A stretch of 64,000 bases of DNA from NCBI RefSeq assembly GCF_006715635.1, contig NZ_VFNP01000001.1, positions 1,674,001 through 1,738,000 of the forward strand, written 5' to 3'. Under the pieces are notes generated by a model that was not told where the DNA came from, ran no database searches, and saw only the letters and a list, made by a program, of their open reading frames with translations. A program made the translations under genes and the position numbers. Numbering within the stretch: the first letter of the stretch is position 1; every line of letters starts with the position of its first letter. Source of the stretch: Streptomyces sp. SLBN-118. GTDB taxonomy: Bacteria; Actinomycetota; Actinomycetes; Streptomycetales; Streptomycetaceae. Positions 1-64,000 of this stretch are shown piece by piece.

Positions 1-1201
<1,201 letters not shown>

Positions 1202-1290
1202 GGATTTGGGCGGCATCGCCAAGAGGGGGCTCCCGTGGTCGCGAGGTGAGGTGAAGGAAGAAGTGGTCGGTGCTCAGGTGCGGGCGTCTC

Positions 1291-2664
1291 TCAGCGCGCG
1301 ACGGCCCGCGAGGACTGCGCCGTGCCAGGCTCCGCGTCCGGCTTTCCGTTCTGCCGGAGCTGCGGCAACGCCCTTTCGGCGCCCCTCTCCAACGTCCCGC
1401 GGGCGACGGCCCGTTCGAGCCACCAGCCGGCGATCTGCGAGGTGACGACGGCGGTGAGCACCAGCGTCGTGAACATCGACTCGTTGACGATCCCCGCGTC
1501 GAAGGAAACCGTCGCCAGCACGATGCCCGGACCACCGCGCGCGTTCATCGCCACGGCGAGATTCACGGACTGGGGCACCGGCCATTGCGTCATCCGGGCG
1601 CCCGCGTAGACGCTGGCCGCCTTCGCCACACAGGCAACTGTGATGAAGCCGAGTGCGAACCACGGGGCGAAGGAGTGCACCAGGTCGAGCCGAAGGCCGA
1701 CCACGGCGAAGTAGACGGGGACAAAGAATCCCGACGCGAAGCCGCGCATGACCTTGAGGGACTCCGAGTCAGGCAGCCTGCCTCTCAGTCCGGACATGAG
1801 ACCCACGACGAATGCGCCGAAGATCGGGGCGACGCCGAGGAAGATGCAGCCGCCGGCCACCGCCAGAACGACGGTCATGCGGACCGCCACCTGGCCGAGC
1901 GGACGGTCGGCACCGGCCGCCGTCGCAGCCGCGGCCCGGCGGCGGAACATCAGGCCGCCCAGTGCCATCAGCCCGAAGAAGGCGACGGACGCGAGGGAAT
2001 GGTACGCGGCGGAGGCGTGCGCCGACTCGACTCCGAGCAGCGACGCCAGGCCGAAGGGGTTGTCCTTGCTGCCCGCCACCATCCCCAGAGCCACGGAGAT
2101 GAGGACGTTGAGGACGATGTCCTCCACAACCGCCACAGAGAGAACCACTCGGGCGAACCGGGTCCTGATGATCCCGATGTCAAGCATGATGCGCGAGATC
2201 ACCGGAATACTGGTGACCGCGACGGCGCAGGCGATGATCAGGGTCAGCGCGGTGACGTTGCCGGCCGGGCCCACGACGTCCGAGGTGTCGATCACCTTGA
2301 CCATCAGCAGGCCGAGCCCGAAGGGAACGGCCATGCCGACGGCCGCGATCACCGCGACCGTACGGCCGTCCTTCCGGGAGAAGACCGTACGCATCTCGAC
2401 GCCCGCCATGAACATCAGCAGCAGCATGCCGAGCTGGTAGACGAGCGCGAGCCCCGAGGCCACAACACCTTCCTTGGGGAAGAGCCATGCCTGCGCCTCG
2501 GGCCACAACTGCCCCAGCAGCGTGGGCCCGAGAAGCAGCCCGCCGATGATCTCTCCGATGACCGGGGGCTGACGGAAACGCGCGAAGAGGCGCCCGATCA
2601 GATGGGATGCCGACAACAGCAACGCCAACGCGGCCAGTACCCGGAAGAGTTCAGTTTGCGACAC
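1291..2664 (-). CDS. CPA2-type cation/proton antiporter
   Basis: Integral membrane protein of 457 aa with about 12-13 hydrophobic segments; it probably exchanges Na+ or K+ for protons. The N-terminus has the Kef/NapA-type pattern (FRQPPVIGEIIGGLLLGPTLLG) and the core has NARGGPGIVLATV near residue 370, typical of CPA2 antiporters. No C-terminal TrkA-N/RCK domain is present. The GTG start lies 14 nt inside the 3' end of the upstream dCTP-deaminase-like gene, so it is the last gene of that operon and may be its transport component. The substrate is not deducible from sequence; export of the operon product instead of ions is a possibility only. Confidence 0.88.
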   Translation of the reverse strand: MSQTELFRVLAALALLLSASHLIGRLFARFRQPPVIGEIIGGLLLGPTLLGQLWPEAQAWLFPKEGVVASGLALVYQLGMLLLMFMAGVEMRTVFSRKDGRTVAVIAAVGMAVPFGLGLLMVKVIDTSDVVGPAGNVTALTLIIACAVAVTSIPVISRIMLDIGIIRTRFARVVLSVAVVEDIVLNVLISVALGMVAGSKDNPFGLASLLGVESAHASAAYHSLASVAFFGLMALGGLMFRRRAAAATAAGADRPLGQVAVRMTVVLAVAGGCIFLGVAPIFGAFVVGLMSGLRGRLPDSESLKVMRGFASGFFVPVYFAVVGLRLDLVHSFAPWFALGFITVACVAKAASVYAGARMTQWPVPQSVNLAVAMNARGGPGIVLATVSFDAGIVNESMFTTLVLTAVVTSQIAGWWLERAVARGTLERGAERALPQLRQNGKPDAEPGTAQSSRAVAR

Positions 2665-3181
2665 GCGGATCTTCCATGCTGAGGCGCGAGGCCACTGCCG
2701 ACGACGAGCCCGTGTACTTGCCGTCGTACCCGACGGCTTCGCCCTGCATGGACCAGAAGGCGAGCTTGCCGATCATCATGCCGGGATACACCCGTACCGG
2801 ATGGGCGACCTTCATCTCAAGCGTCCAGGGGAAGACCGCGCCGCTGTGCCCAAGCGGGGCGGAGAACTGGATCCAGATGCCCAGGGTCGACGCCGACCGG
2901 CAGGCGTAGAGCGTGGCAGCATAGTTCGGGCTGCCCATGGCCTCCATGGTGCCGCCGAGGTAGAAGCGGCCCGGTTCGAGCACCATGCCCGCGGGGCCCA
3001 TTTTCACGTGTTCGGCCTTCGGCGGCTCGAAGCAGTCGATGACGTCCTGCTCGTACCAGAGAATGTCCTCGGCCAGCCGGAACCCGTAGCTGTTGGGTTC
3101 GATGCGCTCCGGGTCGAAGTCGTCGATGTGGATACGTCCCGCCCGCACTTCGGACAGGATTTCCGGGCCGCTCAGAATCAC
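2651..3181 (-). CDS. dCTP deaminase-like protein, stand-alone, catalytic Arg missing
   Basis: A 176-aa protein with the dCTP deaminase/dUTPase fold, close to the normal Dcd length. Family features are IEPNSYGFRL near residue 30, LEPGRFYL near 70 and RVYPGMMIG at 130-138. Aligned by spacing to E. coli Dcd, the catalytic Glu138 equivalent is kept (Glu122 in WTLEMK), but the RSSLAR motif is altered to CRSAST: Thr99 replaces the essential Arg115, and the Ser111 position is ambiguous. Deamination by this chain alone is doubtful. The GTG start overlaps the upstream kinase stop as GTGA, giving translational coupling. A related domain forms the N-terminus of the fusion protein at 10718-13228. The role could be nucleotide binding or a partner in a mixed oligomer. 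Confidence 0.85.
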   Translation of the reverse strand: MILSGPEILSEVRAGRIHIDDFDPERIEPNSYGFRLAEDILWYEQDVIDCFEPPKAEHVKMGPAGMVLEPGRFYLGGTMEAMGSPNYAATLYACRSASTLGIWIQFSAPLGHSGAVFPWTLEMKVAHPVRVYPGMMIGKLAFWSMQGEAVGYDGKYTGSSSAVASRLSMEDPRVAN

Positions 3182-3735
3182 AGCCAGCTCCCCAGTATCT
3201 CGTGGACGGCGGTGCGGTACTCGTCGAGTCCCGCACCGTTGTCGATCACTGCGTCCGGCTCGATCAGGTCGATCTGCCGGGTCGAGCCGTCGGCCCGGGA
3301 CGGGTCGCCGCGCCCGGCGAGCCGCTTCTGGCGCAGCTCTTCGTCGCAGGTGATGCGCAGCACGCGGAATCCGTGCTCGCGCAGTGCCGGCGCGTCGACG
3401 TGCGGGTCGCGGAGGTCGTCGTTCACGACCAGGTCCGCGTCCACTTCGGAGAGCCGGGCGACGAAGTCGTCGGCGATGGACTCGGGCCGGATGCGGCGCA
3501 TTGCGTCGGCGAGGGCCTCCATAAGGATCTGGTCCTGGGCGCCCGCGTTCAGCGTGGCCCCCGCCGTTCGGTAGACCTCGGCCTGGAGGTCGTACAGAGG
3601 CTTGGCGAGCTTCACCCGTGCGTGACTCAGGCCCTTGTCGCGGGCGAACTCCTCGATGAGGGTCGCGCAGGTGGACTTGCCGGCGCCGGCAAGGCCGACG
3701 ATGGACACACGCAGCGTGTCGTGAGTCTCGGGCAT
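3178..3735 (-). CDS. Small P-loop nucleotide/dephospho-CoA kinase-like protein
   Basis: A 185-aa cytosolic kinase of the P-loop NMP-kinase superfamily. Walker A is GLAGAGKST at residues 14-22. It is followed by a helical LID-type region and RITCDEELRQKRLAGRGD near residue 130, which resembles the phosphate-binding arginines of dephospho-CoA kinase and phage-type dNMP kinase. The acceptor cannot be named. With dCTP-deaminase-like genes on both ends of the operon, a deoxynucleotide is plausible but inferred. The ATG start lies 3 nt downstream of the HprK-like gene's stop codon; an in-frame TTG six bases earlier is an alternative start. The stop overlaps the next gene as GTGA. Confidence 0.8.
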   Translation of the reverse strand: MPETHDTLRVSIVGLAGAGKSTCATLIEEFARDKGLSHARVKLAKPLYDLQAEVYRTAGATLNAGAQDQILMEALADAMRRIRPESIADDFVARLSEVDADLVVNDDLRDPHVDAPALREHGFRVLRITCDEELRQKRLAGRGDPSRADGSTRQIDLIEPDAVIDNGAGLDEYRTAVHEILGSWL

Positions 3736-3737
3736 GG

Positions 3738-4823
3738 TCAACTCGCCTTCGTGGTGGAGGAGTTCGTCGCGGCGGTGCGGCCGAGCACGGCATCGGGGTC
3801 GATGTCGAGCGTGCCGCGCAGGCGAACCATGTCCACGGACCCCAGCGCCGTACGCAGTTTGGCGAGCGAGCGGTAGAACTCCGCGTAGTCGGGCACGAGG
3901 TGGGACTGCCAGGTGAAGAAGGTCGTGTCGACCTGACGGTCCACGATCTTGTTCAGGTGGGCCCAGCGCTCGTTCTCCTCGGTCAGGTGCCAGGTGGTGA
4001 GCGGCTCTCCCGGCTTCACCTCGGGCAGCAGCAGCGCGGCCAGCGGCTGGGGCTCGGCGGAGAACTCCACTCCGAGCCAGGATTCGAAGATGTCCGGGTC
4101 CATGAGGATCTTGTGTCCGGGCTCGTACGAGTCGATCGCCGCGTCGACGCCTTCGCGGACCAGCTCTTCCAGGCGCGCGTCGCCCCTGATGGTCCCGACA
4201 CCCACATACGGGTAGTCGCGCCACGGGTGCACCATGATCCGGCCGTCTTCCAGCGTGCAGAAGAGCTTGTCGCCCGTGAAGTACTTCCAGCCCGGCCGGC
4301 GCAGCGCCGAGAGCAGCGTGGTGGTCTTGCCCGCGCCCTTGGCGCCCGCGATGATCACGGCTTCGCCGTCACGGTGCAGACCGGAGGCATGCAGCACGAC
4401 GGTGCCCCGGTCCTCCTCGTGCCGGATGACGAGATCCCGTACGAAGTCCAGGATCTGGACCGTGGATGCCTCGGTGATGCGGATGAGGAAGGTGTTGTCC
4501 TTCGCCGCGTCGACGGGCGCGTCCAGCAGGGTCCCGCGGTTGACGTAGAGCTTGCGTCCGCCCTCGCCCACGACGTGGGCGTCGAAGTTGAATTCGGCGG
4601 CGTTGCTGCGCCGGATGACCGACTCGGGCAGCTCCCAGACCTCGGGGTCGACATCCGTATCCGGGTCGTACGAGCGGACCGCGATGCGGAACGTCGGCTC
4701 GTGCAGCCCGCTCTTTGAAATCAGGTGCCGGAAGAAGTGCCGCACAGGTGCGAAAACGCCCTCCGCGTCGTCCGCGACATCGAAGCGTACGGTCGTGTGC
4801 AGGAAGTTCAGGTACTCGATCAT
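3738..4823 (-). CDS. HPr-kinase-like P-loop protein
   Basis: A 361-aa protein. Residues 1-135 have no clear family. From about residue 139 it resembles the HPr kinase/phosphorylase C-terminal domain: VLHASGLHRDGEAVII followed by Walker A GAKGAGKT (160-167), then FTGDK near 183-186 where HprK has its acidic catalytic loop. HPr kinases phosphorylate a serine on a small protein, and HprK-like enzymes also occur in some peptide natural-product clusters (established for certain lasso-peptide loci). No PTS genes are nearby, so a classical PTS role is unlikely. The substrate could be a protein, a peptide or a small molecule. It sits between the SRPBCC gene (19-nt gap) and the small kinase. Confidence 0.75.
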   Translation of the reverse strand: MIEYLNFLHTTVRFDVADDAEGVFAPVRHFFRHLISKSGLHEPTFRIAVRSYDPDTDVDPEVWELPESVIRRSNAAEFNFDAHVVGEGGRKLYVNRGTLLDAPVDAAKDNTFLIRITEASTVQILDFVRDLVIRHEEDRGTVVLHASGLHRDGEAVIIAGAKGAGKTTTLLSALRRPGWKYFTGDKLFCTLEDGRIMVHPWRDYPYVGVGTIRGDARLEELVREGVDAAIDSYEPGHKILMDPDIFESWLGVEFSAEPQPLAALLLPEVKPGEPLTTWHLTEENERWAHLNKIVDRQVDTTFFTWQSHLVPDYAEFYRSLAKLRTALGSVDMVRLRGTLDIDPDAVLGRTAATNSSTTKAS

Positions 4824-4842
4824 TTAAGGTGACTTTCCGTCC

Positions 4843-5277
4843 TCACGTGGTGTCGGCCGTGACGGCCCGGAGCAGCGCATCGACGTGGGCCTGGAACGAC
4901 TGGGCCCAGATGGGCTCCAGGAGCGGTGCCAGGCCGTCGATGCCGAGTTCGAAGGCGATGGAGAGGGCGAGCCGCGAGCCGCCGGGCGCGGAGTCCACCG
5001 ACCACTCGCCGGTCAGCTCTTCCAAGTCACCGCTCACCTGCTCGAAGCGCAGCCGGGGCCCCTCCTCCGCGAACTCCCGCTGAACCCAGGACACTTCGCT
5101 GCCGTTGAGCAGCACGGTCCACGCCGTGGTGCGGTATTGCCTGCTCTCCGAGGGCACCGTCCGTACGTCGACCACGTGCCCGGCGCGCGACGCGATCCCC
5201 TCGCCGTCCTTGACGAGGGACCACAACTCCTCGGGCGTCAGGCCCTCGGTCACTGCTTCCGCCTGAATCTCAGGCAT
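4843..5277 (-). CDS. SRPBCC-fold (START-like) protein
   Basis: A 144-aa protein with the polyketide cyclase/dehydrase-like SRPBCC pattern: an N-terminal strand, TPEELWSLVKDGEGIASRA near residue 13, alternating strands, and a long C-terminal helix (WAQSFQAHVDALLRAV). Such proteins bind a hydrophobic ligand in a cavity and act as cyclases, aromatases, carriers or ubiquinone-binding proteins. I chose ATG at 5277 because GAGAGGTG lies about 10 nt upstream; an in-frame GTG at 5286 overlaps that ribosome-binding site. It is a member of the overlapped operon with 10- and 19-nt gaps to its neighbours. Function in this operon is unknown. Confidence 0.72.
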   Translation of the reverse strand: MPEIQAEAVTEGLTPEELWSLVKDGEGIASRAGHVVDVRTVPSESRQYRTTAWTVLLNGSEVSWVQREFAEEGPRLRFEQVSGDLEELTGEWSVDSAPGGSRLALSIAFELGIDGLAPLLEPIWAQSFQAHVDALLRAVTADTT

Positions 5278-5296
5278 CTTGATCACACCTCTCTGG

Positions 5297-5884
5297 TCAG
5301 GCGGCCTTCATGAACGGCGCCAGGAAGCCGATGTCGAGACCGGCCGCCCGGGCGAGCCGGGCCCAGACCCGGAGGGTCCGCAGCATGTCCCGCTGCCCCT
5401 CGGCGACGAGCCGGTCGGGCAGTTCGCCCGGGAACGCCTCCAGCAGCCGCTCCCACAGGACGTAGATCTCCTCCACCCGGCAGGAGTCGCCGCCGAATTC
5501 CTCGTCCAGGCCGAACACGTCGACCAGCTCGGGACCAGAAGCGTCGACCACCTCGTGCATCCCGTACTCCAGCGCGAGCGCGAGGCAGTGGACATCGTCC
5601 GCGGGGGCCCGGCCGGCCAGGCGCTGGTCGATGTCGAGGAACTGCTCCAGAAGGCGAAGCTTGGCCGCCTGCTGCATCTGGGGCTGCTCGGTGCCGCCCT
5701 CCAGGTCCTCGATGTACGCGCGCCCCTCGGCGAGCATCAGCCAGGCGGCCTGTACCCATGCCTCGACGGCCTGCGGTCCCGGCAGGGCGTGTCCGCCCCG
5801 TACCGAGGGGAAGGCTGTGAGCCGCTCTGCGAGCCGTACGCCGCCGGCGCTCATGTTCCGCTCCTGATTCGCATCCGGCGTCAT
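5297..5884 (-). CDS. Uncharacterised helical protein of the dCTP-deaminase-like operon
   Basis: A 195-aa protein I do not recognise. It is rich in Leu, Ala, Glu and Arg and looks almost wholly alpha-helical, with no signal peptide or membrane segment and no metal-binding motif. Acidic clusters (DLEGGTEQPQMQQ, GLDEEFGGD) punctuate the helices. The start ATG at 5884 overlaps the stop of the upstream nucleotidyltransferase-like gene as ATGA and is preceded by GAGGAGG. An internal ATG at 5854 also has a good AGGAG. Its position suggests a partner of the nucleotidyltransferase-like protein. It could be a scaffold or substrate-binding subunit. Confidence 0.7.
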   Translation of the reverse strand: MTPDANQERNMSAGGVRLAERLTAFPSVRGGHALPGPQAVEAWVQAAWLMLAEGRAYIEDLEGGTEQPQMQQAAKLRLLEQFLDIDQRLAGRAPADDVHCLALALEYGMHEVVDASGPELVDVFGLDEEFGGDSCRVEEIYVLWERLLEAFPGELPDRLVAEGQRDMLRTLRVWARLARAAGLDIGFLAPFMKAA

Positions 5885-6996
5885 GCCGTCGCCTCCTCTT
5901 CGCCGTAGCCGATACGCAGGCGGGCCGCGCCCGCCCGCAGGGCCCGCAGCAGCGAGGCCGCCTCGGACGATCCGAGACCGGTGATGTCGTCCAGGCCGAC
6001 GGCCCGTGCCGTGAGCGGCAGTTCGCCCGTCCCGGGCAGCACTACACCGCCCCCGGGGGCCACCAGCAGCGACGCTCCGGGCAGGAACGGCTGCATGGAT
6101 CCGGTCATCTCTGCCCGTACGGAGACCGACCCGGCGGTGCCGCTGGCCCGTACGACGTCCAGCGCGAGCGCCACGTATGCCTGCGCCATCGGCTGGTCCG
6201 CGGCCGACGCGTCGAGCGTGTCGGCGATGCCCTTGCGCAGCCGCTCCACGTCGGCGGCGACAGCCTGCACGCGCTCGTCGCGCCAGCTTCCCTCGGCGAC
6301 GAGACGGGTCCAGCGCAGGACGTACCACTTCCGGGTGGTGTAGACGTCACCATGGTGGGAGAGCAGGGCGTCCATCAGATGCAGCAGGACGTTGTACGCG
6401 TACCCGACCCGGCCCCGGGTCTCGCCCGCCGCCTCGGCCAGCGCGGTGTGCACGACCTGTTCGAGCGCGGTCTGCAGTGAGGCGCGGGCCCACACCGTGC
6501 CGAGCGCGGGCAGCCACTCCACGTAGGGGGCGGTGCCGTCCAGGGAGATGCCGTTGACGATGCGCTCGGTCTGCTTGCGGCGCGGCTCGCGTTGCTTGTC
6601 CCAGGAGCGGAAGCCCGCCACCGTGGCATCGGGGGCGAGGGCGGCGAGCCGGTTCAGCTCGTCCAGGTTGGAAGCGAGTTCGGTGCGGCTGAACGAGACG
6701 ACCTCCAGGTGATGGCCCTCCTCGAAGATCTTGGTGGAGATCCTGGGGCCCTCGATCTCTTCCTCCTGGATCCGGATGAAGTCGAGGTCGCTGGTCGCGT
6801 TGGCCAGCCCGTGCACGGGGGAACTTGTCAGCAGCAGCTGGCCCTCGCCCACCTGTTCGCGCATGATCCCGGCCAGCCAGGCGGGGTCGAGCGAGCGACC
6901 TGCGAGGAACGCGGAGACGCTGGCGTGACGGCGTGAGGTCAGTTCCTCCGGGGGCAGGTCATGGAGAAATCCGGATGTCATACCCATCAGGGACAT
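5881..6996 (-). CDS. Nucleotidyltransferase-like protein with helical C-terminal region
   Basis: A 371-aa protein. Near residues 57-75 it has TSSPVHGLANATSDLDF, which fits the polymerase-beta-type nucleotidyltransferase signature (small-Ser, then about ten residues, then DxD). Asp70 and Asp72 are candidate metal ligands, and Glu98 in HHLEVVSFS may be the third carboxylate. The rest is mostly helical, as in antibiotic adenylyltransferases, and contains Trp- and Tyr-rich stretches such as TRKWYVLRW. It would transfer a nucleoside monophosphate to an unknown acceptor. The start is uncertain: ATG at 6996 overlaps the upstream gene by 10 nt, while ATG at 6987 would make a TGATG junction. Family assignment rests on one motif, so it is tentative. 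Confidence 0.62.
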   Translation of the reverse strand: MSLMGMTSGFLHDLPPEELTSRRHASVSAFLAGRSLDPAWLAGIMREQVGEGQLLLTSSPVHGLANATSDLDFIRIQEEEIEGPRISTKIFEEGHHLEVVSFSRTELASNLDELNRLAALAPDATVAGFRSWDKQREPRRKQTERIVNGISLDGTAPYVEWLPALGTVWARASLQTALEQVVHTALAEAAGETRGRVGYAYNVLLHLMDALLSHHGDVYTTRKWYVLRWTRLVAEGSWRDERVQAVAADVERLRKGIADTLDASAADQPMAQAYVALALDVVRASGTAGSVSVRAEMTGSMQPFLPGASLLVAPGGGVVLPGTGELPLTARAVGLDDITGLGSSEAASLLRALRAGAARLRIGYGEEEATA

Positions 6997-8684
6997 CTTT
7001 CGTCGGTCGGTTCGGAAGCGATTGATTGGGGACCGGCCGTCGCGGCCGGTTCCGCGCCCAGCTGTCGCAGGACGAGCCGGGCGGGCAGCGTGTTGTCGAC
7101 GACGCCCCGGTCGCCGCCGGCAGCGATGCCCGGCCCGACGGCGAGATGGATGGCGTGCAGCCTGGCGTCACCGGTGCTGACCACATGTGCCCCGGTCTTG
7201 AGCACGCGCCGGGTCACCGGCCCCTCGTCCGGGCCAAGCACACCGGCGGCCGGCTGGTAGTCGTCGGCGAGCACGACGTACGCCACCGTGGGGTCGCCGC
7301 CCCCGGCGGGCAGCGGTGCGCCGTCCGCGTCGATGAATCCTGCGACCACCGGGTGCCCTGTCTCCGGGTCGGTGATGGCGCGCAGCGCCTTCTGTGCTCG
7401 TTCCATGGCGTCGTGCGCCCGGCCGGGGTCTGCGGCCAGGTCCGTGGTCCACAGCGACCCGTTGTTGGCCGGGTGGTAGAAGACCTCCGAGCGGTACGGG
7501 TCCAGCGCGCCGTCGGCGGTCAGCACCGCGAGGCCTTCCCGTACCAACTGTTCGTTGAGGTGGACCAGATGGGTACTGCCGACCATGCCGTGGTCCGCAC
7601 CGAGCACCACCGTGTCGCCGGGATCCGCGCGGTCCAGCACGCGGCCGAGGATGTCGTCGGACCACTGGTAGCAGCGGCGGAGGTACGACCAGACGGCATC
7701 GGCGATGTCGGGGCGGTGGACGCCGCTCTTCTCGTCGCACCAGCCCAGCAGTTCATGCCCGATGTCGTCGGTCATCGGCAGGTAGACGACCACCAGATCC
7801 GCGTCGTGCTCCTTCAGTACGGCGTCCGCCGCCGCGCCGAACGACTGCGCGACACACCCCACCGAGGAGAGGAGAACCTCCTCGGCCGAGCCGTCGCCGC
7901 CCTCGGCCAGCCGGCGGCCGAAAGTCCCGACCCGGTACAGCGGGCCGACGCCTTCGCCTGCGAAGGGCGGGAGCCCGCGCAGTCGGCCGACGAGCGCTCG
8001 ATTGCTCCCGCCGGTCCGCGCCGCCCACACACCCGTGTGAACCAGCAGCAGCCGTTCGGGCGTGCGGACGCAGGCGACCCACGTCCCGTGTCCATCGTCG
8101 TCCAGTGGCAGCTGCTGCCAGCCACCGCCGGCCACCAGCAGCACGTCATGCTGTGCGCCGCTGCGAACCCGGACCCGGCCATCGGCCCAGACCTCGGCGT
8201 CGACTTCGTACGCGCCGATCGCCCAGCGGTGCGCTCCGATGCCGGAGGCGATTTCCCGTACCGAATGGCGGATCAGCCGTCGGCTGTAGGCCTCCACCGC
8301 CCCGTCGATGTGCGGACCGAGCGCGCCCGCCTCGTCGAAGACCCACGGAGTGTGCACGAACGCGCTGCGCAGATCGCTTTCGGAGAGGGTCTCCCACACC
8401 GGCGGCACGGCCGGAAAGCCGGGCGAGAAGCCGCTGACATGGCTGGCAATCCCCTCGCCCGCACCGGGCACCGTGTACCCGGTGACCCCGTGTTCGCTCG
8501 GCCAGGTACCCGTGAAGAGCGTCGCCAGCGAGGGCGGGGTCTGGCAGTTGGGCCGGGCCGGGCGGGCCGCCGCGATCGTGCCGCGCTCGCGCATGGCACT
8601 GACGGCGGGCAGTGCGCCCTCCCGCTCCAGCTTGTCCACGACCCAGTGCGCCCCGGCGTCCCAGACCACCCAGTAGACCGTCAC
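6987..8684 (-). CDS. Type I phosphodiesterase / alkaline-phosphatase superfamily enzyme
   Basis: A 565-aa enzyme of the alkaline phosphatase superfamily (nucleotide pyrophosphatase/phosphodiesterase branch). It has the metal-site order of the family: WVVWDAG at the N-terminus (Asp8), TPPSLATLFTGTWPSEHGVTGY near 50 with the candidate Thr nucleophile, MTDDIGHE near 307, GADHGMVGS near 370 and a C-terminal HAIHLAVGPGI. There is no signal peptide, so it should act in the cytosol, unlike most extracellular homologues. It would hydrolyse a phosphomonoester, phosphodiester or nucleotide pyrophosphate bond. The GTG start overlaps the HAD gene stop as GTGA. It may remove phosphate or nucleotide protecting groups, but that is inference. 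Confidence 0.85.
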   Translation of the reverse strand: MTVYWVVWDAGAHWVVDKLEREGALPAVSAMRERGTIAAARPARPNCQTPPSLATLFTGTWPSEHGVTGYTVPGAGEGIASHVSGFSPGFPAVPPVWETLSESDLRSAFVHTPWVFDEAGALGPHIDGAVEAYSRRLIRHSVREIASGIGAHRWAIGAYEVDAEVWADGRVRVRSGAQHDVLLVAGGGWQQLPLDDDGHGTWVACVRTPERLLLVHTGVWAARTGGSNRALVGRLRGLPPFAGEGVGPLYRVGTFGRRLAEGGDGSAEEVLLSSVGCVAQSFGAAADAVLKEHDADLVVVYLPMTDDIGHELLGWCDEKSGVHRPDIADAVWSYLRRCYQWSDDILGRVLDRADPGDTVVLGADHGMVGSTHLVHLNEQLVREGLAVLTADGALDPYRSEVFYHPANNGSLWTTDLAADPGRAHDAMERAQKALRAITDPETGHPVVAGFIDADGAPLPAGGGDPTVAYVVLADDYQPAAGVLGPDEGPVTRRVLKTGAHVVSTGDARLHAIHLAVGPGIAAGGDRGVVDNTLPARLVLRQLGAEPAATAGPQSIASEPTDERCP

Positions 8685-9463
8685 CGCGCCATCAACTTCC
8701 CGATGAGCAGGGGCAGTTCACCGATCGAATCAATTTCGTGGTCCGCCTGACCGGTAAGGCCCTCGCCCTGCTGGTCGGCGTATTTGCCCGTCCGCACCTG
8801 CACGGTCCGCAGACCCGCCGTGCGCCCGCCGGCGATGTCCGTGGTCGCGTCGTCCCCGACCACCACGCACTCGGCGGCCGTGACCGACAAGGATCCCGCC
8901 GCCAGCTCGAAGAAGTCGGTCGCGGGCTTGCCGAGTACCCGGGCGGTGACGCCCGCCGCGTACTCGATCGCCGCGACCACGGCGCCGGTGTCCAGATGGT
9001 CACCGTCCGCACGTTTGAAGTAGCGTCCGCGCTGCATCGCGAGGAGCACCGCCCCGTCCCGGACCGCCCGGAACGCACCGTCGAGCGCCGCGTAGTCCAG
9101 CGTGTCCCGGCAGTCGCCGATGAGGACATGGCTGTACGGAGGCTCGTGTACCAGGTTCCCCAGCTCGCTGCGCAGCGCCGCCGATACCAGTGGATAGGCG
9201 CGGGCACCCGCGGCGGCGAGCAGTTGCTGCGCCGCAACCACCGGTGTGAACAGCTCGTCCGGGCGCACCATGAGCCCGTACTCCACCAGCTCGGCCCGGA
9301 CCTGGGCGACGGGCTTGGAGTCGGTGTTGGTCAAGAAACGTAGTCCCACGCCCAGTTCACGAAGGCCGGCCAATGCTCCCGCAGCGCCCTCGATCGCCCT
9401 GCCGTCCGCGTAGAGGGTGCCTTCGAGGTCGAGCAGGATCCCGCGCACCGGTGCGCCCGCCAT
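8681..9463 (-). CDS. HAD-IIA family phosphatase
   Basis: A 260-aa HAD-superfamily hydrolase of subfamily IIA (NagD/LHPP/HDHD2-like). Motif I is DLEGTLYADG near residue 12, with Glu in place of the usual second Asp. Motif II is LTNTDS near 44, motif III is GKPATDFF and motif IV is VVGDDATTDIAGG, followed by TVQVRTGKY. A large alpha/beta cap lies between motifs II and III, as expected for class IIA. Substrates of relatives include nucleotides, sugar phosphates and phosphohistidine or phospholysine. The second-Asp change also occurs in active relatives that use other residues there. The start ATG lies one base after the TGA of the CYTH gene. Substrate unknown. Confidence 0.88.
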   Translation of the reverse strand: MAGAPVRGILLDLEGTLYADGRAIEGAAGALAGLRELGVGLRFLTNTDSKPVAQVRAELVEYGLMVRPDELFTPVVAAQQLLAAAGARAYPLVSAALRSELGNLVHEPPYSHVLIGDCRDTLDYAALDGAFRAVRDGAVLLAMQRGRYFKRADGDHLDTGAVVAAIEYAAGVTARVLGKPATDFFELAAGSLSVTAAECVVVGDDATTDIAGGRTAGLRTVQVRTGKYADQQGEGLTGQADHEIDSIGELPLLIGKLMAR

Positions 9464-9464
9464 C

Positions 9465-10721
9465 TCAGTTCACCACCCGGGCCAGCTCGGGGCGGGCCGA
9501 AACGGCGTCCTTGAGAAACGTCCGCTTCGAGTAGAAGCCCCGCTTGTCGTTGAGGCCGTGGTCGCGCAGGAACGCCTGCAGCCACGCCACGATCTCGGCC
9601 ATCTCCTCCAGCACGGTTGCCTCGTCGGGCTCCACGGCGGTGCGGCTGCGCAGGTACTCCAACTCGCACTGGTTGAGGGTGACCTCGCGGGCCTCGACGA
9701 GGCTGCAGTGGTCGAAGAAGATCCCGTACACGTGCCCGGTACGTACCGATTCGAAGTTGATGTCGTAGCGGACCCTGCGGAAGGAGGGCAGCCGGACGGC
9801 CTCCACCTTCAGCTCCTCGCTGATGTACCGCTCGAACCCGCCGTCGTCCGCGAGGTCGAGACCGTACGTGTGGCTCTCGCGGCGCTCGAATGCGTCCTCC
9901 GCGTACCACTTGCGCTTGAGCAGGTGTTTGCCGTCGGTGGTGGGGATGAACGAGGCGTAGCCACGCTCGGCGGCGGCGGGGCCCGTCACCTCGAAGAGGT
10001 GGTTGAGATAGTCCCAGGCCTGGAATTCGTCCCGGTACTCCATGACGTAGCCGGGCAGGCTGCCGTCCAGCATGCTCCGGTACAGCTCGACCGTCAGGGT
10101 CCAGGTGTCGACCGGCGGCGTGAGCGTGTACTTGTACTCGAGTTCCTTGCCCGCGAAACACTTGCGGTAGTACCGCTGGTGGTTGTTGAGGAAGAGGAAC
10201 TGCTCCGCGTGGCGGCGTACCGCTTCGGGCAGCCAGCCGAGCTTCTCCACATCGTGGGCTGTGACCGGCTCCGGCGTGATCCGGATGAAGCAGGCATCTT
10301 CGGCCAGGAAGCGGATCTGACTGTAGATGTGCGTCTCGGCGCCCTCGGTGCTCAGGTAGAAGAGCGGGACCAGCGGTCCGCCGGTCCGCCGGCCGTCTGT
10401 GACGGCGGACATCGCGTCCAGCACGGCCCTGCCGGGCAGCATGCCGGGGAACAGCTCGGTGCCCTGCGCCTTGGCGGAGTGCTCGCGCGATCCCTCGGCG
10501 GTGCGGGCCCGCAGCTCGACGGTGCCCACCTCGTCCCAGCGCAGCACGATGGTGTTGCTGGGGACGGTCTGCTCCAGCGGGGCGTCCAGCGGTACGAGGA
10601 CGATCGGCTCGCAGTCAGACAGGGGCCGGGTGCCGTTGAGCAGATGAAGTCCCCCCAGGGCCAGCCAGGCGCTTCGGGCGCCTTCGCCGGCGGTGTCCAG
10701 GTCGGTGCTGCTCACGGTCAT
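9465..10721 (-). CDS. CYTH-like (triphosphate tunnel metalloenzyme) protein
   Basis: A 418-aa protein. Residues 1-185 are unassigned. At 193-197 there is ELEYK in KELEYKYTL, a perfect ExExK signature of the CYTH/triphosphate tunnel metalloenzyme superfamily. It is followed by basic strand residues (LKRKWY, RRVRYDINFES) and late acidic strands (GIFFDHCSL, CELEYLRSR), as in CYTH barrels. Family members hydrolyse triphosphates, bind thiamine triphosphate, or act as RNA triphosphatase or class IV adenylate cyclase. The N-terminal half may be a substrate domain. The ATG at 10721 overlaps the fusion gene's stop as ATGA. CYTH plus nucleotidyltransferase plus deaminase-like genes together point to nucleoside triphosphate chemistry. 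Confidence 0.68.
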   Translation of the reverse strand: MTVSSTDLDTAGEGARSAWLALGGLHLLNGTRPLSDCEPIVLVPLDAPLEQTVPSNTIVLRWDEVGTVELRARTAEGSREHSAKAQGTELFPGMLPGRAVLDAMSAVTDGRRTGGPLVPLFYLSTEGAETHIYSQIRFLAEDACFIRITPEPVTAHDVEKLGWLPEAVRRHAEQFLFLNNHQRYYRKCFAGKELEYKYTLTPPVDTWTLTVELYRSMLDGSLPGYVMEYRDEFQAWDYLNHLFEVTGPAAAERGYASFIPTTDGKHLLKRKWYAEDAFERRESHTYGLDLADDGGFERYISEELKVEAVRLPSFRRVRYDINFESVRTGHVYGIFFDHCSLVEAREVTLNQCELEYLRSRTAVEPDEATVLEEMAEIVAWLQAFLRDHGLNDKRGFYSKRTFLKDAVSARPELARVVN

Positions 10722-13228
10722 TCTCCCTTGAGGCCGGTCATCGCGACCGTGCCATTGCTGATCACTGCTTCTTTTCCGGTGACGCCGGGGGCGGCGACCG
10801 CAGGAACCCCCGCCTCCCGCAGCAGAATTGCCAGGTGGCCGAGGGCCGAGCCCTGGTCGAAGACAAACCCCGCGACGTACTCGATCAGGACGGAAAGGAC
10901 GGCGTACGGGCGTGACGCGACGACCACGGGCTTCTTTGGGGATGCCTTGACGAGGTCGATGATCTTCGCCAGACCCTCGTGCTCGCTGACGTCCTGGGAC
11001 TTGTCGATGCTCACGGCCGGGCCGATCGACAGGCGGCGCAGCAGGGCGTCGTCGTCCAGGCGCAGCAGCGGTCCACGTGCGGTACCGGGCGAAATACAGA
11101 CCTCGCCGTGGGCCACGGAGACCGTGTCCGCGCCGCCGAGCACCGAGTAGTCGACGAAGTAGAGCTTGCCGCCGTCGAAGACCCATTCCAGGGTCACCGG
11201 GCCGTGCTTGTCGTGCATGGCGGAGGTGAACCGGGCGATCTCGTCGAGGTGCGGGACCAGGGTGGCGCCGCCGTCCGGGACGGTCGTGTTGCCCGGGGCG
11301 TCGAATCCGAGGGACACATCAGACACCACAATCGCTTCGCCACCGGCTGTGCCACGGTTGAGTGCCATCAGGCCCTCATCCGTGAACTCGACGACGAGGC
11401 CGTCACCCGCCGTGCGGGAGATGACGCCGAGTTCGCCACGAATGAAGTCCCGTACGACGACCGCGTGCAGAACCGAACCATCTGCGGTGGCACCGGCGGT
11501 GACTGCCAGTTGGTTCAGTACTTCTTCCTTGGGAACGACGATCTGGCGCAGAGTGTCGCCGAAGTCGAGCACGCATTCGCCCGTGCCGCCGGCGAGCCTC
11601 TCGCGCAGCCCCGCGGCGGTGCGGGCGTCGTGCAGGCCGCGGCCGTTGAACTGGACGATCCAGCCGGCACCGACAGAGACGCCGTTGTCGCGCGCCATCC
11701 GGTGCGCAGGACCCCGCTTGGCGACGTAGCCGCTGTAGACGGCCGCGACCTCACCGAGTTGGAAGGTGGCCGGCAGCTCGTCGAAGTACAGGCCGTACGC
11801 CTCAACTACGGGCTCCTGCGAACTGCGGGGCACGTTCCGGGCTGCGGTGAGCGGGCGCACCTGGATCAGATGGACACCTTCGGCGTCTGCCGCCCACTCG
11901 ACGTCAACGTCGTGGCCGCGCTGCTCGCGCAGCTTCCGGACCATCGTGACGACCTCGTCGAGCACCTGGCGCTCGACGGCGTCCGCCGTGTTTTGGGGGG
12001 CCGTACGAGCAGCCAGCTCGCTGGAGTCCGCGCGCTTCGGCACGGCCACGCCCGCCACCAGCTCGTCGGCGAGGCCTTCGACGTACTCGACGACGACGCG
12101 GTCGTCCTGGGCACCGTCGAGGCCGGTGAACGCCACACCGGCCAGCGCGGGCCGCACCAGGCGCTGGACGATCACGGCGAGGCGCGGCATCGGGTCGAAG
12201 TTGGCCGCCCTGACCCGGGCTGCGACGGCCGGGGCCTCGTAGTACGAGCGCCAGCACTGCTCAATGGCAGCGATTGTCGCCTCCGCGCCGCGGACGCCCA
12301 GGATCGACTGGTGCACACCGGCGAGGCTGGAGCCATCGGTGTCCTCGTCCAAGCCCGAGGAGCGGACAGCGAGTTCCACGTTCTCGGGATCCTTGAAGAT
12401 CTCGTTCAGACGGGCCGTGAGCAGGGTGCGCGCCACCTCGGGAAGGACTATCTGGTCCCCGATTTTCTGGATCCGGGCCACGGAATCCGTGAAGAACGCG
12501 CCTACGGTCGCCTTGAGATCGCCGAAGGCGTCGGTGAGCGCGGCACCTTGTTCCTCGGTCAGCGCGTCGGCGAACTCTCCGGCGGGAACCGAGAAAGCGG
12601 TCGGCACCCGGAAGTCGTGGCTGGATTCGGAAAGCTCGGCGAACTTCGGGCCGACCTCGGACACCTCGAGACTGGCACCGAGTCCGGGGAAGCGCTGCCG
12701 GGCGAACTGCTTGTCGAAGTCGACGTGGATGTCGCTGGAGCGAGGCCCGACCGAGCCCTGATATTTTCCGTCGTAGAGGACGATCTCGCCCTGCGGTCGC
12801 CACCACATCATCTGGCCGATATTGATTCCCGGATACACGCGCACCCGGTTCATGCTGTAGAGCTGAAGCGTCCACTGTCCGGTGTAGCCGATGTCGCCGA
12901 GGCTCGCGGAGAGGTTGATGAACAGTCCGAGTCGGGCCACAGAGGAGCGCGCTGCGAACGTGGGCGCGTAGTGCTCGCTCCCCAGGACTTCGATGGTGTG
13001 GGCCAGGTACAGCCGACCGGGCTCCAGGATGTAACCATCGTCCGGGATCTCGATTTCCTCGAAGTCATTGGTGCTCCGCGCGTCGAGCGGCATGTCCTGA
13101 TAGACGCGCAGAGTCTTTCCGAGGCGGAAGTTGTAGCTGTTGGGGTTGACTTGTTCCGGCGTGAAGGGATCGATCGTTATCCGACCGTTCGCGCGTTCGC
13201 GCTCGATCTCGGTCCCAGTGAGAATCAT
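10718..13228 (-). CDS. Fusion of dCTP-deaminase-like domain to PEP-synthase-type phosphotransferase
   Basis: An 836-aa two-part protein. Residues 1-175 are a dCTP deaminase-like domain (NPNSYNFRL, ARSSVARLG at 93-101, RVYPGINIG) with Gln122 where Dcd has its catalytic Glu. Residues 190-470 match the ATP-grasp part of PEP synthase/PPDK: VGPKFAEL near 192, LAVRSSGLDED at 286-296, EWAADAEGVHLIQVRPLT near 455. Residues 470-780 are less clear, and include VTLEWVFDGGKLYFVDYS. The C-terminus has the swivelling phosphohistidine domain, GSALGHLAILLREAGVPAV, with the candidate His near 803. Related three-domain dikinases include rifampin phosphotransferase, so ATP-driven phosphorylation of a small acceptor is the best guess. 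The ATG follows AAGGTGA. Confidence 0.85.
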   Translation of the reverse strand: MILTGTEIERERANGRITIDPFTPEQVNPNSYNFRLGKTLRVYQDMPLDARSTNDFEEIEIPDDGYILEPGRLYLAHTIEVLGSEHYAPTFAARSSVARLGLFINLSASLGDIGYTGQWTLQLYSMNRVRVYPGINIGQMMWWRPQGEIVLYDGKYQGSVGPRSSDIHVDFDKQFARQRFPGLGASLEVSEVGPKFAELSESSHDFRVPTAFSVPAGEFADALTEEQGAALTDAFGDLKATVGAFFTDSVARIQKIGDQIVLPEVARTLLTARLNEIFKDPENVELAVRSSGLDEDTDGSSLAGVHQSILGVRGAEATIAAIEQCWRSYYEAPAVAARVRAANFDPMPRLAVIVQRLVRPALAGVAFTGLDGAQDDRVVVEYVEGLADELVAGVAVPKRADSSELAARTAPQNTADAVERQVLDEVVTMVRKLREQRGHDVDVEWAADAEGVHLIQVRPLTAARNVPRSSQEPVVEAYGLYFDELPATFQLGEVAAVYSGYVAKRGPAHRMARDNGVSVGAGWIVQFNGRGLHDARTAAGLRERLAGGTGECVLDFGDTLRQIVVPKEEVLNQLAVTAGATADGSVLHAVVVRDFIRGELGVISRTAGDGLVVEFTDEGLMALNRGTAGGEAIVVSDVSLGFDAPGNTTVPDGGATLVPHLDEIARFTSAMHDKHGPVTLEWVFDGGKLYFVDYSVLGGADTVSVAHGEVCISPGTARGPLLRLDDDALLRRLSIGPAVSIDKSQDVSEHEGLAKIIDLVKASPKKPVVVASRPYAVLSVLIEYVAGFVFDQGSALGHLAILLREAGVPAVAAPGVTGKEAVISNGTVAMTGLKGE

Positions 13229-13241
13229 GGGGTCACCTTTT

Positions 13242-13265
13242 CGCTTGTTCCCGTATCGGGAAGCG
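13242..13265 (-). promoter_or_regulatory. Intercistronic hairpin before the fusion gene
   Basis: The inverted repeat ttcccg-tat-cgggaa (13248-13262), with flanking cgctt/aagcg, lies just upstream of the ribosome-binding site of the fusion gene and downstream of the peptide gene. It is not followed by a T-tract. It may be a partial attenuator or a processing/stability hairpin that lets the peptide be made in excess of the enzymes. Confidence 0.5.
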
Positions 13266-13435
13266 CCGCCGGAGCGACGGTTGGCCGGCCTCTGCAGAAC
13301 ACCCGGAGAATCAGGGAAAGGCGGTAGCGGCCGATCGTGAAGAGAATGAGGGCGTCGGCGGCGTCACTCAGGGGAGAGGGAATTTCCGCCGCGCAGGCCT
13401 GGACGGGGGAAGGATGTGACCGGCAGATCGGGCGC

Positions 13436-13582
13436 TCAGCCCCAGCCGGTGTCTCTCTGCGACGCATCGGCAACTGCGCTGCGGCCCCAACCGGTGTCCT
13501 CCTGCGCAGAGGCTAACCCGGCGAGTCCGAGTGCCAGAGCCAGAACCCATCCGACAACGAGCGCCTTGTCAAAACGCCTCAT
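13436..13582 (-). CDS. 48-aa secreted peptide with two DTGWG repeats, TTA codon
   Basis: A short gene at the head of the operon. It starts MRRFDKALVVGWVL, continues as a hydrophobic signal peptide ending GLASA, and is predicted to be cut after ASA to release a mature peptide of 22 residues. The mature part begins QEDTGWG and ends RDTGWG, so DTGWG occurs twice, spaced by ten residues, the second copy at the exact C-terminus. The SD is GAAGGTGA. Codon 23 is TTA, the rare leucine codon read by the bldA tRNA in Streptomyces, so translation may be developmentally gated. It may be a signalling peptide sensed with the divergent LuxR protein, or a substrate or precursor for the operon enzymes. I recognise no named family. 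Confidence 0.75.
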   Translation of the reverse strand: MRRFDKALVVGWVLALALGLAGLASAQEDTGWGRSAVADASQRDTGWG

Positions 13583-13772
13583 GGGTCACCTTCACCTTTA
13601 CGTCGATCCGTGTTCATCGATCTCTCACTGAGGCTCCCTTGCGTCAACGAGGTCGAGATGCATCAACATGCCAGAAGCGGCAGGTGTATTGGAGGTTTAG
13701 GGTGATCATGAAGTGGCATGGCAGCAAGCTGAGTGCCATCCATATCGGTGCGAAAGGTGCAGGGATACCCAA
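13583..13772. promoter_or_regulatory. Divergent promoter region, peptide operon / LuxR regulator
   Basis: These 190 bp separate the divergent peptide gene and LuxR regulator, so both promoters should lie here. The minus strand has TTGACG at about 13643-13648 as a possible -35, without a convincing -10. An imperfect dyad, ATGGCA-N10-TGCCAT at 13718-13739, could be a regulator site. Neither is firm. Confidence 0.4.
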
Positions 13773-14783
13773 TTGAACGAGGAAGCGATCACCCGAGAGG
13801 TGCTTCAGTGGGTGTATGGATATGCGCTCGAACGTGGCCTGGATCACGGTGCCCGCCCCGTCGAGGTCGCGGCCGCCCTCGGCTTCCCCCTCGCCGACGC
13901 CCAGGCTGCCGTGGAGCAGCTGCTCGACCTCGGGCTGCTGCGCGGCAGCCCCGACCTGAATGTTGCAGCGTCGCCGGACGAGGCTGCGTCGAGGGTCATC
14001 AGCCCCTTGGAGCGCGAGATGCGTGCCAGGAGTGCCCTGATCGAGGAGAAAAGGCGCCGGCTGATGTCCTTCATGCCGGTCTTCGAGGCGAGCAAGGCCG
14101 CGAGCGAGAAGCAGAGCCCGGTCGAGGTCATCGACGATCTTTCCGACGTCCGTGCGGTGATCGCGGAACTGGCCGCCGGCTGCCAGGACGAGATTCTCAC
14201 TGCGCAGCCCGGCGGCGGGCGCGAGGAGGACATCCTGGAGGAAGCGGCGCCCCGCGACGAGGCGGCCCTCAAGAAGGGGGTCCGCATGCGCACCCTCTAC
14301 CAGCACACGGCCCGCTTCAGCCAGGGCACCTGTGTTTACGTCGAGCGTGTGGCGCGCCTGGGCGCTCAAGTGCGCACCCTCGACGACCACTTCACACGAG
14401 TGCTGATCTTCGACCGCAGGTCCGCGCTGATCGAGGTCCCCGACAACTCGGATGCCGCTGCTTTGATCCGGGACCCCCATGTCGTGTCCTTCATCGCCGA
14501 GACGTTCGAGAGGCTCTGGCTCGCCGCCGAACCGTTCTCGACCGCCGCCGGCACGCGCGTGGAGATAGCGGACGACCTGAAGCAGGCCATTGTCCGGCTG
14601 CTCATGGAGGGCATGACGGACGCTTCCATCGCCTCCCGCCTGGGCCTGTCGGTCCGCACCTGCCGCCGCCACATCGCGGACACGATGGCCGAACTGGGTG
14701 CCCAAAGCCGCTTCCAGGCGGGCTACATGCTGGCCGCCCGCACGTCCCGCTCCGCTCCTTTCCCGCCCGACCGCCGTGGGTAG
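13773..14783 (+). CDS. LuxR-type transcriptional regulator with TrmB-like N-terminus
   Basis: A 336-aa DNA-binding regulator. The N-terminus (residues 1-60) resembles a TrmB/winged-helix module (TREVLQWVYGYALERG, VEVAAALGFPLADAQAAVEQLLDLGLL). The middle is a phospholipase-D-like or ligand-binding region. The last 60 residues are a LuxR/GerE helix-turn-helix (IVRLLMEGMTDASIASRLGLSVRTCRRHI). It lacks a receiver domain. I chose the TTG at 13773, seven bases after AGGGA; an upstream ATG at 13713 is possible, but its first 20 residues look non-coding. It diverges from the 48-aa peptide gene and is the likely pathway-specific regulator. Regulators of this build recur in Streptomyces; a similar one lies at 22407-23399. 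Confidence 0.85.
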   Translation: MNEEAITREVLQWVYGYALERGLDHGARPVEVAAALGFPLADAQAAVEQLLDLGLLRGSPDLNVAASPDEAASRVISPLEREMRARSALIEEKRRRLMSFMPVFEASKAASEKQSPVEVIDDLSDVRAVIAELAAGCQDEILTAQPGGGREEDILEEAAPRDEAALKKGVRMRTLYQHTARFSQGTCVYVERVARLGAQVRTLDDHFTRVLIFDRRSALIEVPDNSDAAALIRDPHVVSFIAETFERLWLAAEPFSTAAGTRVEIADDLKQAIVRLLMEGMTDASIASRLGLSVRTCRRHIADTMAELGAQSRFQAGYMLAARTSRSAPFPPDRRG

Positions 14784-14855
14784 GGCCTGGACCGCACGGG
14801 CGGGGGCCCTCCTCAGCAACGCGTTGCGCGGCTCAGGTGACCTTGTAGTGCTTCG

Positions 14856-15072
14856 TTACCTCTGCCGATCTCGGCGCACGGCAGCTCGCCGCTGGGCCTG
14901 ATACGGGTGGTACTTGCCTGTGCGCGGTCGCGGTTGCGGCGTACCTCCCGGCTGATCGTGGCGGGGTCACGGCCCAGCTCGCGGGCGATCGCGCGTATGG
15001 ACTTCTTGGCCCGCAGGAGGTCGGCGATGGTGATCCGCTCGTCCGCCGACAGATACCGCGGCGAGACGGCCG
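14856..15072 (-). pseudogene. IS30-family transposase N-terminal remnant, frameshifted
   Basis: The minus strand reads RYLSADERITIADLLRAKKS, IRAIARELGRDPATISREVR, the N-terminal helix-turn-helix of IS30-type transposases. After RNRDRAQ the homology jumps frame to GKYHPYQAQRRAAVRRDRQR and then stops at TAA. The catalytic DDE domain is absent and no terminal repeats were found, so this is a dead fragment. It directly abuts the 3' end of the GntR gene. Confidence 0.75.
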
Positions 15073-15864
15073 TCAGGCCTCCGCGCCGGTGAAGTGCTCC
15101 CGCACCAGCGACTGCACCACCGTCAGGTCCTGGGCGACCAGGGCCTCCAGCAGTGCCATGTGTTCCGCCGCGTCCGCCACCAGGTCGGCGCGGCGGGTGA
15201 CCGGGGCGCTTGTCAGGGGCCATTGGGAGCGCCGGTGGAGGTCGTCCGCGACCATCACCAGTTGCTGGTTGCCCGACAGGGCGAGTACCGCGCGGTGGAA
15301 GGCGCGGTCCGTCTCCGCGTAGGCCGCGCGGTCGCCCGTCGCCGCCGCGGCCGCCGTCGCGTCGGCCAGGGGGCGCAGCGCCGACCAGCGGGCGGCCGGG
15401 ATCGTGCGGGCCAGGCGGAGCATGACCGGGATTTCGATCAGGGCGCGGACCTCGGCGAGTTCGGCCAGTTCGCGGGCGCTGCGGACGGTGACGCGGAAGC
15501 CGCGATTGGGGACGACCTCGACCGCGCCCTCGGTGGCGAGCTGCTGCATCGCCTCGCGTACTGGGGTCGCCGAGACGCCGAAGCGTTCGCCGAGGACGGG
15601 CGCGGAGTAGACCTCGCCGGGGGCCAGCTCACCGTCGACGAGGGCCGTGCGCAGGGCTTCGAGGATCTGGCCGCGGACCGAGTGGCGCTGGACCGTGCGG
15701 GGTGCCGTGTCCGGCGAGAGGGACTCGCTGTGGGTGTGTTCGCCGCGGGCCTGTTCCGGGATGCGGGGGCGGGCAGGAGGAGAGTCCGCCGGACCTGCCT
15801 GTTCGGGGACGTACGCGGACGCGAAAAGCGGCGTCGCGGCGTCGCCCGCTCGGGCCTGCTCCAC
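15073..15864 (-). CDS. GntR-family (FadR/FCD) transcriptional regulator
   Basis: A 263-aa regulator. An N-terminal winged helix (VRGQILEALRTALVDGELAP through FGVSATPVREAMQQLATEGA) is followed by an all-helical FCD ligand domain (LAEVRALIEIPVMLRLAR, AFHRAVLALSGNQQLVMVADDL, EHMALLEALVAQD). The family senses small organic acids. I chose GTG at 15864 because GGAGGAGGAG lies five bases upstream; longer in-frame starts at 15927 and 15954 lack such a site. The first 55 residues after that start are low-complexity. It is divergent from the FhuF-like gene with an iron box between. Effector unknown. Confidence 0.85.
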   Translation of the reverse strand: MEQARAGDAATPLFASAYVPEQAGPADSPPARPRIPEQARGEHTHSESLSPDTAPRTVQRHSVRGQILEALRTALVDGELAPGEVYSAPVLGERFGVSATPVREAMQQLATEGAVEVVPNRGFRVTVRSARELAELAEVRALIEIPVMLRLARTIPAARWSALRPLADATAAAAATGDRAAYAETDRAFHRAVLALSGNQQLVMVADDLHRRSQWPLTSAPVTRRADLVADAAEHMALLEALVAQDLTVVQSLVREHFTGAEA

Positions 15865-15967
15865 TCGGCTCCTCCTCCGGACGGCGGTCCGGGCCGCTCG
15901 CGTACGCGGGGGCCCTTTGTGCACCATAGGCGGACAGAGCGACAGTTCAAACACCGATCACGTCGGG

Positions 15968-15986
15968 TAAGGTAAGGCTAACCTGC
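15968..15986. promoter_or_regulatory. DmdR/IdeR-type iron box
   Basis: The 19-bp site taaggtaaggctaacctgc closely matches the actinobacterial iron box TTAGGTTAGGCTAACCTAA. It ends 28 bp before the FhuF-like start codon, where binding of a DmdR1/IdeR repressor would block transcription when iron is plentiful. It could also affect the divergent GntR gene. Confidence 0.8.
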
Positions 15987-16014
15987 TAACGATCGTGATT
16001 CGGTGGTCCCCGGC

Positions 16015-16860
16015 ATGACCGTTCCCGCCCTGACGCCCGCCCTTGCCTCGCCCGTCCAGGACGCCTACGCGCGCCTGGCCGAGGTCTTCTCCGGGCTCCG
16101 GATCCGGGAGCTCACGGACGGCGAGCGGGCCCCCGTCGGCGCCGGCTGGGTGGGTGCCGCGGAACTCGCAGCCGGCGGGCCCGCCCTCGACGCCTTTCTC
16201 GCCTGGGACAACGCACAGATCCTGCGGGATTACGGACAGCAGGCCCGGCCCGACGTCATCGCCGGCCTCGGCCTGCACCGCTACGCCTGGCCCGCCTGTC
16301 TGCTGATCACGGTCCCCTGGTTTCTCCACCGCCGCGTGCCCCGGCTGCCCGTCGAGGACGTCGCCTTCCATCGGACGCTCGGCCGTATGACGGTCCGCGT
16401 GAGGGAATTCACCTGCCTGCCGGGCGACCGGGCCGGGCAGTTGCCCGGCGCCCGCGTCGTGCCGGACGAGGAGGCACTGCGCGCCGCGGTGCGTGACGCC
16501 GTCGCCGAGCACGTCGGTCCCGTACTGGACGGCTTCGCTCCGCGGATGCGCCGCGGCCGGCGTGCGCTGTGGGGCATGGCGACCGACGAGGTCGTCGAGG
16601 GCCTGTGGCACGTCGGGCATCTGCTCGGCGAGGAGCAGCGCGCGACGGCGGAGCTGGAGCGGTTGCTGCCGGGCACCACCAAGCCGTACGTGGGGACCGC
16701 CGGCTTCCGTGGGCTCACGGGCCCGGGCGGCGAGGTGCTGCCGACCCGCGACCGGGCCGGCTGCTGCCTCTTCTACACGCTGCGGCCGGAGGACACCTGC
16801 GTCACCTGTCCGCGCACCTGCGACGCGGACCGCGTGAACCGGCTGCGGCCGGGCCTCTGA
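16015..16860 (+). CDS. FhuF-like [2Fe-2S] ferric-siderophore reductase
   Basis: A 281-aa cytosolic protein. The C-terminus carries the FhuF-type iron-sulfur motif: AGCCLFYTLRPEDTCVTCPRTC, i.e. Cys-Cys followed by C-x2-C about eleven residues later. The N-terminal half matches IucA/FhuF-type reductases in pattern (ACLLITVPWFLHRRVPRLP). Such proteins release iron from imported siderophores by reduction to Fe(II). The iron box immediately upstream supports the assignment. ATG at 16015 is used; GTG at 16003 in the same frame is an alternative. No siderophore synthetase or ABC importer is in view, so its partner siderophore is unknown. Confidence 0.87.
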   Translation: MTVPALTPALASPVQDAYARLAEVFSGLRIRELTDGERAPVGAGWVGAAELAAGGPALDAFLAWDNAQILRDYGQQARPDVIAGLGLHRYAWPACLLITVPWFLHRRVPRLPVEDVAFHRTLGRMTVRVREFTCLPGDRAGQLPGARVVPDEEALRAAVRDAVAEHVGPVLDGFAPRMRRGRRALWGMATDEVVEGLWHVGHLLGEEQRATAELERLLPGTTKPYVGTAGFRGLTGPGGEVLPTRDRAGCCLFYTLRPEDTCVTCPRTCDADRVNRLRPGL

Positions 16861-17070
16861 CCTCTCGCACGCCGGTTGACACGCCACCCGACCGGGTGAG
16901 GTAAATCGAACCAACTTCCTTTACTCGTACGGCGGTTCGAGGGAATCACCCCTATCTGTATGCCACAGCGCCCCATTGGCGTTCTCTTGCCCCGAAACCC
17001 CCTGAGGGCGCTGGGACTTCGGCCACTATGGCGGCCGAAACGCTCTACCGCGATGCAAGGGACACCGCCC

Positions 17071-18150
17071 ATGAGACTGACCGACATATCGCTGTGGCTG
17101 CTTCCTGGCGGCGTGATGCTCCTGGGGTGCCTGGGCGCGGTGGCGGTGCTCGCGCGCGGCAAGCGCGCCGGTGGCGAGGCCGCGGCCGACGACTCCTGGG
17201 AACGGAGCGAGGAGCGCCGGCGACGCAAGGAAGCGATCTACGGCACGGCCTCCTATGTGCTCCTGTTCTGCTGTGCCGCCGTCGCCGCCGCACTCTCGTT
17301 CCACGGCCTCGTCGGCTTCGGCCAGCAGAATCTGAACCTCACCGGAGGCTGGGAGTACCTCGTCCCCTTCGGACTCGACGGCGCCGCCATGTTCTGCTCG
17401 GTACTGGCCGTGCGCGAGGCCAGCCACGGTGACGCGGCGCTCGGCTCGCGGCTGCTGGTGTGGCTGTTCGCGGGCGCGGCCGCCTGGTTCAACTGGGTCC
17501 ACGCACCAAGGGGGTTCGGCCACGACGGGGCCCCTCAGTTCTTCTCGGGGATGTCGCTGTCGGCAGCCGTCCTGTTCGACCGGGCGCTCAAGCAGACCCG
17601 CCGGGCGGCACTGCGCGAACAGGGCCTGGTACCCCGCCCGCTGCCGCAGATCCGTGTCGTGCGCTGGCTGCGCGCTCCCCGGGAGACCTTCGCCGCCTGG
17701 TCGCTGATGCTCCTGGAGGGCGTACGCACCCTGGACGAGGCGGTGGAGGAAGTCCGCGAGGACCGGCAGCTGAAGGAGCAGAACCGCCTGCGGAGGCGGG
17801 ACCGGGAGAAGATGGAACGGGCGCAGATCAGGGCACTCAACCGGCAGCACCGGGCATGGGGACGCGGGCGCCACCGCCTGTCCGAACTGCGCCAGGAACT
17901 GCCCGCCCTGGGCTCCGCAAACGGTTCGGCGCAGACCGGCTCCGGCAGCGTCGCGTCCGTCGCGGAGCCTGCCATAGCCGAGCCGGGAATGCTGCCGCTT
18001 CGCGCCCGGCCCTCCCTCCAGGCCGTGAAACAGGCGGGCGGCACTGAGTCGCGCACGATCGACCTCACCGCCGAGGACGACACCCAGGCGCTGCCGCGTC
18101 TCGACTCCCTGGAGCGGAAGCTCAAGGATCTCGAGCAGCAATTCGGCTGA
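17071..18150 (+). CDS. DUF2637 (SpdB-like) membrane protein
   Basis: A 359-aa membrane protein. An N-terminal segment (ISLWLLPGGVMLLGCLGAVAVLA) is followed by a charged loop, then three further hydrophobic helices (SYVLLFCCAAVAAALSFHG, YLVPFGLDGAAMFCSVLAV, LLVWLFAGAAAWFNWVHAP). This is the DUF2637 pattern, related to the SpdB spread proteins of Streptomyces plasmids. The C-terminal 170 residues are charged and helical, with likely coiled coil (EEVREDRQLKEQNRLRRRDR) and a terminal LDSLERKLKDLEQQF. ATG at 17071 follows AAGGGA; longer starts exist at 17053 and 16960. No plasmid genes are nearby, so it is probably a resident chromosomal member. Function not established. Confidence 0.82.
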   Translation: MRLTDISLWLLPGGVMLLGCLGAVAVLARGKRAGGEAAADDSWERSEERRRRKEAIYGTASYVLLFCCAAVAAALSFHGLVGFGQQNLNLTGGWEYLVPFGLDGAAMFCSVLAVREASHGDAALGSRLLVWLFAGAAAWFNWVHAPRGFGHDGAPQFFSGMSLSAAVLFDRALKQTRRAALREQGLVPRPLPQIRVVRWLRAPRETFAAWSLMLLEGVRTLDEAVEEVREDRQLKEQNRLRRRDREKMERAQIRALNRQHRAWGRGRHRLSELRQELPALGSANGSAQTGSGSVASVAEPAIAEPGMLPLRARPSLQAVKQAGGTESRTIDLTAEDDTQALPRLDSLERKLKDLEQQFG

Positions 18151-18193
18151 GGGCACGCAGACCGTCCAGGACGCGCCACAGCCGCACCCGCAC

Positions 18194-18226
18194 GAAGGCC
18201 GGTCTGCGAAGGTCAGACCGGCCTTC
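18194..18226. terminator. Bidirectional stem-loop between convergent genes
   Basis: A 13-bp perfect inverted repeat, gaaggccggtctg / cagaccggccttc, with a seven-base loop lies between the DUF2637 gene and the convergent ATPase gene, overlapping the ATPase stop. There is no long T-tract, as is usual in Streptomyces. Confidence 0.7.
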
Positions 18227-18686
18227 CGTGCAGTTCGAACCAGACGACCTTGCCCACACCGTGCGTCTGGACGCCCCACGCGTCGGCCAGGCTCTCTACC
18301 AGCACAAGCCCGCGGCCATGGGTGTCCAGGTGCGCCGGGGGTGCATGCGGCACCGGCAGTCCGGCCATGAAGTCCCGTACCTCCACGCGGAGGGTGGACG
18401 CCGCGACGCTCGCCGTGACGACCGCGCCGTCATCAGTGTGAACCAGTGCGTTGGTCACCAGCTCACTGGCCAGCAGCTCGGCCACGTCCTTCGGGTCCTG
18501 CTCCCCCCAGTGCCCTAATAACTCCCGTAAAGCACGTCGTACTTCAGGAACCGCCGTGAGATCCGCAGAGCCCAGCCTGCGACGCAGCCGACCGCCCGGT
18601 TCCCCCTGCCTCCCAGGTTCCCGGCCGCGCCCGCTCACCGTCGGCCCGGCCCCTCCCTGACGCCCCGTCATCATCCCCACCCGCAC
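18213..18686 (-). CDS. HATPase_c anti-sigma-factor-like ATP-binding protein
   Basis: A 157-aa protein with the GHKL ATPase fold of anti-sigma serine kinases (RsbW/SpoIIAB type). The N box is LLASELVTNALVHT and the G box region is DTHGRGLVLVESLADAWGV. Streptomyces has dozens of these. They may phosphorylate anti-anti-sigma factors or bind sigma factors. The first 35 residues are basic and low-complexity, so the start is uncertain: GTG at 18686 is used, with ATG at 18674 as alternative. No partner sigma or STAS gene is adjacent; the PP2C-like gene 2 kb upstream is a conceivable partner. Confidence 0.85.
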   Translation of the reverse strand: MRVGMMTGRQGGAGPTVSGRGREPGRQGEPGGRLRRRLGSADLTAVPEVRRALRELLGHWGEQDPKDVAELLASELVTNALVHTDDGAVVTASVAASTLRVEVRDFMAGLPVPHAPPAHLDTHGRGLVLVESLADAWGVQTHGVGKVVWFELHGRPV

Positions 18687-18800
18687 GTCGGCACAGCCCT
18701 TCTCCGAAACGACTCCCTTTGTCGAACACGCTCACGGAGATGCATGCCCCGAGTGGAGAGCACCACTCATGTCGATGTACCCATCACACGCCTGCCGGGC

Positions 18801-20543
18801 TCAGGGCCTCGGTACGTTTCGGAGGTTGGAGCGAGCCATCTGCGCCATCCGGCCCACGCCGCCGTCCAGCACGATCTTGCTGGCCGAGAGCGCGAAGCCC
18901 GTGACCATGTCGGCGCTGATCTTCGGGGGGATGGACAGCGCGTTCGGGTCGGTGACCACATCCACCAGGGCCGGGCCCTTGTGCCGGAAGGCGTCCTTGA
19001 GCGCGCCGGCCAACTGCCTGGGCTTCTCGACCCGGACACCGTACGCACCGGCCGCACGCGCGATCGCCGCGAAGTCGGGATTGCGGTTGGTAGTCCCGTA
19101 CGAGGGAAGTCCCGCGACGAGCATCTCCAACTCGACCATGCCCAGCGAGGAGTTGTCGAAGATCACGATCTTCACGGGCAGGTCGTACTGGACGAGGGTG
19201 AGGAAGTCACCCATCAGCATGGTGAATCCACCGTCGCCCGACATCGAGACGACCTGGCGGTCACGGTCGATGAACTGCGCGCCGATCGCCTGCGGCAGGG
19301 CGTTGGCCATCGAGCCGTGACTGAAGGAGCCGATGATCCGGCGGCGGCCGTTGGGGGTGAGATAGCGCGCGGCCCACACATTGCACATCCCGGTGTCCAC
19401 GGTGAACACGGCATCGTCGTCGGCGAGTTCGTCCAGCACGGATGCGACGTACTCGGGGTGGATCGGGACGTGCTTTTCCACCTTGCGGGTGTAGGCCTTG
19501 ATGACACCCTCGAGTGCGTCGGCGTGCTTCTTCAGCATCTTGTCGAGGAACCTGCGGTCCGTCTTGGCGCGCACGCGCGGCGTGAGGCAGCGCAGCGTCT
19601 CGCGTACGTCGCCCCAGACGGCAAGGTCCAGCTTTGAGCGGCGGCCGAGATTCTCGGGCCTGACATCGACCTGGGCGATCGTGACGTCGTCGGGGAGGAA
19701 GGCGTTGTACGGGAAGTCCGTGCCCAGCAGGATCAGCAGGTCGCACTCGTGGGTGGCCTCGTACGCCGCTCCGTAGCCGAGCAGACCGCTCATGCCCACG
19801 TCGAACCTGTTCTCGTACTGAATCCACTCCTTGCCGCGCAGCGCGTGCCCGACCGGCGCCTTGACGCGCTCGGCGAACTCCATTACCTCGGCGTGCGCGC
19901 CCGCCGTGCCGCTGCCGCAGAAGAGCGTGACCCGGTCCGCCTCGTCGATCATCCGGACCAGCTTGTCGATCTCCGAGTCCCCGGGCCGCACCGTGGGGCG
20001 GGAGGTGACCAGCGCGTGCTCGACGGACTTCTCGGGCGCGGCCTGCGACGCGATGTCCCCCGGCAGGGACACGACGCTGACGCCGCCGCGGCCGATCGCG
20101 TGCTGGATCGCCGTCTGGAGCAGCCGGGGCATCTGCCGCGGGTTGGAGATCAGCTCGCTGTAATGGCTGCACTCGCGGAACAGTTGGTCGGGATGCGTCT
20201 CCTGGAAGTAGCCGAGGCCGATCTCGCTGGAGGGGATGTGCGAGGCGAGGGCCAGCACGGGGGCCATGGAGCGGTGGGCGTCGTACAGCCCGTTGATGAG
20301 GTGCAGGTTGCCGGGGCCGCAGGATCCCGCGCAGGCCGCGAGCTTCCCGGTGATCTGGGCCTCGGCGCCGGCCGCGAAGGCGGCGGTCTCCTCGTGCCTG
20401 ACCTGGATCCAGTCGATGGCGGAGTTGCGGCGGATGGCGTCGACGACGGGGTTGAGGCTGTCGCCGACGACTCCGTACAGCCGCTGGACGCCGGCGCGGA
20501 CGAGGATGTCGACGAACTGCTCCGCCACACTCTGCTTGGCCAT
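18801..20543 (-). CDS. poxB: Thiamine-diphosphate-dependent pyruvate oxidase/dehydrogenase (PoxB-like)
   Basis: A 580-aa ThDP enzyme of the pyruvate oxidase/acetolactate synthase family. It has an N-terminal Pyr domain with catalytic Glu in RHEETAAFAAGAEAQITG, a central FAD/dHS-fold domain (LILLGTDFPYNAFLPDD), and a C-terminal PP domain with the ThDP motif SGDGGFTMLMGDFLTLVQ ending in FDN. PoxB-like enzymes decarboxylate pyruvate to acetate with a quinone acceptor at the membrane. The ATG at 20543 follows AAAGGG. It is monocistronic or co-transcribed with the ATPase gene 114 nt downstream. Cofactor (FAD) use is inferred from family. Acetolactate synthase is less likely given the sequence near the N-terminus. 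Confidence 0.88.
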   Translation of the reverse strand: MAKQSVAEQFVDILVRAGVQRLYGVVGDSLNPVVDAIRRNSAIDWIQVRHEETAAFAAGAEAQITGKLAACAGSCGPGNLHLINGLYDAHRSMAPVLALASHIPSSEIGLGYFQETHPDQLFRECSHYSELISNPRQMPRLLQTAIQHAIGRGGVSVVSLPGDIASQAAPEKSVEHALVTSRPTVRPGDSEIDKLVRMIDEADRVTLFCGSGTAGAHAEVMEFAERVKAPVGHALRGKEWIQYENRFDVGMSGLLGYGAAYEATHECDLLILLGTDFPYNAFLPDDVTIAQVDVRPENLGRRSKLDLAVWGDVRETLRCLTPRVRAKTDRRFLDKMLKKHADALEGVIKAYTRKVEKHVPIHPEYVASVLDELADDDAVFTVDTGMCNVWAARYLTPNGRRRIIGSFSHGSMANALPQAIGAQFIDRDRQVVSMSGDGGFTMLMGDFLTLVQYDLPVKIVIFDNSSLGMVELEMLVAGLPSYGTTNRNPDFAAIARAAGAYGVRVEKPRQLAGALKDAFRHKGPALVDVVTDPNALSIPPKISADMVTGFALSASKIVLDGGVGRMAQMARSNLRNVPRP

Positions 20544-20605
20544 GGAATGCGTACCCTTTCTCCGCCGAACGGGCCTGAACATCCATCAACCCACGGCGGC
20601 AGCGC

Positions 20606-22090
20606 TCACGCCTCCCAGACGGCGACAGCCGTACGGTCGTCGGCGTACCCCTTCACCCTCAGCTGGGCGTCGGCGAGGAACGCCGCCAGGCCGGGCGGCT
20701 CGGCCGCGGACCAGCGCGCGGACAGTTCCTGTGCGAGGGCGGGCTCGCTACGCAGCGGCTCGGCCAGGCCCGTGCTGCACAGCAGCAGAGTGTCGCCCGG
20801 GCGGGCTACGGAGGCTCGGAAGCGGAACGGCTCGGCCGGTGGCGGGGGCGGTGCCTCGATGTACGGCGAGGGCGGCGTCGCGATCCCCAGATCCATGGTG
20901 AGCCGGTCGCCCTCAGGGGTCTCGGCGGGCGGTGACCCGAAGCCGACGACGGGGTCGCCGGTGACGGCCGTGGGCTCGGGGACCATGGGCTCGATGTCCT
21001 TCCAGGCGCCGTCACGCAGGCGGAAGAGACCGCCGCCGCCGACGCCGAAGAACACCCGGGTGCGGCAGGCGGGATCGGCGGAGAGCAGCAGACAACGCAG
21101 ATGGGCGCTGTACTCCTCCGGCTGGACGCCTTGCTCGGCGGCACTGGTGCGCAGCCGGCCGAAGCTGCGGTCGGTGAGCCGGTGCAACCCGGATTTGAGG
21201 TCGCCGCGGCGGCCTGCCCTGATGTCGTCGGAGAGCCGGGCGTGGCTGCGGCCGACGGCTGCGGCGATCCAGCGGCAGGCGTCGGCCGCGGCGAGATGGG
21301 CGCTCTCGGCGGCACGGGCGCCGCTGGCTACGGCGACCAGGACGAGCGCGGCATCGCCGGTGCCGAAGCGGGCGGTGAGCAGGGCGTCGCGGCGGGGTTC
21401 GCCACGGTAGCGCGCGGAGTCGCCGCGGATGGAGGCGGCGCGCAGGATGTACGTGCCGTAACGGGCGCCGTCGAGCACGGTGTCGGCGACGAGTTCGTCG
21501 AGGTCCTGAGGCCGGGCCGGGGGCAGAGCGGTGGGCTCGGCGTCGTAGGTCGGCGGGCCGTCGCCGAGGTGACCGACCTGGGGACGGGCGGGAGGCGCGG
21601 CCGGAGGGGCGGCCGGAGGGGCGGCCGACTCCTGGGCGGGGGGCGGGACTTGGGCGGGCGGCTGGGCGGGGCGCGGCGGCTCGGGCGGTAGGGGCGCGGG
21701 CGGTAGCGGCGCGGGCGGGGGCTCGGTGCGCGGCGGTTCCCACGGGACACGTTGCCGCGGGGGCGCGGTGGGCGGAAGGGGGGCGGGGACGTCCGCGGGC
21801 GTCTCCCACCAGGCGCGTGGACGCCCCCGCTCAGGCGCCGGGTCCGGGTCCGACTCGGGGTCGAGGTCCAGGTCCGGGTCGAACTCCGGCTCGAACTCAG
21901 GGTCCAGGTCCGGGTCCGGGTCCCGCGGCTCGGGTGCGTCGTCCGCTGCGACCGCGTCCACTGCGGAGTCGAATCGGTCGTCAAGCGTGTCGCCCGCTCT
22001 CGCCCCCGGCCCGGTGTCCGGAGCGGACGCGGCGTACAGCCGGTTCCACCAGTCGTCCTCGGTGGCGGGCCTTTCCCCCTGCTGACTCAT
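20606..22090 (-). CDS. PP2C-like phosphatase domain protein with Pro/Asp-rich N-terminus
   Basis: A 494-aa protein. Residues 1-210 are low-complexity: first an Asp-Pro/Glu repeat tract (DPDPDLDPEFEPEFDPDLDL), then Pro-rich segments. The C-terminal 280 residues look like a PP2C-type domain (LVLVAVASGARAAESAHLAA, CRTRVFFGVGGGGLFRLRDG, RPGDTLLLCSTGLAEPL), but the metal-binding DG and SDG motifs are degenerate. Catalysis is therefore uncertain, and it may be a binding protein. The ATG at 22090 is used. Its neighbours are divergent LuxR and downstream poxB. The repetitive acidic tail suggests an unstructured linker. Confidence 0.7.
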   Translation of the reverse strand: MSQQGERPATEDDWWNRLYAASAPDTGPGARAGDTLDDRFDSAVDAVAADDAPEPRDPDPDLDPEFEPEFDPDLDLDPESDPDPAPERGRPRAWWETPADVPAPLPPTAPPRQRVPWEPPRTEPPPAPLPPAPLPPEPPRPAQPPAQVPPPAQESAAPPAAPPAAPPARPQVGHLGDGPPTYDAEPTALPPARPQDLDELVADTVLDGARYGTYILRAASIRGDSARYRGEPRRDALLTARFGTGDAALVLVAVASGARAAESAHLAAADACRWIAAAVGRSHARLSDDIRAGRRGDLKSGLHRLTDRSFGRLRTSAAEQGVQPEEYSAHLRCLLLSADPACRTRVFFGVGGGGLFRLRDGAWKDIEPMVPEPTAVTGDPVVGFGSPPAETPEGDRLTMDLGIATPPSPYIEAPPPPPAEPFRFRASVARPGDTLLLCSTGLAEPLRSEPALAQELSARWSAAEPPGLAAFLADAQLRVKGYADDRTAVAVWEA

Positions 22091-22406
22091 GCCCTTATTG
22101 TCCACCGCACGGCCGCACCGAAAACGGGGCATCCCGAAAATGAGGCAACCAAGAAGTGGTCCGCCAGGCGTCCCCACCCCCCACGGGAGGGCGTCCGGCG
22201 GACCGTTTCGTGGTCGGCGCGCGGGCGTACGCGTCGGCCACGAGCTGGTGGGCGCAGTGGCCGCCGGCGTCCGTCAGTTGGGCCTGCGGTGCGCCACATT
22301 GGCACGGGGGCGGCCGGAGCAGGGATGATGTGCGCGGCGGAAATACGCCGTGGCCGGTTTCCGCCATTGCGGCCGGCGAAGTGCACGTCGTGGAGGGGTG
22401 GGGTCT
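22091..22406. other. Divergent intergenic region, PP2C-like / LuxR-type genes
   Basis: These 316 bp hold the divergent promoters. An imperfect hairpin (ggtccgcc-gcgtcc about 22157-22172 against ggacgccc-ggcggacc about 22190-22206) is visible. I found no small ORF resembling the DTGWG peptide and no convincing -35/-10 pair. Confidence 0.4.
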
Positions 22407-23399
22407 GTGCTGGGAGCGATAGGTCTCGATGAGAGACAGGAGTCGGCATACCGCGCGCTCGTCGCGCTCGGGGCGGCGGAGGTCACCGATCTCGCGCACC
22501 GGCTGGCCCTGCCGGAGCCGGACATGGAACGCGCGCTGCGCAGGCTGGAGCAACAGGGCCTCGCCGCACAGTCCTCGGCGTGTACGGGACGCTGGGTGGC
22601 TGCGCCGCCCGGAGTGGCGCTCGGGGCGCTGCTGACCCAGCAGCGGCACGAGCTGGATCAGGCCGAACTGGCGGCGGCGCTGCTCGCCGAGGAGTACCGC
22701 GCGCAGGCCGTCGAACCCGCCGTGCACGATCTGGTGGAGGTGGTGACGGGCGCGAGCGCCGTCGCTCACCGTTTCCTCCAGCTGCAGCTGGGTGCGGCCG
22801 AGGAGGTCTGCGCCCTGGTCACCGGCCATCCGGTCGTGGTCGCCGGAACGGACAACGACGCCGAGGAGAAGGCGGCGACGCGCGGCGTCACCTACCGCGT
22901 GGTGGTCGAACGCGACGTGCTGACCATGCCCGCCGGGACGGCCGAACTGAGCGCGGCGCTCGGCCGCGACGAACAGGTCAGGGTGGTGGACCGGGTCCCG
23001 ACGAAGCTGGTCGTCGCGGACCGGACCCTGGCGATGGTGCCCCTGACCGGACGGGGAGCCGAGCCCGCGGCTCTCGTCGTCCATGCGAGTGGGCTCCTCG
23101 AGTCGCTGACGAGCCTGTTCGAGGCGGTGTGGCGGGACGCCCTGCCGCTGCGGCTCGGCGCGCGCGGTGACATCTGCGAGGAGGCGACTCCCGGGCCTGA
23201 CGCCGCGGATCTGGAGATCCTTTCGCTGCTGCTCGCCGGGATGACGGACGCGAGTGTGGCCAAACAGCTGGACCTGGGACTGCGGACCGTTCAGCGCCGG
23301 GTGAAGGGGCTGATGGAGCTGACGGGTGTGACGACGCGGCTTCAGCTCGGCTGGCAGGCGTACGCGAAGGGCTGGGTGGCTCGCGACCTGCGCGGTTGA
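22407..23399 (+). CDS. LuxR-type regulator with TrmB-like N-terminus (second copy)
   Basis: A 330-aa regulator. A winged-helix N-terminus of TrmB type (LDERQESAYRALVALGAAEV, TDLAHRLALPEPDMERALRR) leads into a ligand domain and a C-terminal LuxR/GerE helix-turn-helix (LEILSLLLAGMTDASVAKQL, DLGLRTVQRRVKGLMELTGV). It has the same architecture as the protein at 13773-14783 but is clearly diverged. GTG at 22407 is chosen because GGAGGGG lies about eight bases upstream. The target is unknown; it is divergent from the PP2C-like gene and followed at 23 bp by the DUF456 gene. Confidence 0.85.
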   Translation: MLGAIGLDERQESAYRALVALGAAEVTDLAHRLALPEPDMERALRRLEQQGLAAQSSACTGRWVAAPPGVALGALLTQQRHELDQAELAAALLAEEYRAQAVEPAVHDLVEVVTGASAVAHRFLQLQLGAAEEVCALVTGHPVVVAGTDNDAEEKAATRGVTYRVVVERDVLTMPAGTAELSAALGRDEQVRVVDRVPTKLVVADRTLAMVPLTGRGAEPAALVVHASGLLESLTSLFEAVWRDALPLRLGARGDICEEATPGPDAADLEILSLLLAGMTDASVAKQLDLGLRTVQRRVKGLMELTGVTTRLQLGWQAYAKGWVARDLRG

Positions 23400-23422
23400 G
23401 CGGGATCCTGCACCCTTGGCAG

Positions 23423-23905
23423 ATGGGCGTGTGGCAGCTCCTGCTGGTGGGCCTGGTGATGCTGCTGGGCCTGCTCGGGGTACTCATTCCCGGTGTGCCG
23501 GGGCGGTGGCTGGTGTGGGCCTCGGTCATGTGGTGGTCGCTGCACGAGAAGACCGGAACGGCCTGGGCGCTGCTGGTGGGCTCGACGTTGGTCCTGCTCG
23601 TCGACCAGGTGCTGGTGTGGCTGCTGCCGCCCCGCCGGCCGCGCGGGGTGGGGGTCACCCGCCGGATGGTGGTGTCCGCGGGCGTGGGCGCACTGATCGG
23701 CTTCATTCTCATACCGGTGGTGGGCGCGATACCCGGGTTCATCGGGGGCATCTACGGGTCGGAACGGCTACGGCTGGGCGGGCACGGGCCCGCGGCGGCC
23801 TCGACCCGGGCGGTGATGCGGGCCGTGGGGACGAGTGTGCTGGTGGAGCTGTTCGCGTGCCTGCTGGTCATGGGGGCGTGGATCGGCGCGGTGATCGCGA
23901 GCTGA
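23423..23905 (+). CDS. DUF456 membrane protein
   Basis: A 160-aa integral membrane protein. It starts MGVWQLLLVGLVMLLGLLGV and has the DUF456 features: a first hairpin with LGVLIPGVPG, then a basic loop (PPRRPRGVGVTRR), a Gly-rich segment (GALIGFILIPVVGAIPGFIG) and a C-terminal helix (VLVELFACLLVMGAWIGAVI). About four to five membrane segments. The family is widespread in actinobacteria and uncharacterised. ATG at 23423 is used; a TTG at 23396 overlapping the LuxR stop is an alternative that would couple the two genes. Confidence 0.85.
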   Translation: MGVWQLLLVGLVMLLGLLGVLIPGVPGRWLVWASVMWWSLHEKTGTAWALLVGSTLVLLVDQVLVWLLPPRRPRGVGVTRRMVVSAGVGALIGFILIPVVGAIPGFIGGIYGSERLRLGGHGPAAASTRAVMRAVGTSVLVELFACLLVMGAWIGAVIAS

Positions 23906-24016
23906 GCGGTTCCCCCGTCCTGGCCCCTTCCCGGCCTGAGCCGGACGAAAGTCCTAGGACCCGACTCGGTCCCGTATCCGATGCGGCGGACGAGGTACGC
24001 GTGTGAGGCTGCGTGC

Positions 24017-24382
24017 ATGACCGAATTCAGCGAGGCCGAGCGCACTTATCTCGCGTCCCAGCGGCTGGGACGGCTGGCGACCGTCGACCCCAAGGGCCAG
24101 CCGCAGGCGAACCCGGTCGGCTTCTTCCCACAGGCCGACGGGACGATCCTGATCGGCGGACACGCCCTCGCGACGACGAAGAAGTGGCGCAACCTGCAGG
24201 TGAATCCGAAGGTGGCGCTGGTTGTCGACGACATTGTGAGCCTGCGCCCGTGGAAGGTGCGGGGCGTGGACATCCGGGGCGAGGCAGAACTGGTGACGGG
24301 GCCGCATGAGCTGGGCCCGCACTTCAGTGAGGAGCTGATCCGGATCCGCCCGAAGAAGATCCACAGCTGGGGTCTGGAGTAG
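24017..24382 (+). CDS. PPOX-class F420/FMN-dependent oxidoreductase-like protein
   Basis: A 121-aa single-domain split-barrel protein. LASQRLGRLATVDPKGQPQA at the N-terminus and GHALATTKKWRNLQVNPKVA in the middle are typical of the pyridoxamine-5'-phosphate-oxidase-like family. In actinobacteria these short proteins often bind F420 and are annotated as PPOX class F420-dependent oxidoreductases. Substrate unknown. It is a monocistronic unit preceded by a 111-bp gap. The cofactor is inferred from family, not shown by a specific residue. Confidence 0.85.
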   Translation: MTEFSEAERTYLASQRLGRLATVDPKGQPQANPVGFFPQADGTILIGGHALATTKKWRNLQVNPKVALVVDDIVSLRPWKVRGVDIRGEAELVTGPHELGPHFSEELIRIRPKKIHSWGLE

Positions 24383-24499
24383 GGGGCACACCCCACGGGA
24401 CGAGGGCTTCGCGGCGCCTTCCGTACGCCAGTGGGTGGTGTACCCCCTACCCGGACGGGCTTGAACTCCCGCCGGTCGCCCGCAACTTCAGAGCCGCTT

Positions 24500-25083
24500 C
24501 CCCCTGCGGGGCCCGGGACGAGGTCTGGGGAAGGTCGAGGCTCGGTCCCGGAAGCGAAGCCTCGCCACGTCAGCGCGAGGGAGCCGGGGCGAAGCCCTCG
24601 CGCCGGGGGCCCGGGGGAGCCTCAGCCGAGCGCCCCCGGCGTTACCGCGGGCGCGACTGGGACGCGAAGCCTCGCCGCGACGGGGCGAGAGCCGGAGGCG
24701 GAACCCCGCGCGGGCGGCCGCCTCGGAGCCCGACCGCCGGGACGGCCTCCCGCCGCGAGTTCGAGGCGAAGTCCCGACGCAGGGGCCTTGGGGCGAAGCC
24801 CCACAGCCCGCGCCCGGGCGTTACCGCGGGCGCGATTGCGGACACCAAGCCCCGCCGCGTCAGCGAGCGGTGGCCGGGGGCGAAGCCCCAGCGCATTGTC
24901 CGGGGCGCCCCCGGCGCAGGAGGCCCGGGCGAGGCCCAAGCGAACGGGGCCGGGGAGGCGCAGGGGCTCCGGGGCGGAGCCCCCGCGCACGGGGCCCGGG
25001 GGCCCGAGCCCAGCGTGGGGCCCGGGCGCGGAGCCCCCGCGCACTGGCCCCGGGGCGGAGCCCCCGCGTCTGGCACCCCGGAG
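24500..25083. repeat. GC-rich degenerate repeats with GCGAAGC hairpins
   Basis: This stretch, most of the 700-bp gap between the PPOX gene and rsgA, has no credible gene. It holds five exact copies of gcgaagc, a heptamer known to form a very stable DNA mini-hairpin (24554, 24589, 24664, 24793, 24880), mostly within longer palindromes such as ggggcgaagcccc. It also contains a 20-bp near-duplicate (gcgttaccgcgggcgcgact at 24639, again with one change at 24819) and three cggagcccccgcg units at 24974-25069. The third base of each frame shows no coding bias. Confidence 0.75.
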
Positions 25084-26187
25084 TCACCGCACGTCGCCGC
25101 GTTTCGCCCGCATCTGCGCCCGCCCTTCCGCCCCCTTCTGCTTCCAGTCGCGCCGGATCTCCGCCCGCAGCCTCGCGTCCGTCTTCGCGACGATGCGCCT
25201 GTTCTCACGCAGCAGCTTGCGGTAGCTGTCCAGCCGCCGCTCCGGAAGGGAACCGTCCTCGATCGCCGCGAGCACCGCACAGCCCGGCTCGGCCTCGTGC
25301 GCGCAGTCGTGGAAGCGGCACTCCTGCGCGAGGTCCTCGATCTCCGAGAAGACCTGCCCGACACCCACCTCGGCGTCCCAGAGCCCGACGCCCCGCAGAC
25401 CCGGGGTGTCGATGAGTACGCCCCCACCGGGCAGGGCGAGGAGGTTGCGGGTCGTCGTGGTGTGGCGGCCCTTGCCGTCGACGTCGCGGATGGCCTGCAC
25501 GTCCATCACGTCCTCGCCGAGCAGCGCGTTCGCCAGCGTCGACTTGCCCGCACCGGACACGCCGAGCAGCACGCTCGTCCCGCCGGACACGATCGCGGCG
25601 AGGACTTCGACGCCTTCTCCGGTCTGCGAGCTGACGGGCAGCACCTGTACGCCCGGTGCCGTCGTTTCCACGTCCTGGACGAGATACGAAAGCCCGGTCA
25701 CGTCGGGCACGAGGTCCGCCTTGGTGAGCACGACGATCGGCTGCGCCCCGCTCTCCCACGCGAGCGCGAGGAACCGCTCGATCCGCCCGAGGTCGAGTTC
25801 GACGGCGAGCGAGACCGCGATGATCGCGTGGTCGACGTTGGCGGCGAGGATCTGCCCCTCGGAGCGGTTCGACGAGGTGGAGCGTACGAAGGCGGTACGG
25901 CGCGGCAAATACGTCCGTACGAATCGGGGGTCACCGTCACGGTCGACAGCGGCCCAGTCACCGGTGCAGATCACCCGCAGCGGATCGTGCGGGGTCACGA
26001 ACGCGGTGTCGGCGCGGACGAGCCCGTCGGCGGTGACGACATCGCACTGCCCGCGGTCGACCCGTACGACCCGGCCCGGCAGCAGCCCCTGCTCGGCGTG
26101 CGGGGCGAATGCGGCTGCCCAGCTCTCGTCCCAGCCGTAGCCGGACAGCGGGTGGGAGGAGGCCTGAGAAGAAGAAGAGGAAGACAA
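25084..26187 (-). CDS. rsgA: Ribosome small subunit-dependent GTPase A
   Basis: A 367-aa circularly permuted GTPase involved in 30S maturation. It has an OB-fold N-terminus (GRVVRVDRGQCDVVTADGLV), then motifs in permuted order: G4 LTKADLV, G5-like region, G1 GVSGAGKSTLANAL, G3 DTPGLRG. A C-terminal zinc site follows (CRFHDCAHEAEPGC) before a basic tail. I start at TTG 26187, six bases after GAAGGG; the upstream reading frame has no start with a site. Ser-rich residues 2-7 are unusual but in frame. It is monocistronic apart from the small ORF just upstream. Confidence 0.93.
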   Translation of the reverse strand: MSSSSSSQASSHPLSGYGWDESWAAAFAPHAEQGLLPGRVVRVDRGQCDVVTADGLVRADTAFVTPHDPLRVICTGDWAAVDRDGDPRFVRTYLPRRTAFVRSTSSNRSEGQILAANVDHAIIAVSLAVELDLGRIERFLALAWESGAQPIVVLTKADLVPDVTGLSYLVQDVETTAPGVQVLPVSSQTGEGVEVLAAIVSGGTSVLLGVSGAGKSTLANALLGEDVMDVQAIRDVDGKGRHTTTTRNLLALPGGGVLIDTPGLRGVGLWDAEVGVGQVFSEIEDLAQECRFHDCAHEAEPGCAVLAAIEDGSLPERRLDSYRKLLRENRRIVAKTDARLRAEIRRDWKQKGAEGRAQMRAKRGDVR

Positions 26188-26249
26188 GGGAAACCCTTCA
26201 CAAGGGTGGCCCCGGCATCGCGCTCGTCGGCGCGAAGGGTGAAGGAAGG

Positions 26250-26324
26250 TCAGCCGGAGACCACAGGGGTGGGAATGATGATCTTCTGGACCTGGGCAGC
26301 GCCCAGCGCAGCGACAGTCATCAC
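26250..26324 (-). CDS. 24-aa upstream ORF (possible leader peptide) of rsgA
   Basis: A short frame with an unusually strong ribosome-binding site (AGGAGGTGAG) eight bases before GTG-ATG. It reads MTVAALGAAQVQKIIIPTPV and ends VSG. It ends 62 bp before the rsgA start on the same strand. It lacks runs of a single regulatory amino acid but has three consecutive Ile codons. It may be a translated leader controlling rsgA, or a free-standing small protein. Only the strong SD supports it. Confidence 0.5.
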   Translation of the reverse strand: MMTVAALGAAQVQKIIIPTPVVSG

Positions 26325-26626
26325 GGTCCTCACCTCCTGTTCTCGCACGGGGGCCCGGCACAGCGCTTTCACACCCCCGCCGGGAACGAGGCAACGATGC
26401 CCGCAGGCGGTGAGAGGCGTCAACCTGTTTTCCGGCCTCCGCGGGACGCCTGAACAGGCCCATGGCCCCGGCGAGTTCCCCGCGCTGTCGGCGGCAGTGC
26501 CGGAGCCCGCGGTTCCGTACGCCGCGTCACCTGTTCGGCCGCCCCGCTTGGGCCACTCGCGCACGTTATGTATCCATACGCTCACGCCGTGTGGCGGGGC
26601 CTCATGATCGCCCATAACTTCGCCTC
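26325..26626. other. Intergenic region upstream of beta-helix protein gene
   Basis: About 300 bp between the small ORF and the beta-helix gene. It should hold divergent promoters. A relatively AT-rich patch, cgttatgtatccatacg near 26565, contains a dyad (gtat-cc-atac) and may mark a promoter or operator. Otherwise I see nothing in it. Confidence 0.35.
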
Positions 26627-27691
26627 ATGACGAAACGACAGCTCATGTGCCTCACATGCATCGCAGTCGTCGTGGTCTCGGGACTGGGCGCAGCCGCCCC
26701 GTCCTCCGCCGCGGCCATGCACACGGTGCATCCGGGCGAATCGATCCAGGAAGCGGTGGACGCCGCCGAGCCGGGAGACACCATCGTCGTCTCACCCGGC
26801 ACGTACCGCGAGAGCGTCCTTGTCACCAAGGCGGATCTGACCCTGCGCGGGTCGGGGAGCGCGACCGTCATCATGCCGGGCGCGGCCACCTCACAGGCGC
26901 CCAACGCCTGCACCGCGGCCGGAAGCGGTATCTGCGTGATGGGCACGGCGGCCGAGCCGGTCGACGGCGTGACCATCCGCGGACTGACCCTCTCGGGCTT
27001 CACCAAACACGGGGTCTGGGCCTCCGGCACCGACCGTCTGACGGTCCGGAACGTGACAGCGGAGAAGAACGGGGTCTGGGGCATCGCCCAGCAGCGGTCC
27101 ACCCGTGGCATGTTCAAGGGCAATATCGTCCGTGACAACGGCGATGCGGGAATCTTCATCGCGAACATGGTCGACTCCGAGGGCGGGGCGACCGACACCG
27201 GCGGCGCCCTGATCGCGAACAACCAGCTGACCGGGAACCGTATCGGAGTAACCGTCAGGCGAGTCCGGAACCTCACTGTCCGCTCCAACGCCATCGCCGG
27301 GAACTGCGCGGGCGTGTTCGTCGTCGGCGACGAGTCGAAGCCCGCGGCCGGCGCGATGACTCTGCGGGCCAACTGGATCGTCAGGAACAACAAGTCGTGC
27401 CCGGCCACCCCCCGTCTTCCCGCACTCCAGGGCTCCGGAATCGTCCTCACCGGCGCCGAGTCGACGGTGATCCGTGCCAACTACGTCGTGGACAACGCCG
27501 GCGCCTCACCGCTGTCCGGTGGCATCGTGCTGTTCCAGAGCTTCGTGGGCGCCCAGAACACCGCCAATGTCATCACGAACAACCAGGTGCAGGGCAATGA
27601 GCCCGCCGATCTCGCCAATCGCGGCGGCGGCACGGGCAACACGTTCACCGGCAATGTCTGCCAGGCCTCCGAGCCCGCAGGAATGTGCTGA
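26627..27691 (+). CDS. Secreted right-handed beta-helix repeat protein
   Basis: A 354-aa exported protein. It has a Sec signal peptide (MTKRQLMCLTCIAVVVVSGL ending near PSSAAA), then IQEAVDAAEPGDTIVVSPGT, the start of a pectate-lyase-like (NosD/DUF1565) beta-helix. The rest is repeated turns rich in Asn (LTVRNVTAEKNGVWGIAQQ, LTVRSNAIAGNCAGVFVV, NVITNNQVQGN). Three Cys pairs may form disulfides. It could bind or cleave polysaccharide, but no catalytic residues are recognisable. It precedes the O-methyltransferase gene on the same strand by 35 bp. A role in the pigment locus is not evident. Confidence 0.85.
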   Translation: MTKRQLMCLTCIAVVVVSGLGAAAPSSAAAMHTVHPGESIQEAVDAAEPGDTIVVSPGTYRESVLVTKADLTLRGSGSATVIMPGAATSQAPNACTAAGSGICVMGTAAEPVDGVTIRGLTLSGFTKHGVWASGTDRLTVRNVTAEKNGVWGIAQQRSTRGMFKGNIVRDNGDAGIFIANMVDSEGGATDTGGALIANNQLTGNRIGVTVRRVRNLTVRSNAIAGNCAGVFVVGDESKPAAGAMTLRANWIVRNNKSCPATPRLPALQGSGIVLTGAESTVIRANYVVDNAGASPLSGGIVLFQSFVGAQNTANVITNNQVQGNEPADLANRGGGTGNTFTGNVCQASEPAGMC

Positions 27692-27726
27692 CCGGTGTTC
27701 CCCTTCACCAGGAGAATCGAGGCGGT

Positions 27727-28794
27727 ATGACCACCGTAAGTCCCAGACCGGCCTCAGCGGCCGGCTCCACTTCCGAGCCGGCCGCTCCCCCGCCGGGCAT
27801 GCGCCTGCGGGAGCTCGTGTTCGGTGCGGCCTGCGCCGCCGCCGTACGCGCGGCGGCCCGGCTGGGTGTCGCCGACGCGCTCGGCGAGGCACCCGCGACG
27901 GCCGAGGAGCTCGCCGTCGAGCTGAACACCGAGCCGCAGCCGCTGCGCCGGCTGCTGCGCGCCCTGTCCTGCTACGGCGTCTTCGCCGAGACGCCGGACG
28001 GGAGCTTCGCCCATACGGAGATGTCCCGCATGCTGCGCGAGGACGATCCGGGCAGCCTGCGCTATATCGCCCTGTGGTGTACGGAGCCGTGGACCTGGGA
28101 TGCCTGGCCCCGGCTGGACGAGGCGGTGCGCTCGGGCGGGAACGTCTTCCAGGAGCTGTACGGCAAGGGCTTCTTCGAGTATCTGCACCAGGACGCGCAC
28201 GAGTCGGCGCATGTGTTCAACCGGGCCATGACGACGTCCAGCGTGCAGTCGGCGCTGGAGGTCGCGGAGCTGCTCGACCTCACGGGCGTGGGTGTGGTCG
28301 CCGACATCGGCGGCGGCCAGGGCCATGTGCTGGCCAGTCTGCTGGAGAAGCACCCGAGTGTCCGGGGCACGCTCCTGGACCTGCCCGATGTGGTGGCGAA
28401 GGCGGATCCCCGGCTGCGCACCGGCGGTTCGCTCGCCGAGCGGGTGCGCATCGTTCCCGGGGACTGCCGTGAGGACATCCCGGTCGAGGCCGACCTCTAC
28501 ATCATCAAGAACATCCTGGAGTGGGACGACGACTCCACCCGCAGGACCCTGCGGAACATCGTTTCGGCGGCCCGCCCCGGGGCGAGGGTCGTCGTCATCG
28601 AGAACCTCGTCGACGACACCCCTTCGATGAAGTTCACCACCTCGATGGATCTGCTTCTGCTGCTCAACGTCGGCGGTGCCAAGCACACCAGGGCGAGCCT
28701 GGTGGAGCGCATCACCGCTGCGGGCCTGCTCATCGGTGCGATCCGGCCCGTCAACGCGTATCTGCACGCCTTCGAGTCGGTCGTCCCCAGCTGA
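27727..28794 (+). CDS. Family 2 O-methyltransferase
   Basis: A 355-aa SAM-dependent O-methyltransferase of the TcmN/DmpM-type family 2. It has an N-terminal helical dimerisation domain (RELVFGAACAAAVRAAARLG, AEELAVELNTEPQPLRRLLR), the SAM motif VVADIGGGQGHVLASLLEKH near residue 195, and IIKNILEWDDDSTRRTLRNI with the His-like position replaced by Glu. It probably methylates a phenolic hydroxyl on a polyketide. It lies convergent to the spore-pigment genes across a shared terminator, so it may decorate the pigment. Methyltransferases accompany spore-pigment clusters in some Streptomyces, but not all. Confidence 0.85.
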   Translation: MTTVSPRPASAAGSTSEPAAPPPGMRLRELVFGAACAAAVRAAARLGVADALGEAPATAEELAVELNTEPQPLRRLLRALSCYGVFAETPDGSFAHTEMSRMLREDDPGSLRYIALWCTEPWTWDAWPRLDEAVRSGGNVFQELYGKGFFEYLHQDAHESAHVFNRAMTTSSVQSALEVAELLDLTGVGVVADIGGGQGHVLASLLEKHPSVRGTLLDLPDVVAKADPRLRTGGSLAERVRIVPGDCREDIPVEADLYIIKNILEWDDDSTRRTLRNIVSAARPGARVVVIENLVDDTPSMKFTTSMDLLLLLNVGGAKHTRASLVERITAAGLLIGAIRPVNAYLHAFESVVPS

Positions 28795-28810
28795 TCCTGC
28801 AGGCAACGAA

Positions 28811-28849
28811 CGCCCCGGGCCCGGCTCCAACTGAGCCGGGCCCGGGGCG
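28811..28849. terminator. Strong bidirectional terminator
   Basis: A perfect 17-bp inverted repeat, cgccccgggcccggctc / gagccgggcccggggcg, with a five-base loop and followed on the plus strand by tttggttct. It separates the methyltransferase from the convergent cyclase gene. Confidence 0.85.
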
Positions 28850-28866
28850 TTTGGTTCTGTCGGCTG

Positions 28867-29199
28867 TCAGGCCCTGGCGTCACGCTCCCAGGCGTAGAAC
28901 TGACGGGCCATCGCGTCCTTCGGGCTGCGCCAGGTCTCCGGGTCGTACGGGCTGACGAAGGCCTGGAGCCGGTCGCTGATGTCCTTGAACGACGGGTGTT
29001 CCGTCACCTTGGCGATCTCGGGGCCGGGCGGCCGTTCCGACTCGATCAGATGCAGATACACGTCGCCGAACTGGAAGAGTTTGCGCCGGGTCACCCCGAC
29101 GAGGTGGGGCAGTTCGCCGGCGTCGGAGGCCGCGAACAGCTTGGCGATGTCCGGAGCCGACTCCGGCTCCATACGGGCGACGATCAGGGCGTGGTGCAC
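28867..29199 (-). CDS. whiE-ORFVII: TcmI-type polyketide cyclase (whiE ORFVII-like)
   Basis: A 110-aa cyclase of the TcmI ferredoxin-like family, the usual length. It starts MHHALIVARMEPESAPDIAK and has LPHLVGVTRRKLFQFGDVYL and the C-terminal FYAWERDA. It would close later rings of the spore-pigment polyketide. It is the last gene of the minus-strand pigment operon, 57 nt after the aromatase. Position and family fit ORFVII of whiE exactly. Confidence 0.92.
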   Translation of the reverse strand: MHHALIVARMEPESAPDIAKLFAASDAGELPHLVGVTRRKLFQFGDVYLHLIESERPPGPEIAKVTEHPSFKDISDRLQAFVSPYDPETWRSPKDAMARQFYAWERDARA

Positions 29200-29256
29200 A
29201 GGAGGTTCCTTCCTGGCCGGGCTCCTCGCCCGGCCGGGTTTCCCCGTCGGACGGCT

Positions 29257-29989
<733 letters not shown>

Positions 29990-30003
29990 GGGGACTCTCC
30001 TTT

Positions 30004-31254
30004 TCACTCGGGGGTGTCGGTGGCGCCGCGCAGCACCAGGGCCGCGTTCGAGCCCATGAGGCCGCGGCTGAGCACCAGGGCGGTCCGCAGCTGCGCCGGC
30101 CGGGCCCGACCGGTCACCAGGCTGAGGTCGTGGCAGACGTCGAAGACGTTGGGCGTGGGCGGCACGACGCCGTGCTCCATGGCCAGTACCGCGGCGGCCA
30201 CGTCCAGCACCGGCCCTCCGCAATAGGCCCGCCCGATACCGGTCTTGGGCGCCGTGACCGGTACGCGCCGGCCGTGTGCGCCCAGCGCGTCGGCGATCGC
30301 CAGCGCCTCCGCCCGGTCCGCCTCCGGTACGCCGAGCGCGTCCGCGAAGACCACGTCGATCTCCTCGGGCGCACACCGGGCCTCCGTCAGCGCCCCGCTG
30401 ATCGCCCGGGCCAGCCCCTCGCGGGACTGCTCCCAGCGGGAGGGACCGGTGAACGTCGCCCCGTGTCCGGCCACCACGGCACGCGCCTTGGCGCCGCGGC
30501 GCAGGGCCGCCGTCTCCTCCTCGACCACGAGCATGGCGCCGCCCTCCGCGGGCACGAATCCACAGGCGTCCGATGTGAAGGGCCGGTAGGCGCGCGCCGG
30601 GTCCTCACAGGTGCTCAGATCCTCGTAGCCGAGCTGGCACACGACCGAGTAGGGCGCCAGGGGGGCTTCCGCGGAGCCGACGACGACCGCGTCGGCTCCG
30701 TTGCGTACGGCCCTGGCGGCATGCGCGAACGCGTCGAGCCCGCCTGCCTCGTCGCTGGCCACGACGCCGCAGGGACCCTTGAATCCGGCCCGGATGGAGA
30801 TCTGGCCGGTGCTCGCCGCGTAGAACCAGGCGATGGACTGGTACGGGCCGACATAGCGGGGGCCCTGCCCCCAGAGCCTTTGCAGTTCGCGCTGGCCGAA
30901 CTCACCGCCGCCGGACCCGGCGGCGGTCACCACACCCACCGCGAACGGCGAGCCCTCGTAGTCGGCGCGGCCCAGCCGGGCGTCGTCGAGGGCCAGATCG
31001 GCCGCGGCCATCGCGAAGTGCGAGAACCGGTCCGTCTGGACGAGGTAGCGCTCCTCGATCAGCGAACCGGGGTCAAAGGCCCGCACCTCGCCCGCGACCC
31101 GGAGCGGCAGGTGCTCGCACCCGTCCCGGGTGACCCGGTCGAGCACACTGACGCCCTCCAGGGTCGACTTCCAGAAGACCTCGGTGCCGGCTCCGTTGGG
31201 GGCTATGGCACCTATACCTGTGACGACCGTCCGCCGTGTCCGGCTGGGGCTCAT
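30004..31254 (-). CDS. whiE-ORFIV: Ketosynthase beta / chain length factor (whiE ORFIV-like)
   Basis: A 416-aa KS-fold partner of KS-alpha. It begins [17 protein letters not shown] and has the full thiolase-like fold, but the active-site Cys of KS is absent: the equivalent segment reads [14 protein letters not shown]. That is the chain-length-factor signature; Glu stands where many CLFs have Gln. The CLF decarboxylates malonyl-ACP and sets chain length. The ATG overlaps the KS-alpha stop as ATGA, the normal coupling for the heterodimer. Confidence 0.95.
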
Positions 31255-32519
31255 CGCGCCCTCCCATTCGGTCTGGTCATGACGACCGCGGACTGGAAAC
31301 CGCCGAACCCGCTGCCGACGGAGAGCACACTGCGCAACTTCCGGGGGCGTGCTGTGCGCGGCACATAGTCCAGGTCGCACTCGGGGTCGGGGGTCTCGTA
31401 GTTCGCGGTCGGCGGGACCACTTGATGGACCATGGCCAGGACGCAGGCCACGAGTTCGATCGCGCCGATGGCGCCCAGCGAGTGACCCACCATGGATTTG
31501 ATGGAGCTCATGGGCGTCTTGAAGGCGTGTTCGCCCAGGGAGCGTTTGACCGCGGCCGTCTCGTGACGGTCGTTCTGTTTGGTGCCCGAACCGTGCGCGT
31601 TGACGTAGTCGATCGCCGTGGCGTTCAGCCGGGCGTGGTCGAGCGCGGTGTCGATGGCCCGGGCCATTTCCAGGCCCTCGGGGGTCAGTCCCGTCATGTG
31701 GTAGGCGTTGCCGAAGGTGGCGTAGCCCGCGATCTCGCAGTAGACGGTCGCTCCGCGGGCGCGGGCGTGCTCCAGTTCCTCCAGGATGAGGACGGCGCCG
31801 CCCTCGCCCATCACGAACCCGTCCCGGTTGAGGTCGAACGGCCGCGATGCGTGGGCCGGGTCGTCATTGTTCGGCGACGTCGCTTTGATCGCGTCGAAGC
31901 AGGCCACCGTGATCGGTGAGATGGGCGAGTCCGACGCGCCGGCTATGCAGACATCGACCCGGCCCTCCTGGATGGACGCGAAGGCATAGCCGATCGCGTC
32001 GAGTCCCGAGGTGCAGCCCGTCGAGACGGTCTGCACCGGGCCGTGGGCACCGACCTGTTCGGCGACCGCGGAGGCGAGGGTGCTCGGCGAGAACGCGCGG
32101 TGCAGATCCGGTCCCGCCGGGCGGTGGTCGACGTCCCAGCGGACGCCGGATTCGCTGACCGCGACATAGTCGTGCTCCAGGCGCGTGGTGCCGCCGACGG
32201 CCGTGCCGAGCGAGACCCCGATCCGCCAGGGGTCCTGCTGCTCCGGGGCGAGCCCGGCGTCGGATATCGCCTCGCGCGCGGCCACCAGCGCGAACTGGAT
32301 GTACCGGTCCGAGCGCGCCACCTGGTCCCGGTCGAGACCGTGGGCCGCAGGGTCGAAGTCAACCTCGGCGGCGATGCGGGAGCGGAAGCCCTCCGGGTTG
32401 AAGAGCGTGATGCCCCGCGTCGCCGTACGGCCGTTCGCGAGCAGGTCCCAGAACTGGCGGGAGCCCACTCCTCCGGGGGCGACGATACCGACCCCGGTGA
32501 CCGCCACCCGCCGGTTCAC
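31251..32519 (-). CDS. whiE-ORFIII: Type II PKS ketosynthase alpha (whiE ORFIII-like)
   Basis: A 422-aa ketosynthase. The active-site Cys is in [15 protein letters not shown] near residue 173, and the two His are in [13 protein letters not shown] and [15 protein letters not shown]. It condenses malonyl units on the ACP together with the CLF. The GTG start overlaps the cupin stop as GTGA. The sequence belongs to the aromatic spore-pigment class in gene order, though the detailed class cannot be proven by eye. Confidence 0.96.
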
Positions 32520-32959
32520 GAAACGGCCCCAGTCCGTTCCGGCGGCCTGCCCTGCTCGGCGCCTTCGCTGTTCTCAGTGGGCTCGGTGTCGACATGCCCG
32601 AGTTCGGGGCGCGGCGCCAGCGGGCCGAGGTGGAAGACCATGCGGGCCTCCACGTCCCCCACGTTGCGGAACCGGTGGCGCACGTTCAGGGGGATCATGA
32701 GCCCCTGATCGGGCCGCATCGAGTGCGTCTCGCCGTCAAGGTCCACCTCGAGGAGACCGCTCACCACGTACACGAACTCCTCCGAGTACGGGTGGTAGTG
32801 CTCGCCGATGCGCTCACCGGGCTGCACGATGGCAAGGCCCATGAAGCCACTGGTTGCGCCCACCGCGGTCGGGGTGAGCATGGCGCGCAGGTCACCGCCG
32901 CGCCGTCTGTTGGGCTGGGTCTCGCTGAGATCCACGATGCGTGGGCTGTGCTTGGTCAT
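32516..32959 (-). CDS. whiE-ORFII: Cupin protein of spore-pigment cluster (whiE ORFII-like)
   Basis: A 147-aa cupin. Metal-site residues are in [17 protein letters not shown] (motif 1, two His and one Glu) and [12 protein letters not shown] (motif 2, His). In spore-pigment clusters this protein lies between the SchA/CurD-like protein and KS-alpha, and is thought to help cyclisation or oxygenation; its exact reaction is not established. The C-terminal 30 residues are hydrophilic. The gene lies 70 bp after ORFI and overlaps KS-alpha. Confidence 0.92.
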
Positions 32960-33029
32960 GTCTGGTTCCTCCAGGTGCGGTGCCCCCGACGGCTCGGCCT
33001 GCCAGGCCGCGACGCGCCGGACGTACGGG

Positions 33030-34148
33030 TCAGGACTCCGTCGGCGCGTTGCGGTCGGTGATCAGCTCCATGGCGGAGTGCTTGAGGAAGAGCACCATCT
33101 CCTTGTCGGACTCCGGCACGCCCTCCTCGCCGACGGCGAGCAGCCGGGCGAGCGTGGCGGCCTTGCGCGGACCGCTCATGCCGAGCGCGAGCGCGGGCTG
33201 CGCCTCGAGCTTTCCGGTCAGATCGACGAGCCGGACCACGATGTCGTCGCGCTGGAAGATCGTGCTGCTCGCGATGGGGCTGTCCGGGCTCTCGGCCGCC
33301 GCCTCGTCCTGCTTGGCGAGCAGCCGGGCCAGCGCCATGCCGCAGCCCTCCTTGGCCGGGTAGTACAGCGCGTGCCGCGTGAGCTCGCCCGACTGCCCGT
33401 CCGCCGCCACATGGTGTACGGCGGGCAACGCGGCCCGGGTGAAGAACACCCGTGCGGAGTTGGGGTCGTTGAGGTCCCGGTCCTGCTCCAGGTACGGGTT
33501 GATGGCCTCCTCCACCTCACGGACCTCGGGCTGCTTGGCCACGTGCCGCAGTGCGGCGAGTAGGTCGCCCTGCACCTCGATGGCCCGTACGACCCGGTTG
33601 CCGTGCATGAAGAGGGAGGTGCGGCGCAGCCGGGTGTGTTCGTCGACGCGGGCCGACGGCGAGGTGTAGCCGGAAAGGATCTTCGCGACCTTCTTCTCGG
33701 TGCCCGGCTTCACCGTGAAGGTGAGGGCGTGCCGGACGATTCCGTCGCCGAGCCTGGGCGATGCCTGCAGGCGGCCCTTGAGCTCCTCGGGCGCGGAGGT
33801 GACGGTCTTTCCGGTCTCGCGCAGAACGCTGAAGCGCAGCGAGCGGGTGTCGCGCACGCAGCCGTGCAGCGGCTGGACCGTCTCGACGTGCTCCTCGCTG
33901 TTCACCCAGGCCAGGAAGGGCGGCGCGCTCTCCCATTCGCTGGTGATGAGCCACTGCGACGGGTTCTCGATCGACTGGCACAGCTGGTCGCTGATGTGGC
34001 CGGGGACCGACGCGACCTGGTTGCGCAGGTGCTCGTACGCCTCCAGGAACTCGTTCTGTGCGCCGTCGTGGAGGTCGAGCAGCAGTACGACTCGAAGCCT
34101 TGAGCCGTCGAAGGCGGACTGAGATATCCGTTCCGACAGGGTTGTCAT
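33030..34148 (-). CDS. whiE-ORFI: SchA/CurD-like protein (whiE ORFI-like)
   Basis: A 372-aa protein that opens the minus-strand pigment operon. The N-terminal 110 residues resemble a Dabb/antibiotic-monooxygenase-like ferredoxin fold ([37 protein letters not shown]). The rest matches the SchA/CurD domain of spore-pigment clusters, with a second similar half ([38 protein letters not shown]). The function is unknown; mutants in related clusters alter pigment. The ATG at 34148 follows GGAGTGTGAG. The promoter lies in the divergent region to the FAD hydroxylase gene. Confidence 0.9.
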
Positions 34149-34364
34149 CTCTCACACTCCTTTGCGTCACCGCGCGGGTCAACAGCCCTGCGGATACGGA
34201 CGGTCCGCCTCCCGTGAGTCGGGGGCGCTCCCGAAAACGATCGTGGTCCGGTACTTCGAGTGGCGCGAGAGCTGAGAACCAAGCGGGTGAATGGGCGAGG
34301 CAACCTCCGTCGCACAGGGCATGGAAAGTGCATCCCCCAAGGGCGGCAGGAGCTGGAGTAACTG
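34149..34364. promoter_or_regulatory. Divergent promoter region of the pigment cluster
   Basis: These 216 bp separate the seven-gene minus operon from the divergent hydroxylase gene, the standard whiE arrangement. In S. coelicolor the two whiE promoters are developmentally controlled and the hydroxylase promoter depends on sigF. I see no certain -35/-10 pair here. Confidence 0.5.
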
Positions 34365-36005
34365 ATGGATGAAAACGTCGGCAAAAGCGCTGAGCGCGTT
34401 CAGGTCCTCATCGTGGGCGGGTCCCTGGTGGGCCTGTCCACCTCGGTGTTTCTGGGCCGTCACGGCATCAGACCTCTGCTGGTCGAGAAGCACTCGGGTA
34501 CCTCGACGCATCCGCGCGGACGCGGCATGAACGTGCGCACGATGGAGCTTTTCCGGGTCGCCGGAGTGGAGTCGCAGATCCGGCAGGCAGCCGCGGTCCT
34601 CGCGGACAATCACGGGATCATGCAGGCCGGATCGCTGACCGGCGACGACCAGGAGTGGCTGTTCAAGGAGATCGACCCGGGTGGCACGCTCGCCCGTATC
34701 AGCCCGTCCGCCTGGTGTCTGTGCAGCCAGAACGACATCGAGCCGCAGCTCATGGCGCGCTCGCGCGAGCAAGGTGCCGATCTGCGGTTCTCCACCGAGC
34801 TGCTCTCCTTCGAGCAGGACGATTCGGGTGTCACGGCGATCGTGAAGAACCGGGAGACCGGTGAGCACTCCACCATTCGGGCGGACTATCTGGTGGCGGC
34901 GGACGGGCCGCGCAGCCCGGTCAGGGAGGCGCTGCGGATCGGGCACAGCGGCAACGGCGATCTGTTCCACAACGTGAGCATCACCTTCCGCTCCCGGGAC
35001 CTCATCGACGTCCTGGGCGACAAGCGCTTCATCGTCTGCTACCTGACCAAGCCGGGAGCGGACGGCGCCCTGCTTCCGGTGGACAACGCGGAGCAGTGGG
35101 TCTTCCACGCGCCCTGGCACCCCGAGCAGGGCGAGACGCTCGATGACTTCACCGACGAACGCTGCGTCGAGCACATCCGGCGGGCCGTCGGCGCGCCCGG
35201 CCTGCATGTCGAGATCACGGGCAAGGCGCCGTGGCACGCGGCGGAACGCGTGGCCGAGCGGTACAGCTGCGGGCGGGTCCTCCTCGCCGGGGACTCGGCG
35301 CACGAGATGTCCCCGACCGGGGCGTTCGGCTCCAACACCGGTATCCAGGACGCCCACAACCTGGCGTGGAAGCTGGCGATGGTGCTGGACGGCTCGGCGG
35401 GACCCGGCCTGCTCGACACCTACGGCGCGGAGCGGCAGCCGGTGGCCCGGGCGACGAGCGAGCGTGCCTCGGTCCGCTCGGCGGAACACAGTCACCCCGG
35501 CTATGCCCCGCCGCCCATGCCGGGCGGGGGCCCCAAGGGCGGGATCCTGTCGGTGGCCATGGGGTACGGCTATCCGCGCGGCGCGGTCGTGGGCGCCGAT
35601 CCCGAGCGTCCCGTCGTACCGGACCGGATGCGGCTGGCGGGCGACCCGGGCACCCGGGCTCCGCACATGTGGGTGAGCGGTCCCGGTGGCCGGCAGTCCA
35701 CGCTGGACCTCTACGAGCAGTCGTTCGTGCTGCTGAGCGCCGAGGGCACCGAGTGGCGCGCCGCGGCGCGGAAGGTCGCCGAGCGGCTGTCCGTGCGGCT
35801 GGACGCGTACGCGATCGGCGAGGGTCCGGACGCCGATCTGGTGCCGGAGGGTGACACCGACTGGGCGGCGCTGCACAGCGCGACGGGGCAGGGTGCGGTA
35901 CTGGTGCGCCCTGACGGCTTCGTGGCATGGCGCTCGCCGGGAGCGGTGCCCGATCCGGAAGGCGTGCTGTACGAGGTCATGGCGACGGTGCTGAGCCGGT
36001 CCTGA
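34365..36005 (+). CDS. whiE-ORFVIII: FAD-dependent polyketide hydroxylase (whiE ORFVIII-like)
   Basis: A 546-aa aromatic-ring hydroxylase of the PHBH class. Motifs: dinucleotide fold VLIVGGSLVGLSTSVFLGRH near residue 12, DG motif YLVAADGPRSPVREAL, and GD motif VLLAGDSAHEMSPTGAFG. The C-terminus has a thioredoxin-like cap domain of the long subgroup. It hydroxylates the late pigment intermediate with NADPH and O2. It diverges from ORFI, exactly as whiE ORFVIII does. It is followed by a strong terminator. Confidence 0.94.
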   Translation: MDENVGKSAERVQVLIVGGSLVGLSTSVFLGRHGIRPLLVEKHSGTSTHPRGRGMNVRTMELFRVAGVESQIRQAAAVLADNHGIMQAGSLTGDDQEWLFKEIDPGGTLARISPSAWCLCSQNDIEPQLMARSREQGADLRFSTELLSFEQDDSGVTAIVKNRETGEHSTIRADYLVAADGPRSPVREALRIGHSGNGDLFHNVSITFRSRDLIDVLGDKRFIVCYLTKPGADGALLPVDNAEQWVFHAPWHPEQGETLDDFTDERCVEHIRRAVGAPGLHVEITGKAPWHAAERVAERYSCGRVLLAGDSAHEMSPTGAFGSNTGIQDAHNLAWKLAMVLDGSAGPGLLDTYGAERQPVARATSERASVRSAEHSHPGYAPPPMPGGGPKGGILSVAMGYGYPRGAVVGADPERPVVPDRMRLAGDPGTRAPHMWVSGPGGRQSTLDLYEQSFVLLSAEGTEWRAAARKVAERLSVRLDAYAIGEGPDADLVPEGDTDWAALHSATGQGAVLVRPDGFVAWRSPGAVPDPEGVLYEVMATVLSRS

Positions 36006-36035
36006 GGCCGCCGCGATTGTTCCGTGATCATCCTC

Positions 36036-36075
36036 CGAGTCCCCTTCGTCGTCCGCACAACGAAGGGGACTCGGT
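36036..36075. terminator. Rho-independent-type terminator
   Basis: A perfect 14-bp inverted repeat, ccgagtccccttcg / cgaaggggactcgg, with a 12-base loop lies 31 bp after the hydroxylase stop. Confidence 0.85.
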
Positions 36076-36177
36076 CATTCCGGTAACAGAAACTGTCGCG
36101 AACACGTCGCGCGGGCGGCCTCCGAGTTCTACGGTGCGCAGATAGCTCACCGTAGGCGGGAGGTGTAGAAATAGGAC

Positions 36178-38898
36178 ATGGCCGGACGCTACGGCCGCCC
36201 GCGCTCGGTTCTGAGAATGCGAACTGTCGCAGGTCAGGTCTTTCTCCTGCAGCTGGCGATCGTGGTGTTGCTGGTCGCTGCCGCCATGGTGGCGCTTGTG
36301 CTGCAGTCCAGGTCCGACACCGAGCGCGAGGCGAAGAACCGATCCGTCGCCGTGGCCCAGGCCTTCGCCAATTCGCCGGGAATCGACGAAGCACTCAAGG
36401 CTGCCAATCCAACTCTCGTGCTCCAGCCACGCGCCGAAGCGGCCCGTAAGAGCTCCGGGGTCGACTTCATCGTCGTACTGAACACCGAGGGGATCCGCTA
36501 CACGCATCCGCTGCCCGACCGGATCGGCAAGAAATTCGTCGGCAATCTGCAGCCCGCGCTCGCCGGCGAGGTCAGCACCGAAAAGATCATCGGGACCATC
36601 GGGCCGCTCGTCCAGGCCGTCGTCCCGGTCACTGACAGCAGTGGCAAGGTCATCGGGATGGTCTCCGCCGGGATCACCATCGAGCATGTCAGCGGTGTTG
36701 TCGAGGACCAGTTCCCGCTGCTGTTCGGCGCCACCGGGGCGGTGCTGCTCGTCACCACCGGCGGGACCGCGCTGGTGAGCAGGCGGCTGCGGCGCCAGAC
36801 GCACGGTCTCGGGCCGCTGGAGATGACCCGGATGTACGAGCACCACGACGCGGTGCTGCATGCCGTGCGGGAGGGTGTGCTCATCGTCGGCGGCGACGGC
36901 CGGCTGCTGCTCGCCAACGACGAGGCACGCCGGCTGCTCGCTCTTCCCGACCATGTCGAAGGAGCCCCCGTCACCGAGCTCGGGCTCGATCCGCTCACCG
37001 CCAGGCTGCTGGCATCGGGGCGGACGGCCACCGACGAACTGCATCTGGTCGGCGACCGGCTGCTCGCGGTGAACCAGCGCTCGACCGACCAGGCCGGCGG
37101 GCCGCCCGGCAGCGTCGCGACCCTGCGGGACACCACCGAGCTGCAGGCCCTGACCGGAAAGGCCGATGTGGCGCGGGGGCGGCTCAAGCTGCTCTACGAC
37201 GCGGGCACGGAGATCGGCACCACACTGGATGTGGTGCGCACCTGCGAGGAGCTGGCGGAGTTCGCGGCGGCCCGGTTCGCGGACTACGCCACCGTCGACC
37301 TGGTGGAGTCCGTCTTGCGCGGCGAGGAGCCGCCGGTCACCGGCGTCGGCACGGACATGCGCCGCACCGCCTTCAGCGGTCTGCGCGAGGACACCGCGCT
37401 CTACCCCCTGGGCAAGCTGATCCGCTTCGTGCCCTCGACCCCGCTCGGCCTCGGCATCCGCATGGGCGAGGCGGTCCTGGAAGCGGATCTGTCCGCGTAC
37501 ACGGGATGGCAGAACCAGGACCCGGACCGGGCGCGCAAGCTCGTCGAACACGGCATCCACTCGATGATCGCGGTACCGCTGCGGGCCCGCGGGGTGATCC
37601 TCGGCGTGGCGATGTTCTGGCGCTCCGAGAAGCCCGAGCCGTTCGAGGAGGAGGACCTCTCCGTCGCCGAGGAGCTGGTCGCACGGGCCGCGGTGAGCAT
37701 CGACAACGCCCGCCGCTACACCCGCGAGCACACCATGGCGATCACCCTCCAGCGCAGCCTGCTGCCGCGCGTGCTGCCCGAGCAGAACGCCGTGGACGCC
37801 GCCTACCGCTACCGGCCGGCACAGGCCGGACTCGGGGGGCTCGGCGGAGTCGGCGGCGACTGGTTCGACATCATCCCGCTGCCCGGCGCGCGGGTCGCGC
37901 TCGTGGTGGGCGACGTCGTCGGGCACGGCCTGCACGCCGCGGCCACCATGGGCCGGCTGCGCACCGCGGTCCACAACTTCTCGACGCTGGACCTGCCGCC
38001 CGACGAGCTGCTGTGGCATCTGGACGAGCTGGTCGCCCGCATCGACCAGGACGAGGCGGGCGACGGCTCGGCGGGCTCCAACGGCTCGGACGCCTCAGTC
38101 ACCGGAGCCACCTGCGTCTACGCCATCTACGACCCCGTTACCGGACGCTGCGCGATGGCACGTGCGGGCCATCTCCAACCGGTGATCGTCCACTCCGACG
38201 GCACCGCGGTCTTCGCCGATGTACCCGGCGGCCCGCCGCTCGGGCTCGGCGGTCTTCCCTTCGAGACGCTGGAGCTTCAGCTTCCCGAGGACAGCAGGCT
38301 GGTGCTGTACACGGACGGCCTGGTCGAGGACCGGGACAGGGACATCGACGAGGGCCTGACCCTGCTGCGCCACACACTGGCGGACAACGCGGACCGCACC
38401 CCGGAGGAGACCTGCGAGGCGGTGCTCAAGGCGCTGCTTCCGGAACGCCCGCGTGACGACATCGCGCTGCTGGTCGGCCGTACGCGGGTACTGGGTTCAG
38501 GCCGGGTGGCCGACTGGGACGTGCCGCCCGATCCGGCGGCCGTGCGGCGGGTGAGGGCCGCGGTGACGAGCAAGCTGGCCGAGTGGGAGCTGGAGGAGGA
38601 GGCGTTCACGACGGAGCTGATTCTCAGCGAGCTGGTCACCAACGCGATCCGGTACGCCACCGGCCCGATCCGGGTACGGCTGATCCGTGACCGCACCCTG
38701 ATCTGCGAGGTCTCCGACCACAGCAGTACGTCCCCGCATCTGCGGCAGGCGGCGATCACGGACGAGGGGGGCCGGGGCCTGTTCCTGGTGGCGCAGTTCG
38801 CGGACCGCTGGGGTACGCGGTACACGCCCGACGGCAAGGTCATCTGGACGGAACAGCCGCTGAACTCGGGCGGGGGTGACGCCGGGCGGGCCGGGTGA
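36178..38898 (+). CDS. SpoIIE-family PP2C phosphatase with sensor domains and HATPase
   Basis: A 906-aa multidomain membrane sensor. Order: TM1 (VFLLQLAIVVLLVAAAMVAL, about 20-40), an extracytoplasmic sCache-type PAS (VDFIVVLNTEGIRYTHPLPD), TM2 (LFGATGAVLLVTTGGTALV, about 180-200), PAS (VREGVLIVGGDGRLLLAN), GAF (about 330-520), SpoIIE PP2C (GGVGGDWFDIIPLPG; VGDVVGHGLHAAATMG; YTDGLVEDRDRDIDEGL), and C-terminal HATPase with LILSELVTNAIRYATG and DEGGRGLFLVAQF. It would dephosphorylate an anti-anti-sigma factor in response to a ligand outside the membrane, while the HATPase may act as a kinase. The site GGGAGGTG lies about 14 bases before ATG 36178. It is monocistronic. Confidence 0.92.
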   Translation: MAGRYGRPRSVLRMRTVAGQVFLLQLAIVVLLVAAAMVALVLQSRSDTEREAKNRSVAVAQAFANSPGIDEALKAANPTLVLQPRAEAARKSSGVDFIVVLNTEGIRYTHPLPDRIGKKFVGNLQPALAGEVSTEKIIGTIGPLVQAVVPVTDSSGKVIGMVSAGITIEHVSGVVEDQFPLLFGATGAVLLVTTGGTALVSRRLRRQTHGLGPLEMTRMYEHHDAVLHAVREGVLIVGGDGRLLLANDEARRLLALPDHVEGAPVTELGLDPLTARLLASGRTATDELHLVGDRLLAVNQRSTDQAGGPPGSVATLRDTTELQALTGKADVARGRLKLLYDAGTEIGTTLDVVRTCEELAEFAAARFADYATVDLVESVLRGEEPPVTGVGTDMRRTAFSGLREDTALYPLGKLIRFVPSTPLGLGIRMGEAVLEADLSAYTGWQNQDPDRARKLVEHGIHSMIAVPLRARGVILGVAMFWRSEKPEPFEEEDLSVAEELVARAAVSIDNARRYTREHTMAITLQRSLLPRVLPEQNAVDAAYRYRPAQAGLGGLGGVGGDWFDIIPLPGARVALVVGDVVGHGLHAAATMGRLRTAVHNFSTLDLPPDELLWHLDELVARIDQDEAGDGSAGSNGSDASVTGATCVYAIYDPVTGRCAMARAGHLQPVIVHSDGTAVFADVPGGPPLGLGGLPFETLELQLPEDSRLVLYTDGLVEDRDRDIDEGLTLLRHTLADNADRTPEETCEAVLKALLPERPRDDIALLVGRTRVLGSGRVADWDVPPDPAAVRRVRAAVTSKLAEWELEEEAFTTELILSELVTNAIRYATGPIRVRLIRDRTLICEVSDHSSTSPHLRQAAITDEGGRGLFLVAQFADRWGTRYTPDGKVIWTEQPLNSGGGDAGRAG

Positions 38899-39405
38899 GC
38901 CCTGAAGCGCGCCCGGCCGCCCGGCCCCGCCGTCAGGCGGAGCCGGTTCCCCGGTTGCGCCTGAACGACCATACGGATGCCCCCGGCGATCACCACGGCG
39001 GCGACGATGACCGCGATGGTGGCGCCGTCGCCGTCGTCGTCCTTCTCGGCCGCCTCCTCGGTCGCCCCGGTCGTGGGCGTGCTCGGCTCCGTCGTTGGCG
39101 CGGAGGCGGACGGGGTCGGGGTCGGTGCGGCCCTACTCGCCGCGGCCCCGGTGCTGCCGGCTTCAGGGCGAGCACCGGCGCCGGGTTCTCCGGCTCCGCG
39201 CCGCCGCCCGGGAGCTCGATCCAGCGGTCCACCGTGCCGTCGCCATACGTCTCGATGGTCTTGAAAGCGAGGGACTTGGCGTCCGGCAGCTGCGTGACGG
39301 TGATGCTGTGCACCGCGTCCGTGCGGGTGGCCAGCGCCTTTCCGCCGACGGTGGAGCCGTCTTCGGACGGCGTCCAGGGTCCGTGGTGAACCTGGGCCAC
39401 GGGGC
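38899..39405 (-). pseudogene. DUF1775 (YcnI-like) copper-chaperone-type pseudogene
   Basis: The minus strand holds the last part of a DUF1775/YcnI protein: LPDAKSLAFKTIETYGDGTV, then DRWIELPGGGAEPENPAPVL near 39165-39320. Its expected acidic tail and membrane anchor (EKDDDGDGATIAVIVAAVVI) follow in a different frame, and no stop occurs before the SpoIIE gene. The N-terminal signal and copper-binding part is missing. Truncation at both ends plus a frameshift near 39160 make it non-functional. Confidence 0.7.
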
Positions 39406-39509
39406 GTTGGTGATTGCTGCCCGGTGGATGGTTTCGCGGGCGAACCCTGACCACCCGCGCCCCTTCCGACGCCGGAGGGCAAGTTCAGCCCTACGGCGAT
39501 TGAGCACAA

Positions 39510-39602
39510 GCGCGAAGCGCGTATGGGGTGGATGGAGCCCCGGTTCGCGCCGCGAAGCGGGCGCAGGGGTCTGGGGCGAAGCCCCCCACGCGGCGAAGCC
39601 GC
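39510..39602. repeat. Four GCGAAGC palindromes
   Basis: Four exact gcgaagc units (39513, 39552, 39576, 39593) sit inside short palindromes: gcgcgaagcgcg, ccgcgaagcgg, ggggcgaagcccc, gcggcgaagccgc. It is the same repeat family as at 24500-25083. The rest of 39406-39717 shows no gene. Confidence 0.75.
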
Positions 39603-39717
39603 AAGTTGTCACAGCGGGATGGGGGTACCTCCCTCGGCCCCCAAGCCGTAGGAGAGGACGGGGTGTGGCTGTATCGACGTGCGGCTCCGCCGCGTGGGGC
39701 CCGCCGCAGGCGTCCGC

Positions 39718-40305
39718 TCATCCCGACTCCCCGCCCAGCGGCCTCCCGCACCGCAGGTTCCACCGCCCCGCCCGCCCGCTCAGCTCCGTCAGCGTCAGCG
39801 GCTCGACGTCCAGCCGCCAGAACGCCTCCGCGGGCAGAGCCAGCGCGTGGACGACCGCCGCCCGTGCCACGGCAGGTTCGGTGACCGCCAGCACCCTCCC
39901 GGCGTCGTCCGGCAGCGACTGCAGCCAGCCGCCCACCCGTTCGCACAGCGCCAGCAGCGACTCGCCGCCGTGCGGTGCGGCCGCCGGGTCGGTCAGCCAG
40001 GCCGACACCGCCTCCGGTTCGCTCACACCGACCTCGTCCAGCCGCCGCCCCCGCCAGCTCCCCATGTCCCAGTCGCCGAGTTCCTCCAAGACCTCGGCTA
40101 CGGCTGCCCCGGCCCCCAACTCCGCGGCAGTCTCCCGGCAGCGCCGGGAGGGCCCGCTCAGGAACCGGTCCGCCCTCGCCGGCGCACCCGCCGCGGCCCG
40201 CGCGTGCCGTGCTCCCGCCTCGTCCAGCGGACCGTCCCCGCCGAAGCGGGCCTCCCGCAGCGCCGCGCTCGTCGCAGGTGAGACCAACATCACCCGTACC
40301 GTCAT
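39718..40305 (-). CDS. Histidine-phosphatase-fold protein lacking the RHG motif
   Basis: A 195-aa protein of the phosphoglycerate-mutase-like fold, with later family features (FLSGPSRRCRETAAELGAGA, ELGDWDMGSWRGRRLDEV, APHGGESLLALCERVGGWL). However, the N-terminal phosphate-accepting RHG is replaced: MLVSPATSAALREARFGGDG has Ser-Pro-Ala where Arg-His-Gly should be. Catalysis by phosphohistidine is therefore unlikely. The GESL motif and the neighbouring cobalamin riboswitch and cbtBA fit proteins placed near cobalt transport genes in actinobacteria. The ATG follows GAAGGG. It may be a binding or regulatory relative of CobC. Confidence 0.78.
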   Translation of the reverse strand: MTVRVMLVSPATSAALREARFGGDGPLDEAGARHARAAAGAPARADRFLSGPSRRCRETAAELGAGAAVAEVLEELGDWDMGSWRGRRLDEVGVSEPEAVSAWLTDPAAAPHGGESLLALCERVGGWLQSLPDDAGRVLAVTEPAVARAAVVHALALPAEAFWRLDVEPLTLTELSGRAGRWNLRCGRPLGGESG

Positions 40306-40399
40306 CCCGTACGCCCTTCTCCCGCCGCGGCCCATGGCCCAAGCACATCACGGGTGTTGGAGGCCCCTGTACGCCCCCGTGCGCCGTAGCGTCGCAGGC

Positions 40400-40560
40400 C
40401 AACACGCGGTACGGTCTCGTGTACATGACGAGGGTGTGACGGAAGTCCGGTGAGAATCCGGCACGGTCGCGCCACTGTGAACCCGTTCCCCTGGGGGAGC
40501 GTGGGAAGTCAGACCCGGCACCTTCGTCTCAGGCACCACGATCGGGACGCGTGTTCCCCC
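40400..40560 (+). ncRNA. Cobalamin (AdoCbl) riboswitch
   Basis: Conserved elements of the B12 riboswitch are present: the entry gaagtccggtgagaatccgg (40442-40461), the B12 box gcgccactgtg (40469-40479), and the closing gaagtcagacccgg (40505-40518). It ends just before the cbtB ribosome-binding site, so it would turn off CbtBA when cobalamin is plentiful. The outer boundaries are approximate. Confidence 0.93.
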
Positions 40561-40573
40561 AGGAGGTTCTGCC

Positions 40574-40789
40574 ATGGCACAGTCTGCCGCGCCCGCCACC
40601 GCCGCACCGGCCATCACCCCCATCTCGCTGAAGGCGATCGCTCCCTGGGCGCTGTTCTTCGGCGTTCTGATGCTCGTCCTGCTCTACTTCATCGGCGCCG
40701 AGCAGGGCGCCACCTCGCTCATCTCCGGTGAGAACGTGCACGAGTGGGTCCACGACGGACGCCATCTGCTCGGCTTCCCCTGCCACTGA
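40574..40789 (+). CDS. cbtB: CbtB cobalt transporter subunit
   Basis: A 71-aa single-TM protein (IAPWALFFGVLMLVLLYFIG) with a C-terminal metal-binding tail containing His (NVHEWVHDGRHLLGFPCH). CbtB pairs with CbtA in a cobalt uptake system found under B12 riboswitches. AGGAGG lies eight bases before the ATG. Start and length agree with the family. Confidence 0.92.
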   Translation: MAQSAAPATAAPAITPISLKAIAPWALFFGVLMLVLLYFIGAEQGATSLISGENVHEWVHDGRHLLGFPCH

Positions 40790-40807
40790 GAATCCAGGGG
40801 AAAGCGC

Positions 40808-41575
40808 ATGAACTCCATTTCTGTCAGAGCCCTGCTGGTCCGCGGCATGCTCGCGGGCCTGATCGCGGGCGCCTTCGCGCTGGTCGTCGCCTATCTGCTC
40901 GGCGAGGGTCCGGTAGATGCCGCCATCGCGTTCGAGGAGAGCCACGCCCATGAGCACGGCGGCGAGGAACTCGTCAGCCGCACCATGCAGTCCACGGCCG
41001 GTCTCGCCACCGGAGTGCTGCTCTTCGGCGTCGCGATCGGCGGTATCGCCGCCCTCGCGTTCTGTTTCGCGCTCGGCCGCATCGGCCGGTTCGGCCCGCG
41101 CGCCACGGCCGCGCTGGTCGCGTTCGGCGCCCTGCTGAGCGTGTACGTCGTGCCGTATCTGAAGTACCCGCCGAATCCCCCTGCCGTCGGCGACCCCGAA
41201 ACCATCGGCAAGCGGACGACGCTGTACTTCCTGATGATCCTGCTCAGTGTCCTGCTCTCGATCGCCGCGGTGATCCTCGGCAAGCGCCTGGCGCCCAGGC
41301 TGGGCAACTGGAACGCGACCGTCGCCGCCACGGCCGCGTTCGTCGTTGCGGCCGGGCTCGCGTTCGCCTTCCTGCCCTCGTTCAACGAGGTGCCGAAGGG
41401 CTTCCCCGCCACGGTGGTCTGGGAGTTCCGACTGGCGACGCTCGCGATCCAGGTCACGGTCTGGACCGTCTTCGGGTTGGTCTTCGGCCACCTCGCCGAG
41501 CGGCTTCTTGCTCCCGCGCCGGCAGCGGCGGAGGGAACGAGCACCGCGTCGCGGGCCGCAGCGGCAGCGAACTGA
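40808..41575 (+). CDS. cbtA: CbtA cobalt transporter subunit
   Basis: A 255-aa membrane protein with five to six hydrophobic helices (LLVRGMLAGLIAGAFALVVA, TGVLLFGVAIGGIAALAFCF, ALVAFGALLSVYVVPYLKYP, and two or three more). FEESHAHEHGGEE near residue 40 is a His/Glu-rich loop characteristic of CbtA and probably binds Co2+. It is 18 nt after cbtB, in the same riboswitch-controlled operon. Confidence 0.92.
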   Translation: MNSISVRALLVRGMLAGLIAGAFALVVAYLLGEGPVDAAIAFEESHAHEHGGEELVSRTMQSTAGLATGVLLFGVAIGGIAALAFCFALGRIGRFGPRATAALVAFGALLSVYVVPYLKYPPNPPAVGDPETIGKRTTLYFLMILLSVLLSIAAVILGKRLAPRLGNWNATVAATAAFVVAAGLAFAFLPSFNEVPKGFPATVVWEFRLATLAIQVTVWTVFGLVFGHLAERLLAPAPAAAEGTSTASRAAAAAN

Positions 41576-41582
41576 CCGGCAG

Positions 41583-41627
41583 GGGCCCCGCCCCAGACCT
41601 CGCACACGGGGCCTGGGGCGGGGCCCT
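41583..41627. terminator. Bidirectional terminator
   Basis: A 14-bp inverted repeat gggccccgccccag / ctggggcggggccc between convergent cbtA and the histidine kinase gene. Confidence 0.8.
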
Positions 41628-41652
41628 CAGTCATGCCCGGCGGACTGTGCGG

Positions 41653-42771
41653 TCAACCGCTGTGCGCGGCCGCGGGCAGCGACACCTCGAAGCGGCAGCC
41701 GCCCGTCACATTGCGTACGTCGGCGTGGCCCGCGTGCGCCTCGACGATGCCGCGGACAATGGCGAGGCCGAGTCCCGCGCCCGCCGGGGGCGTACGGGCC
41801 TGGGTGCCGCGCCAGCCGGTGTCGAAGACCCGCGGCAGGTCTTCGTCCGGGATACCGCCGCAGCCGTCGGTGACGGAGAGGACCACCCAGTCGTCGCGGC
41901 GTTCGGCGGCGACGGCGACCGTGCCGTCGGCGGGTGTCCGGCGGATGGCGTTGACCAGGAGGTTGGCCAGGACGCGGGTCATCTCCTTGCCGTCCACCTC
42001 GACCGGGACCTGCTCGACCATGTCCCCGACGAGGCGTACGCCGTGCTCGCGGGCCAGCGGGTCGGCGCCGGCGAGCGCCTCCCCCACCAGGTCGTACACC
42101 GACATCCGGGTGGGTGTCAGGGCCAGCGCGCCCGCGTGGATGCGCGAAAGCTCGAAAAGGTCGCCGACCATGGAGTTGAGGCGGTCGACCTCGGTGCGCA
42201 TCTGGCGGTGGTAGCGGGCCGGGTCGGCGACCATCCCGTCCTCCAGAGCCTCGGACATGGCGCGCAGTCCGGCGAGCGGGGTGCGCAGATCGTGCGAGAT
42301 CCAGGCGACGAGCTCACGGCGGGAGGTCTCCAGGGCGCGTTCGCGATCACGGGAGGCCGCGAGCCGTTCGCTGGTGGCGGCAAGTTCGCGGCTGAGCGCG
42401 GCCAGTTCGGCGGTGGAGGCGCCGTCGGGGGCGGCGAACGAGCCGCCGTCGCCGAACGAGCGTGCCGCCAGGGCGAGTTCGCGGCTGCGCGCGACGACCC
42501 AGCGGCCGAGCAGCAGAGCGGTGACGAGCGAGACGACCGCGGCCATCGCGACGACCGTGGTCACGACGCTGAGATCGTGCGCGGACAGGAACATCGCCTG
42601 GGCGACGGCGAGCGTCCCGGCGAGCATGGCGGTGACCGCGACTGCGGCGACGACGGTGAGCGAGACGACCACGGACCGGTGGCGCAGCAGACGTAGAACC
42701 AGCGCCCCGAGCAGACCGACGGCGGCGGCCCCGAGGAAGGCGAAGAGCGCGATGAGGAGCATGTCGCTCAT
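41653..42771 (-). CDS. Sensor histidine kinase
   Basis: A 372-aa membrane kinase. Three N-terminal hydrophobic segments (LLIALFAFLGAAAVGLLGAL, VVAAVAVTAMLAGTLAVAQ, VVTTVVAMAAVVSLVTALLL) precede a HAMP-like linker. The H box is WISHDLRTPLAGLRAMSEAL, with N box LANLLVNAIRRTPADG and G boxes DGCGGI and GAGLGLAI. It autophosphorylates and passes phosphate to the regulator encoded five bases upstream. Extracellular parts are tiny, so it may sense membrane or intramembrane stress. The ATG at 42771 was chosen by the first hydrophobic segment. The signal is unknown. Confidence 0.92.
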   Translation of the reverse strand: MSDMLLIALFAFLGAAAVGLLGALVLRLLRHRSVVVSLTVVAAVAVTAMLAGTLAVAQAMFLSAHDLSVVTTVVAMAAVVSLVTALLLGRWVVARSRELALAARSFGDGGSFAAPDGASTAELAALSRELAATSERLAASRDRERALETSRRELVAWISHDLRTPLAGLRAMSEALEDGMVADPARYHRQMRTEVDRLNSMVGDLFELSRIHAGALALTPTRMSVYDLVGEALAGADPLAREHGVRLVGDMVEQVPVEVDGKEMTRVLANLLVNAIRRTPADGTVAVAAERRDDWVVLSVTDGCGGIPDEDLPRVFDTGWRGTQARTPPAGAGLGLAIVRGIVEAHAGHADVRNVTGGCRFEVSLPAAAHSG

Positions 42772-42776
42772 GGTGG

Positions 42777-43478
42777 TCAGGCCTCTTCCCGTGGCACGTC
42801 GAAGCGGTAGCCCACTCCCCACACCGTCTGAATCAGCCGGGGCCTGGCCGGATCGTCCTCGATCTTGCCGCGCAGCCGCCGTACATGGACCGTCACGGTG
42901 GACAGGTCGCCGAACTCCCAGCCCCACACATCCTGCATCAGGCGCTCCCGGCCGATCGCCTCGCCGGGGTGCCGCATCAGATGCGCGAGCAGGTCGAACT
43001 CCCTAAGGGTCAGGCCCAGTTCACGCCCGTCCTTGGTGGCGCGCCGGGCCGCCGGGTCCAGCACGATGCCCGCGGCGGCCAGCTCGGGCCCGCCGCGCCG
43101 TTGCTCCGCGGAGCCCCTGCGCCGCAGTACGGACTCGACCCTCAGCACCAGCTCGCGCGGGCTGAACGGCTTGGTCACATAGTCGTCAGCCCCTATTTCG
43201 AGCCCGAGGATCCGGTCGTCCTCGTCGCCGCGGGCGGTCAGCATGATCACCGGTACGGTGGCGGAGGCTCCGGCCCTGAGCCTGCGGCACACCTCCAGGC
43301 CGTCCATCCCCGGCAGCATGAGATCCAGGACGACCAGATCGGGCAGCCGGTCGGCGGCGATCCGCAGCGCCTGCCGCCCGTCGGCGGCCCGGTCCACGGT
43401 GAAGCCCGCGCGTTCCAGATAGCCGGTGACGACTTCGGCGACGGTCGGATCGTCGTCGACGACCAGAATGTTGTGCAT
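42777..43478 (-). CDS. OmpR-family response regulator
   Basis: A 233-aa regulator. Receiver: VVDDDPTVAEVV with acidic pair, phosphoacceptor Asp in VLDLMLPGMDGLEV near residue 51, Thr in IMLTARGDEDD, Lys in YVTKPFSPREL. The C-terminal winged helix is of OmpR type (LTLREFDLLAHLMRHPGEAI, VWGWEFGDLSTVTVHVRRLR). It is cognate to the histidine kinase downstream. Regulon unknown. Confidence 0.94.
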   Translation of the reverse strand: MHNILVVDDDPTVAEVVTGYLERAGFTVDRAADGRQALRIAADRLPDLVVLDLMLPGMDGLEVCRRLRAGASATVPVIMLTARGDEDDRILGLEIGADDYVTKPFSPRELVLRVESVLRRRGSAEQRRGGPELAAAGIVLDPAARRATKDGRELGLTLREFDLLAHLMRHPGEAIGRERLMQDVWGWEFGDLSTVTVHVRRLRGKIEDDPARPRLIQTVWGVGYRFDVPREEA

Positions 43479-43620
43479 AGGGCCAGTGTGCTCTGCACGC
43501 AGGGCCCTCCAGACACCGGTCCGCCTTACGAATCTGTGACGCCCCAAGCGGCCCCGCCGCGCGCCCAACGACGTCCGATTCGTTCAAGACCTCAAGATGG
43601 GCCCTGCCTACGGTGGCGTC

Positions 43621-43832
43621 ATGACTCCACGACTCGATGCGATCGGCCTCGTCGTCTCCGACATGGCCGTCTCTCTCGCATCGACCGGGCCCGCGAGCAG
43701 GGCGAGGACGGGCGTCTGGTCGAGGCCACGTTCCCGGCCGAGCCACAGGTGCACACCTCACTGGAGCCGCACGCGTGCCTGGCGTCGTGGGACAGGCGCG
43801 GCGAGCTTCATATGATCCGGCCGCAGGCTCAG
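43621..43832 (+). pseudogene. Chimeric remnant: VOC protein start joined to xanthine-dehydrogenase-like fragment
   Basis: The first 20 codons (MTPRLDAIGLVVSDMAVSLA) are the start of a glyoxalase/VOC protein. From 43680, in another frame, the sequence reads LVEATFPAEPQVHTSLEPHA, CLASWDRRGELHMI, a segment typical of the molybdopterin subunit of actinobacterial xanthine dehydrogenase. Neither has a full domain. The interval 43479-43915 has no intact gene and is probably deletion debris. Confidence 0.6.
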
Positions 43833-43915
43833 GGAGCGTCCAGACGACGGCGCCGGCGAGCTTCGACGGCCATTCCTCGTACACACCGTCGAGGCTGGCC
43901 CCGTCCGCCGGTCCT

Positions 43916-45130
43916 TCAGTCCTTGTTCTCCTTGTCGCTGCCCCGCCCGTTGTCCCGTCCCGTGTGCAGCCGGGACCTCACGTCGTCGGGCGGCAGGAAA
44001 CGCGACCACCGTTCGGGGAACTCCGAGGGCATGTCCCCGCCGCCCTGGTCCCCGTCCTCGTCCTCGTCGTCGTGGTCGTCCTCGTTGGTCTCGCCGTTGT
44101 CGTCGAGGACATGCGCCGCCTTCGCCCGTGCCACGAGCTCCACCGCGTTGGCCGCGCGCAGGCGCTCATTGGCCGCGCGGGCCGCCGCGGTGGCCACCGA
44201 CGGCCAGACGCGGTCGATCGCGGCATTGACCGCGGCGCCCACCAGGACCGCGAAGGCGGTGAGGCCGATCCAGAGCAGTACGGCGATGGGGGCGGCGAGC
44301 GAGCCGTAGATCGTGGGGCCCTCGACCGTGCTGGTGAGGTAGATGCGGAGCAGGAAGCTGCCGAGCACCCACATGCCGAGCGCCACCAGCGCGCCGGGGA
44401 CGTCCTCGATCCAGGGGGAACGGACGGGGACGGACACGTGGTAGAGCGTTGTCAGGAAGGCGACCGAGAGCAGGGTGACCACCGGCCAGTACAGGATGCT
44501 GACCACTTCCGTGCCCCACGGGACGAGCTCGACCACCCTGTCGGGGCCGACGACCGCCAGCGGCAGGACCACCGCGCCGATCAGCAGCGCCACGATGTAG
44601 AGCAGGAACGCGAGCAGCCGGGTGGCGACGATGCCGCGCTGGCCGTCGAGGCCGTACATCACTGTGATCGTGTCGATGAAGACGTTCACCGCCCGCGATC
44701 CCGACCACAGGGCGATCGCGAAGCCGATGGAGATGATGTCCGGCCGGCCGCCGTGGGTGACGTCGTCCAGCAGGGGCTTGGCGATCTCGTTGACGCCACG
44801 GTCGGAGAGGACCGTGCCTACCGCGTCAAGGATGTTCGCCTCGATCGAGGCGACCGTGGTGGTGTTGGTCCATTCGTCGATATAGCCGAGGAGACCGATG
44901 ATGCTGAGCATCAGGGGCGGCAGCGACAGCAGTGTGAAGAAGGCCGCCTCGGCGGCGAGACCGAGGATGCGGTACTCGATGCACGAATTGACCGTGTCTT
45001 TCAGCAGCAGCCATGCCATCTTCCGCTTCGAGACATTGCGGTAGAGGACTCGGGCCCGGTGGAGTCGGCCCCTTGGCCGCTCGGGTGTTTCGTTTGCTGC
45101 CTGCACCTCCTTACCGTAGCGGCATGGCAC
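43916..45130 (-). CDS. YihY/BrkB-family inner membrane protein
   Basis: A 404-aa membrane protein of the YihY/virulence-factor BrkB family, about six TM helices. Family signatures: EYRILGLAAEAAFFTLLSLP, ISIGFAIALWSGSRAVNVFI, LAAPIAVLLWIGLTAFAVLV. The C-terminus is strongly acidic and hydrophilic (NEDDHDDEDEDGDQGGGD) and should be cytosolic. The start is uncertain: GTG 45130 is the longest, while an ATG at KMAWLLLKD (about codon 38) would keep all TM segments. The 5' end overlaps the divergent acyl-CoA dehydrogenase start by 7 nt. Physiological role unknown; the old RNase BN assignment of YihY was withdrawn. Confidence 0.87.
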   Translation of the reverse strand: MPCRYGKEVQAANETPERPRGRLHRARVLYRNVSKRKMAWLLLKDTVNSCIEYRILGLAAEAAFFTLLSLPPLMLSIIGLLGYIDEWTNTTTVASIEANILDAVGTVLSDRGVNEIAKPLLDDVTHGGRPDIISIGFAIALWSGSRAVNVFIDTITVMYGLDGQRGIVATRLLAFLLYIVALLIGAVVLPLAVVGPDRVVELVPWGTEVVSILYWPVVTLLSVAFLTTLYHVSVPVRSPWIEDVPGALVALGMWVLGSFLLRIYLTSTVEGPTIYGSLAAPIAVLLWIGLTAFAVLVGAAVNAAIDRVWPSVATAAARAANERLRAANAVELVARAKAAHVLDDNGETNEDDHDDEDEDGDQGGGDMPSEFPERWSRFLPPDDVRSRLHTGRDNGRGSDKENKD

Positions 45131-46758
45131 CCAGCACCCACACAGTGACCAACCAGGCTCCGCCCCTGGTGGGGTACGACGTCTACGCGTCCGACCGGGC
45201 CCTCACGGAGGCCGTGGAGCGGCATGTCGCTCCCGAGTTCCTCGACGGTGTGCGGGAGGACCTTTCGCTCCTCGGCAGCACCGCGGGCTCCGCCCAGGCC
45301 CAGGGATGGGGGGTGCAGGCCAATGAGAATCCGCCAAAACTGCGGACGCACGACCGGTACGGGAACCGGACCGACGAGGTCGAGTTCCATCCGGCCTGGC
45401 ACCGGCTGCTCGGCAAGGCCGTCTCGTCCGGGCTGACCAACGCCTGGGGCCGGCCGGCCGGGCATGTGCGCCGGGCGGCCGGGTTCCTGGTGTGGTCGCA
45501 GGCCGAGGCCGGGCACGGCTGTCCGGTGTCGATGACCCACGCCTCCGTGCCCGCGCTGCGCACGGACCCGGTGCTGGCGGCCGAGTGGGAGCCGCGGCTG
45601 ACCTCCGAGGTGTACGAGGAGGGGCTGCGGCCCGCCTCGGAGAAAGCGGGGTCCCTCTTCGGAATGGGGATGACCGAGAAGCAGGGCGGCAGCGACGTCA
45701 GGGCCAATACGACCCGGGCCGAGCCGATCGCCGGCGACGGGGAGTACCTGCTCACCGGTCACAAGTGGTTCTGCTCCGCTCCGATGTGTGACGGCTTCCT
45801 GGTACTCGCCCAGGCGGCCGGTGGTTTGACCTGCTTCCTGGTGCCGCGGGTGCTTCCGGACGGGACCCGGAACGTGTTCCGGATCCAGCGGCTCAAGGAG
45901 AAACTGGGCAACAGGTCCAATGCATCGAGCGAGGTCGAGTTCGAGGGGACCTGGGCGCGCCGGGTCGGCGAGGAGGGCCGCGGGGTGCGCACCATCATCG
46001 AGATGGTGGCGGCGACGCGCCTGGACTGTGTCGTCGGATCGGCCGCGCTGATGCGGCAGTCGGTGGCGCAGGCGATCCACCACAGCGCCCATCGCAGCGC
46101 GTTCGGGGGGCTGTTGATCGACAAGCCGCTGATGCGCAACGTACTGGCCGATCTGGCGCTGGAGTCGGAGGCGGCCACGACGCTGGCGCTGCGGCTCGCC
46201 GCCGCGTACGACGCCGACAGGGAGGAGGAGCGGGCCTTCCTGCGGCTCGCCGTACCCGCCGCCAAGTACTGGGTGACCAAACGCTGTACGCCGACCGTGG
46301 CCGAGGCCCTGGAGTGTCTGGGCGGCAACGGCTATGTGGAGGAGTCGGGGCTGCCGAGGCTGCTGCGCGAGTCGCCGCTCAACTCGATCTGGGAAGGCTC
46401 GGGCAACGTACAGGCGCTGGACGTGCTGCGCGCGATCCAGCGGGAACCGCAGGCGCTGAACGCCTTCCTTACGGAGGTCGGACAGGCGCGGGGCGCCGAT
46501 CACCGGCTCGATGCGGCGATCAAGGCTCTGCTCAGTGAACTGGCCGATCTGGACGGCATCGAGGCACGGGCGCGCAGGCTGGTGGAGCGGATGGCGCTGG
46601 TGCTTCAGGGGTCGCTGCTGGTGCGCTGGGCGCCGCCGGAGGTGGCGGACTCGTTCTGCGCGTCACGCCTCGGCGGGGACTGGGGCGCTGCCTTCGGCAC
46701 GCTGCCGCACACCCTCGGTCTGGCGTCGGTCGTGAAGCGGGCACGAGCCGTGGTGTGA
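45124..46758 (+). CDS. AidB-like acyl-CoA dehydrogenase family protein
   Basis: A 544-aa flavoprotein of the acyl-CoA dehydrogenase superfamily, with the AidB layout: extended N-terminus, then GMGMTEKQGGSDVRANTTRA, HKWFCSAPMCDGFLVLAQ, and a C-terminal domain after ECLGGNGYVEESGLPRLLRE. AidB binds FAD and is linked to alkylation stress, with weak isovaleryl-CoA dehydrogenase activity. A lipid catabolic role is also possible. The ATG at 45124 overlaps the divergent BrkB-family gene start, so the promoters must be nested in the coding ends or leaderless. Confidence 0.88.
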   Translation: MAPSTHTVTNQAPPLVGYDVYASDRALTEAVERHVAPEFLDGVREDLSLLGSTAGSAQAQGWGVQANENPPKLRTHDRYGNRTDEVEFHPAWHRLLGKAVSSGLTNAWGRPAGHVRRAAGFLVWSQAEAGHGCPVSMTHASVPALRTDPVLAAEWEPRLTSEVYEEGLRPASEKAGSLFGMGMTEKQGGSDVRANTTRAEPIAGDGEYLLTGHKWFCSAPMCDGFLVLAQAAGGLTCFLVPRVLPDGTRNVFRIQRLKEKLGNRSNASSEVEFEGTWARRVGEEGRGVRTIIEMVAATRLDCVVGSAALMRQSVAQAIHHSAHRSAFGGLLIDKPLMRNVLADLALESEAATTLALRLAAAYDADREEERAFLRLAVPAAKYWVTKRCTPTVAEALECLGGNGYVEESGLPRLLRESPLNSIWEGSGNVQALDVLRAIQREPQALNAFLTEVGQARGADHRLDAAIKALLSELADLDGIEARARRLVERMALVLQGSLLVRWAPPEVADSFCASRLGGDWGAAFGTLPHTLGLASVVKRARAVV

Positions 46759-46974
46759 CACCCCGTCGGGGCGGCTGTCGGGGTGGTGCTGCGCCGACAC
46801 GGCACCACCCCGCGCTGCGTCGTGCGCCCGCGGTGCGGCGCACGACCACCGGCGAACCGGTGCACCGTCACCTTCGTGCAAGGGCACGCCCGTTCGCGAG
46901 GGTTGCAAAGGGTTGCAGCCTTGTGCGCCGTATCGCCGCGGGGTGGTGCCCGTGAGGGGGAGGATTGAGCCGGC

Positions 46975-47012
46975 GGGTGTCTGCCGGATCAGGTCTGATC
47001 CGGCAGACACCC
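46975..47012. terminator. 18-bp perfect inverted repeat
   Basis: gggtgtctgccggatcag, two bases, then its exact complement. It lies 216 bp after the AidB-like gene and 48 bp before the GAF regulator. It may terminate the former, or be an operator or attenuator of the latter. The flanking 46759-47059 is otherwise empty apart from a short direct repeat, gggttgca, near 46898. Confidence 0.6.
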
Positions 47013-47059
47013 CCTGACCGCCCCCGCGCTCGGACGACGGCGTCGCCCGGGAGGACCCA

Positions 47060-48337
47060 GTGCAGAACACCACGCTCGACCTGGCCAGGCTCTCTGCCAT
47101 GGACACCGCGCAAGCCACGCGGCTGCTGAAGGGGGTACGGGACGCCGCGCTCAGCGGGCGCCGTTCCCGCCTCGCCCCGCGGGCCGACATCGAGGAGTCG
47201 TGGCAGCGGATGCTGCGCCGCGGCGTGGATCCCGACCGGGACCGCAGAGCCGGGCTGCTGCCGCTGGAAGAGATCGAACGCCGCCGGCAGGAATCCCCGC
47301 TGCGGGAGGTGCTGCCCGTCCTGCGGGACGGTCTCGTCTCCATCGCGGAGGCGGCGCAGCACATCATGGTCGTCGCGGACCCCGAGGGGCGGGTGCTGTG
47401 GCGCGAGGGCAGGTCGTCGGTGCTGCGCAAGGGCGACGCGCACGGCTTCGTCGTCGGCGCCGACTGGAGCGAGAGCCTCGTGGGAACCAACGGTGTCGGC
47501 ACCTCCCTGGTTTCCCGGCGGCCCGTCCAGGTGCACTCCGCCGAGCACTTCGTCTCGACGCACGACACCTGGACCTGTGCGGGCGCTCCGGTCACCGATC
47601 CGCGCGACGGCAGGCTCATCGGTGTGGTCGACGTCAGCGGACCGCTGTCCACGATGCACCCGGCGACCCTCAAACTGGTCACCATGGTGACCAGGCTCGC
47701 GGAGGCGGAGCTGCGCAACGCGCACTTCGCGACGCTGGACCGGCTGCGTACGGTGGCCTCGCCGCTGCTCGGACGGATGACGGGCCGTGCGCTGGCCGTG
47801 GATCTGAACGGCTGGCCCGCCGCGGTCACCGGGATGCAGGCGCCCGGCCGGCTCCCGCTGCCGAAATCGGTCGGCAGCCGCCTCTGGCTGCCCTCGCTTG
47901 GCATGTGCTCGGTCGAACCGTTGCCCGGCGGCTGGCTGGTGCGGGTGGAGGAGCGGTCCACGGCGGCGCCGACCCGGCTGGTCCTGGATCTCAGCCTGCC
48001 CCGGCGGCCTTTTGTGACCGTCTCGGGCGAGGCGGGCAGCTGGGCCAAGGAGCTCAGCCCGCGCCATGCCGAGCTGCTGTATGTCCTGGCGCTGTATCCC
48101 GACGGGCGCAGCGCGGCGCAGCTGGCACAGGACATCTTCGAGGACCCGACGCGAACGGTGACGATTCGGGCCGAGATGTCGCGACTGCGGCGGCATCTGG
48201 CGCAGGTGCTGGCGCACCGTCCCTACCGCTTCGCCGAGGACGTCGAGGTGGAACTGGTCGGGCCTGCCGAACCGGCCGAGTTGCTGCCGCACTCCACGGC
48301 CCCCGGGGTGCGCCGGGCGCGCCGCGGGGAGCGGTGA
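47060..48337 (+). CDS. GAF-domain transcriptional regulator
   Basis: A 425-aa protein. Residues 40-220 match the acetoin-catabolism-regulator-type sensor: SRLAPRADIEESWQRMLRRG, then a GAF domain (SLVGTNGVGTSLVSRRPVQV, HDTWTCAGAPVTDPRDGRLI). Unlike AcoR there is no AAA+ or Fis domain. The C-terminus has a winged-helix-like region (LLYVLALYPDGRSAAQLAQD, VTIRAEMSRLRRHLAQVLA). Streptomyces often has these next to aldehyde or alcohol dehydrogenase genes; here no such neighbour is seen. GTG at 47060 follows GGGAGGA. Confidence 0.82.
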   Translation: MQNTTLDLARLSAMDTAQATRLLKGVRDAALSGRRSRLAPRADIEESWQRMLRRGVDPDRDRRAGLLPLEEIERRRQESPLREVLPVLRDGLVSIAEAAQHIMVVADPEGRVLWREGRSSVLRKGDAHGFVVGADWSESLVGTNGVGTSLVSRRPVQVHSAEHFVSTHDTWTCAGAPVTDPRDGRLIGVVDVSGPLSTMHPATLKLVTMVTRLAEAELRNAHFATLDRLRTVASPLLGRMTGRALAVDLNGWPAAVTGMQAPGRLPLPKSVGSRLWLPSLGMCSVEPLPGGWLVRVEERSTAAPTRLVLDLSLPRRPFVTVSGEAGSWAKELSPRHAELLYVLALYPDGRSAAQLAQDIFEDPTRTVTIRAEMSRLRRHLAQVLAHRPYRFAEDVEVELVGPAEPAELLPHSTAPGVRRARRGER

Positions 48338-48399
48338 CCGTCCCTGCACGCTCCGCAACGGCTTTGGCCTGGTCAGGGAGGCATGGTTCCCTGGCGCAC

Positions 48400-48966
48400 A
48401 TGAGCATCACCGTGACCACGTGGTCCCTGGAGCAGACATCCCCCGCGGATCTTCGCCCGTCCCCCGCGCCGGGAGAGGATCTGCGGATCGTCCGCGCCGA
48501 GGAGCCCTCGCCGGAGTTCAGCCGCTTCCTCTATTCGGCGGTCGGCGGTGACATCCACTGGAGCGACCGGCTCGCCCTGACGTACGCACAGTGGGAGGAA
48601 CTGCTCGCGCGGCCGGGCACCGAGACCTGGGTGGCGTACGAGAAGGGCACCCCGGCCGGTTATGTGGAGCTGGAGGCGCAGGACGGGGGCTCCGTCGAGA
48701 TCGTCTACTTCGGTCTGATCCCGGCCTTCCGCGGACGCCGGATCGGCGGCCATCTGCTGTCGTACGGGGTCGCGCGGGCCTGGGACCTGGCGGAGCGCTG
48801 GCCGGCTCTCGCGCCGACGAAGCGGGTCTGGCTGCACACCTGCTCCAAGGACGGCCCCCATGCGATGGACAACTATCTGCGGCGGGGCTTCACTCTGTTC
48901 GACACGAAGGTCGAGCAGGAGACCGAGGCGGCCACCCCCGGCCCCTGGCCCGGTGCGCACGGCTGA
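48400..48966 (+). CDS. GNAT-family N-acetyltransferase
   Basis: A 188-aa acetyltransferase. The acetyl-CoA loop is YFGLIPAFRGRRIGGHLLSY near residue 108, preceded by VAYEKGTPAGYVELEAQ. The C-terminal strands contain VWLHTCSKDGPHAMDNYLRR. It acetylates an amine of unknown kind using acetyl-CoA. Monocistronic. The ATG at 48400 is chosen by sequence onset; a ribosome-binding site is weak. Confidence 0.88.
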   Translation: MSITVTTWSLEQTSPADLRPSPAPGEDLRIVRAEEPSPEFSRFLYSAVGGDIHWSDRLALTYAQWEELLARPGTETWVAYEKGTPAGYVELEAQDGGSVEIVYFGLIPAFRGRRIGGHLLSYGVARAWDLAERWPALAPTKRVWLHTCSKDGPHAMDNYLRRGFTLFDTKVEQETEAATPGPWPGAHG

Positions 48967-49062
48967 GTGACGAGGGCCACACTGTCTCGCGATGCGGGAC
49001 GGACTTGTCCACATTCTGGATAATGGTGGACTGCCCTTGGACCGCCATGACACGCTTCCGTC

Positions 49063-49146
49063 ATGTCTGGAACTGGAATTGCCTTGGTGAGTCGGCGGCA
49101 CGTCGACCTCGGCCGCATGTCCAGCGCCATCTGTCCGGCCTGCTGA
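49063..49146 (+). CDS. Cysteine leader peptide (27 aa) of the cys operon
   Basis: A short ORF MSGTGIALVSRRHVDLGRMS continuing to ICPAC then TGA. Cys residues at 24 and 27, the last just before the stop, are the hallmark of actinobacterial cysteine-responsive leader peptides, and the SRRHVDLGRMSSAIC core is typical of the putative leader peptide family in Streptomyces. When Cys-tRNA is low, ribosomes stall here and expression of the downstream sulfur genes rises. It ends 114 bp before the sulfite reductase start. Relatively AT-rich sequence at 49010-49025 may hold the promoter. Confidence 0.85.
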   Translation: MSGTGIALVSRRHVDLGRMSSAICPAC

Positions 49147-49260
49147 CAGAACAGCACAGCCGAGCCTCCCGCATTCATCTCATCCCCCTGCGCACCGTCG
49201 CGCCTCGCGCGAGTGTGCAGCTCAGAGCCGCCCTCCTGCAGTCTCGAAGGACATATCGCC

Positions 49261-50958
49261 ATGGCCGCCACCCCCGAACAGCCTGCTACCGCCACGCCCC
49301 GCCGCAAGGCCGGACGCCACCGCGGCGAGGGCCAGTGGGCTGTTGGACACATGACGCCGCTGAACGCCAATGAGCAGACCAAGAGGGACGACGACGGTCT
49401 CAATGTGCGGACACGCATTGAGACGATCTACGCCCACCGAGGCTTCGACTCGATCGACGGCGCCGACCTGCGCGGACGGATGCGCTGGTGGGGGCTCTAC
49501 ACCCAGCGCAAGCCCGGGATCGACGGCGGCAAGACCGCGATCCTGGAGCCGGAGGAGCTGGACGACAAGTACTTCATGCTGCGTGTGCGCATCGACGGCG
49601 GGCGGCTGACCACCGATCAGCTGCGCGTCATCGGCGAGCTCTCGCAGGAGTTCGCGCGCGGCACCGCCGACATCACCGACCGGCAGAACGTCCAGTACCA
49701 CTGGATCCGGATCGAGGACGTCCCGGAGATCTGGCGCCGTCTCGAAGAGGTCGGCCTGTCGACCACCGAGGCCTGCGGTGACACACCCCGCGTCATTCTC
49801 GGCTCGCCCGTCGCCGGGATCGCCGAGGACGAGATCATCGACGGCACCCCCGCCGTCGACGAGATCCACCGCCGGATCGTGGGCAACCCCGCCTTCTCCA
49901 ACCTGCCGCGCAAGTTCAAGTCGGCGATCTCCGGATCGCCGCTGCTGGACGTCGCGCACGAGATCAACGACATCGCCTTCGTCGGCGTGAACCATCCGCA
50001 GCACGGCCCCGGCTTCGACCTGTGGGTCGGCGGCGGTCTTTCCACCAACCCCAAGATCGGTGTCCGGCTGGGCGCCTGGGTCCCCCTCGACGAGGTGCCC
50101 GACGTCTACGAGGGCGTCATCTCGATCTTCCGCGACTACGGCTACCGCCGGCTGCGCACCCGCGCCCGGCTGAAGTTCCTGGTCGCCGACTGGGGCGCCG
50201 AGAAGTTCCGCCAGGTCCTTCAGGACGAGTACCTGAAGCGCGAGCTGGTGGACGGGCCCGCCCCCGAACAGCCCGTACAGCAGTGGCGCGACCACGTCGG
50301 CGTACACCGGCAGCAGGACGGACGTTTCTACGTCGGGTTCGCGCCGCGCGTCGGACGGGTGGACGGCGCCACGCTCACCAAGATCGCCGAACTGGCCGCC
50401 GCGCACGGCTCGGGCCGGCTGCGTACCACCGCCGAGCAGAAGATGATCGTGCTCGATGTCGAGGAGGCGCAGGTCGAGACGCTCGTGTCCGGCCTCGAGG
50501 CGCTGGACCTGCGGGTCAACCCCTCGCCGTTCCGGCGCGGCACGATGGCCTGCACCGGTATCGAGTTCTGCAAGCTGGCGATCGTCGAGACGAAGGCGCG
50601 CGGAGCCTCGCTGATCGACGAACTCGAGCGCCGCATCCCCGAGTTCGACCAGCCGATCACCATCAACCTCAACGGCTGCCCCAACGCCTGCGCCCGTATC
50701 CAGGTCGCGGACATCGGTCTCAAGGGCCAGCTGGTCCTGGACGACGAGGGCAACCAGGTCGAGGGCTTCCAGGTGCACCTGGGCGGCGCGCTCGGCCTGG
50801 AGGCGGGGTTCGGTCGCAAGGTCCGTGGCCTGAAGGTCACATCGGCCGAGCTGCCCGACTACGTCGAGCGGGTGCTCAGGCGCTTCCAGAAGGAGCGCGA
50901 GGACGGCGAGCGCTTCGCCACCTGGGCGGCGCGCGCCTCCGAGGAGGCACTGTCGTGA
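49261..50958 (+). CDS. sirA: Ferredoxin-dependent assimilatory sulfite reductase
   Basis: A 565-aa siroheme and [4Fe-4S] enzyme that reduces sulfite to sulfide with ferredoxin. The cluster cysteines are in MACTGIEFCKLAIVETKARG and INLNGCPNACARIQVADIG (C-x5-C and C-x3-C). The nitrite reductase family is the close alternative, but the cys neighbours and leader peptide settle sulfite. ATG 49261 follows AAGGACA. It leads the operon, with sirohydrochlorin chelatase at its end. Confidence 0.93.
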   Translation: MAATPEQPATATPRRKAGRHRGEGQWAVGHMTPLNANEQTKRDDDGLNVRTRIETIYAHRGFDSIDGADLRGRMRWWGLYTQRKPGIDGGKTAILEPEELDDKYFMLRVRIDGGRLTTDQLRVIGELSQEFARGTADITDRQNVQYHWIRIEDVPEIWRRLEEVGLSTTEACGDTPRVILGSPVAGIAEDEIIDGTPAVDEIHRRIVGNPAFSNLPRKFKSAISGSPLLDVAHEINDIAFVGVNHPQHGPGFDLWVGGGLSTNPKIGVRLGAWVPLDEVPDVYEGVISIFRDYGYRRLRTRARLKFLVADWGAEKFRQVLQDEYLKRELVDGPAPEQPVQQWRDHVGVHRQQDGRFYVGFAPRVGRVDGATLTKIAELAAAHGSGRLRTTAEQKMIVLDVEEAQVETLVSGLEALDLRVNPSPFRRGTMACTGIEFCKLAIVETKARGASLIDELERRIPEFDQPITINLNGCPNACARIQVADIGLKGQLVLDDEGNQVEGFQVHLGGALGLEAGFGRKVRGLKVTSAELPDYVERVLRRFQKEREDGERFATWAARASEEALS

Positions 50959-51134
50959 GCGAGCGTGCCGCGCCCTTCTACTGCCCCTACTGCGGTGACG
51001 AGGACCTGCGTCCCAGCGAGCAGGGCCACGGCGCCTGGGAATGCGGAGCCTGCAATCGAGCCTTCCAGCTGAAGTTCCTCGGGCTGCTGACCCGAGGACT
51101 TCAGCGCACCGACGACGGAGGGGACAGGATATGA
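50955..51134 (+). CDS. Small zinc-ribbon protein of the cys operon
   Basis: A 59-aa protein with two CxxC knuckles (FYCPYCGDED and WECGACNRAF), so probably one Zn ion. It starts GTG overlapping the sulfite reductase stop as GTGA and ends overlapping cysH as ATGA. This protein is conserved between sulfite reductase and cysH in Streptomyces. It may help electron transfer or metal loading; the function is unknown. Confidence 0.88.
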   Translation: MSERAAPFYCPYCGDEDLRPSEQGHGAWECGACNRAFQLKFLGLLTRGLQRTDDGGDRI

Positions 51135-51829
51135 CGACCACTCAGGCCACAGACCTGAAGGAACTCGCCGAGCGGGCCGGGCGGGAACTCGAAGACGCCT
51201 CCGCCCTGGAGATCCTCAACTGGGCGGCGGACACCTTCGGGCCACGCTTCTGCGTCACCTCCTCCATGGAGGACGCGGTGGTCGCCCATCTCGCCTCCCG
51301 TGCCCTTCCCGGCGTCGACGTCGTCTTCCTCGACACCGGCTACCACTTTCCCGAGACCATCGGCACCCGCGACGCGGTCGAGGCCGTGATGGACGTCAAC
51401 CTCATCACGCTCACACCCCGTCAGTCGGTGGCCGAGCAGGACGCCGAGTACGGCCCGAAGCTGCACGACCGCGACCCCGACCTGTGCTGCGCCCTGCGGA
51501 AGGTCAAGCCCCTCGAAGAGGGACTGACCGCGTACGAGGCATGGGCGACGGGCCTGCGCCGTGACGAGTCTCCGACCCGGGCGAACACCCCCGTCGTCGG
51601 CTGGGACGAGAAGCGGCAGAAGGTCAAGATCTCGCCGATCGCCCGCTGGACGCAGGACGACGTTGACGCCTACGTCGCCGAGCACGGCGTCCTCACCAAC
51701 CCGCTGCTGATGGACGGCTACGCCTCGGTCGGCTGCGCACCCTGCACCCGCCGGGTGCTGGAGGGCGAGGACGCCCGGGCCGGCCGTTGGGCCGGGCGGG
51801 GCAAGACCGAATGCGGGCTGCACGGATGA
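51131..51829 (+). CDS. cysH: Adenylylsulfate (APS/PAPS) reductase
   Basis: A 232-aa reductase that converts APS to sulfite and AMP. Motifs: CVTSSMEDAVVAHLA, FLDTGYHFPETIG, and catalytic C-terminus TECGLHG. The pairs DLCCALRKVKPL and CAPCTRRV form the CC...CxxC ligands of a [4Fe-4S] cluster, so the APS-type enzyme is more likely than PAPS-only. It overlaps both flanking genes. cysC nearby makes PAPS for other sulfotransfer. Confidence 0.94.
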   Translation: MTTTQATDLKELAERAGRELEDASALEILNWAADTFGPRFCVTSSMEDAVVAHLASRALPGVDVVFLDTGYHFPETIGTRDAVEAVMDVNLITLTPRQSVAEQDAEYGPKLHDRDPDLCCALRKVKPLEEGLTAYEAWATGLRRDESPTRANTPVVGWDEKRQKVKISPIARWTQDDVDAYVAEHGVLTNPLLMDGYASVGCAPCTRRVLEGEDARAGRWAGRGKTECGLHG

Positions 51830-52383
51830 CGATTCTGGGAGACAAACACGTGACTGGGGCCACCGTCTGGCTCACCGGGCTGCCGAGCGCGGGCAAGACC
51901 ACCATCGCCTACGAGCTGGCGGAGCGGCTGCGCGCCGAGGGACACCGGACCGAGGTGCTCGACGGCGACGAGATCCGCGAGTTCCTCTCCGCGGGCCTCG
52001 GCTTCAGCCGGGAGGACCGGCACACCAATGTCCAGCGGATCGGCTTCGTCGCCGAACTGCTGGCGTCCAACGGCGTCAAGGCGCTGGTACCGGTGATCGC
52101 TCCGTACGAGGACAGCCGGGAGGCCGTCCGCAAGCGCCACGCCACCGAAGGCACCCCGTACCTCGAGGTGCATGTCGCGACTCCGGTGGAGGTCTGCTCC
52201 GTACGCGATGTGAAGGGCCTCTACGCCAAAGCGGCCGCCGGCGAGATCAGCGGTCTGACCGGTGTCGACGACCCGTACGAGGAGCCGCAGAGCCCGGATC
52301 TGCGGATCGAGTCGCACCAGCAGACCGTGCAGGAGTCCGCGGCGGCGCTTCACGCGCTGCTCACCGAGAGGGGTCTGGCATGA
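51826..52383 (+). CDS. cysC: Adenylylsulfate kinase
   Basis: A 185-aa kinase that phosphorylates APS to PAPS. P-loop TGLPSAGKTTIAYELAE near 18; conserved DGDEIREFLSAGLGFSREDR; and RHATEGTPYLEVHVATP. ATG 51826 overlaps cysH; GTG at 51850 with GGGAGA upstream is an alternative that starts nearer the first strand. It overlaps cysD by ATGA. Confidence 0.94.
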   Translation: MTILGDKHVTGATVWLTGLPSAGKTTIAYELAERLRAEGHRTEVLDGDEIREFLSAGLGFSREDRHTNVQRIGFVAELLASNGVKALVPVIAPYEDSREAVRKRHATEGTPYLEVHVATPVEVCSVRDVKGLYAKAAAGEISGLTGVDDPYEEPQSPDLRIESHQQTVQESAAALHALLTERGLA

Positions 52384-53315
52384 GAGCCGTCGCTGCGCTG
52401 AACGAGGGCACGGACAGCCCGTACGCACTGTCGCACCTGGATGCGCTGGAGTCCGAGGCGGTGCACATCTTCCGCGAGGTGGCGGGCGAGTTCGAGCGGC
52501 CGGTGATTCTCTTCTCCGGCGGCAAGGACTCCATCGTCATGCTGCATCTGGCGCTGAAGGCCTTCGCCCCGGCCGCGATCCCCTTCTCGCTGCTGCACGT
52601 GGACACCGGACACAACTTCCCCGAGGTGCTGGAGTACCGCGACCGCGCGGTGGCGCAGCACAGTCTCCGGCTGCACGTGGCGTCCGTACAGGAGTACATC
52701 GACGCCGGGAAGCTGCGCGAGCGTCCCGACGGGACGCGCAACCCGCTGCAGACGGTGCCGCTGACCGAGGCGATTCAGCAGCACCGTTTCGACGCGGTGT
52801 TCGGGGGCGGCCGCCGTGACGAGGAGAAGGCGCGCGCCAAGGAGCGGGTGTTCTCGCTGCGCGACGAGTTCTCGCAGTGGGACCCGCGCCGCCAGCGGCC
52901 CGAGCTGTGGCAGCTCTACAACGGCCGCCACGCGCCCGGCGAGCACGTCCGGGTGTTCCCCCTGAGCAACTGGACCGAGCTGGACGTCTGGCAGTACATC
53001 GAGCGCGAGAAGATCGAGCTGCCCGAGATCTACTTCGCGCACGAGCGTGAGGTCTTCGCCCGTAACGGCATGTGGCTGACCGCCGGCGAGTGGGGCGGCC
53101 CCAAGGAGTCGGAGAGCGTCGAGACGCGGCTGATCCGCTACCGCACCGTCGGCGACATGTCCTGCACCGGCGCCGTCGACTCCGACGCCACCACGCTCGA
53201 CGCCGTGATCGCCGAGATCGCCGCATCCCGGCTCACCGAGCGGGGCGCCACCCGCGCCGACGACAAGATGTCCGAGGCCGCGATGGAAGACCGCAAGCGC
53301 GAAGGGTACTTCTAG
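52380..53315 (+). CDS. cysD: Sulfate adenylyltransferase subunit 2
   Basis: A 311-aa ATP sulfurylase small subunit. PP-loop ILFSGGKDSIVMLHLALKAF near residue 42, HVDTGHNFPEVLEYRD, and GGRRDEEKARAKERVFS are diagnostic. It makes APS from sulfate and ATP, driven by GTP hydrolysis in CysN. It overlaps cysC and is followed two bases later by cysN. Confidence 0.96.
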   Translation: MRAVAALNEGTDSPYALSHLDALESEAVHIFREVAGEFERPVILFSGGKDSIVMLHLALKAFAPAAIPFSLLHVDTGHNFPEVLEYRDRAVAQHSLRLHVASVQEYIDAGKLRERPDGTRNPLQTVPLTEAIQQHRFDAVFGGGRRDEEKARAKERVFSLRDEFSQWDPRRQRPELWQLYNGRHAPGEHVRVFPLSNWTELDVWQYIEREKIELPEIYFAHEREVFARNGMWLTAGEWGGPKESESVETRLIRYRTVGDMSCTGAVDSDATTLDAVIAEIAASRLTERGATRADDKMSEAAMEDRKREGYF

Positions 53316-53317
53316 CC

Positions 53318-54658
53318 ATGAGCACCACGACCGATCAGCTCGCCGGGATCTCGGCCACCACCCTGCTGCGTTTCGCCACCGCCGGGTCCGTCGACGACGG
53401 CAAGTCCACCCTCGTCGGGCGGCTGCTGCACGACTCCAAGTCGGTGCTGACCGACCAGCTGGAGGCCGTCGAGCACGCCTCCCGCTCACGCGGCCAGGAG
53501 ACACCGGACCTGGCGCTGCTCACGGACGGTCTGCGGGCCGAGCGTGAGCAGGGCATCACCATCGATGTCGCCTACCGCTACTTCGCCACCGCGCGCAGGC
53601 GGTTCATCCTCGCCGACACTCCGGGGCATGTGCAGTACACCCGGAACATGGTCACCGGCGCGTCCACGGCCGAGCTGGCAGTGGTGCTGGTCGACGCCCG
53701 CAACGGCGTTGTCGAGCAGACCCGCCGCCATGCCGCAGTCGCCGCCCTGCTGCGCGTCCCGCATGTCGTCCTCGCCGTCAACAAGATGGACCTCGTCGAC
53801 TACGCCGAGCCCGTCTTCGCCGCGATCGCCGAGGAGTTCACCGCGTACGCCGCGTCCCTGGGCGTTCCCGAGATCACGGCGATTCCGATCTCGGCACTGG
53901 CGGGCGACAACGTCGTGGAGCCCAGCGCCAACATGGACTGGTACGGCGGACCGACCGTCCTGGAGCACCTGGAGACGGTCCCGGTCAGCCACGATCTGAC
54001 CGGCTGCCACGCCCGGCTTCCCGTGCAGTACGTGATCCGTCCGCAGACCGCCGAGCACCCCGACTACCGGGGCTACGCGGGACAGATCGCGGCCGGTACG
54101 TTCCGCGTCGGCGAGCAGGTCACCGTGCTGCCCGCAGGCCGTACGTCGAAGATCGCCGGGATCGATCTGCTCGGCGAATCGGTGGACATCGCCTGGACCC
54201 CGCAGTCCGTCACCCTCCTGCTGGAGGACGACATCGACATCTCGCGAGGCGACCTGATCGTGCCGAGCGGCGATACGCCCGCGACCACCCAGGACGTCGA
54301 GGCGACGGTCTGCCATGTCGCCGACCAGCCGCTGACCGTCGGCCAGCGGGTGCTGCTCAAGCACACCACCCGCACGGTCAAGGCGATCGTCAAGGAGATC
54401 CCCTCCCGGCTGACCCTCGACGACCTGTCCCAGCACCCGAACCCGGGGCAGCTGGTCGCCAACGACATCGGCCTCGTCAAGGTCCGTACGGCCGAGCCGC
54501 TCGCGCTCGACTCGTACGCCGACTCCCGCCGAACCGGGTCCTTCCTGCTGATCGACCCCGCCGACGGGACCACGCTGGCGGCCGGCATGGCGGGCGACTC
54601 CTTCGCCACCGACGCCGCGACCGTGCACGTGGCCGACGACGAGGGCTGGGACTTCTGA
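53318..54658 (+). CDS. cysN: Sulfate adenylyltransferase subunit 1 (GTPase)
   Basis: A 446-aa translation-factor-like GTPase. G1 ATAGSVDDGKSTLVGRLLHD, G3 ADTPGHVQYTRNMV, G4 AVNKMDLVDY, followed by EF-Tu-like barrels. It couples GTP hydrolysis to APS synthesis with CysD. No APS-kinase fusion is present, consistent with a separate cysC. Normal length. Confidence 0.96.
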   Translation: MSTTTDQLAGISATTLLRFATAGSVDDGKSTLVGRLLHDSKSVLTDQLEAVEHASRSRGQETPDLALLTDGLRAEREQGITIDVAYRYFATARRRFILADTPGHVQYTRNMVTGASTAELAVVLVDARNGVVEQTRRHAAVAALLRVPHVVLAVNKMDLVDYAEPVFAAIAEEFTAYAASLGVPEITAIPISALAGDNVVEPSANMDWYGGPTVLEHLETVPVSHDLTGCHARLPVQYVIRPQTAEHPDYRGYAGQIAAGTFRVGEQVTVLPAGRTSKIAGIDLLGESVDIAWTPQSVTLLLEDDIDISRGDLIVPSGDTPATTQDVEATVCHVADQPLTVGQRVLLKHTTRTVKAIVKEIPSRLTLDDLSQHPNPGQLVANDIGLVKVRTAEPLALDSYADSRRTGSFLLIDPADGTTLAAGMAGDSFATDAATVHVADDEGWDF

Positions 54659-54759
54659 TGACAGCCGACTTCTTCGGCACGTTCGCGAAGGAGGGCGGCC
54701 GCGTCGGCAGCGGCACCCTCGGCGCGGGCACGGGCGGGGTGGCGCGATGTGCGCGATGA
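54658..54759 (+). CDS. 33-aa ORF coupled to cysN, doubtful
   Basis: A short frame starting ATG within TGATG at the cysN stop. It reads MTADFFGTFAKEGGRVGSGT and ends VARCAR. Translational re-initiation is possible, but there is no family match and the sequence is Gly-rich. Low confidence that it is a real gene. Confidence 0.3.
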   Translation: MTADFFGTFAKEGGRVGSGTLGAGTGGVARCAR

Positions 54760-54876
54760 CGTACGCGCACTGCCTGCGCGCCCGCACCCCCCACAGCCTG
54801 CACCGACGAAGACCGCCGACACCCCGGCCGCGTCCCACGTGACGTAAGAACCGGGCCTCCGAGAGGAAAACCTCCC

Positions 54877-55983
54877 GTGCCTGCCAGCCGAACCACCGTG
54901 CGCCGCAGCCTCGCCGCTGCCGCCGCCCTTCCCGTGCTCGCTGTGGCGCTCACCGCCTGCGGCTACGGTTCGGAGGCGAAGGACGACAAGGTCGCTCCCG
55001 CCGCCAAGGGCGAGAAGCTCTCCGTCGACACCGTCAAGGTCGGCTACTTCCAGAACCTGACGCACGCCACGGCGCTGGTCGGCGACCAGGAGGGTCTGAT
55101 CCAGAAGGAGCTGGGCGGCACCAAGTTCGCCTCGACCACCTTCAACGCAGGACCCTCCGAGATCGAGGCGCTGAACGCGGGCTCCATCGACATCGGCTTC
55201 ATCGGCCCCTCGCCGTCCATCAACGGCTACATCAAGTCCAAGGGCAAGAACCTGCGCATCATCGGCGGTTCGGCCTCCGGCGGCGTGAAGCTGGTCGTCA
55301 ACCCGGACAAGATCAAGACCCTGGACGACCTCACGGGCAAGAAGATCGCCACGCCCCAGCTCGGCAACACCCAGGACGTCGCGTTCCTGAACTGGATCGC
55401 CGAGAAGGGCTGGAAGGTCGACGCCCAGAGCGGCAAGGGTGATGTCTCCGTCGTCCGTACGGAGAACAAGGTGGCGCCCGACGCCTACAAGTCCGGTTCC
55501 ATCGACGGCGCCTGGGTGCCGGAGCCGACGGCGTCCAAACTGGTCAGCGAGGGCGCGAAGGTGCTGCTCGACGAGTCGTCGCTGTGGCCCGAGAAGAAGT
55601 TCGTGATCACGAACGTCATCGTGTCGCAGAAGTTCCTCAAGGATCACCCAGACGTCGTCGAGGCCGTGCTGCGCGGTTCGGTGAAGACCAACGCGTGGAT
55701 CAACGCCAACCCGGACAAGGCGAAGGCGTCCGCGAACGCCAAGCTCGAGGAGCTCACCGGCAAGGCGCTGGCGCCCGAGGTGATCGACCCGGCGTGGAAG
55801 TCGATCCGGTTCACCGACGACCCGCTGGCCACCACGCTCCGGACCGAGGCCGACCACGCGGTGAAGGCGGGCCTGCTGGAGAAGCCCGACCTGACCGGCA
55901 TCTACGACCTGACGCTGCTCAACAAGGTCCTCAGGGCCGAGGGCAAGCCCGAGGTCGAAGACGCCTCGCTCGGCGTCAAGTAA
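54877..55983 (+). CDS. ssuA: Sulfonate/sulfate-ester ABC transporter substrate-binding lipoprotein
   Basis: A 368-aa lipoprotein with lipobox LTAC at the signal end (ALPVLAVALTACGYGSE). The mature part is of the NMT1/SsuA-like family: VKVGYFQNLTHATALVGDQE, FIGPSPSINGYIKSKGKNLR. It binds an alkanesulfonate or similar sulfur source outside the membrane. GTG 54877 with GAGAGGA. Co-operonic with ssuB and ssuC. The exact ligand, including sulfate, is not deducible. Confidence 0.9.
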   Translation: MPASRTTVRRSLAAAAALPVLAVALTACGYGSEAKDDKVAPAAKGEKLSVDTVKVGYFQNLTHATALVGDQEGLIQKELGGTKFASTTFNAGPSEIEALNAGSIDIGFIGPSPSINGYIKSKGKNLRIIGGSASGGVKLVVNPDKIKTLDDLTGKKIATPQLGNTQDVAFLNWIAEKGWKVDAQSGKGDVSVVRTENKVAPDAYKSGSIDGAWVPEPTASKLVSEGAKVLLDESSLWPEKKFVITNVIVSQKFLKDHPDVVEAVLRGSVKTNAWINANPDKAKASANAKLEELTGKALAPEVIDPAWKSIRFTDDPLATTLRTEADHAVKAGLLEKPDLTGIYDLTLLNKVLRAEGKPEVEDASLGVK

Positions 55984-56031
55984 GCCCGCAGACAATCCCG
56001 CATCCGACCGAGTTCCCAGGAGGTGACGACC

Positions 56032-56820
56032 ATGGCCACAGCGATCGCCAAGGCCGAAGACCGCGTGACGGTCGAGCACGCCGCCCGTCTCGAGCATGTC
56101 TCGAAGTCCTTCGCCGGACCGTCCGGGCAGCAACTCGTCCTGGACGACATCACCCTCGATGTCGCCCCGGGCGAGTTCGTCACCCTCCTGGGAGCCTCCG
56201 GGTGCGGAAAGTCGACGCTGCTCAATCTGGTGGCAGGGCTTGACCGTCCGACCGCGGGGTCCATCGCGACTCCCGGCGGGCGGCCCGCCCTGATGTTCCA
56301 GGAGCACGCCCTGTTCCCGTGGCTGACCGCGGGCAAGAACATCGAACTGGCGCTGCGGCTGCGCGGTGTTCCCAAGACCGAGCGGCGCGTGGAGGCGGAG
56401 CGGCTGCTTGAGCTCGTGCGGCTGAAGGGCGCGTACGGCAAGCGGGTGCACGAGCTCTCCGGCGGTATGCGGCAGCGCGTGGCCATGGCCCGGGCCCTCG
56501 CCCAGGACAGTCAGCTGCTGCTGATGGACGAGCCGTTCGCGGCACTGGACGCCATCACCCGGGATGTCCTGCACGACGAACTGACCCGGATCTGGCGCGA
56601 GACGAACGTCTCGGTCCTCTTCGTCACGCACAACGTCCGTGAGGCGGTGCGGCTGGCCGAGCGCGTGGTGCTGCTGTCCTCGCGTCCGGGCCGGATCGCC
56701 CGCGAATGGACCGTGGACATCGAGCAGCCGCGCCGTATCGAGGACGCCGCCGTGGCGGAGCTGTCCGTCGAGATCACCGAACAACTGCGTGGGGAGATCC
56801 GCCGTCATGGCCAGCACTGA
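56032..56820 (+). CDS. ssuB: ABC transporter ATP-binding protein
   Basis: A 262-aa ATPase. Walker A LLGASGCGKSTLLNLVAGLD, signature HELSGGMRQRVAMARALA, Walker B LLLMDEPFAALDAITRD, H-loop VLFVTHNVREAV. SsuB/TauB subtype. AGGAGG is ideally spaced before ATG 56032; a GTG at 56023 overlaps that site. It overlaps ssuC by 14 nt. Confidence 0.94.
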   Translation: MATAIAKAEDRVTVEHAARLEHVSKSFAGPSGQQLVLDDITLDVAPGEFVTLLGASGCGKSTLLNLVAGLDRPTAGSIATPGGRPALMFQEHALFPWLTAGKNIELALRLRGVPKTERRVEAERLLELVRLKGAYGKRVHELSGGMRQRVAMARALAQDSQLLLMDEPFAALDAITRDVLHDELTRIWRETNVSVLFVTHNVREAVRLAERVVLLSSRPGRIAREWTVDIEQPRRIEDAAVAELSVEITEQLRGEIRRHGQH

Positions 56821-57697
56821 GACCAAGGCCGCCGGCAGGGCCGACGATCTGGCCGGACTGGAAGCCGGGCTCGACGCGCTCGACGCGGTGCAGGTCCGCC
56901 GTACGCCCGCGCGCGAAGTGCTCCTCAAGAAGGTCCTGCCGCCGCTGACCGCCGTCGCCCTGGTCCTCGTCGTCTGGCAGGCCCTGGTCACGGCGAAGGT
57001 CACCGAGGAGGGAAGCCTGCCCGCACCGTCCGCGGTATGGGACAGCGTGTCCGACATGTGGCTCCAGGGCACATTGCTCGACGTCGTCTGGACCAGCGTC
57101 TCGCGCGGCCTGCTCGGCTTCCTGCTGGCGCTCGCCATCGGAACACCTCTGGGACTGCTGGTCGCGAGGGTGAAGTTCGTCCGGGCCGCGATCGGCCCGA
57201 TCCTGTCGGGCCTGCAGTCCCTGCCGTCCGTCGCCTGGGTGCCGCCGGCCGTGATCTGGCTCGGTCTCAACAACTCGATGATGTACGCGGTGATCCTGCT
57301 GGGCGCCGTGCCCTCCATCGCCAACGGCCTGGTGTCGGGCGTCGACCAGGTACCGCCGCTCTATCTGCGCGCCGGCCGCACCCTGGGGGCGACCGGGCTC
57401 AAGGGCACCTGGCACATCGTGATGCCGGCGGCACTGCCCGGCTATCTCGCGGGCCTGAAGCAGGGCTGGGCCTTCTCCTGGCGCTCGCTGATGGCGGCGG
57501 AGATCATCGCCTCGTCGCCGGATCTCGGCCTGGGGCTCGGGCAGTTGCTCGAGAACGGCCGCAACAACTCCGACATGCCGGGCGTCTTCCTCGCCATCCT
57601 GCTCATCCTGATCGTCGGTATCGCCATCGACCTGCTGATCTTCAGCCCGCTGGAGCGGTGGGTGCTGCGCAGCCGCGGTCTCCTCGTCAAGAACTGA
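56807..57697 (+). CDS. ssuC: ABC transporter permease
   Basis: A 296-aa permease with about six TM helices and the BPD EAA loop region (YLRAGRTLGATGLKGTWHIV, MPAALPGYLAGLKQGWAFSW). SsuC/TauC type. It forms the channel of the sulfonate-type importer with SsuA and SsuB. Confidence 0.93.
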   Translation: MASTETKAAGRADDLAGLEAGLDALDAVQVRRTPAREVLLKKVLPPLTAVALVLVVWQALVTAKVTEEGSLPAPSAVWDSVSDMWLQGTLLDVVWTSVSRGLLGFLLALAIGTPLGLLVARVKFVRAAIGPILSGLQSLPSVAWVPPAVIWLGLNNSMMYAVILLGAVPSIANGLVSGVDQVPPLYLRAGRTLGATGLKGTWHIVMPAALPGYLAGLKQGWAFSWRSLMAAEIIASSPDLGLGLGQLLENGRNNSDMPGVFLAILLILIVGIAIDLLIFSPLERWVLRSRGLLVKN

Positions 57698-57705
57698 GCC
57701 ATCAC

Positions 57706-58443
57706 ATGCCCAGCCCCGTCCTTCTTGTCGTCGCACACGGCAGCCGCGACCCGCGGCACGCCGCAACCGTGCATGCCCTGGTGGAGCGGGTCAGGTCGCT
57801 GCGGCCGGGGCTGCGTGTCGAGACGGGTTTCCTGGACTTCAACGCGCCGTCGGTGCCGAGGGTGCTGGAGCGCCTTGCGGCCGAGGGCGTACGGGACGTG
57901 GTGGCACTGCCGCTGCTGCTGACGCGTGCCTTCCATGCGAAGGCCGACATCCCCGCCGTACTGCGCACGGCCCCACCGGTGCTGCGCATCCACCAGGCCG
58001 ACGTCCTCGGCCCGTCCCCCCTGCTGCTGTCCGCGCTCGAACGGCGACTGCACGAGGCCGGGCTCGACGCGCCCCACAAGCGCTCGACGGGCCTGGTACT
58101 GGCCTCGGCGGGCTCCACGGACCCGGAGGCGATCGCAGTGATCGCAAATGTAGCGCGGGAGCTGCGGCACACCGGTTGGTGCGCCGTGCGGCCTGCGTTC
58201 GCCTCCGCATCTCTTCCCCGCACCGAGGACGTGGTGCGGGCGCTGCGCGAGGAGGGCTGGGCGCGCGTGGCGGTGGCGCCGTACGTCATCGCCCCGGGCC
58301 GCCTCCCGGACCGCATCACCGCGGGCGCGCGGGAGGCGGACGTACTGGCCGATGTTCTTGGTCCTGCCCCGGAGCTGGCCCGGTTGCTGCTGGAACGCTA
58401 CGAGGAGGCACGGGTCGGCCGCCCGGTCGCGGCCACTGCCTGA
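57706..58443 (+). CDS. sirB: Sirohydrochlorin chelatase (CbiX/SirB type)
   Basis: A 245-aa chelatase with two related halves. Metal His in LLVVAHGSRDPRHAATVHAL and in LPLLLTRAFHAKADIPAVL. It inserts Fe2+ (or Co2+) into sirohydrochlorin; at the end of the cys operon it should make siroheme for the sulfite reductase. A cobalt role in B12 synthesis is the alternative. It starts eight bases after ssuC. Confidence 0.88.
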   Translation: MPSPVLLVVAHGSRDPRHAATVHALVERVRSLRPGLRVETGFLDFNAPSVPRVLERLAAEGVRDVVALPLLLTRAFHAKADIPAVLRTAPPVLRIHQADVLGPSPLLLSALERRLHEAGLDAPHKRSTGLVLASAGSTDPEAIAVIANVARELRHTGWCAVRPAFASASLPRTEDVVRALREEGWARVAVAPYVIAPGRLPDRITAGAREADVLADVLGPAPELARLLLERYEEARVGRPVAATA

Positions 58444-58508
58444 CGCCAGATCAGCGGCCCGGGGTCACATACCGACCGCTTGCCGCCGAACGCCGTGTGC
58501 CCCACGCC

Positions 58509-58745
58509 CTACGCCGGGCACGCCCCGCGCGATCCGGCGCCGAAACCGGTCTCATGAGCCCACAGGTGCGCGCAGTTGGAGCACTGCAGATGCAGCAGGC
58601 TGCCCACGTTGGACAGCAGATAGCGCCAGTGGTCGCCGCAGGTGCGCCCCGCCAGACAGACGGCGCAGTCCTTGTGGTCGGCGCAACTCGGGCACTGCAC
58701 CCAGGCCCGGCGCCCGGCGTCGGCGGTCGGATCAAGCGGCAGCAT
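58509..58745 (-). CDS. Small Cys-rich zinc-binding protein
   Basis: A 78-aa protein with VQCPSCADHKDCAVC and LQCSNCAHLWAHE, enough Cys and His for one or two zinc sites. It starts with ATG 58745 and overlaps the end of the upstream small gene by 14 nt. Conserved-looking, function unknown. Confidence 0.6.
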   Translation of the reverse strand: MLPLDPTADAGRRAWVQCPSCADHKDCAVCLAGRTCGDHWRYLLSNVGSLLHLQCSNCAHLWAHETGFGAGSRGACPA

Positions 58746-58983
58746 GGCCCCCGCCCTCCCGTCCGGTCAGGACGCCGGCCGCGACGAGCCGGTCGTAGGT
58801 CTCCTGCTGCCCGGAGTCAAGGTTCGAGTACAGCAGGCGGTACGCCTCCTGCTCGCCCTCCAGTACGGCCACCGGGTCCCAGTCGTCTCCGACGGCCTCG
58901 ATCACCGCCGCGCGCCGCCTGACCTCGTCGCGGGTCAGATCGATCTCGAACTCGTGGTGATCCGGGGTCTGGTCGTGGATCAT
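58732..58983 (-). CDS. Small acidic protein of unknown function
   Basis: An 83-aa acidic protein, FEIDLTRDEVRRRAAVIEAV, GDDWDPVAVLEGEQEAYRLL, YSNLDSGQQETYDRLVAAGV. I believe such proteins are annotated as an uncharacterised family (possibly DUF6400), from memory only. Probably helical and cytosolic. It forms a two-gene unit with the Cys-rich gene. Confidence 0.7.
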   Translation of the reverse strand: MIHDQTPDHHEFEIDLTRDEVRRRAAVIEAVGDDWDPVAVLEGEQEAYRLLYSNLDSGQQETYDRLVAAGVLTGREGGGHAAA

Positions 58984-59169
58984 GCGGTGCTTCTCCCGCC
59001 GGGTCGATGGCCGGTCCCTGCGTGTCTATCAAGGGCATTCGACCCGAGGAAGCGTCAGTTCAAAGCGGTCGTCACCGCATGAAACGGACCGTCGACCCAC
59101 TGAAGTCATCACGCGCCCAAACCGGGCAAAAGCGAGCAGGTGACCCGTTCCATGTGAGGGACCCCACAC

Positions 59170-59742
59170 TCAGGCCCACGGGTCGCGCCCGCTCGCCGCA
59201 AGGGCCCGCTCGAAGGCCGTGGCGCTCTCAGGGGTGGCGACCGGGTCGGCGAAACCGTCGTACTGGCGGTAGACCTCGGCATGCTCGTCGACGACCGCGG
59301 ATACGAACGCACCCGTGTCGTCGGGGACCCTGAACTCCTGACCCGTGGAACGGGCCAGGTCCCAGCCGTGCACCGCAAGCTCTTTGACGATGAGCGAGGC
59401 GATCTCGGGGGCCGGCAGAGCGGTGAAGCCCAGGTCCACCTCACCCTCCCAGGCCGCCGGCTCCGACCAGGCCCGCAGCGCGCGGTCAAGCTGAGTCGCG
59501 TACCGCTCCGCCCAGTCGGCGTCGGCGGTGAAGTCGCGGGCGGCCAGTTCCTCGGGGAGCCGCTTGCGCAGTGCTCGGTACTCCAGGCCGTGCGAGGAGT
59601 AGAGGACGAGATGGTTGACGAGTTCCCGCACCGTCCACGCGTCGCAGACCGACTTGGTGGCGAGCTGCTCGGCGCTCACGCCGCGGGCGACGCGGGCGGC
59701 TTCGGCGGCACAGATGCTGAGGTGCGCATGGATGCTGTTCAT
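59170..59742 (-). CDS. TIGR03086-type DinB/mycothiol-dependent metal-binding protein
   Basis: A 190-aa four-helix protein of the DinB/MDMPI superfamily. His ligands appear in VRELVNHLVLYSSHGLEYRA and VKELAVHGWDLARSTGQ. Relatives are mycothiol-dependent maleylpyruvate isomerase-like enzymes or unknowns. The substrate cannot be named. It starts at ATG 59742. Confidence 0.83.
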   Translation of the reverse strand: MNSIHAHLSICAAEAARVARGVSAEQLATKSVCDAWTVRELVNHLVLYSSHGLEYRALRKRLPEELAARDFTADADWAERYATQLDRALRAWSEPAAWEGEVDLGFTALPAPEIASLIVKELAVHGWDLARSTGQEFRVPDDTGAFVSAVVDEHAEVYRQYDGFADPVATPESATAFERALAASGRDPWA

Positions 59743-59799
59743 GCCCGCGAAGCTATGCGCCCGGCCTGCGGCCGGTCTTGAAGGAACGCGACAGCGCCG

Positions 59800-60429
59800 T
59801 CAGCCGAAGTCCAGGCTTCCTGTGCGGGTGCGCTTCAGTTCGAAGAAGTCCGGGTGGCCGGCGATCACGCGGAAGCTGTCGAAGAGCCGGGCAGCCTCCT
59901 CGCCGCGCGGGATGGAGTTGAGGACGGGCCCGAACCAGACCGTGCCGTCGACATGGAGGGTGGGCGTGCCGACATAGGCCTCGACGGCCGGGTCCTTGCC
60001 GGCGTCATGGCTGTGGCGCACGGCGTCGTCGTATGTCTGGTCGTGCGCGGCGTCGGCGAGTGCCGCGGGCAGGCCTAGCTCCGCCAGCGACTCGGCGACG
60101 ACCTTGTCGAAGTCCTTGTTGTCCTGCTCGTGGATACGGGTGCCGTAAGCGGTGTAGAGAGGGCGCAGTATCGCGTCGCCGTGCTGCTCGGCCGCCGCTA
60201 CCGCGACGCGTACCGGGCCGATCGACTTGTCGACCAACTCGCGGTACCAATCAGGCAGTTCATTTCCCTTGTTGTGGAGATACAGACTCATCGGCCGGAA
60301 GCTCAGCTCGATGTCGCGTTCCTTCTCGACCTCCAGGATCCACCGGGAGGTGATCCAGGCGAAGGGGCAGGCCGGGTCGAACCAGAAGTCGACGACGGTC
60401 CTGGTCTGCTGGGTGCTCGTGGCGTTCAT
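59800..60429 (-). CDS. Rv2466c-like mycothiol-dependent oxidoreductase with CPFA motif
   Basis: A 209-aa DsbA-like thioredoxin-fold protein closely resembling M. tuberculosis Rv2466c: [40 protein letters not shown], and the C-terminus [10 protein letters not shown]. Rv2466c has CPWC; here the second Cys is Ala (CPFA), so it would work as a monothiol enzyme with mycothiol. It may reduce disulfides or activate nitro compounds, inferred from family. Confidence 0.88.
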
Positions 60430-60578
60430 GGTTTCAGCGTAGGCCGGAAATGGCCCCGGCCTCCGGGCCACTCAGCGCCTCGTTCGCTGGGCCATTTCGT
60501 TGACCGGAGCCGTCACTCGGCCACCGTCATCGAGCCCCGCGTGCCCCGCCTCGGCCAGTCTCCCGCCGATGCTGCCGC

Positions 60579-60965
60579 CTACCGCCCGTGTCCCCGCTCG
60601 TCGCCGCTGAACCCCGTGCCCTGGTGGAAGTAGAGCAGCCAGCCCTCGTCGGTCAGCCGCCACAGCGAGCTGCGGTGGGCGCGACGCGCCCCCGTCTCGG
60701 TGTCAAAGGTCAGATGCACGACGTCGGGCGCGAGCTGAATGCCGTGTATCCGCGAGGTGGTGATCGGCCGTGGCACGGACGCGTCCCGCGATGCAAGCGC
60801 GGCGATGGTCGCGTTCCGGTCCCGGATACGGCCCGAGGTGCCGAACTTCCGGTAGTCCGGGTGAAGCAGCTCGGCCATCCGCACCGGGGAGAGATACACG
60901 GCCGGGTCGAGCAGACGGAACTCCGCCTCCATGGCAGCATTCACCGCCTGGGTGAGGTCAGTCAC
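60579..60965 (-). CDS. NTF2-like (DUF4440) protein
   Basis: A 128-aa cone-fold protein: AMEAEFRLLDPAVYLSPVRM, AELLHPDYRKFGTSGRIRDR, and SSLWRLTDEGWLLYFHQGT. DUF4440 relatives include ketosteroid isomerase-like proteins without clear catalytic residues. It overlaps the DUF1697 gene stop by 8 nt, suggesting co-expression. Confidence 0.84.
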   Translation of the reverse strand: MTDLTQAVNAAMEAEFRLLDPAVYLSPVRMAELLHPDYRKFGTSGRIRDRNATIAALASRDASVPRPITTSRIHGIQLAPDVVHLTFDTETGARRAHRSSLWRLTDEGWLLYFHQGTGFSGDERGHGR

Positions 60966-61506
60966 GGGTCAGCTCCACCAGCTTGACGACGGTGTTCCAG
61001 TTACGGGTGGTGGCAACAATGTCCTTGAACAGGCTGGGCCTTCCGAGCGCTTCGGCCAGTTTGGAGCGGCCGAGACCGTTCGGCGCGTACAGATACAGCA
61101 CCCGGTCGCCGAGCCGGAACTCCTCCGGCAGATACGCCTCCGCGTGGATCGACGCGAGCCGCTCGGGTCCCACCGGCTCCGAGAAATAAGTGACGTGCAG
61201 TTGTCTGGCCTCCAGCCGATCCGCCGGAAAGGGGCAGTCGTCGGCCACGGCCCGCAGATACGGGCCGCTGCGCACCACGCAGTCGACGGCGAAGCCGAAG
61301 CGCCTGTGGATGGCTCGCTCCAGCGCCGTCGTGAGTGCCTTCTCGTCGTCCGAGGCGCTATTGAAGACGGCGTTGCCGCTCTGCAGATACGTGGCGACGT
61401 CTCCGTGGCCCAGTTCCGTGAGCAGTTCACGGAGTTCGGGCATCGGGACCTTTCTGTGTCCGCCCACATTGATCCCGCGCAGGAGTGCCGCATACCTCGT
61501 GGTCAT
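60958..61506 (-). CDS. DUF1697 protein
   Basis: A 182-aa protein with the DUF1697 signature YAALLRGINVGGHRKVPMPE, LRELLTELGHGDVATYLQSG, NAVFNS. Widespread in actinobacteria, two-domain ferredoxin-like fold, function unknown. ATG 61506 is used; a GTG six bases earlier is in frame. Confidence 0.9.
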   Translation of the reverse strand: MTTRYAALLRGINVGGHRKVPMPELRELLTELGHGDVATYLQSGNAVFNSASDDEKALTTALERAIHRRFGFAVDCVVRSGPYLRAVADDCPFPADRLEARQLHVTYFSEPVGPERLASIHAEAYLPEEFRLGDRVLYLYAPNGLGRSKLAEALGRPSLFKDIVATTRNWNTVVKLVELTRD

Positions 61507-61583
61507 GGGCACACCATAAGGCGGCCGCCGCGCCCCGTGGGGGAGGGCACGGCGACCGCCGGCTCAGCGTCGCGGTCCGTCGG

Positions 61584-62783
61584 TTACTCGACGACCTTCA
61601 GCAGCTTGTTGGGCGTGCCCGCGCTGGGGTTGGTGATCTTGTCGGCCGTGGCACCGTCGGTCAGCGCCTTCGCCACCTGCTCCGGGGTCGCGTCCTGGTG
61701 GGCGCCGAGGTAGACCGCTGCGGCGCCGACGACGTGGGGGGTCGCCATGGAGGTGCCGGAGATGGTCTTGGTGCCCTCGTCGCTGTCGTTCCACGCCGAG
61801 GTGATGTCCGAGCCGGGGGCGTAGATGTCCACGATCTCGCCGAAGTTGGAGAAGGCCGACTGCGCGTCCTCCTTGGTGGACGAGGCGACCGTGATGGCCT
61901 CCTTCACGCGCGCCGGGGAGCCCTGGCTCGCGTCGGCGGACTCGTTGCCCGCCGCGACCGCGAAGGTGACGCCGGAGGCGATCGCCTTGCGGACGGCCTC
62001 GTCGAGCGCCTCGTCGGCGCCGCCGCCGAGGCTCATGTTGGCGACGGACGGGCCCTTGTGGTTCTTGGTGACCCAGTCGATGCCCGCGACGACCTGCTCG
62101 GTGGTGCCGGAGCCGTTGTTGTCCAGCACCCGCACCGCGACGATCTTCGCCTTCTTGGCTACGCCGTGGGCCGTACCGGCGATGGTGCCCGCGACATGGG
62201 TGCCGTGGCCATTGCCGTCGTCGGCGGAGTCGTCGTTGTCGACGGCGTCGAAGCCGTGCGCGGCGCGGCCACCGAAGTCCTTGTGGGAGATGCGGACTCC
62301 GGTGTCGATGACGTACGCCGTCACGCCTTCACCGGCGCTGTCCGGGTAGGTGTACTTCTTGTCGCCGGCGGTGTCGGCCTGGTCGATGCGGTCCAGGCCC
62401 CAGGACGGCGGGTTGTCCTGGGTCGCGTTGATCGAGAACTTCTTGTTCTGGACGACCTTGGCGACGGCCGGGTCGGCGGCGAGGCGCTTGGCCTCGGTCT
62501 CCGAAAGGCCGCTGGCGGAGAAGCCGTTGATGGCGGAGCTGAAGTTGCGCTGCAGCTTGCCGCCGTACTCCTTGGCCAGGTCCTGCTTGTCGGCCTTCTG
62601 GTCCAGCATCACGATGTAGCTGCCGGCGACGGCGCCTTCGGCGTTCGCACCGTAGACGGTGCCCTCGGCGGGAGTCGCGGCTCCCGCGAAGGACGTGCCG
62701 AATACGGTCACTCCGGCTGCGGCAGCCACGGCAGTTATGGCCGCGGTGAGCTTGATCCTGCTCGCACGCTTATGAGTTGCCAT
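61584..62783 (-). CDS. Secreted subtilisin-family (S8) serine protease
   Basis: A 399-aa pre-pro-protease. Signal peptide (MATHKRASRIKLTAAITAVA through FAGAATPAE), inhibitor I9 propeptide (GSYIVMLDQKADKQDLAKEY), then the catalytic triad: Asp in AYVIDTGVRISHKDF, His in DGNGHGTHVAGTIAG, Ser in SGTSMATPHVVGAAAV. It acts outside the cell after autoprocessing. ATG 62783 follows AGGAG; an earlier ATG at 62804 overlaps that site. There is no cell-wall anchor. Confidence 0.95.
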   Translation of the reverse strand: MATHKRASRIKLTAAITAVAAAAGVTVFGTSFAGAATPAEGTVYGANAEGAVAGSYIVMLDQKADKQDLAKEYGGKLQRNFSSAINGFSASGLSETEAKRLAADPAVAKVVQNKKFSINATQDNPPSWGLDRIDQADTAGDKKYTYPDSAGEGVTAYVIDTGVRISHKDFGGRAAHGFDAVDNDDSADDGNGHGTHVAGTIAGTAHGVAKKAKIVAVRVLDNNGSGTTEQVVAGIDWVTKNHKGPSVANMSLGGGADEALDEAVRKAIASGVTFAVAAGNESADASQGSPARVKEAITVASSTKEDAQSAFSNFGEIVDIYAPGSDITSAWNDSDEGTKTISGTSMATPHVVGAAAVYLGAHQDATPEQVAKALTDGATADKITNPSAGTPNKLLKVVE

Positions 62784-63154
62784 GAAGAGGGGACTCCTCG
62801 TCATTCAGTTTTTGTGGGGGGATCGGCCCGCGGACGAAAAAATTCCGGGGGCCGACTCGAAACCCTGACCGATTGACGCGCCCAGATCAAGACCTTCATG
62901 CAGCTGTGACTTAGTCAACAAAGTTTCGTAATAAGGAATCGGCCAGTGCCGTACAAGTCGGACTTTGCCCCCAACTCTTTTACATGTAGGGGGCGTCCAT
63001 CCTCCTTGTCGGGGACTCGACCACTCCGAAAGGAGGAGAGAACCACCGTGCGGGGTCACCGGCAAGCAGGAGGAGAAGGCTTGATTCCGCCCTTAGGTTC
63101 GAAGCGGAGACGACGGCGCCGCGCCGACGTCACGCGTGAGGGGGCAGGGCTGTC
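62784..63154. other. Divergent intergenic region, protease / MMPL transporter
   Basis: These 371 bp should hold both promoters. On the minus strand, ttgtac (62951-62956) and tattac (62928-62933), 17 bp apart, are a possible protease promoter. On the plus strand an 8-bp palindrome tacatgta (62982-62989) is visible. A frame with a strong SD at 63048 was rejected as a gene. Confidence 0.35.
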
Positions 63155-64000
63155 ATGGGGAACGCAGGAGGGGGTCCGCGCGGAGTCGCCGCGCGGGCCG
63201 GCGGCTGGAGTGCTCAGCACCGCTGGGCCGCCGTGGGGATCTGGGTGCTTTTCGTCCTGCTCGCCATGGCGGCCGGTTCGGCTGCGGGCAACGTCAAACT
63301 CAAGGACGACGAACAGCTGAAGGGTGAGACCACGCAGGCCGCGAAGATCACAGCGAAGGCCGGCGTCGAGGAACCGGCCGGCGAGACCGTGCTCGTCCAG
63401 GCCCGCAACGGCTCGGTGAAAGCCACCGACCCGGGATTCCGCAAGGCCGTCGACGACGTGGTCACGGCAGTCGGCGACACGGGTGCCGTCACCGCGGTGA
63501 CGTCGCCGTACGACACCAAGAGCATCTCGAAGGACGGACGCAGCGCGCTCGTCCAGTTCGATGTGCGCGGAGACGCCGATACGGCTGGTGACCGGATCGA
63601 GCCGGTACTCAAGGCCGTTGCCACGGTCCAGGACAAGCACAAGGAGCTGCGGATCGAGGAGATCGGCGGCGCCAGTATGCGAAAGACCTTCGACGACGCG
63701 TTCGGCGACGACTTCAAGCAGGCGGAGCTCTCCGCGGTACCGGTCGCGCTCGGCATTCTGCTGATCGCCTTCGGCGCCCTGGTGGCCGCACTGCTGCCGG
63801 TGGGCCTTGCCATCACCGCGATCATGGCGACGACGGGGCTGATGGGCGTCGTCAGCCACTTCCAGCCGATGAGCGACAGCGCGAGCTCAGTGATGCTGCT
63901 GGTGGGTCTGGCGGTCGGCGTCGACTACTGCCTGTTCTATCTGCGGCGCGAGCGCGAGGAGCGGGCCGCGGGACACGACGCGCACACAGCGATGCAGATC
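63155..64000 (+). CDS. MMPL-family transporter, partial (C-terminus beyond window)
   Basis: The first 282 codons of an RND-type MMPL lipid or drug exporter. TM1 is WAAVGIWVLFVLLAMAAGSA; then a large extracellular loop with a porter-like domain (VLVQARNGSVKATDPGFRKA; LRIEEIGGASMRKTFDDAFG); then TM helices after LSAVPVALGILLIAFGALVA. The segment DSASSVMLLVGLAVGVDYCL matches the MMPL signature with Asp in TM4. The ATG follows GAGGGGG. Divergent from the protease. Confidence 0.9.
   Translation, partial: MGNAGGGPRGVAARAGGWSAQHRWAAVGIWVLFVLLAMAAGSAAGNVKLKDDEQLKGETTQAAKITAKAGVEEPAGETVLVQARNGSVKATDPGFRKAVDDVVTAVGDTGAVTAVTSPYDTKSISKDGRSALVQFDVRGDADTAGDRIEPVLKAVATVQDKHKELRIEEIGGASMRKTFDDAFGDDFKQAELSAVPVALGILLIAFGALVAALLPVGLAITAIMATTGLMGVVSHFQPMSDSASSVMLLVGLAVGVDYCLFYLRREREERAAGHDAHTAMQI

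What the first reader, a model, noticed from the sequence alone, without database searches (positions are those of the whole stretch)
1291..14783. Undescribed-looking operon of nucleotide and phosphoryl enzymes headed by a small secreted peptide
Twelve minus-strand genes run from a 48-aa peptide to an antiporter, nearly all joined by ATGA/GTGA overlaps, with a divergent LuxR-type regulator. The enzyme set (two dCTP-deaminase-fold domains, PEP-synthase-type phosphotransferase, CYTH, HAD-IIA, phosphodiesterase, nucleotidyltransferase-like, two P-loop kinases, SRPBCC) is not a pathway I know. Reading: a pathway building a phosphorylated or nucleotidylated product, with the antiporter or another pump exporting it and the peptide as signal or substrate. 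An anti-phage role by dNTP manipulation is a weaker alternative.
Basis: partly seen in the sequence, partly recalled or inferred. Interest (0 to 1): 0.92.

Follow-up and report, generated by a model that had tools for sequence, protein, structure and literature searches.

The report
Streptomyces phosphorus-nitrogen metabolite gene cluster
A block of soil-bacterium genes is probably a factory for a small molecule with a rare phosphorus-nitrogen bond, and it is probably switched by a tiny repeated-motif peptide and a regulator that also turn up beside quite different gene clusters.

Summary
The operon is real and deeply conserved: eight central enzyme genes keep one order in 15 of 15 close actinobacterial loci. 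It does not end at the antiporter: a CTP synthase, an ATP-grasp ligase and more follow outside the window. It has a precedent. All ten enzyme-type proteins have homologues in Variovorax and Albitalea clusters whose core order matches the published phaseolotoxin (Pht) gene table (PMC3927611). Best reading: a natural-product cluster for a phosphoramidate (P-N) antimetabolite; the PPDK-like domain forms the P-N bond (precedent: L-glutamine kinase Cj1418) and CTP supplies a cytidylyl carrier. It is a variant: the aminotransferase and desaturase are missing. The 48-aa peptide is not a substrate. Its motif DTGWG, sometimes duplicated, travels with the LuxR-type regulator, also to unrelated clusters, and in one regulator clade with a 25-bp palindrome seen 7 times in 295 genomes. 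A new palindrome site (G289) proved to stand before a duplicated DTGWG ORF, with a regulator on the same contig. I propose a peptide-signal switch. No chemistry or signalling was tested.

The parts
13436..13582 (-). 48-aa peptide with hydrophobic leader and two copies of DTGWG (internal and C-terminal)
13707..13731 (.). palindromic operator-like site, 19 of 25 matches to CATCAAGCTGCCATGCAGCTTGATG, between regulator and peptide genes
   Evidence: 20 shuffles of 20 kb reach 15-17; too diverged to be counted
13773..14783 (+). LuxR-type (GerE HTH) regulator, divergent; ORF open from 13713
10718..13228 (-). fusion of dCTP-deaminase-fold domain (DCD1) with PPDK/PEP-synthase-type phosphotransferase; proposed P-N bond-forming kinase
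   Evidence: catalytic His in 20 of 20; E138-equivalent is Q in 20 of 20
9465..10721 (-). CYTH (triphosphate tunnel) domain enzyme; start 10721 or 10715
8681..9463 (-). HAD-IIA-type phosphatase
6987..8684 (-). type I phosphodiesterase/nucleotide pyrophosphatase-like enzyme
5881..6996 (-). DUF6001 small-molecule nucleotidyltransferase (aminoglycoside nucleotidyltransferase-type fold)
5297..5884 (-). DUF6031 protein of unknown role
4843..5286 (-). SRPBCC (polyketide cyclase/dehydrase-like) protein
3738..4823 (-). HprK-like P-loop kinase
   Evidence: below cut-off
3178..3735 (-). small P-loop nucleotide-kinase-like protein
2651..3181 (-). second dCTP-deaminase-fold protein (DCD2); keeps the catalytic Glu, loses the RSSxxR motif
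1291..2664 (-). cation:proton antiporter (CPA2-like)
1..1216 (-). CTP synthase, N-terminal part (gene continues outside the window); second copy of pyrG in this genome

Best explanation
A natural-product gene cluster that makes a phosphoramidate (P-N bond) antimetabolite, an actinobacterial cousin of the phaseolotoxin (Pht) kind, controlled by a peptide/LuxR-type regulator pair. Shown here: the gene content, order, homology and conservation; the folds of the nucleotidyltransferase and CYTH proteins (models only); retention of the catalytic histidine of the phosphotransferase; and genetic linkage of peptide, regulator and palindrome. Inferred: (1) the PPDK-type half of the fusion phosphorylates an amide or amine nitrogen with ATP through a phospho-histidine, as the PEP-synthase-like L-glutamine kinase Cj1418 phosphorylates an amide nitrogen; (2) the DUF6001 nucleotidyltransferase moves a nucleotidyl group, most likely CMP from CTP, onto the P-N intermediate, and the two complementary dCTP-deaminase-fold units hold the cytidylyl carrier; (3) the P-loop and HprK-like kinases, CYTH, phosphodiesterase and HAD proteins phosphorylate, trim and release the P-N group on an amino acid; (4) ATP-grasp ligase(s) join it into a small peptide and transporters export it; (5) the extra CTP synthase supplies CTP or protects the producer. 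The peptide is read as a secreted signal whose DTGWG unit acts with the regulator at the palindrome.
For: Synteny: fusion, CYTH, HAD, PDE, DUF6001, DUF6031, SRPBCC and HprK in 15 of 15 actinobacterial loci L015-L029; Pkin and DCD2 in 14 of 15 (L019 is cut by the contig end); antiporter in 13 of 15. Bridge: the ten operon proteins other than peptide and antiporter have homologues at 28-46% identity (56-57% for DCD1 alone) in Variovorax/Albitalea clusters; fusion, CYTH, DUF6001, DUF6031, SRPBCC and DCD2 in 4 of 4 loci, HprK, Pkin, PDE and HAD in the 2 of 4 loci that I extended. Their order NTase, DUF6031, class III aminotransferase, SRPBCC, NAD-binding, desaturase, DCD, DCD, PPDK, CYTH matches phtD-phtM of the published Pht table (named there: aminotransferase, desaturase, two dCTP deaminases, PPDK; further on HAD and an adenylylsulfate kinase). 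Four actinobacterial loci from three genomes (L030-L033) carry an intermediate layout with desaturase and aminotransferase. Catalytic His in 20 of 20 fusions. Cj1418 precedent (passage of PMC10971088); proposed cytidine diphosphoramidate intermediates (PMC6429109 passages). Extra CTP synthase in the window genome and in 5 of 20 other genomes examined. Streptomyces is known to make a phosphosulfamate, sulphostin.
Against: No direct sequence comparison with the Pht proteins was made (step referred); the match rests on a published table and gene order. The table calls phtH a desaturase where the bridge loci have an NAD-binding protein, and beyond phtM the orders no longer match clearly (HAD, amidinotransferase and kinase stand elsewhere). 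The window lacks the aminotransferase and desaturase, and no sulphotransferase was recognised among the genes scanned. Homology of the fusion to Cj1418 was not tested; its nearest NCBIfam models are PigC/RedH ligases and PEP synthases, all far below cut-off, so condensation rather than N-phosphorylation is possible. CTP use is inferred from folds and from the CTP synthase, of which 10 of 16 close clusters' genomes show no second intact copy. Fold matches for the two models have low TM-scores (0.33-0.42). No product is known.
Confidence: 0.7

Rival explanations
1. The PPDK-like fusion is a PigC/RedH-type ATP-dependent ligase: it activates a carbonyl by phosphorylation and condenses it with an amine; the cluster makes a non-P-N alkaloid or peptide and phosphates are only transient.
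For: Best NCBIfam models are PigC (with PEP synthase next) and RedH; distant clusters carry aminotransferase, NAD-binding reductase-like and desaturase genes.
Against: Those hits are far below cut-off and shared with PEP synthases; the set of nucleotide/phosphate enzymes and the Pht gene order are not explained.
Confidence: 0.15
2. A nucleoside or nucleotide antibiotic pathway: DCD-fold enzymes, CTP synthase, nucleotidyltransferase and kinases build a cytidine-derived product itself.
For: Cytidine-nucleotide and nucleotidyl-transfer folds dominate.
Against: The DCD active sites are split; no glycosyl- or base-forming enzyme was recognised in the operon; the bridge to Pht-type order points to cytidine as carrier.
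Confidence: 0.12
3. The 48-aa gene is a translated leader (arrest or attenuation peptide) for the operon rather than a signal.
For: The conserved motif is C-terminal in most copies and the ORF precedes the operon in the window type.
Against: In L025 the peptide lies next to the relocated regulator, convergent with the antiporter, with no gene downstream; L026 has the same arrangement. The motif is duplicated in five ORFs and only internal in L016.
Confidence: 0.15
4. The extra CTP synthase is the self-resistance copy of the product's target, as ArgK (ornithine carbamoyltransferase) is for phaseolotoxin.
For: A housekeeping-type enzyme inside 6 of 16 clusters, remnants in two more; the Pht table lists no CTP synthase, so CTP supply is not a general need; two ornithine carbamoyltransferase genes lie beside the L033 cluster.
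Against: In the window genome it is 99.94% identical in DNA to the housekeeping gene, and in two further genomes 98.6 and 99.9%, so it is not a diverged resistant form there; 10 of 16 have no second intact copy.
Confidence: 0.3
5. Anti-phage system acting on dNTPs.
For: dCTP-deaminase fold.
Against: 0 PADLOC matches in 10 proteins scanned; biosynthetic neighbours (ATP-grasp ligases, transporters, phosphatases).
Confidence: 0.02

Closest known systems
Phaseolotoxin (Pht/argK-tox) cluster
   Same: Two dCTP-deaminase-type genes, PPDK-type gene, HAD hydrolase, P-loop kinase, amino-acid ligase; core colinear with Variovorax/Albitalea clusters that are homologous to the window genes.
   Different: Window type fuses DCD1 to PPDK, lacks ornithine aminotransferase, desaturase and ArgK, and has antiporter, CTP synthase and a peptide/LuxR-type switch.
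Sulphostin (Streptomyces phosphosulfamate; pathway unknown as of 2021, PMC9113183 passage)
   Same: Only other known natural phosphotriamidate type, and from Streptomyces.
   Different: Expected precursor is ornithine; no sulphotransferase was recognised among the window cluster genes scanned; link untested.
C. jejuni O-methyl phosphoramidate pathway (L-glutamine kinase Cj1418)
   Same: PEP-synthase-like enzyme forming a P-N bond, proposed cytidine-linked intermediates.
   Different: No DCD, CYTH, SRPBCC or HprK-like genes there (recalled); homology not tested.
Phr/RRNPP peptide pheromone systems of Firmicutes
   Same: Small ORF, usually a hydrophobic leader, short repeated or C-terminal unit, linked regulator (general features recalled).
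   Different: Regulator is a LuxR-type protein, not a TPR receptor; actinobacterial; signalling not shown.
PigC/RedH prodiginine ligases
   Same: PPDK_N + PEP-utilizers architecture.
   Different: No prodiginine genes recognised; N-terminal DCD domain.

Membership tests
Phaseolotoxin-type (Pht) cluster | Two dCTP-deaminase-fold units plus PPDK-type phosphotransferase | tested here: met
   one unit fused to PPDK here
Phaseolotoxin-type (Pht) cluster | Ornithine-type class III aminotransferase (phtF) and fatty-acid desaturase (desI) | tested here: not met
   tblastn with the Variovorax genes: neither in the window, L087 or L015-L029 (one weak 32% aminotransferase hit far from the operon in L016); both in 4 of 4 of L030-L033 and 4 of 4 of L035-L038
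Phaseolotoxin-type (Pht) cluster | Insensitive ornithine carbamoyltransferase (argK) in the cluster | tested here: not met
   the window genome's OTC matches lie far from the cluster; two OTC genes beside L033
Phaseolotoxin-type (Pht) cluster | Sequence homology of each protein to PhtA-U | not tested
Phosphoramidate natural-product pathway | Product with a P-N bond | not testable with these tools
   needs 31P NMR/MS
PEP-synthase/PPDK superfamily | ATP-binding domain and catalytic His in the mobile domain | tested here: met
   PF01326 and PF00391; His in 20 of 20
dCTP deaminase | Catalytic Ser, Arg and Glu together (positions recalled from E. coli Dcd S111, R115, E138) | tested here: not met
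   DCD1 has Gln for Glu in 20 of 20; DCD2 keeps Glu in 19 of 19 but lacks the Ser/Arg motif
CYTH/triphosphate tunnel enzymes | ExExK and paired acidic/basic tunnel residues, tunnel fold | tested here: met
   (YgiF, E 6.9e-5, TM 0.33; no Pfam match)
AHL-type LuxR quorum sensing | Autoinducer-binding N-terminal domain | tested here: not met
   only HTH-type and weak unrelated hits
RRNPP peptide signalling | TPR-type receptor | tested here: not met
   one search shows a GerE HTH, no TPR match
RiPP precursor | Peptide tied to its modifying enzymes | tested here: not met
   DTGWG peptides sit with the regulator beside clusters without the window enzymes

The most novel reading that the evidence does not exclude
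A portable cell-signalling switch in Streptomyces: a small peptide carrying one or two DTGWG units is cleaved outside the cell and, with a LuxR-type regulator and a 25-bp palindrome, turns on unrelated antibiotic-type clusters, here an actinobacterial P-N metabolite pathway built on cytidylyl carriers. It would be a peptide pheromone family of which I found no report.
Probability: 0.4. Interest if true: 0.88.

Novelty: new variant of a known kind. Interest (0 to 1): 0.77.

Why it matters
How bacteria make the P-N bonds of phaseolotoxin and sulphostin is unsolved as far as I saw: one abstract says the function of most Pht genes is still unknown (PMC5453526, 2017, listing), and a 2021 review passage says nothing is known about sulphostin biosynthesis (PMC9113183). 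A compact, conserved actinobacterial version makes the enzymes testable one by one in laboratory strains. The regulator/peptide/palindrome module, if it signals, would be a handle for waking silent clusters in Streptomyces. Peptide signalling as such is not new to actinobacteria (a 2016 review passage speaks of cyclic or modified peptides and butyrolactones, PMC4748050), but I found no report of this family.

Tried and rejected
PDB sequence search for the HprK-like and P-loop kinases gave nothing useful. Rfam and tRNA scans of the window: none. PADLOC: none. Literature searches on DUF names, domain sets and the motif found no description. The leader-peptide and RiPP-precursor readings are disfavoured for the reasons given under rivals and membership. 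L115 was fetched from a wrongly numbered contig and is irrelevant. A sulphotransferase guess for L033:14540-15883 had no Pfam support and is dropped. A chance estimate for peptide-regulator distances was made after the fact and is not used.

Results against my reading: L017 and L132 have no hydrophobic leader before the motif, and in L018 the only hydrophobic stretch lies far upstream in a long ORF. Six of 15 syntenic loci show no DTGWG peptide (L020, L021, L022, L027, L028, L029; L029 begins only 160 bp before the fusion). No regulator homologue lies in the fetched stretch of L017, L028 and L029. The palindrome is below 19 of 25 in L016, L020, L025, L026, L028 and L029 and in L080-L083. The window's own site is only 19 of 25 and is not found by the strict genome search, which counts 0 in G000. 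The 0-of-14 regulator count for leaderless motif ORFs was made within about 1.5 kb for 11 of them, in 20-kb stretches for two (L122, L124) and in an 8.3-kb contig for one (L123); at 1.5 kb the leader-bearing ORFs score 5 of 8.
Full report
What is there. The window is Streptomyces-type DNA (G000, 7.79 Mb; 12 of the 15 closest named loci are Streptomyces). Twelve minus-strand genes run from a 48-aa peptide (13436-13582) to an antiporter (1291-2664), with a divergent LuxR-type regulator. The 'CYTH' protein has no Pfam match but 23 homologues share ExExK and a C-terminal ExE, and an AlphaFold2 model (mean pLDDT 86.7) has E. coli YgiF, crystallised with tripolyphosphate, as top PDB match (E 6.9e-5, TM 0.33). 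The DUF6001 protein models well (pLDDT 88.6) and matches aminoglycoside nucleotidyltransferases (E 1.5e-5, TM 0.41). DUF6031 and SRPBCC stay without a role.

What was missed. After the antiporter (74-nt gap) lies a CTP synthase (1216 leftwards out of the window; NCBIfam equivalog), then an ATP-grasp ligase related to dapdiamide synthase, an EamA transporter, a metallophosphoesterase and a dimethylargininase gene. The CTP synthase is a second copy: over 1671 bp it differs from the other pyrG copy at one base. Five of 20 other genomes examined also have a second full copy, lying in their cluster; the pairs of G000, G319 and G320 group by genome, as G327's does with less support. L023 and L027 hold decayed pieces. 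It is therefore repeatedly gained, converted and lost. Supply of CTP and self-protection both remain open.

Conservation. In 295 Streptomyces genomes DUF6001 matches at E 0.001 in 9, over the cut-off in 5, and strongly (E below 1e-100) in 4, one of them with two copies. One scan of 84,980 species genomes gave 24 loci, a lower bound because it needs exact short patterns. In the 15 close loci (12 Streptomyces, Kitasatospora, Micromonospora, Nonomuraea; L015-L029) the order fusion-CYTH-HAD-PDE-DUF6001-DUF6031-SRPBCC-HprK is intact in 15 of 15, Pkin and DCD2 in 14 of 15 (L019 ends), the antiporter in 13 of 15. L011-L014 are second fetches of L033, L032, L026 and L015 and were not counted. Four more distant actinobacterial loci from three genomes (L030-L033) insert a desaturase, class III aminotransferase and NAD-binding protein between the same genes; HAD is found only in L033 of these and the antiporter in none. 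An Aminicenantes locus (L034, cut by the contig) and four Variovorax/Albitalea loci (L035-L038) follow.

The bridge to a known cluster. In Variovorax gossypii and Albitalea terrae, the two of four loci that I extended, the order is metallophosphoesterase, DUF6001, DUF6031, class III aminotransferase, SRPBCC, NAD-binding (Pfam in Variovorax only), desaturase, DCD, DCD, PPDK, CYTH, unknown, HprK-like, P-loop kinase, phosphodiesterase, HAD. The window proteins match these at 28-46% identity (56-57% for the first DCD unit alone). The published gene table of the phaseolotoxin cluster reads phtD, phtE, ornithine aminotransferase phtF, phtG, phtH, desaturase desI, dCTP deaminase phtJ, dCTP deaminase phtK, PPDK phtL, phtM, phtN/O, HAD phtP, amtA, phtQ, adenylylsulfate kinase phtS, phtT, L-amino acid ligase phtU (PMC3927611, passages incl. 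Table 2). From phtF to phtL the named functions fall at the same places with the same number of genes between them; the one discord is phtH, called a desaturase there. Beyond phtM the orders do not match clearly. I did not align the Pht proteins themselves. The window operon is thus homologous to clusters whose core is colinear with Pht, but it lacks the aminotransferase, desaturase and ArgK that go with the ornithine warhead, so it should not be filed as a phaseolotoxin cluster.

Mechanism. Phaseolotoxins and sulphostin (from Streptomyces) are described as the only known natural phosphotriamidates (PMC6429109, PMC11968843, passages), and a 2021 review says nothing is known of sulphostin biosynthesis (PMC9113183, passage). 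In Campylobacter a protein once annotated PEP synthase/PPDK, Cj1418, is an L-glutamine kinase that phosphorylates the amide nitrogen (PMC10971088, passage), and the proposed pathway goes on through cytidine diphosphoramidates (PMC6429109). The window cluster has the same kinds of parts: a PPDK-type enzyme with its catalytic histidine kept in 20 of 20 sequences, a small-molecule nucleotidyltransferase, dCTP-deaminase folds, kinases and a CTP synthase. The two DCD units have complementary losses: DCD1 keeps the RSSxAR motif but has Gln for the catalytic Glu in 20 of 20; DCD2 keeps the Glu in 19 of 19 but has lost the Ser/Arg motif (catalytic roles recalled from E. coli Dcd). I read this as a hetero-oligomer that binds, or reacts with, a cytidylyl carrier rather than dCTP. 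The order of steps is inference. PigC/RedH ligases are among the nearest named NCBIfam models of the PPDK part, so a condensation role is the main rival.

The peptide and regulator. Nine of 15 syntenic loci have a small ORF with DTGWG (or DTGWD in L026); elsewhere the sequence is variable. The motif is duplicated in the window, L025, L026 (both copies changed to DTGWD), L076 and L132, and is internal in L016. In L025 and L026 the regulator lies behind the antiporter and the peptide stands beside it, divergent to the regulator; in L025 it leads into no gene. A regulator homologue lies in the fetched stretch in 12 of 15 loci.

Outside this cluster. A pattern search of 199 Streptomyces genomes gave 37 matches (control pattern 13 by my count of the listing), 22 of them in-frame C-terminal DTGW[GDE]; the other 15 end in TGG, not a stop. 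Eight of the 22, the window's own and one in G024 that is L026 included, follow a hydrophobic segment; all eight lie within 14 kb of a regulator homologue, while none of the other 14 has one in the stretch examined. Fisher's test gives 3e-6; limited to about 1.5 kb it is 5 of 8 against 0 of 14, p 0.002. The neighbouring clusters differ in chemistry: AMP-ligase/ACP/PhyH/asparagine synthase (L079, L084), ATP-grasp/ferredoxin (L080, L083), NeuB-like sugar genes (L082) (part of these names is recalled from sequence). Of the window proteins and four further operon genes, only the antiporter (about 30%), the regulator, weak ATP-grasp hits, and a metallophosphoesterase and dimethylargininase in L084 are found there; L084 lies on the same contig as the L026 cluster.

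The palindrome. CATCAAGCTGCCATGCAGCTTGATG lies between regulator and peptide or fusion gene, or before the fusion gene, in the window (19 of 25) and in 9 of 15 syntenic loci (19-25 of 25); 20 shuffles of 20 kb reach 15-17. It recurs twice each in L079 and L084. Searched in degenerate form with up to one mismatch in 295 Streptomyces genomes it occurs 7 times, in 4 genomes, control 0; the window's weaker site is not among them. Three of the genomes were already known; the fourth, G289, was new. There the first site stands about 190 bp before the first of two DTGWG copies in one ORF, the second before an asparagine-synthase-like gene, and the only regulator homologue of that genome at E 1e-10 (60% identity) is on the same contig about 21 kb away, outside the first 20-kb stretch. 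I expected a DTGWG ORF and a regulator there before fetching it. That ORF has no hydrophobic leader, which speaks against simple Sec export in that case. The more diverged regulators of L025, L026 and L080-L083 (38-48% identity) come without this palindrome; L021 (47%) has a 19-of-25 site.

What is not shown. No transcript, product, enzyme activity, export, processing or signalling has been measured. Absence from print rests in an open-licence library only; subscription papers are not covered, and I saw the top 20 titles. For the papers cited I saw search listings and passages, not whole texts.

Noticed in passing
window 27799-36005: Ketosynthase/chain-length-factor-like pair, ACP, cyclase-like, methyltransferase, cupin and FAD monooxygenase genes that look like a spore-pigment (whiE-type) polyketide cluster (names recalled from sequence).
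   Followed up: no
window 51131-57697: Sulfate assimilation set (CysH, APS kinase, CysD, CysN-like, ABC transporter) by sequence look.
   Followed up: no
L030:3-1451: Amidohydrolase (PF01979; urease-alpha-like by eye) directly upstream of the fusion gene; shorter or open-ended counterparts in L031 and L032.
   Followed up: partly
L033:19114-21000: Two adjacent ornithine carbamoyltransferase genes beside the L033 cluster; both over-cut-off copies of that genome lie there, as expected for an ArgK-like protection gene.
   Followed up: yes
L079, L084, L132: A conserved AMP-ligase/ACP/amidohydrolase/PhyH/ACP/ketosynthase/GNAT/antiporter/asparagine-synthase cluster with the same palindrome at two promoters; product unknown.
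   Followed up: partly
L080, L083: Ferredoxin plus several ATP-grasp ligase cluster headed by a DTGWG peptide, with the regulator 12-14 kb away.
   Followed up: partly
window 22407-23399: A second LuxR-type paralogue (27% identity to the first) inside the window; no DTGWG-type ORF in its locus L046.
   Followed up: partly
L034: Aminicenantes contig with NRPS-like modules and a FabH-like gene next to DUF6001-DUF6031-aminotransferase-SRPBCC (NRPS and FabH by sequence look).
   Followed up: no
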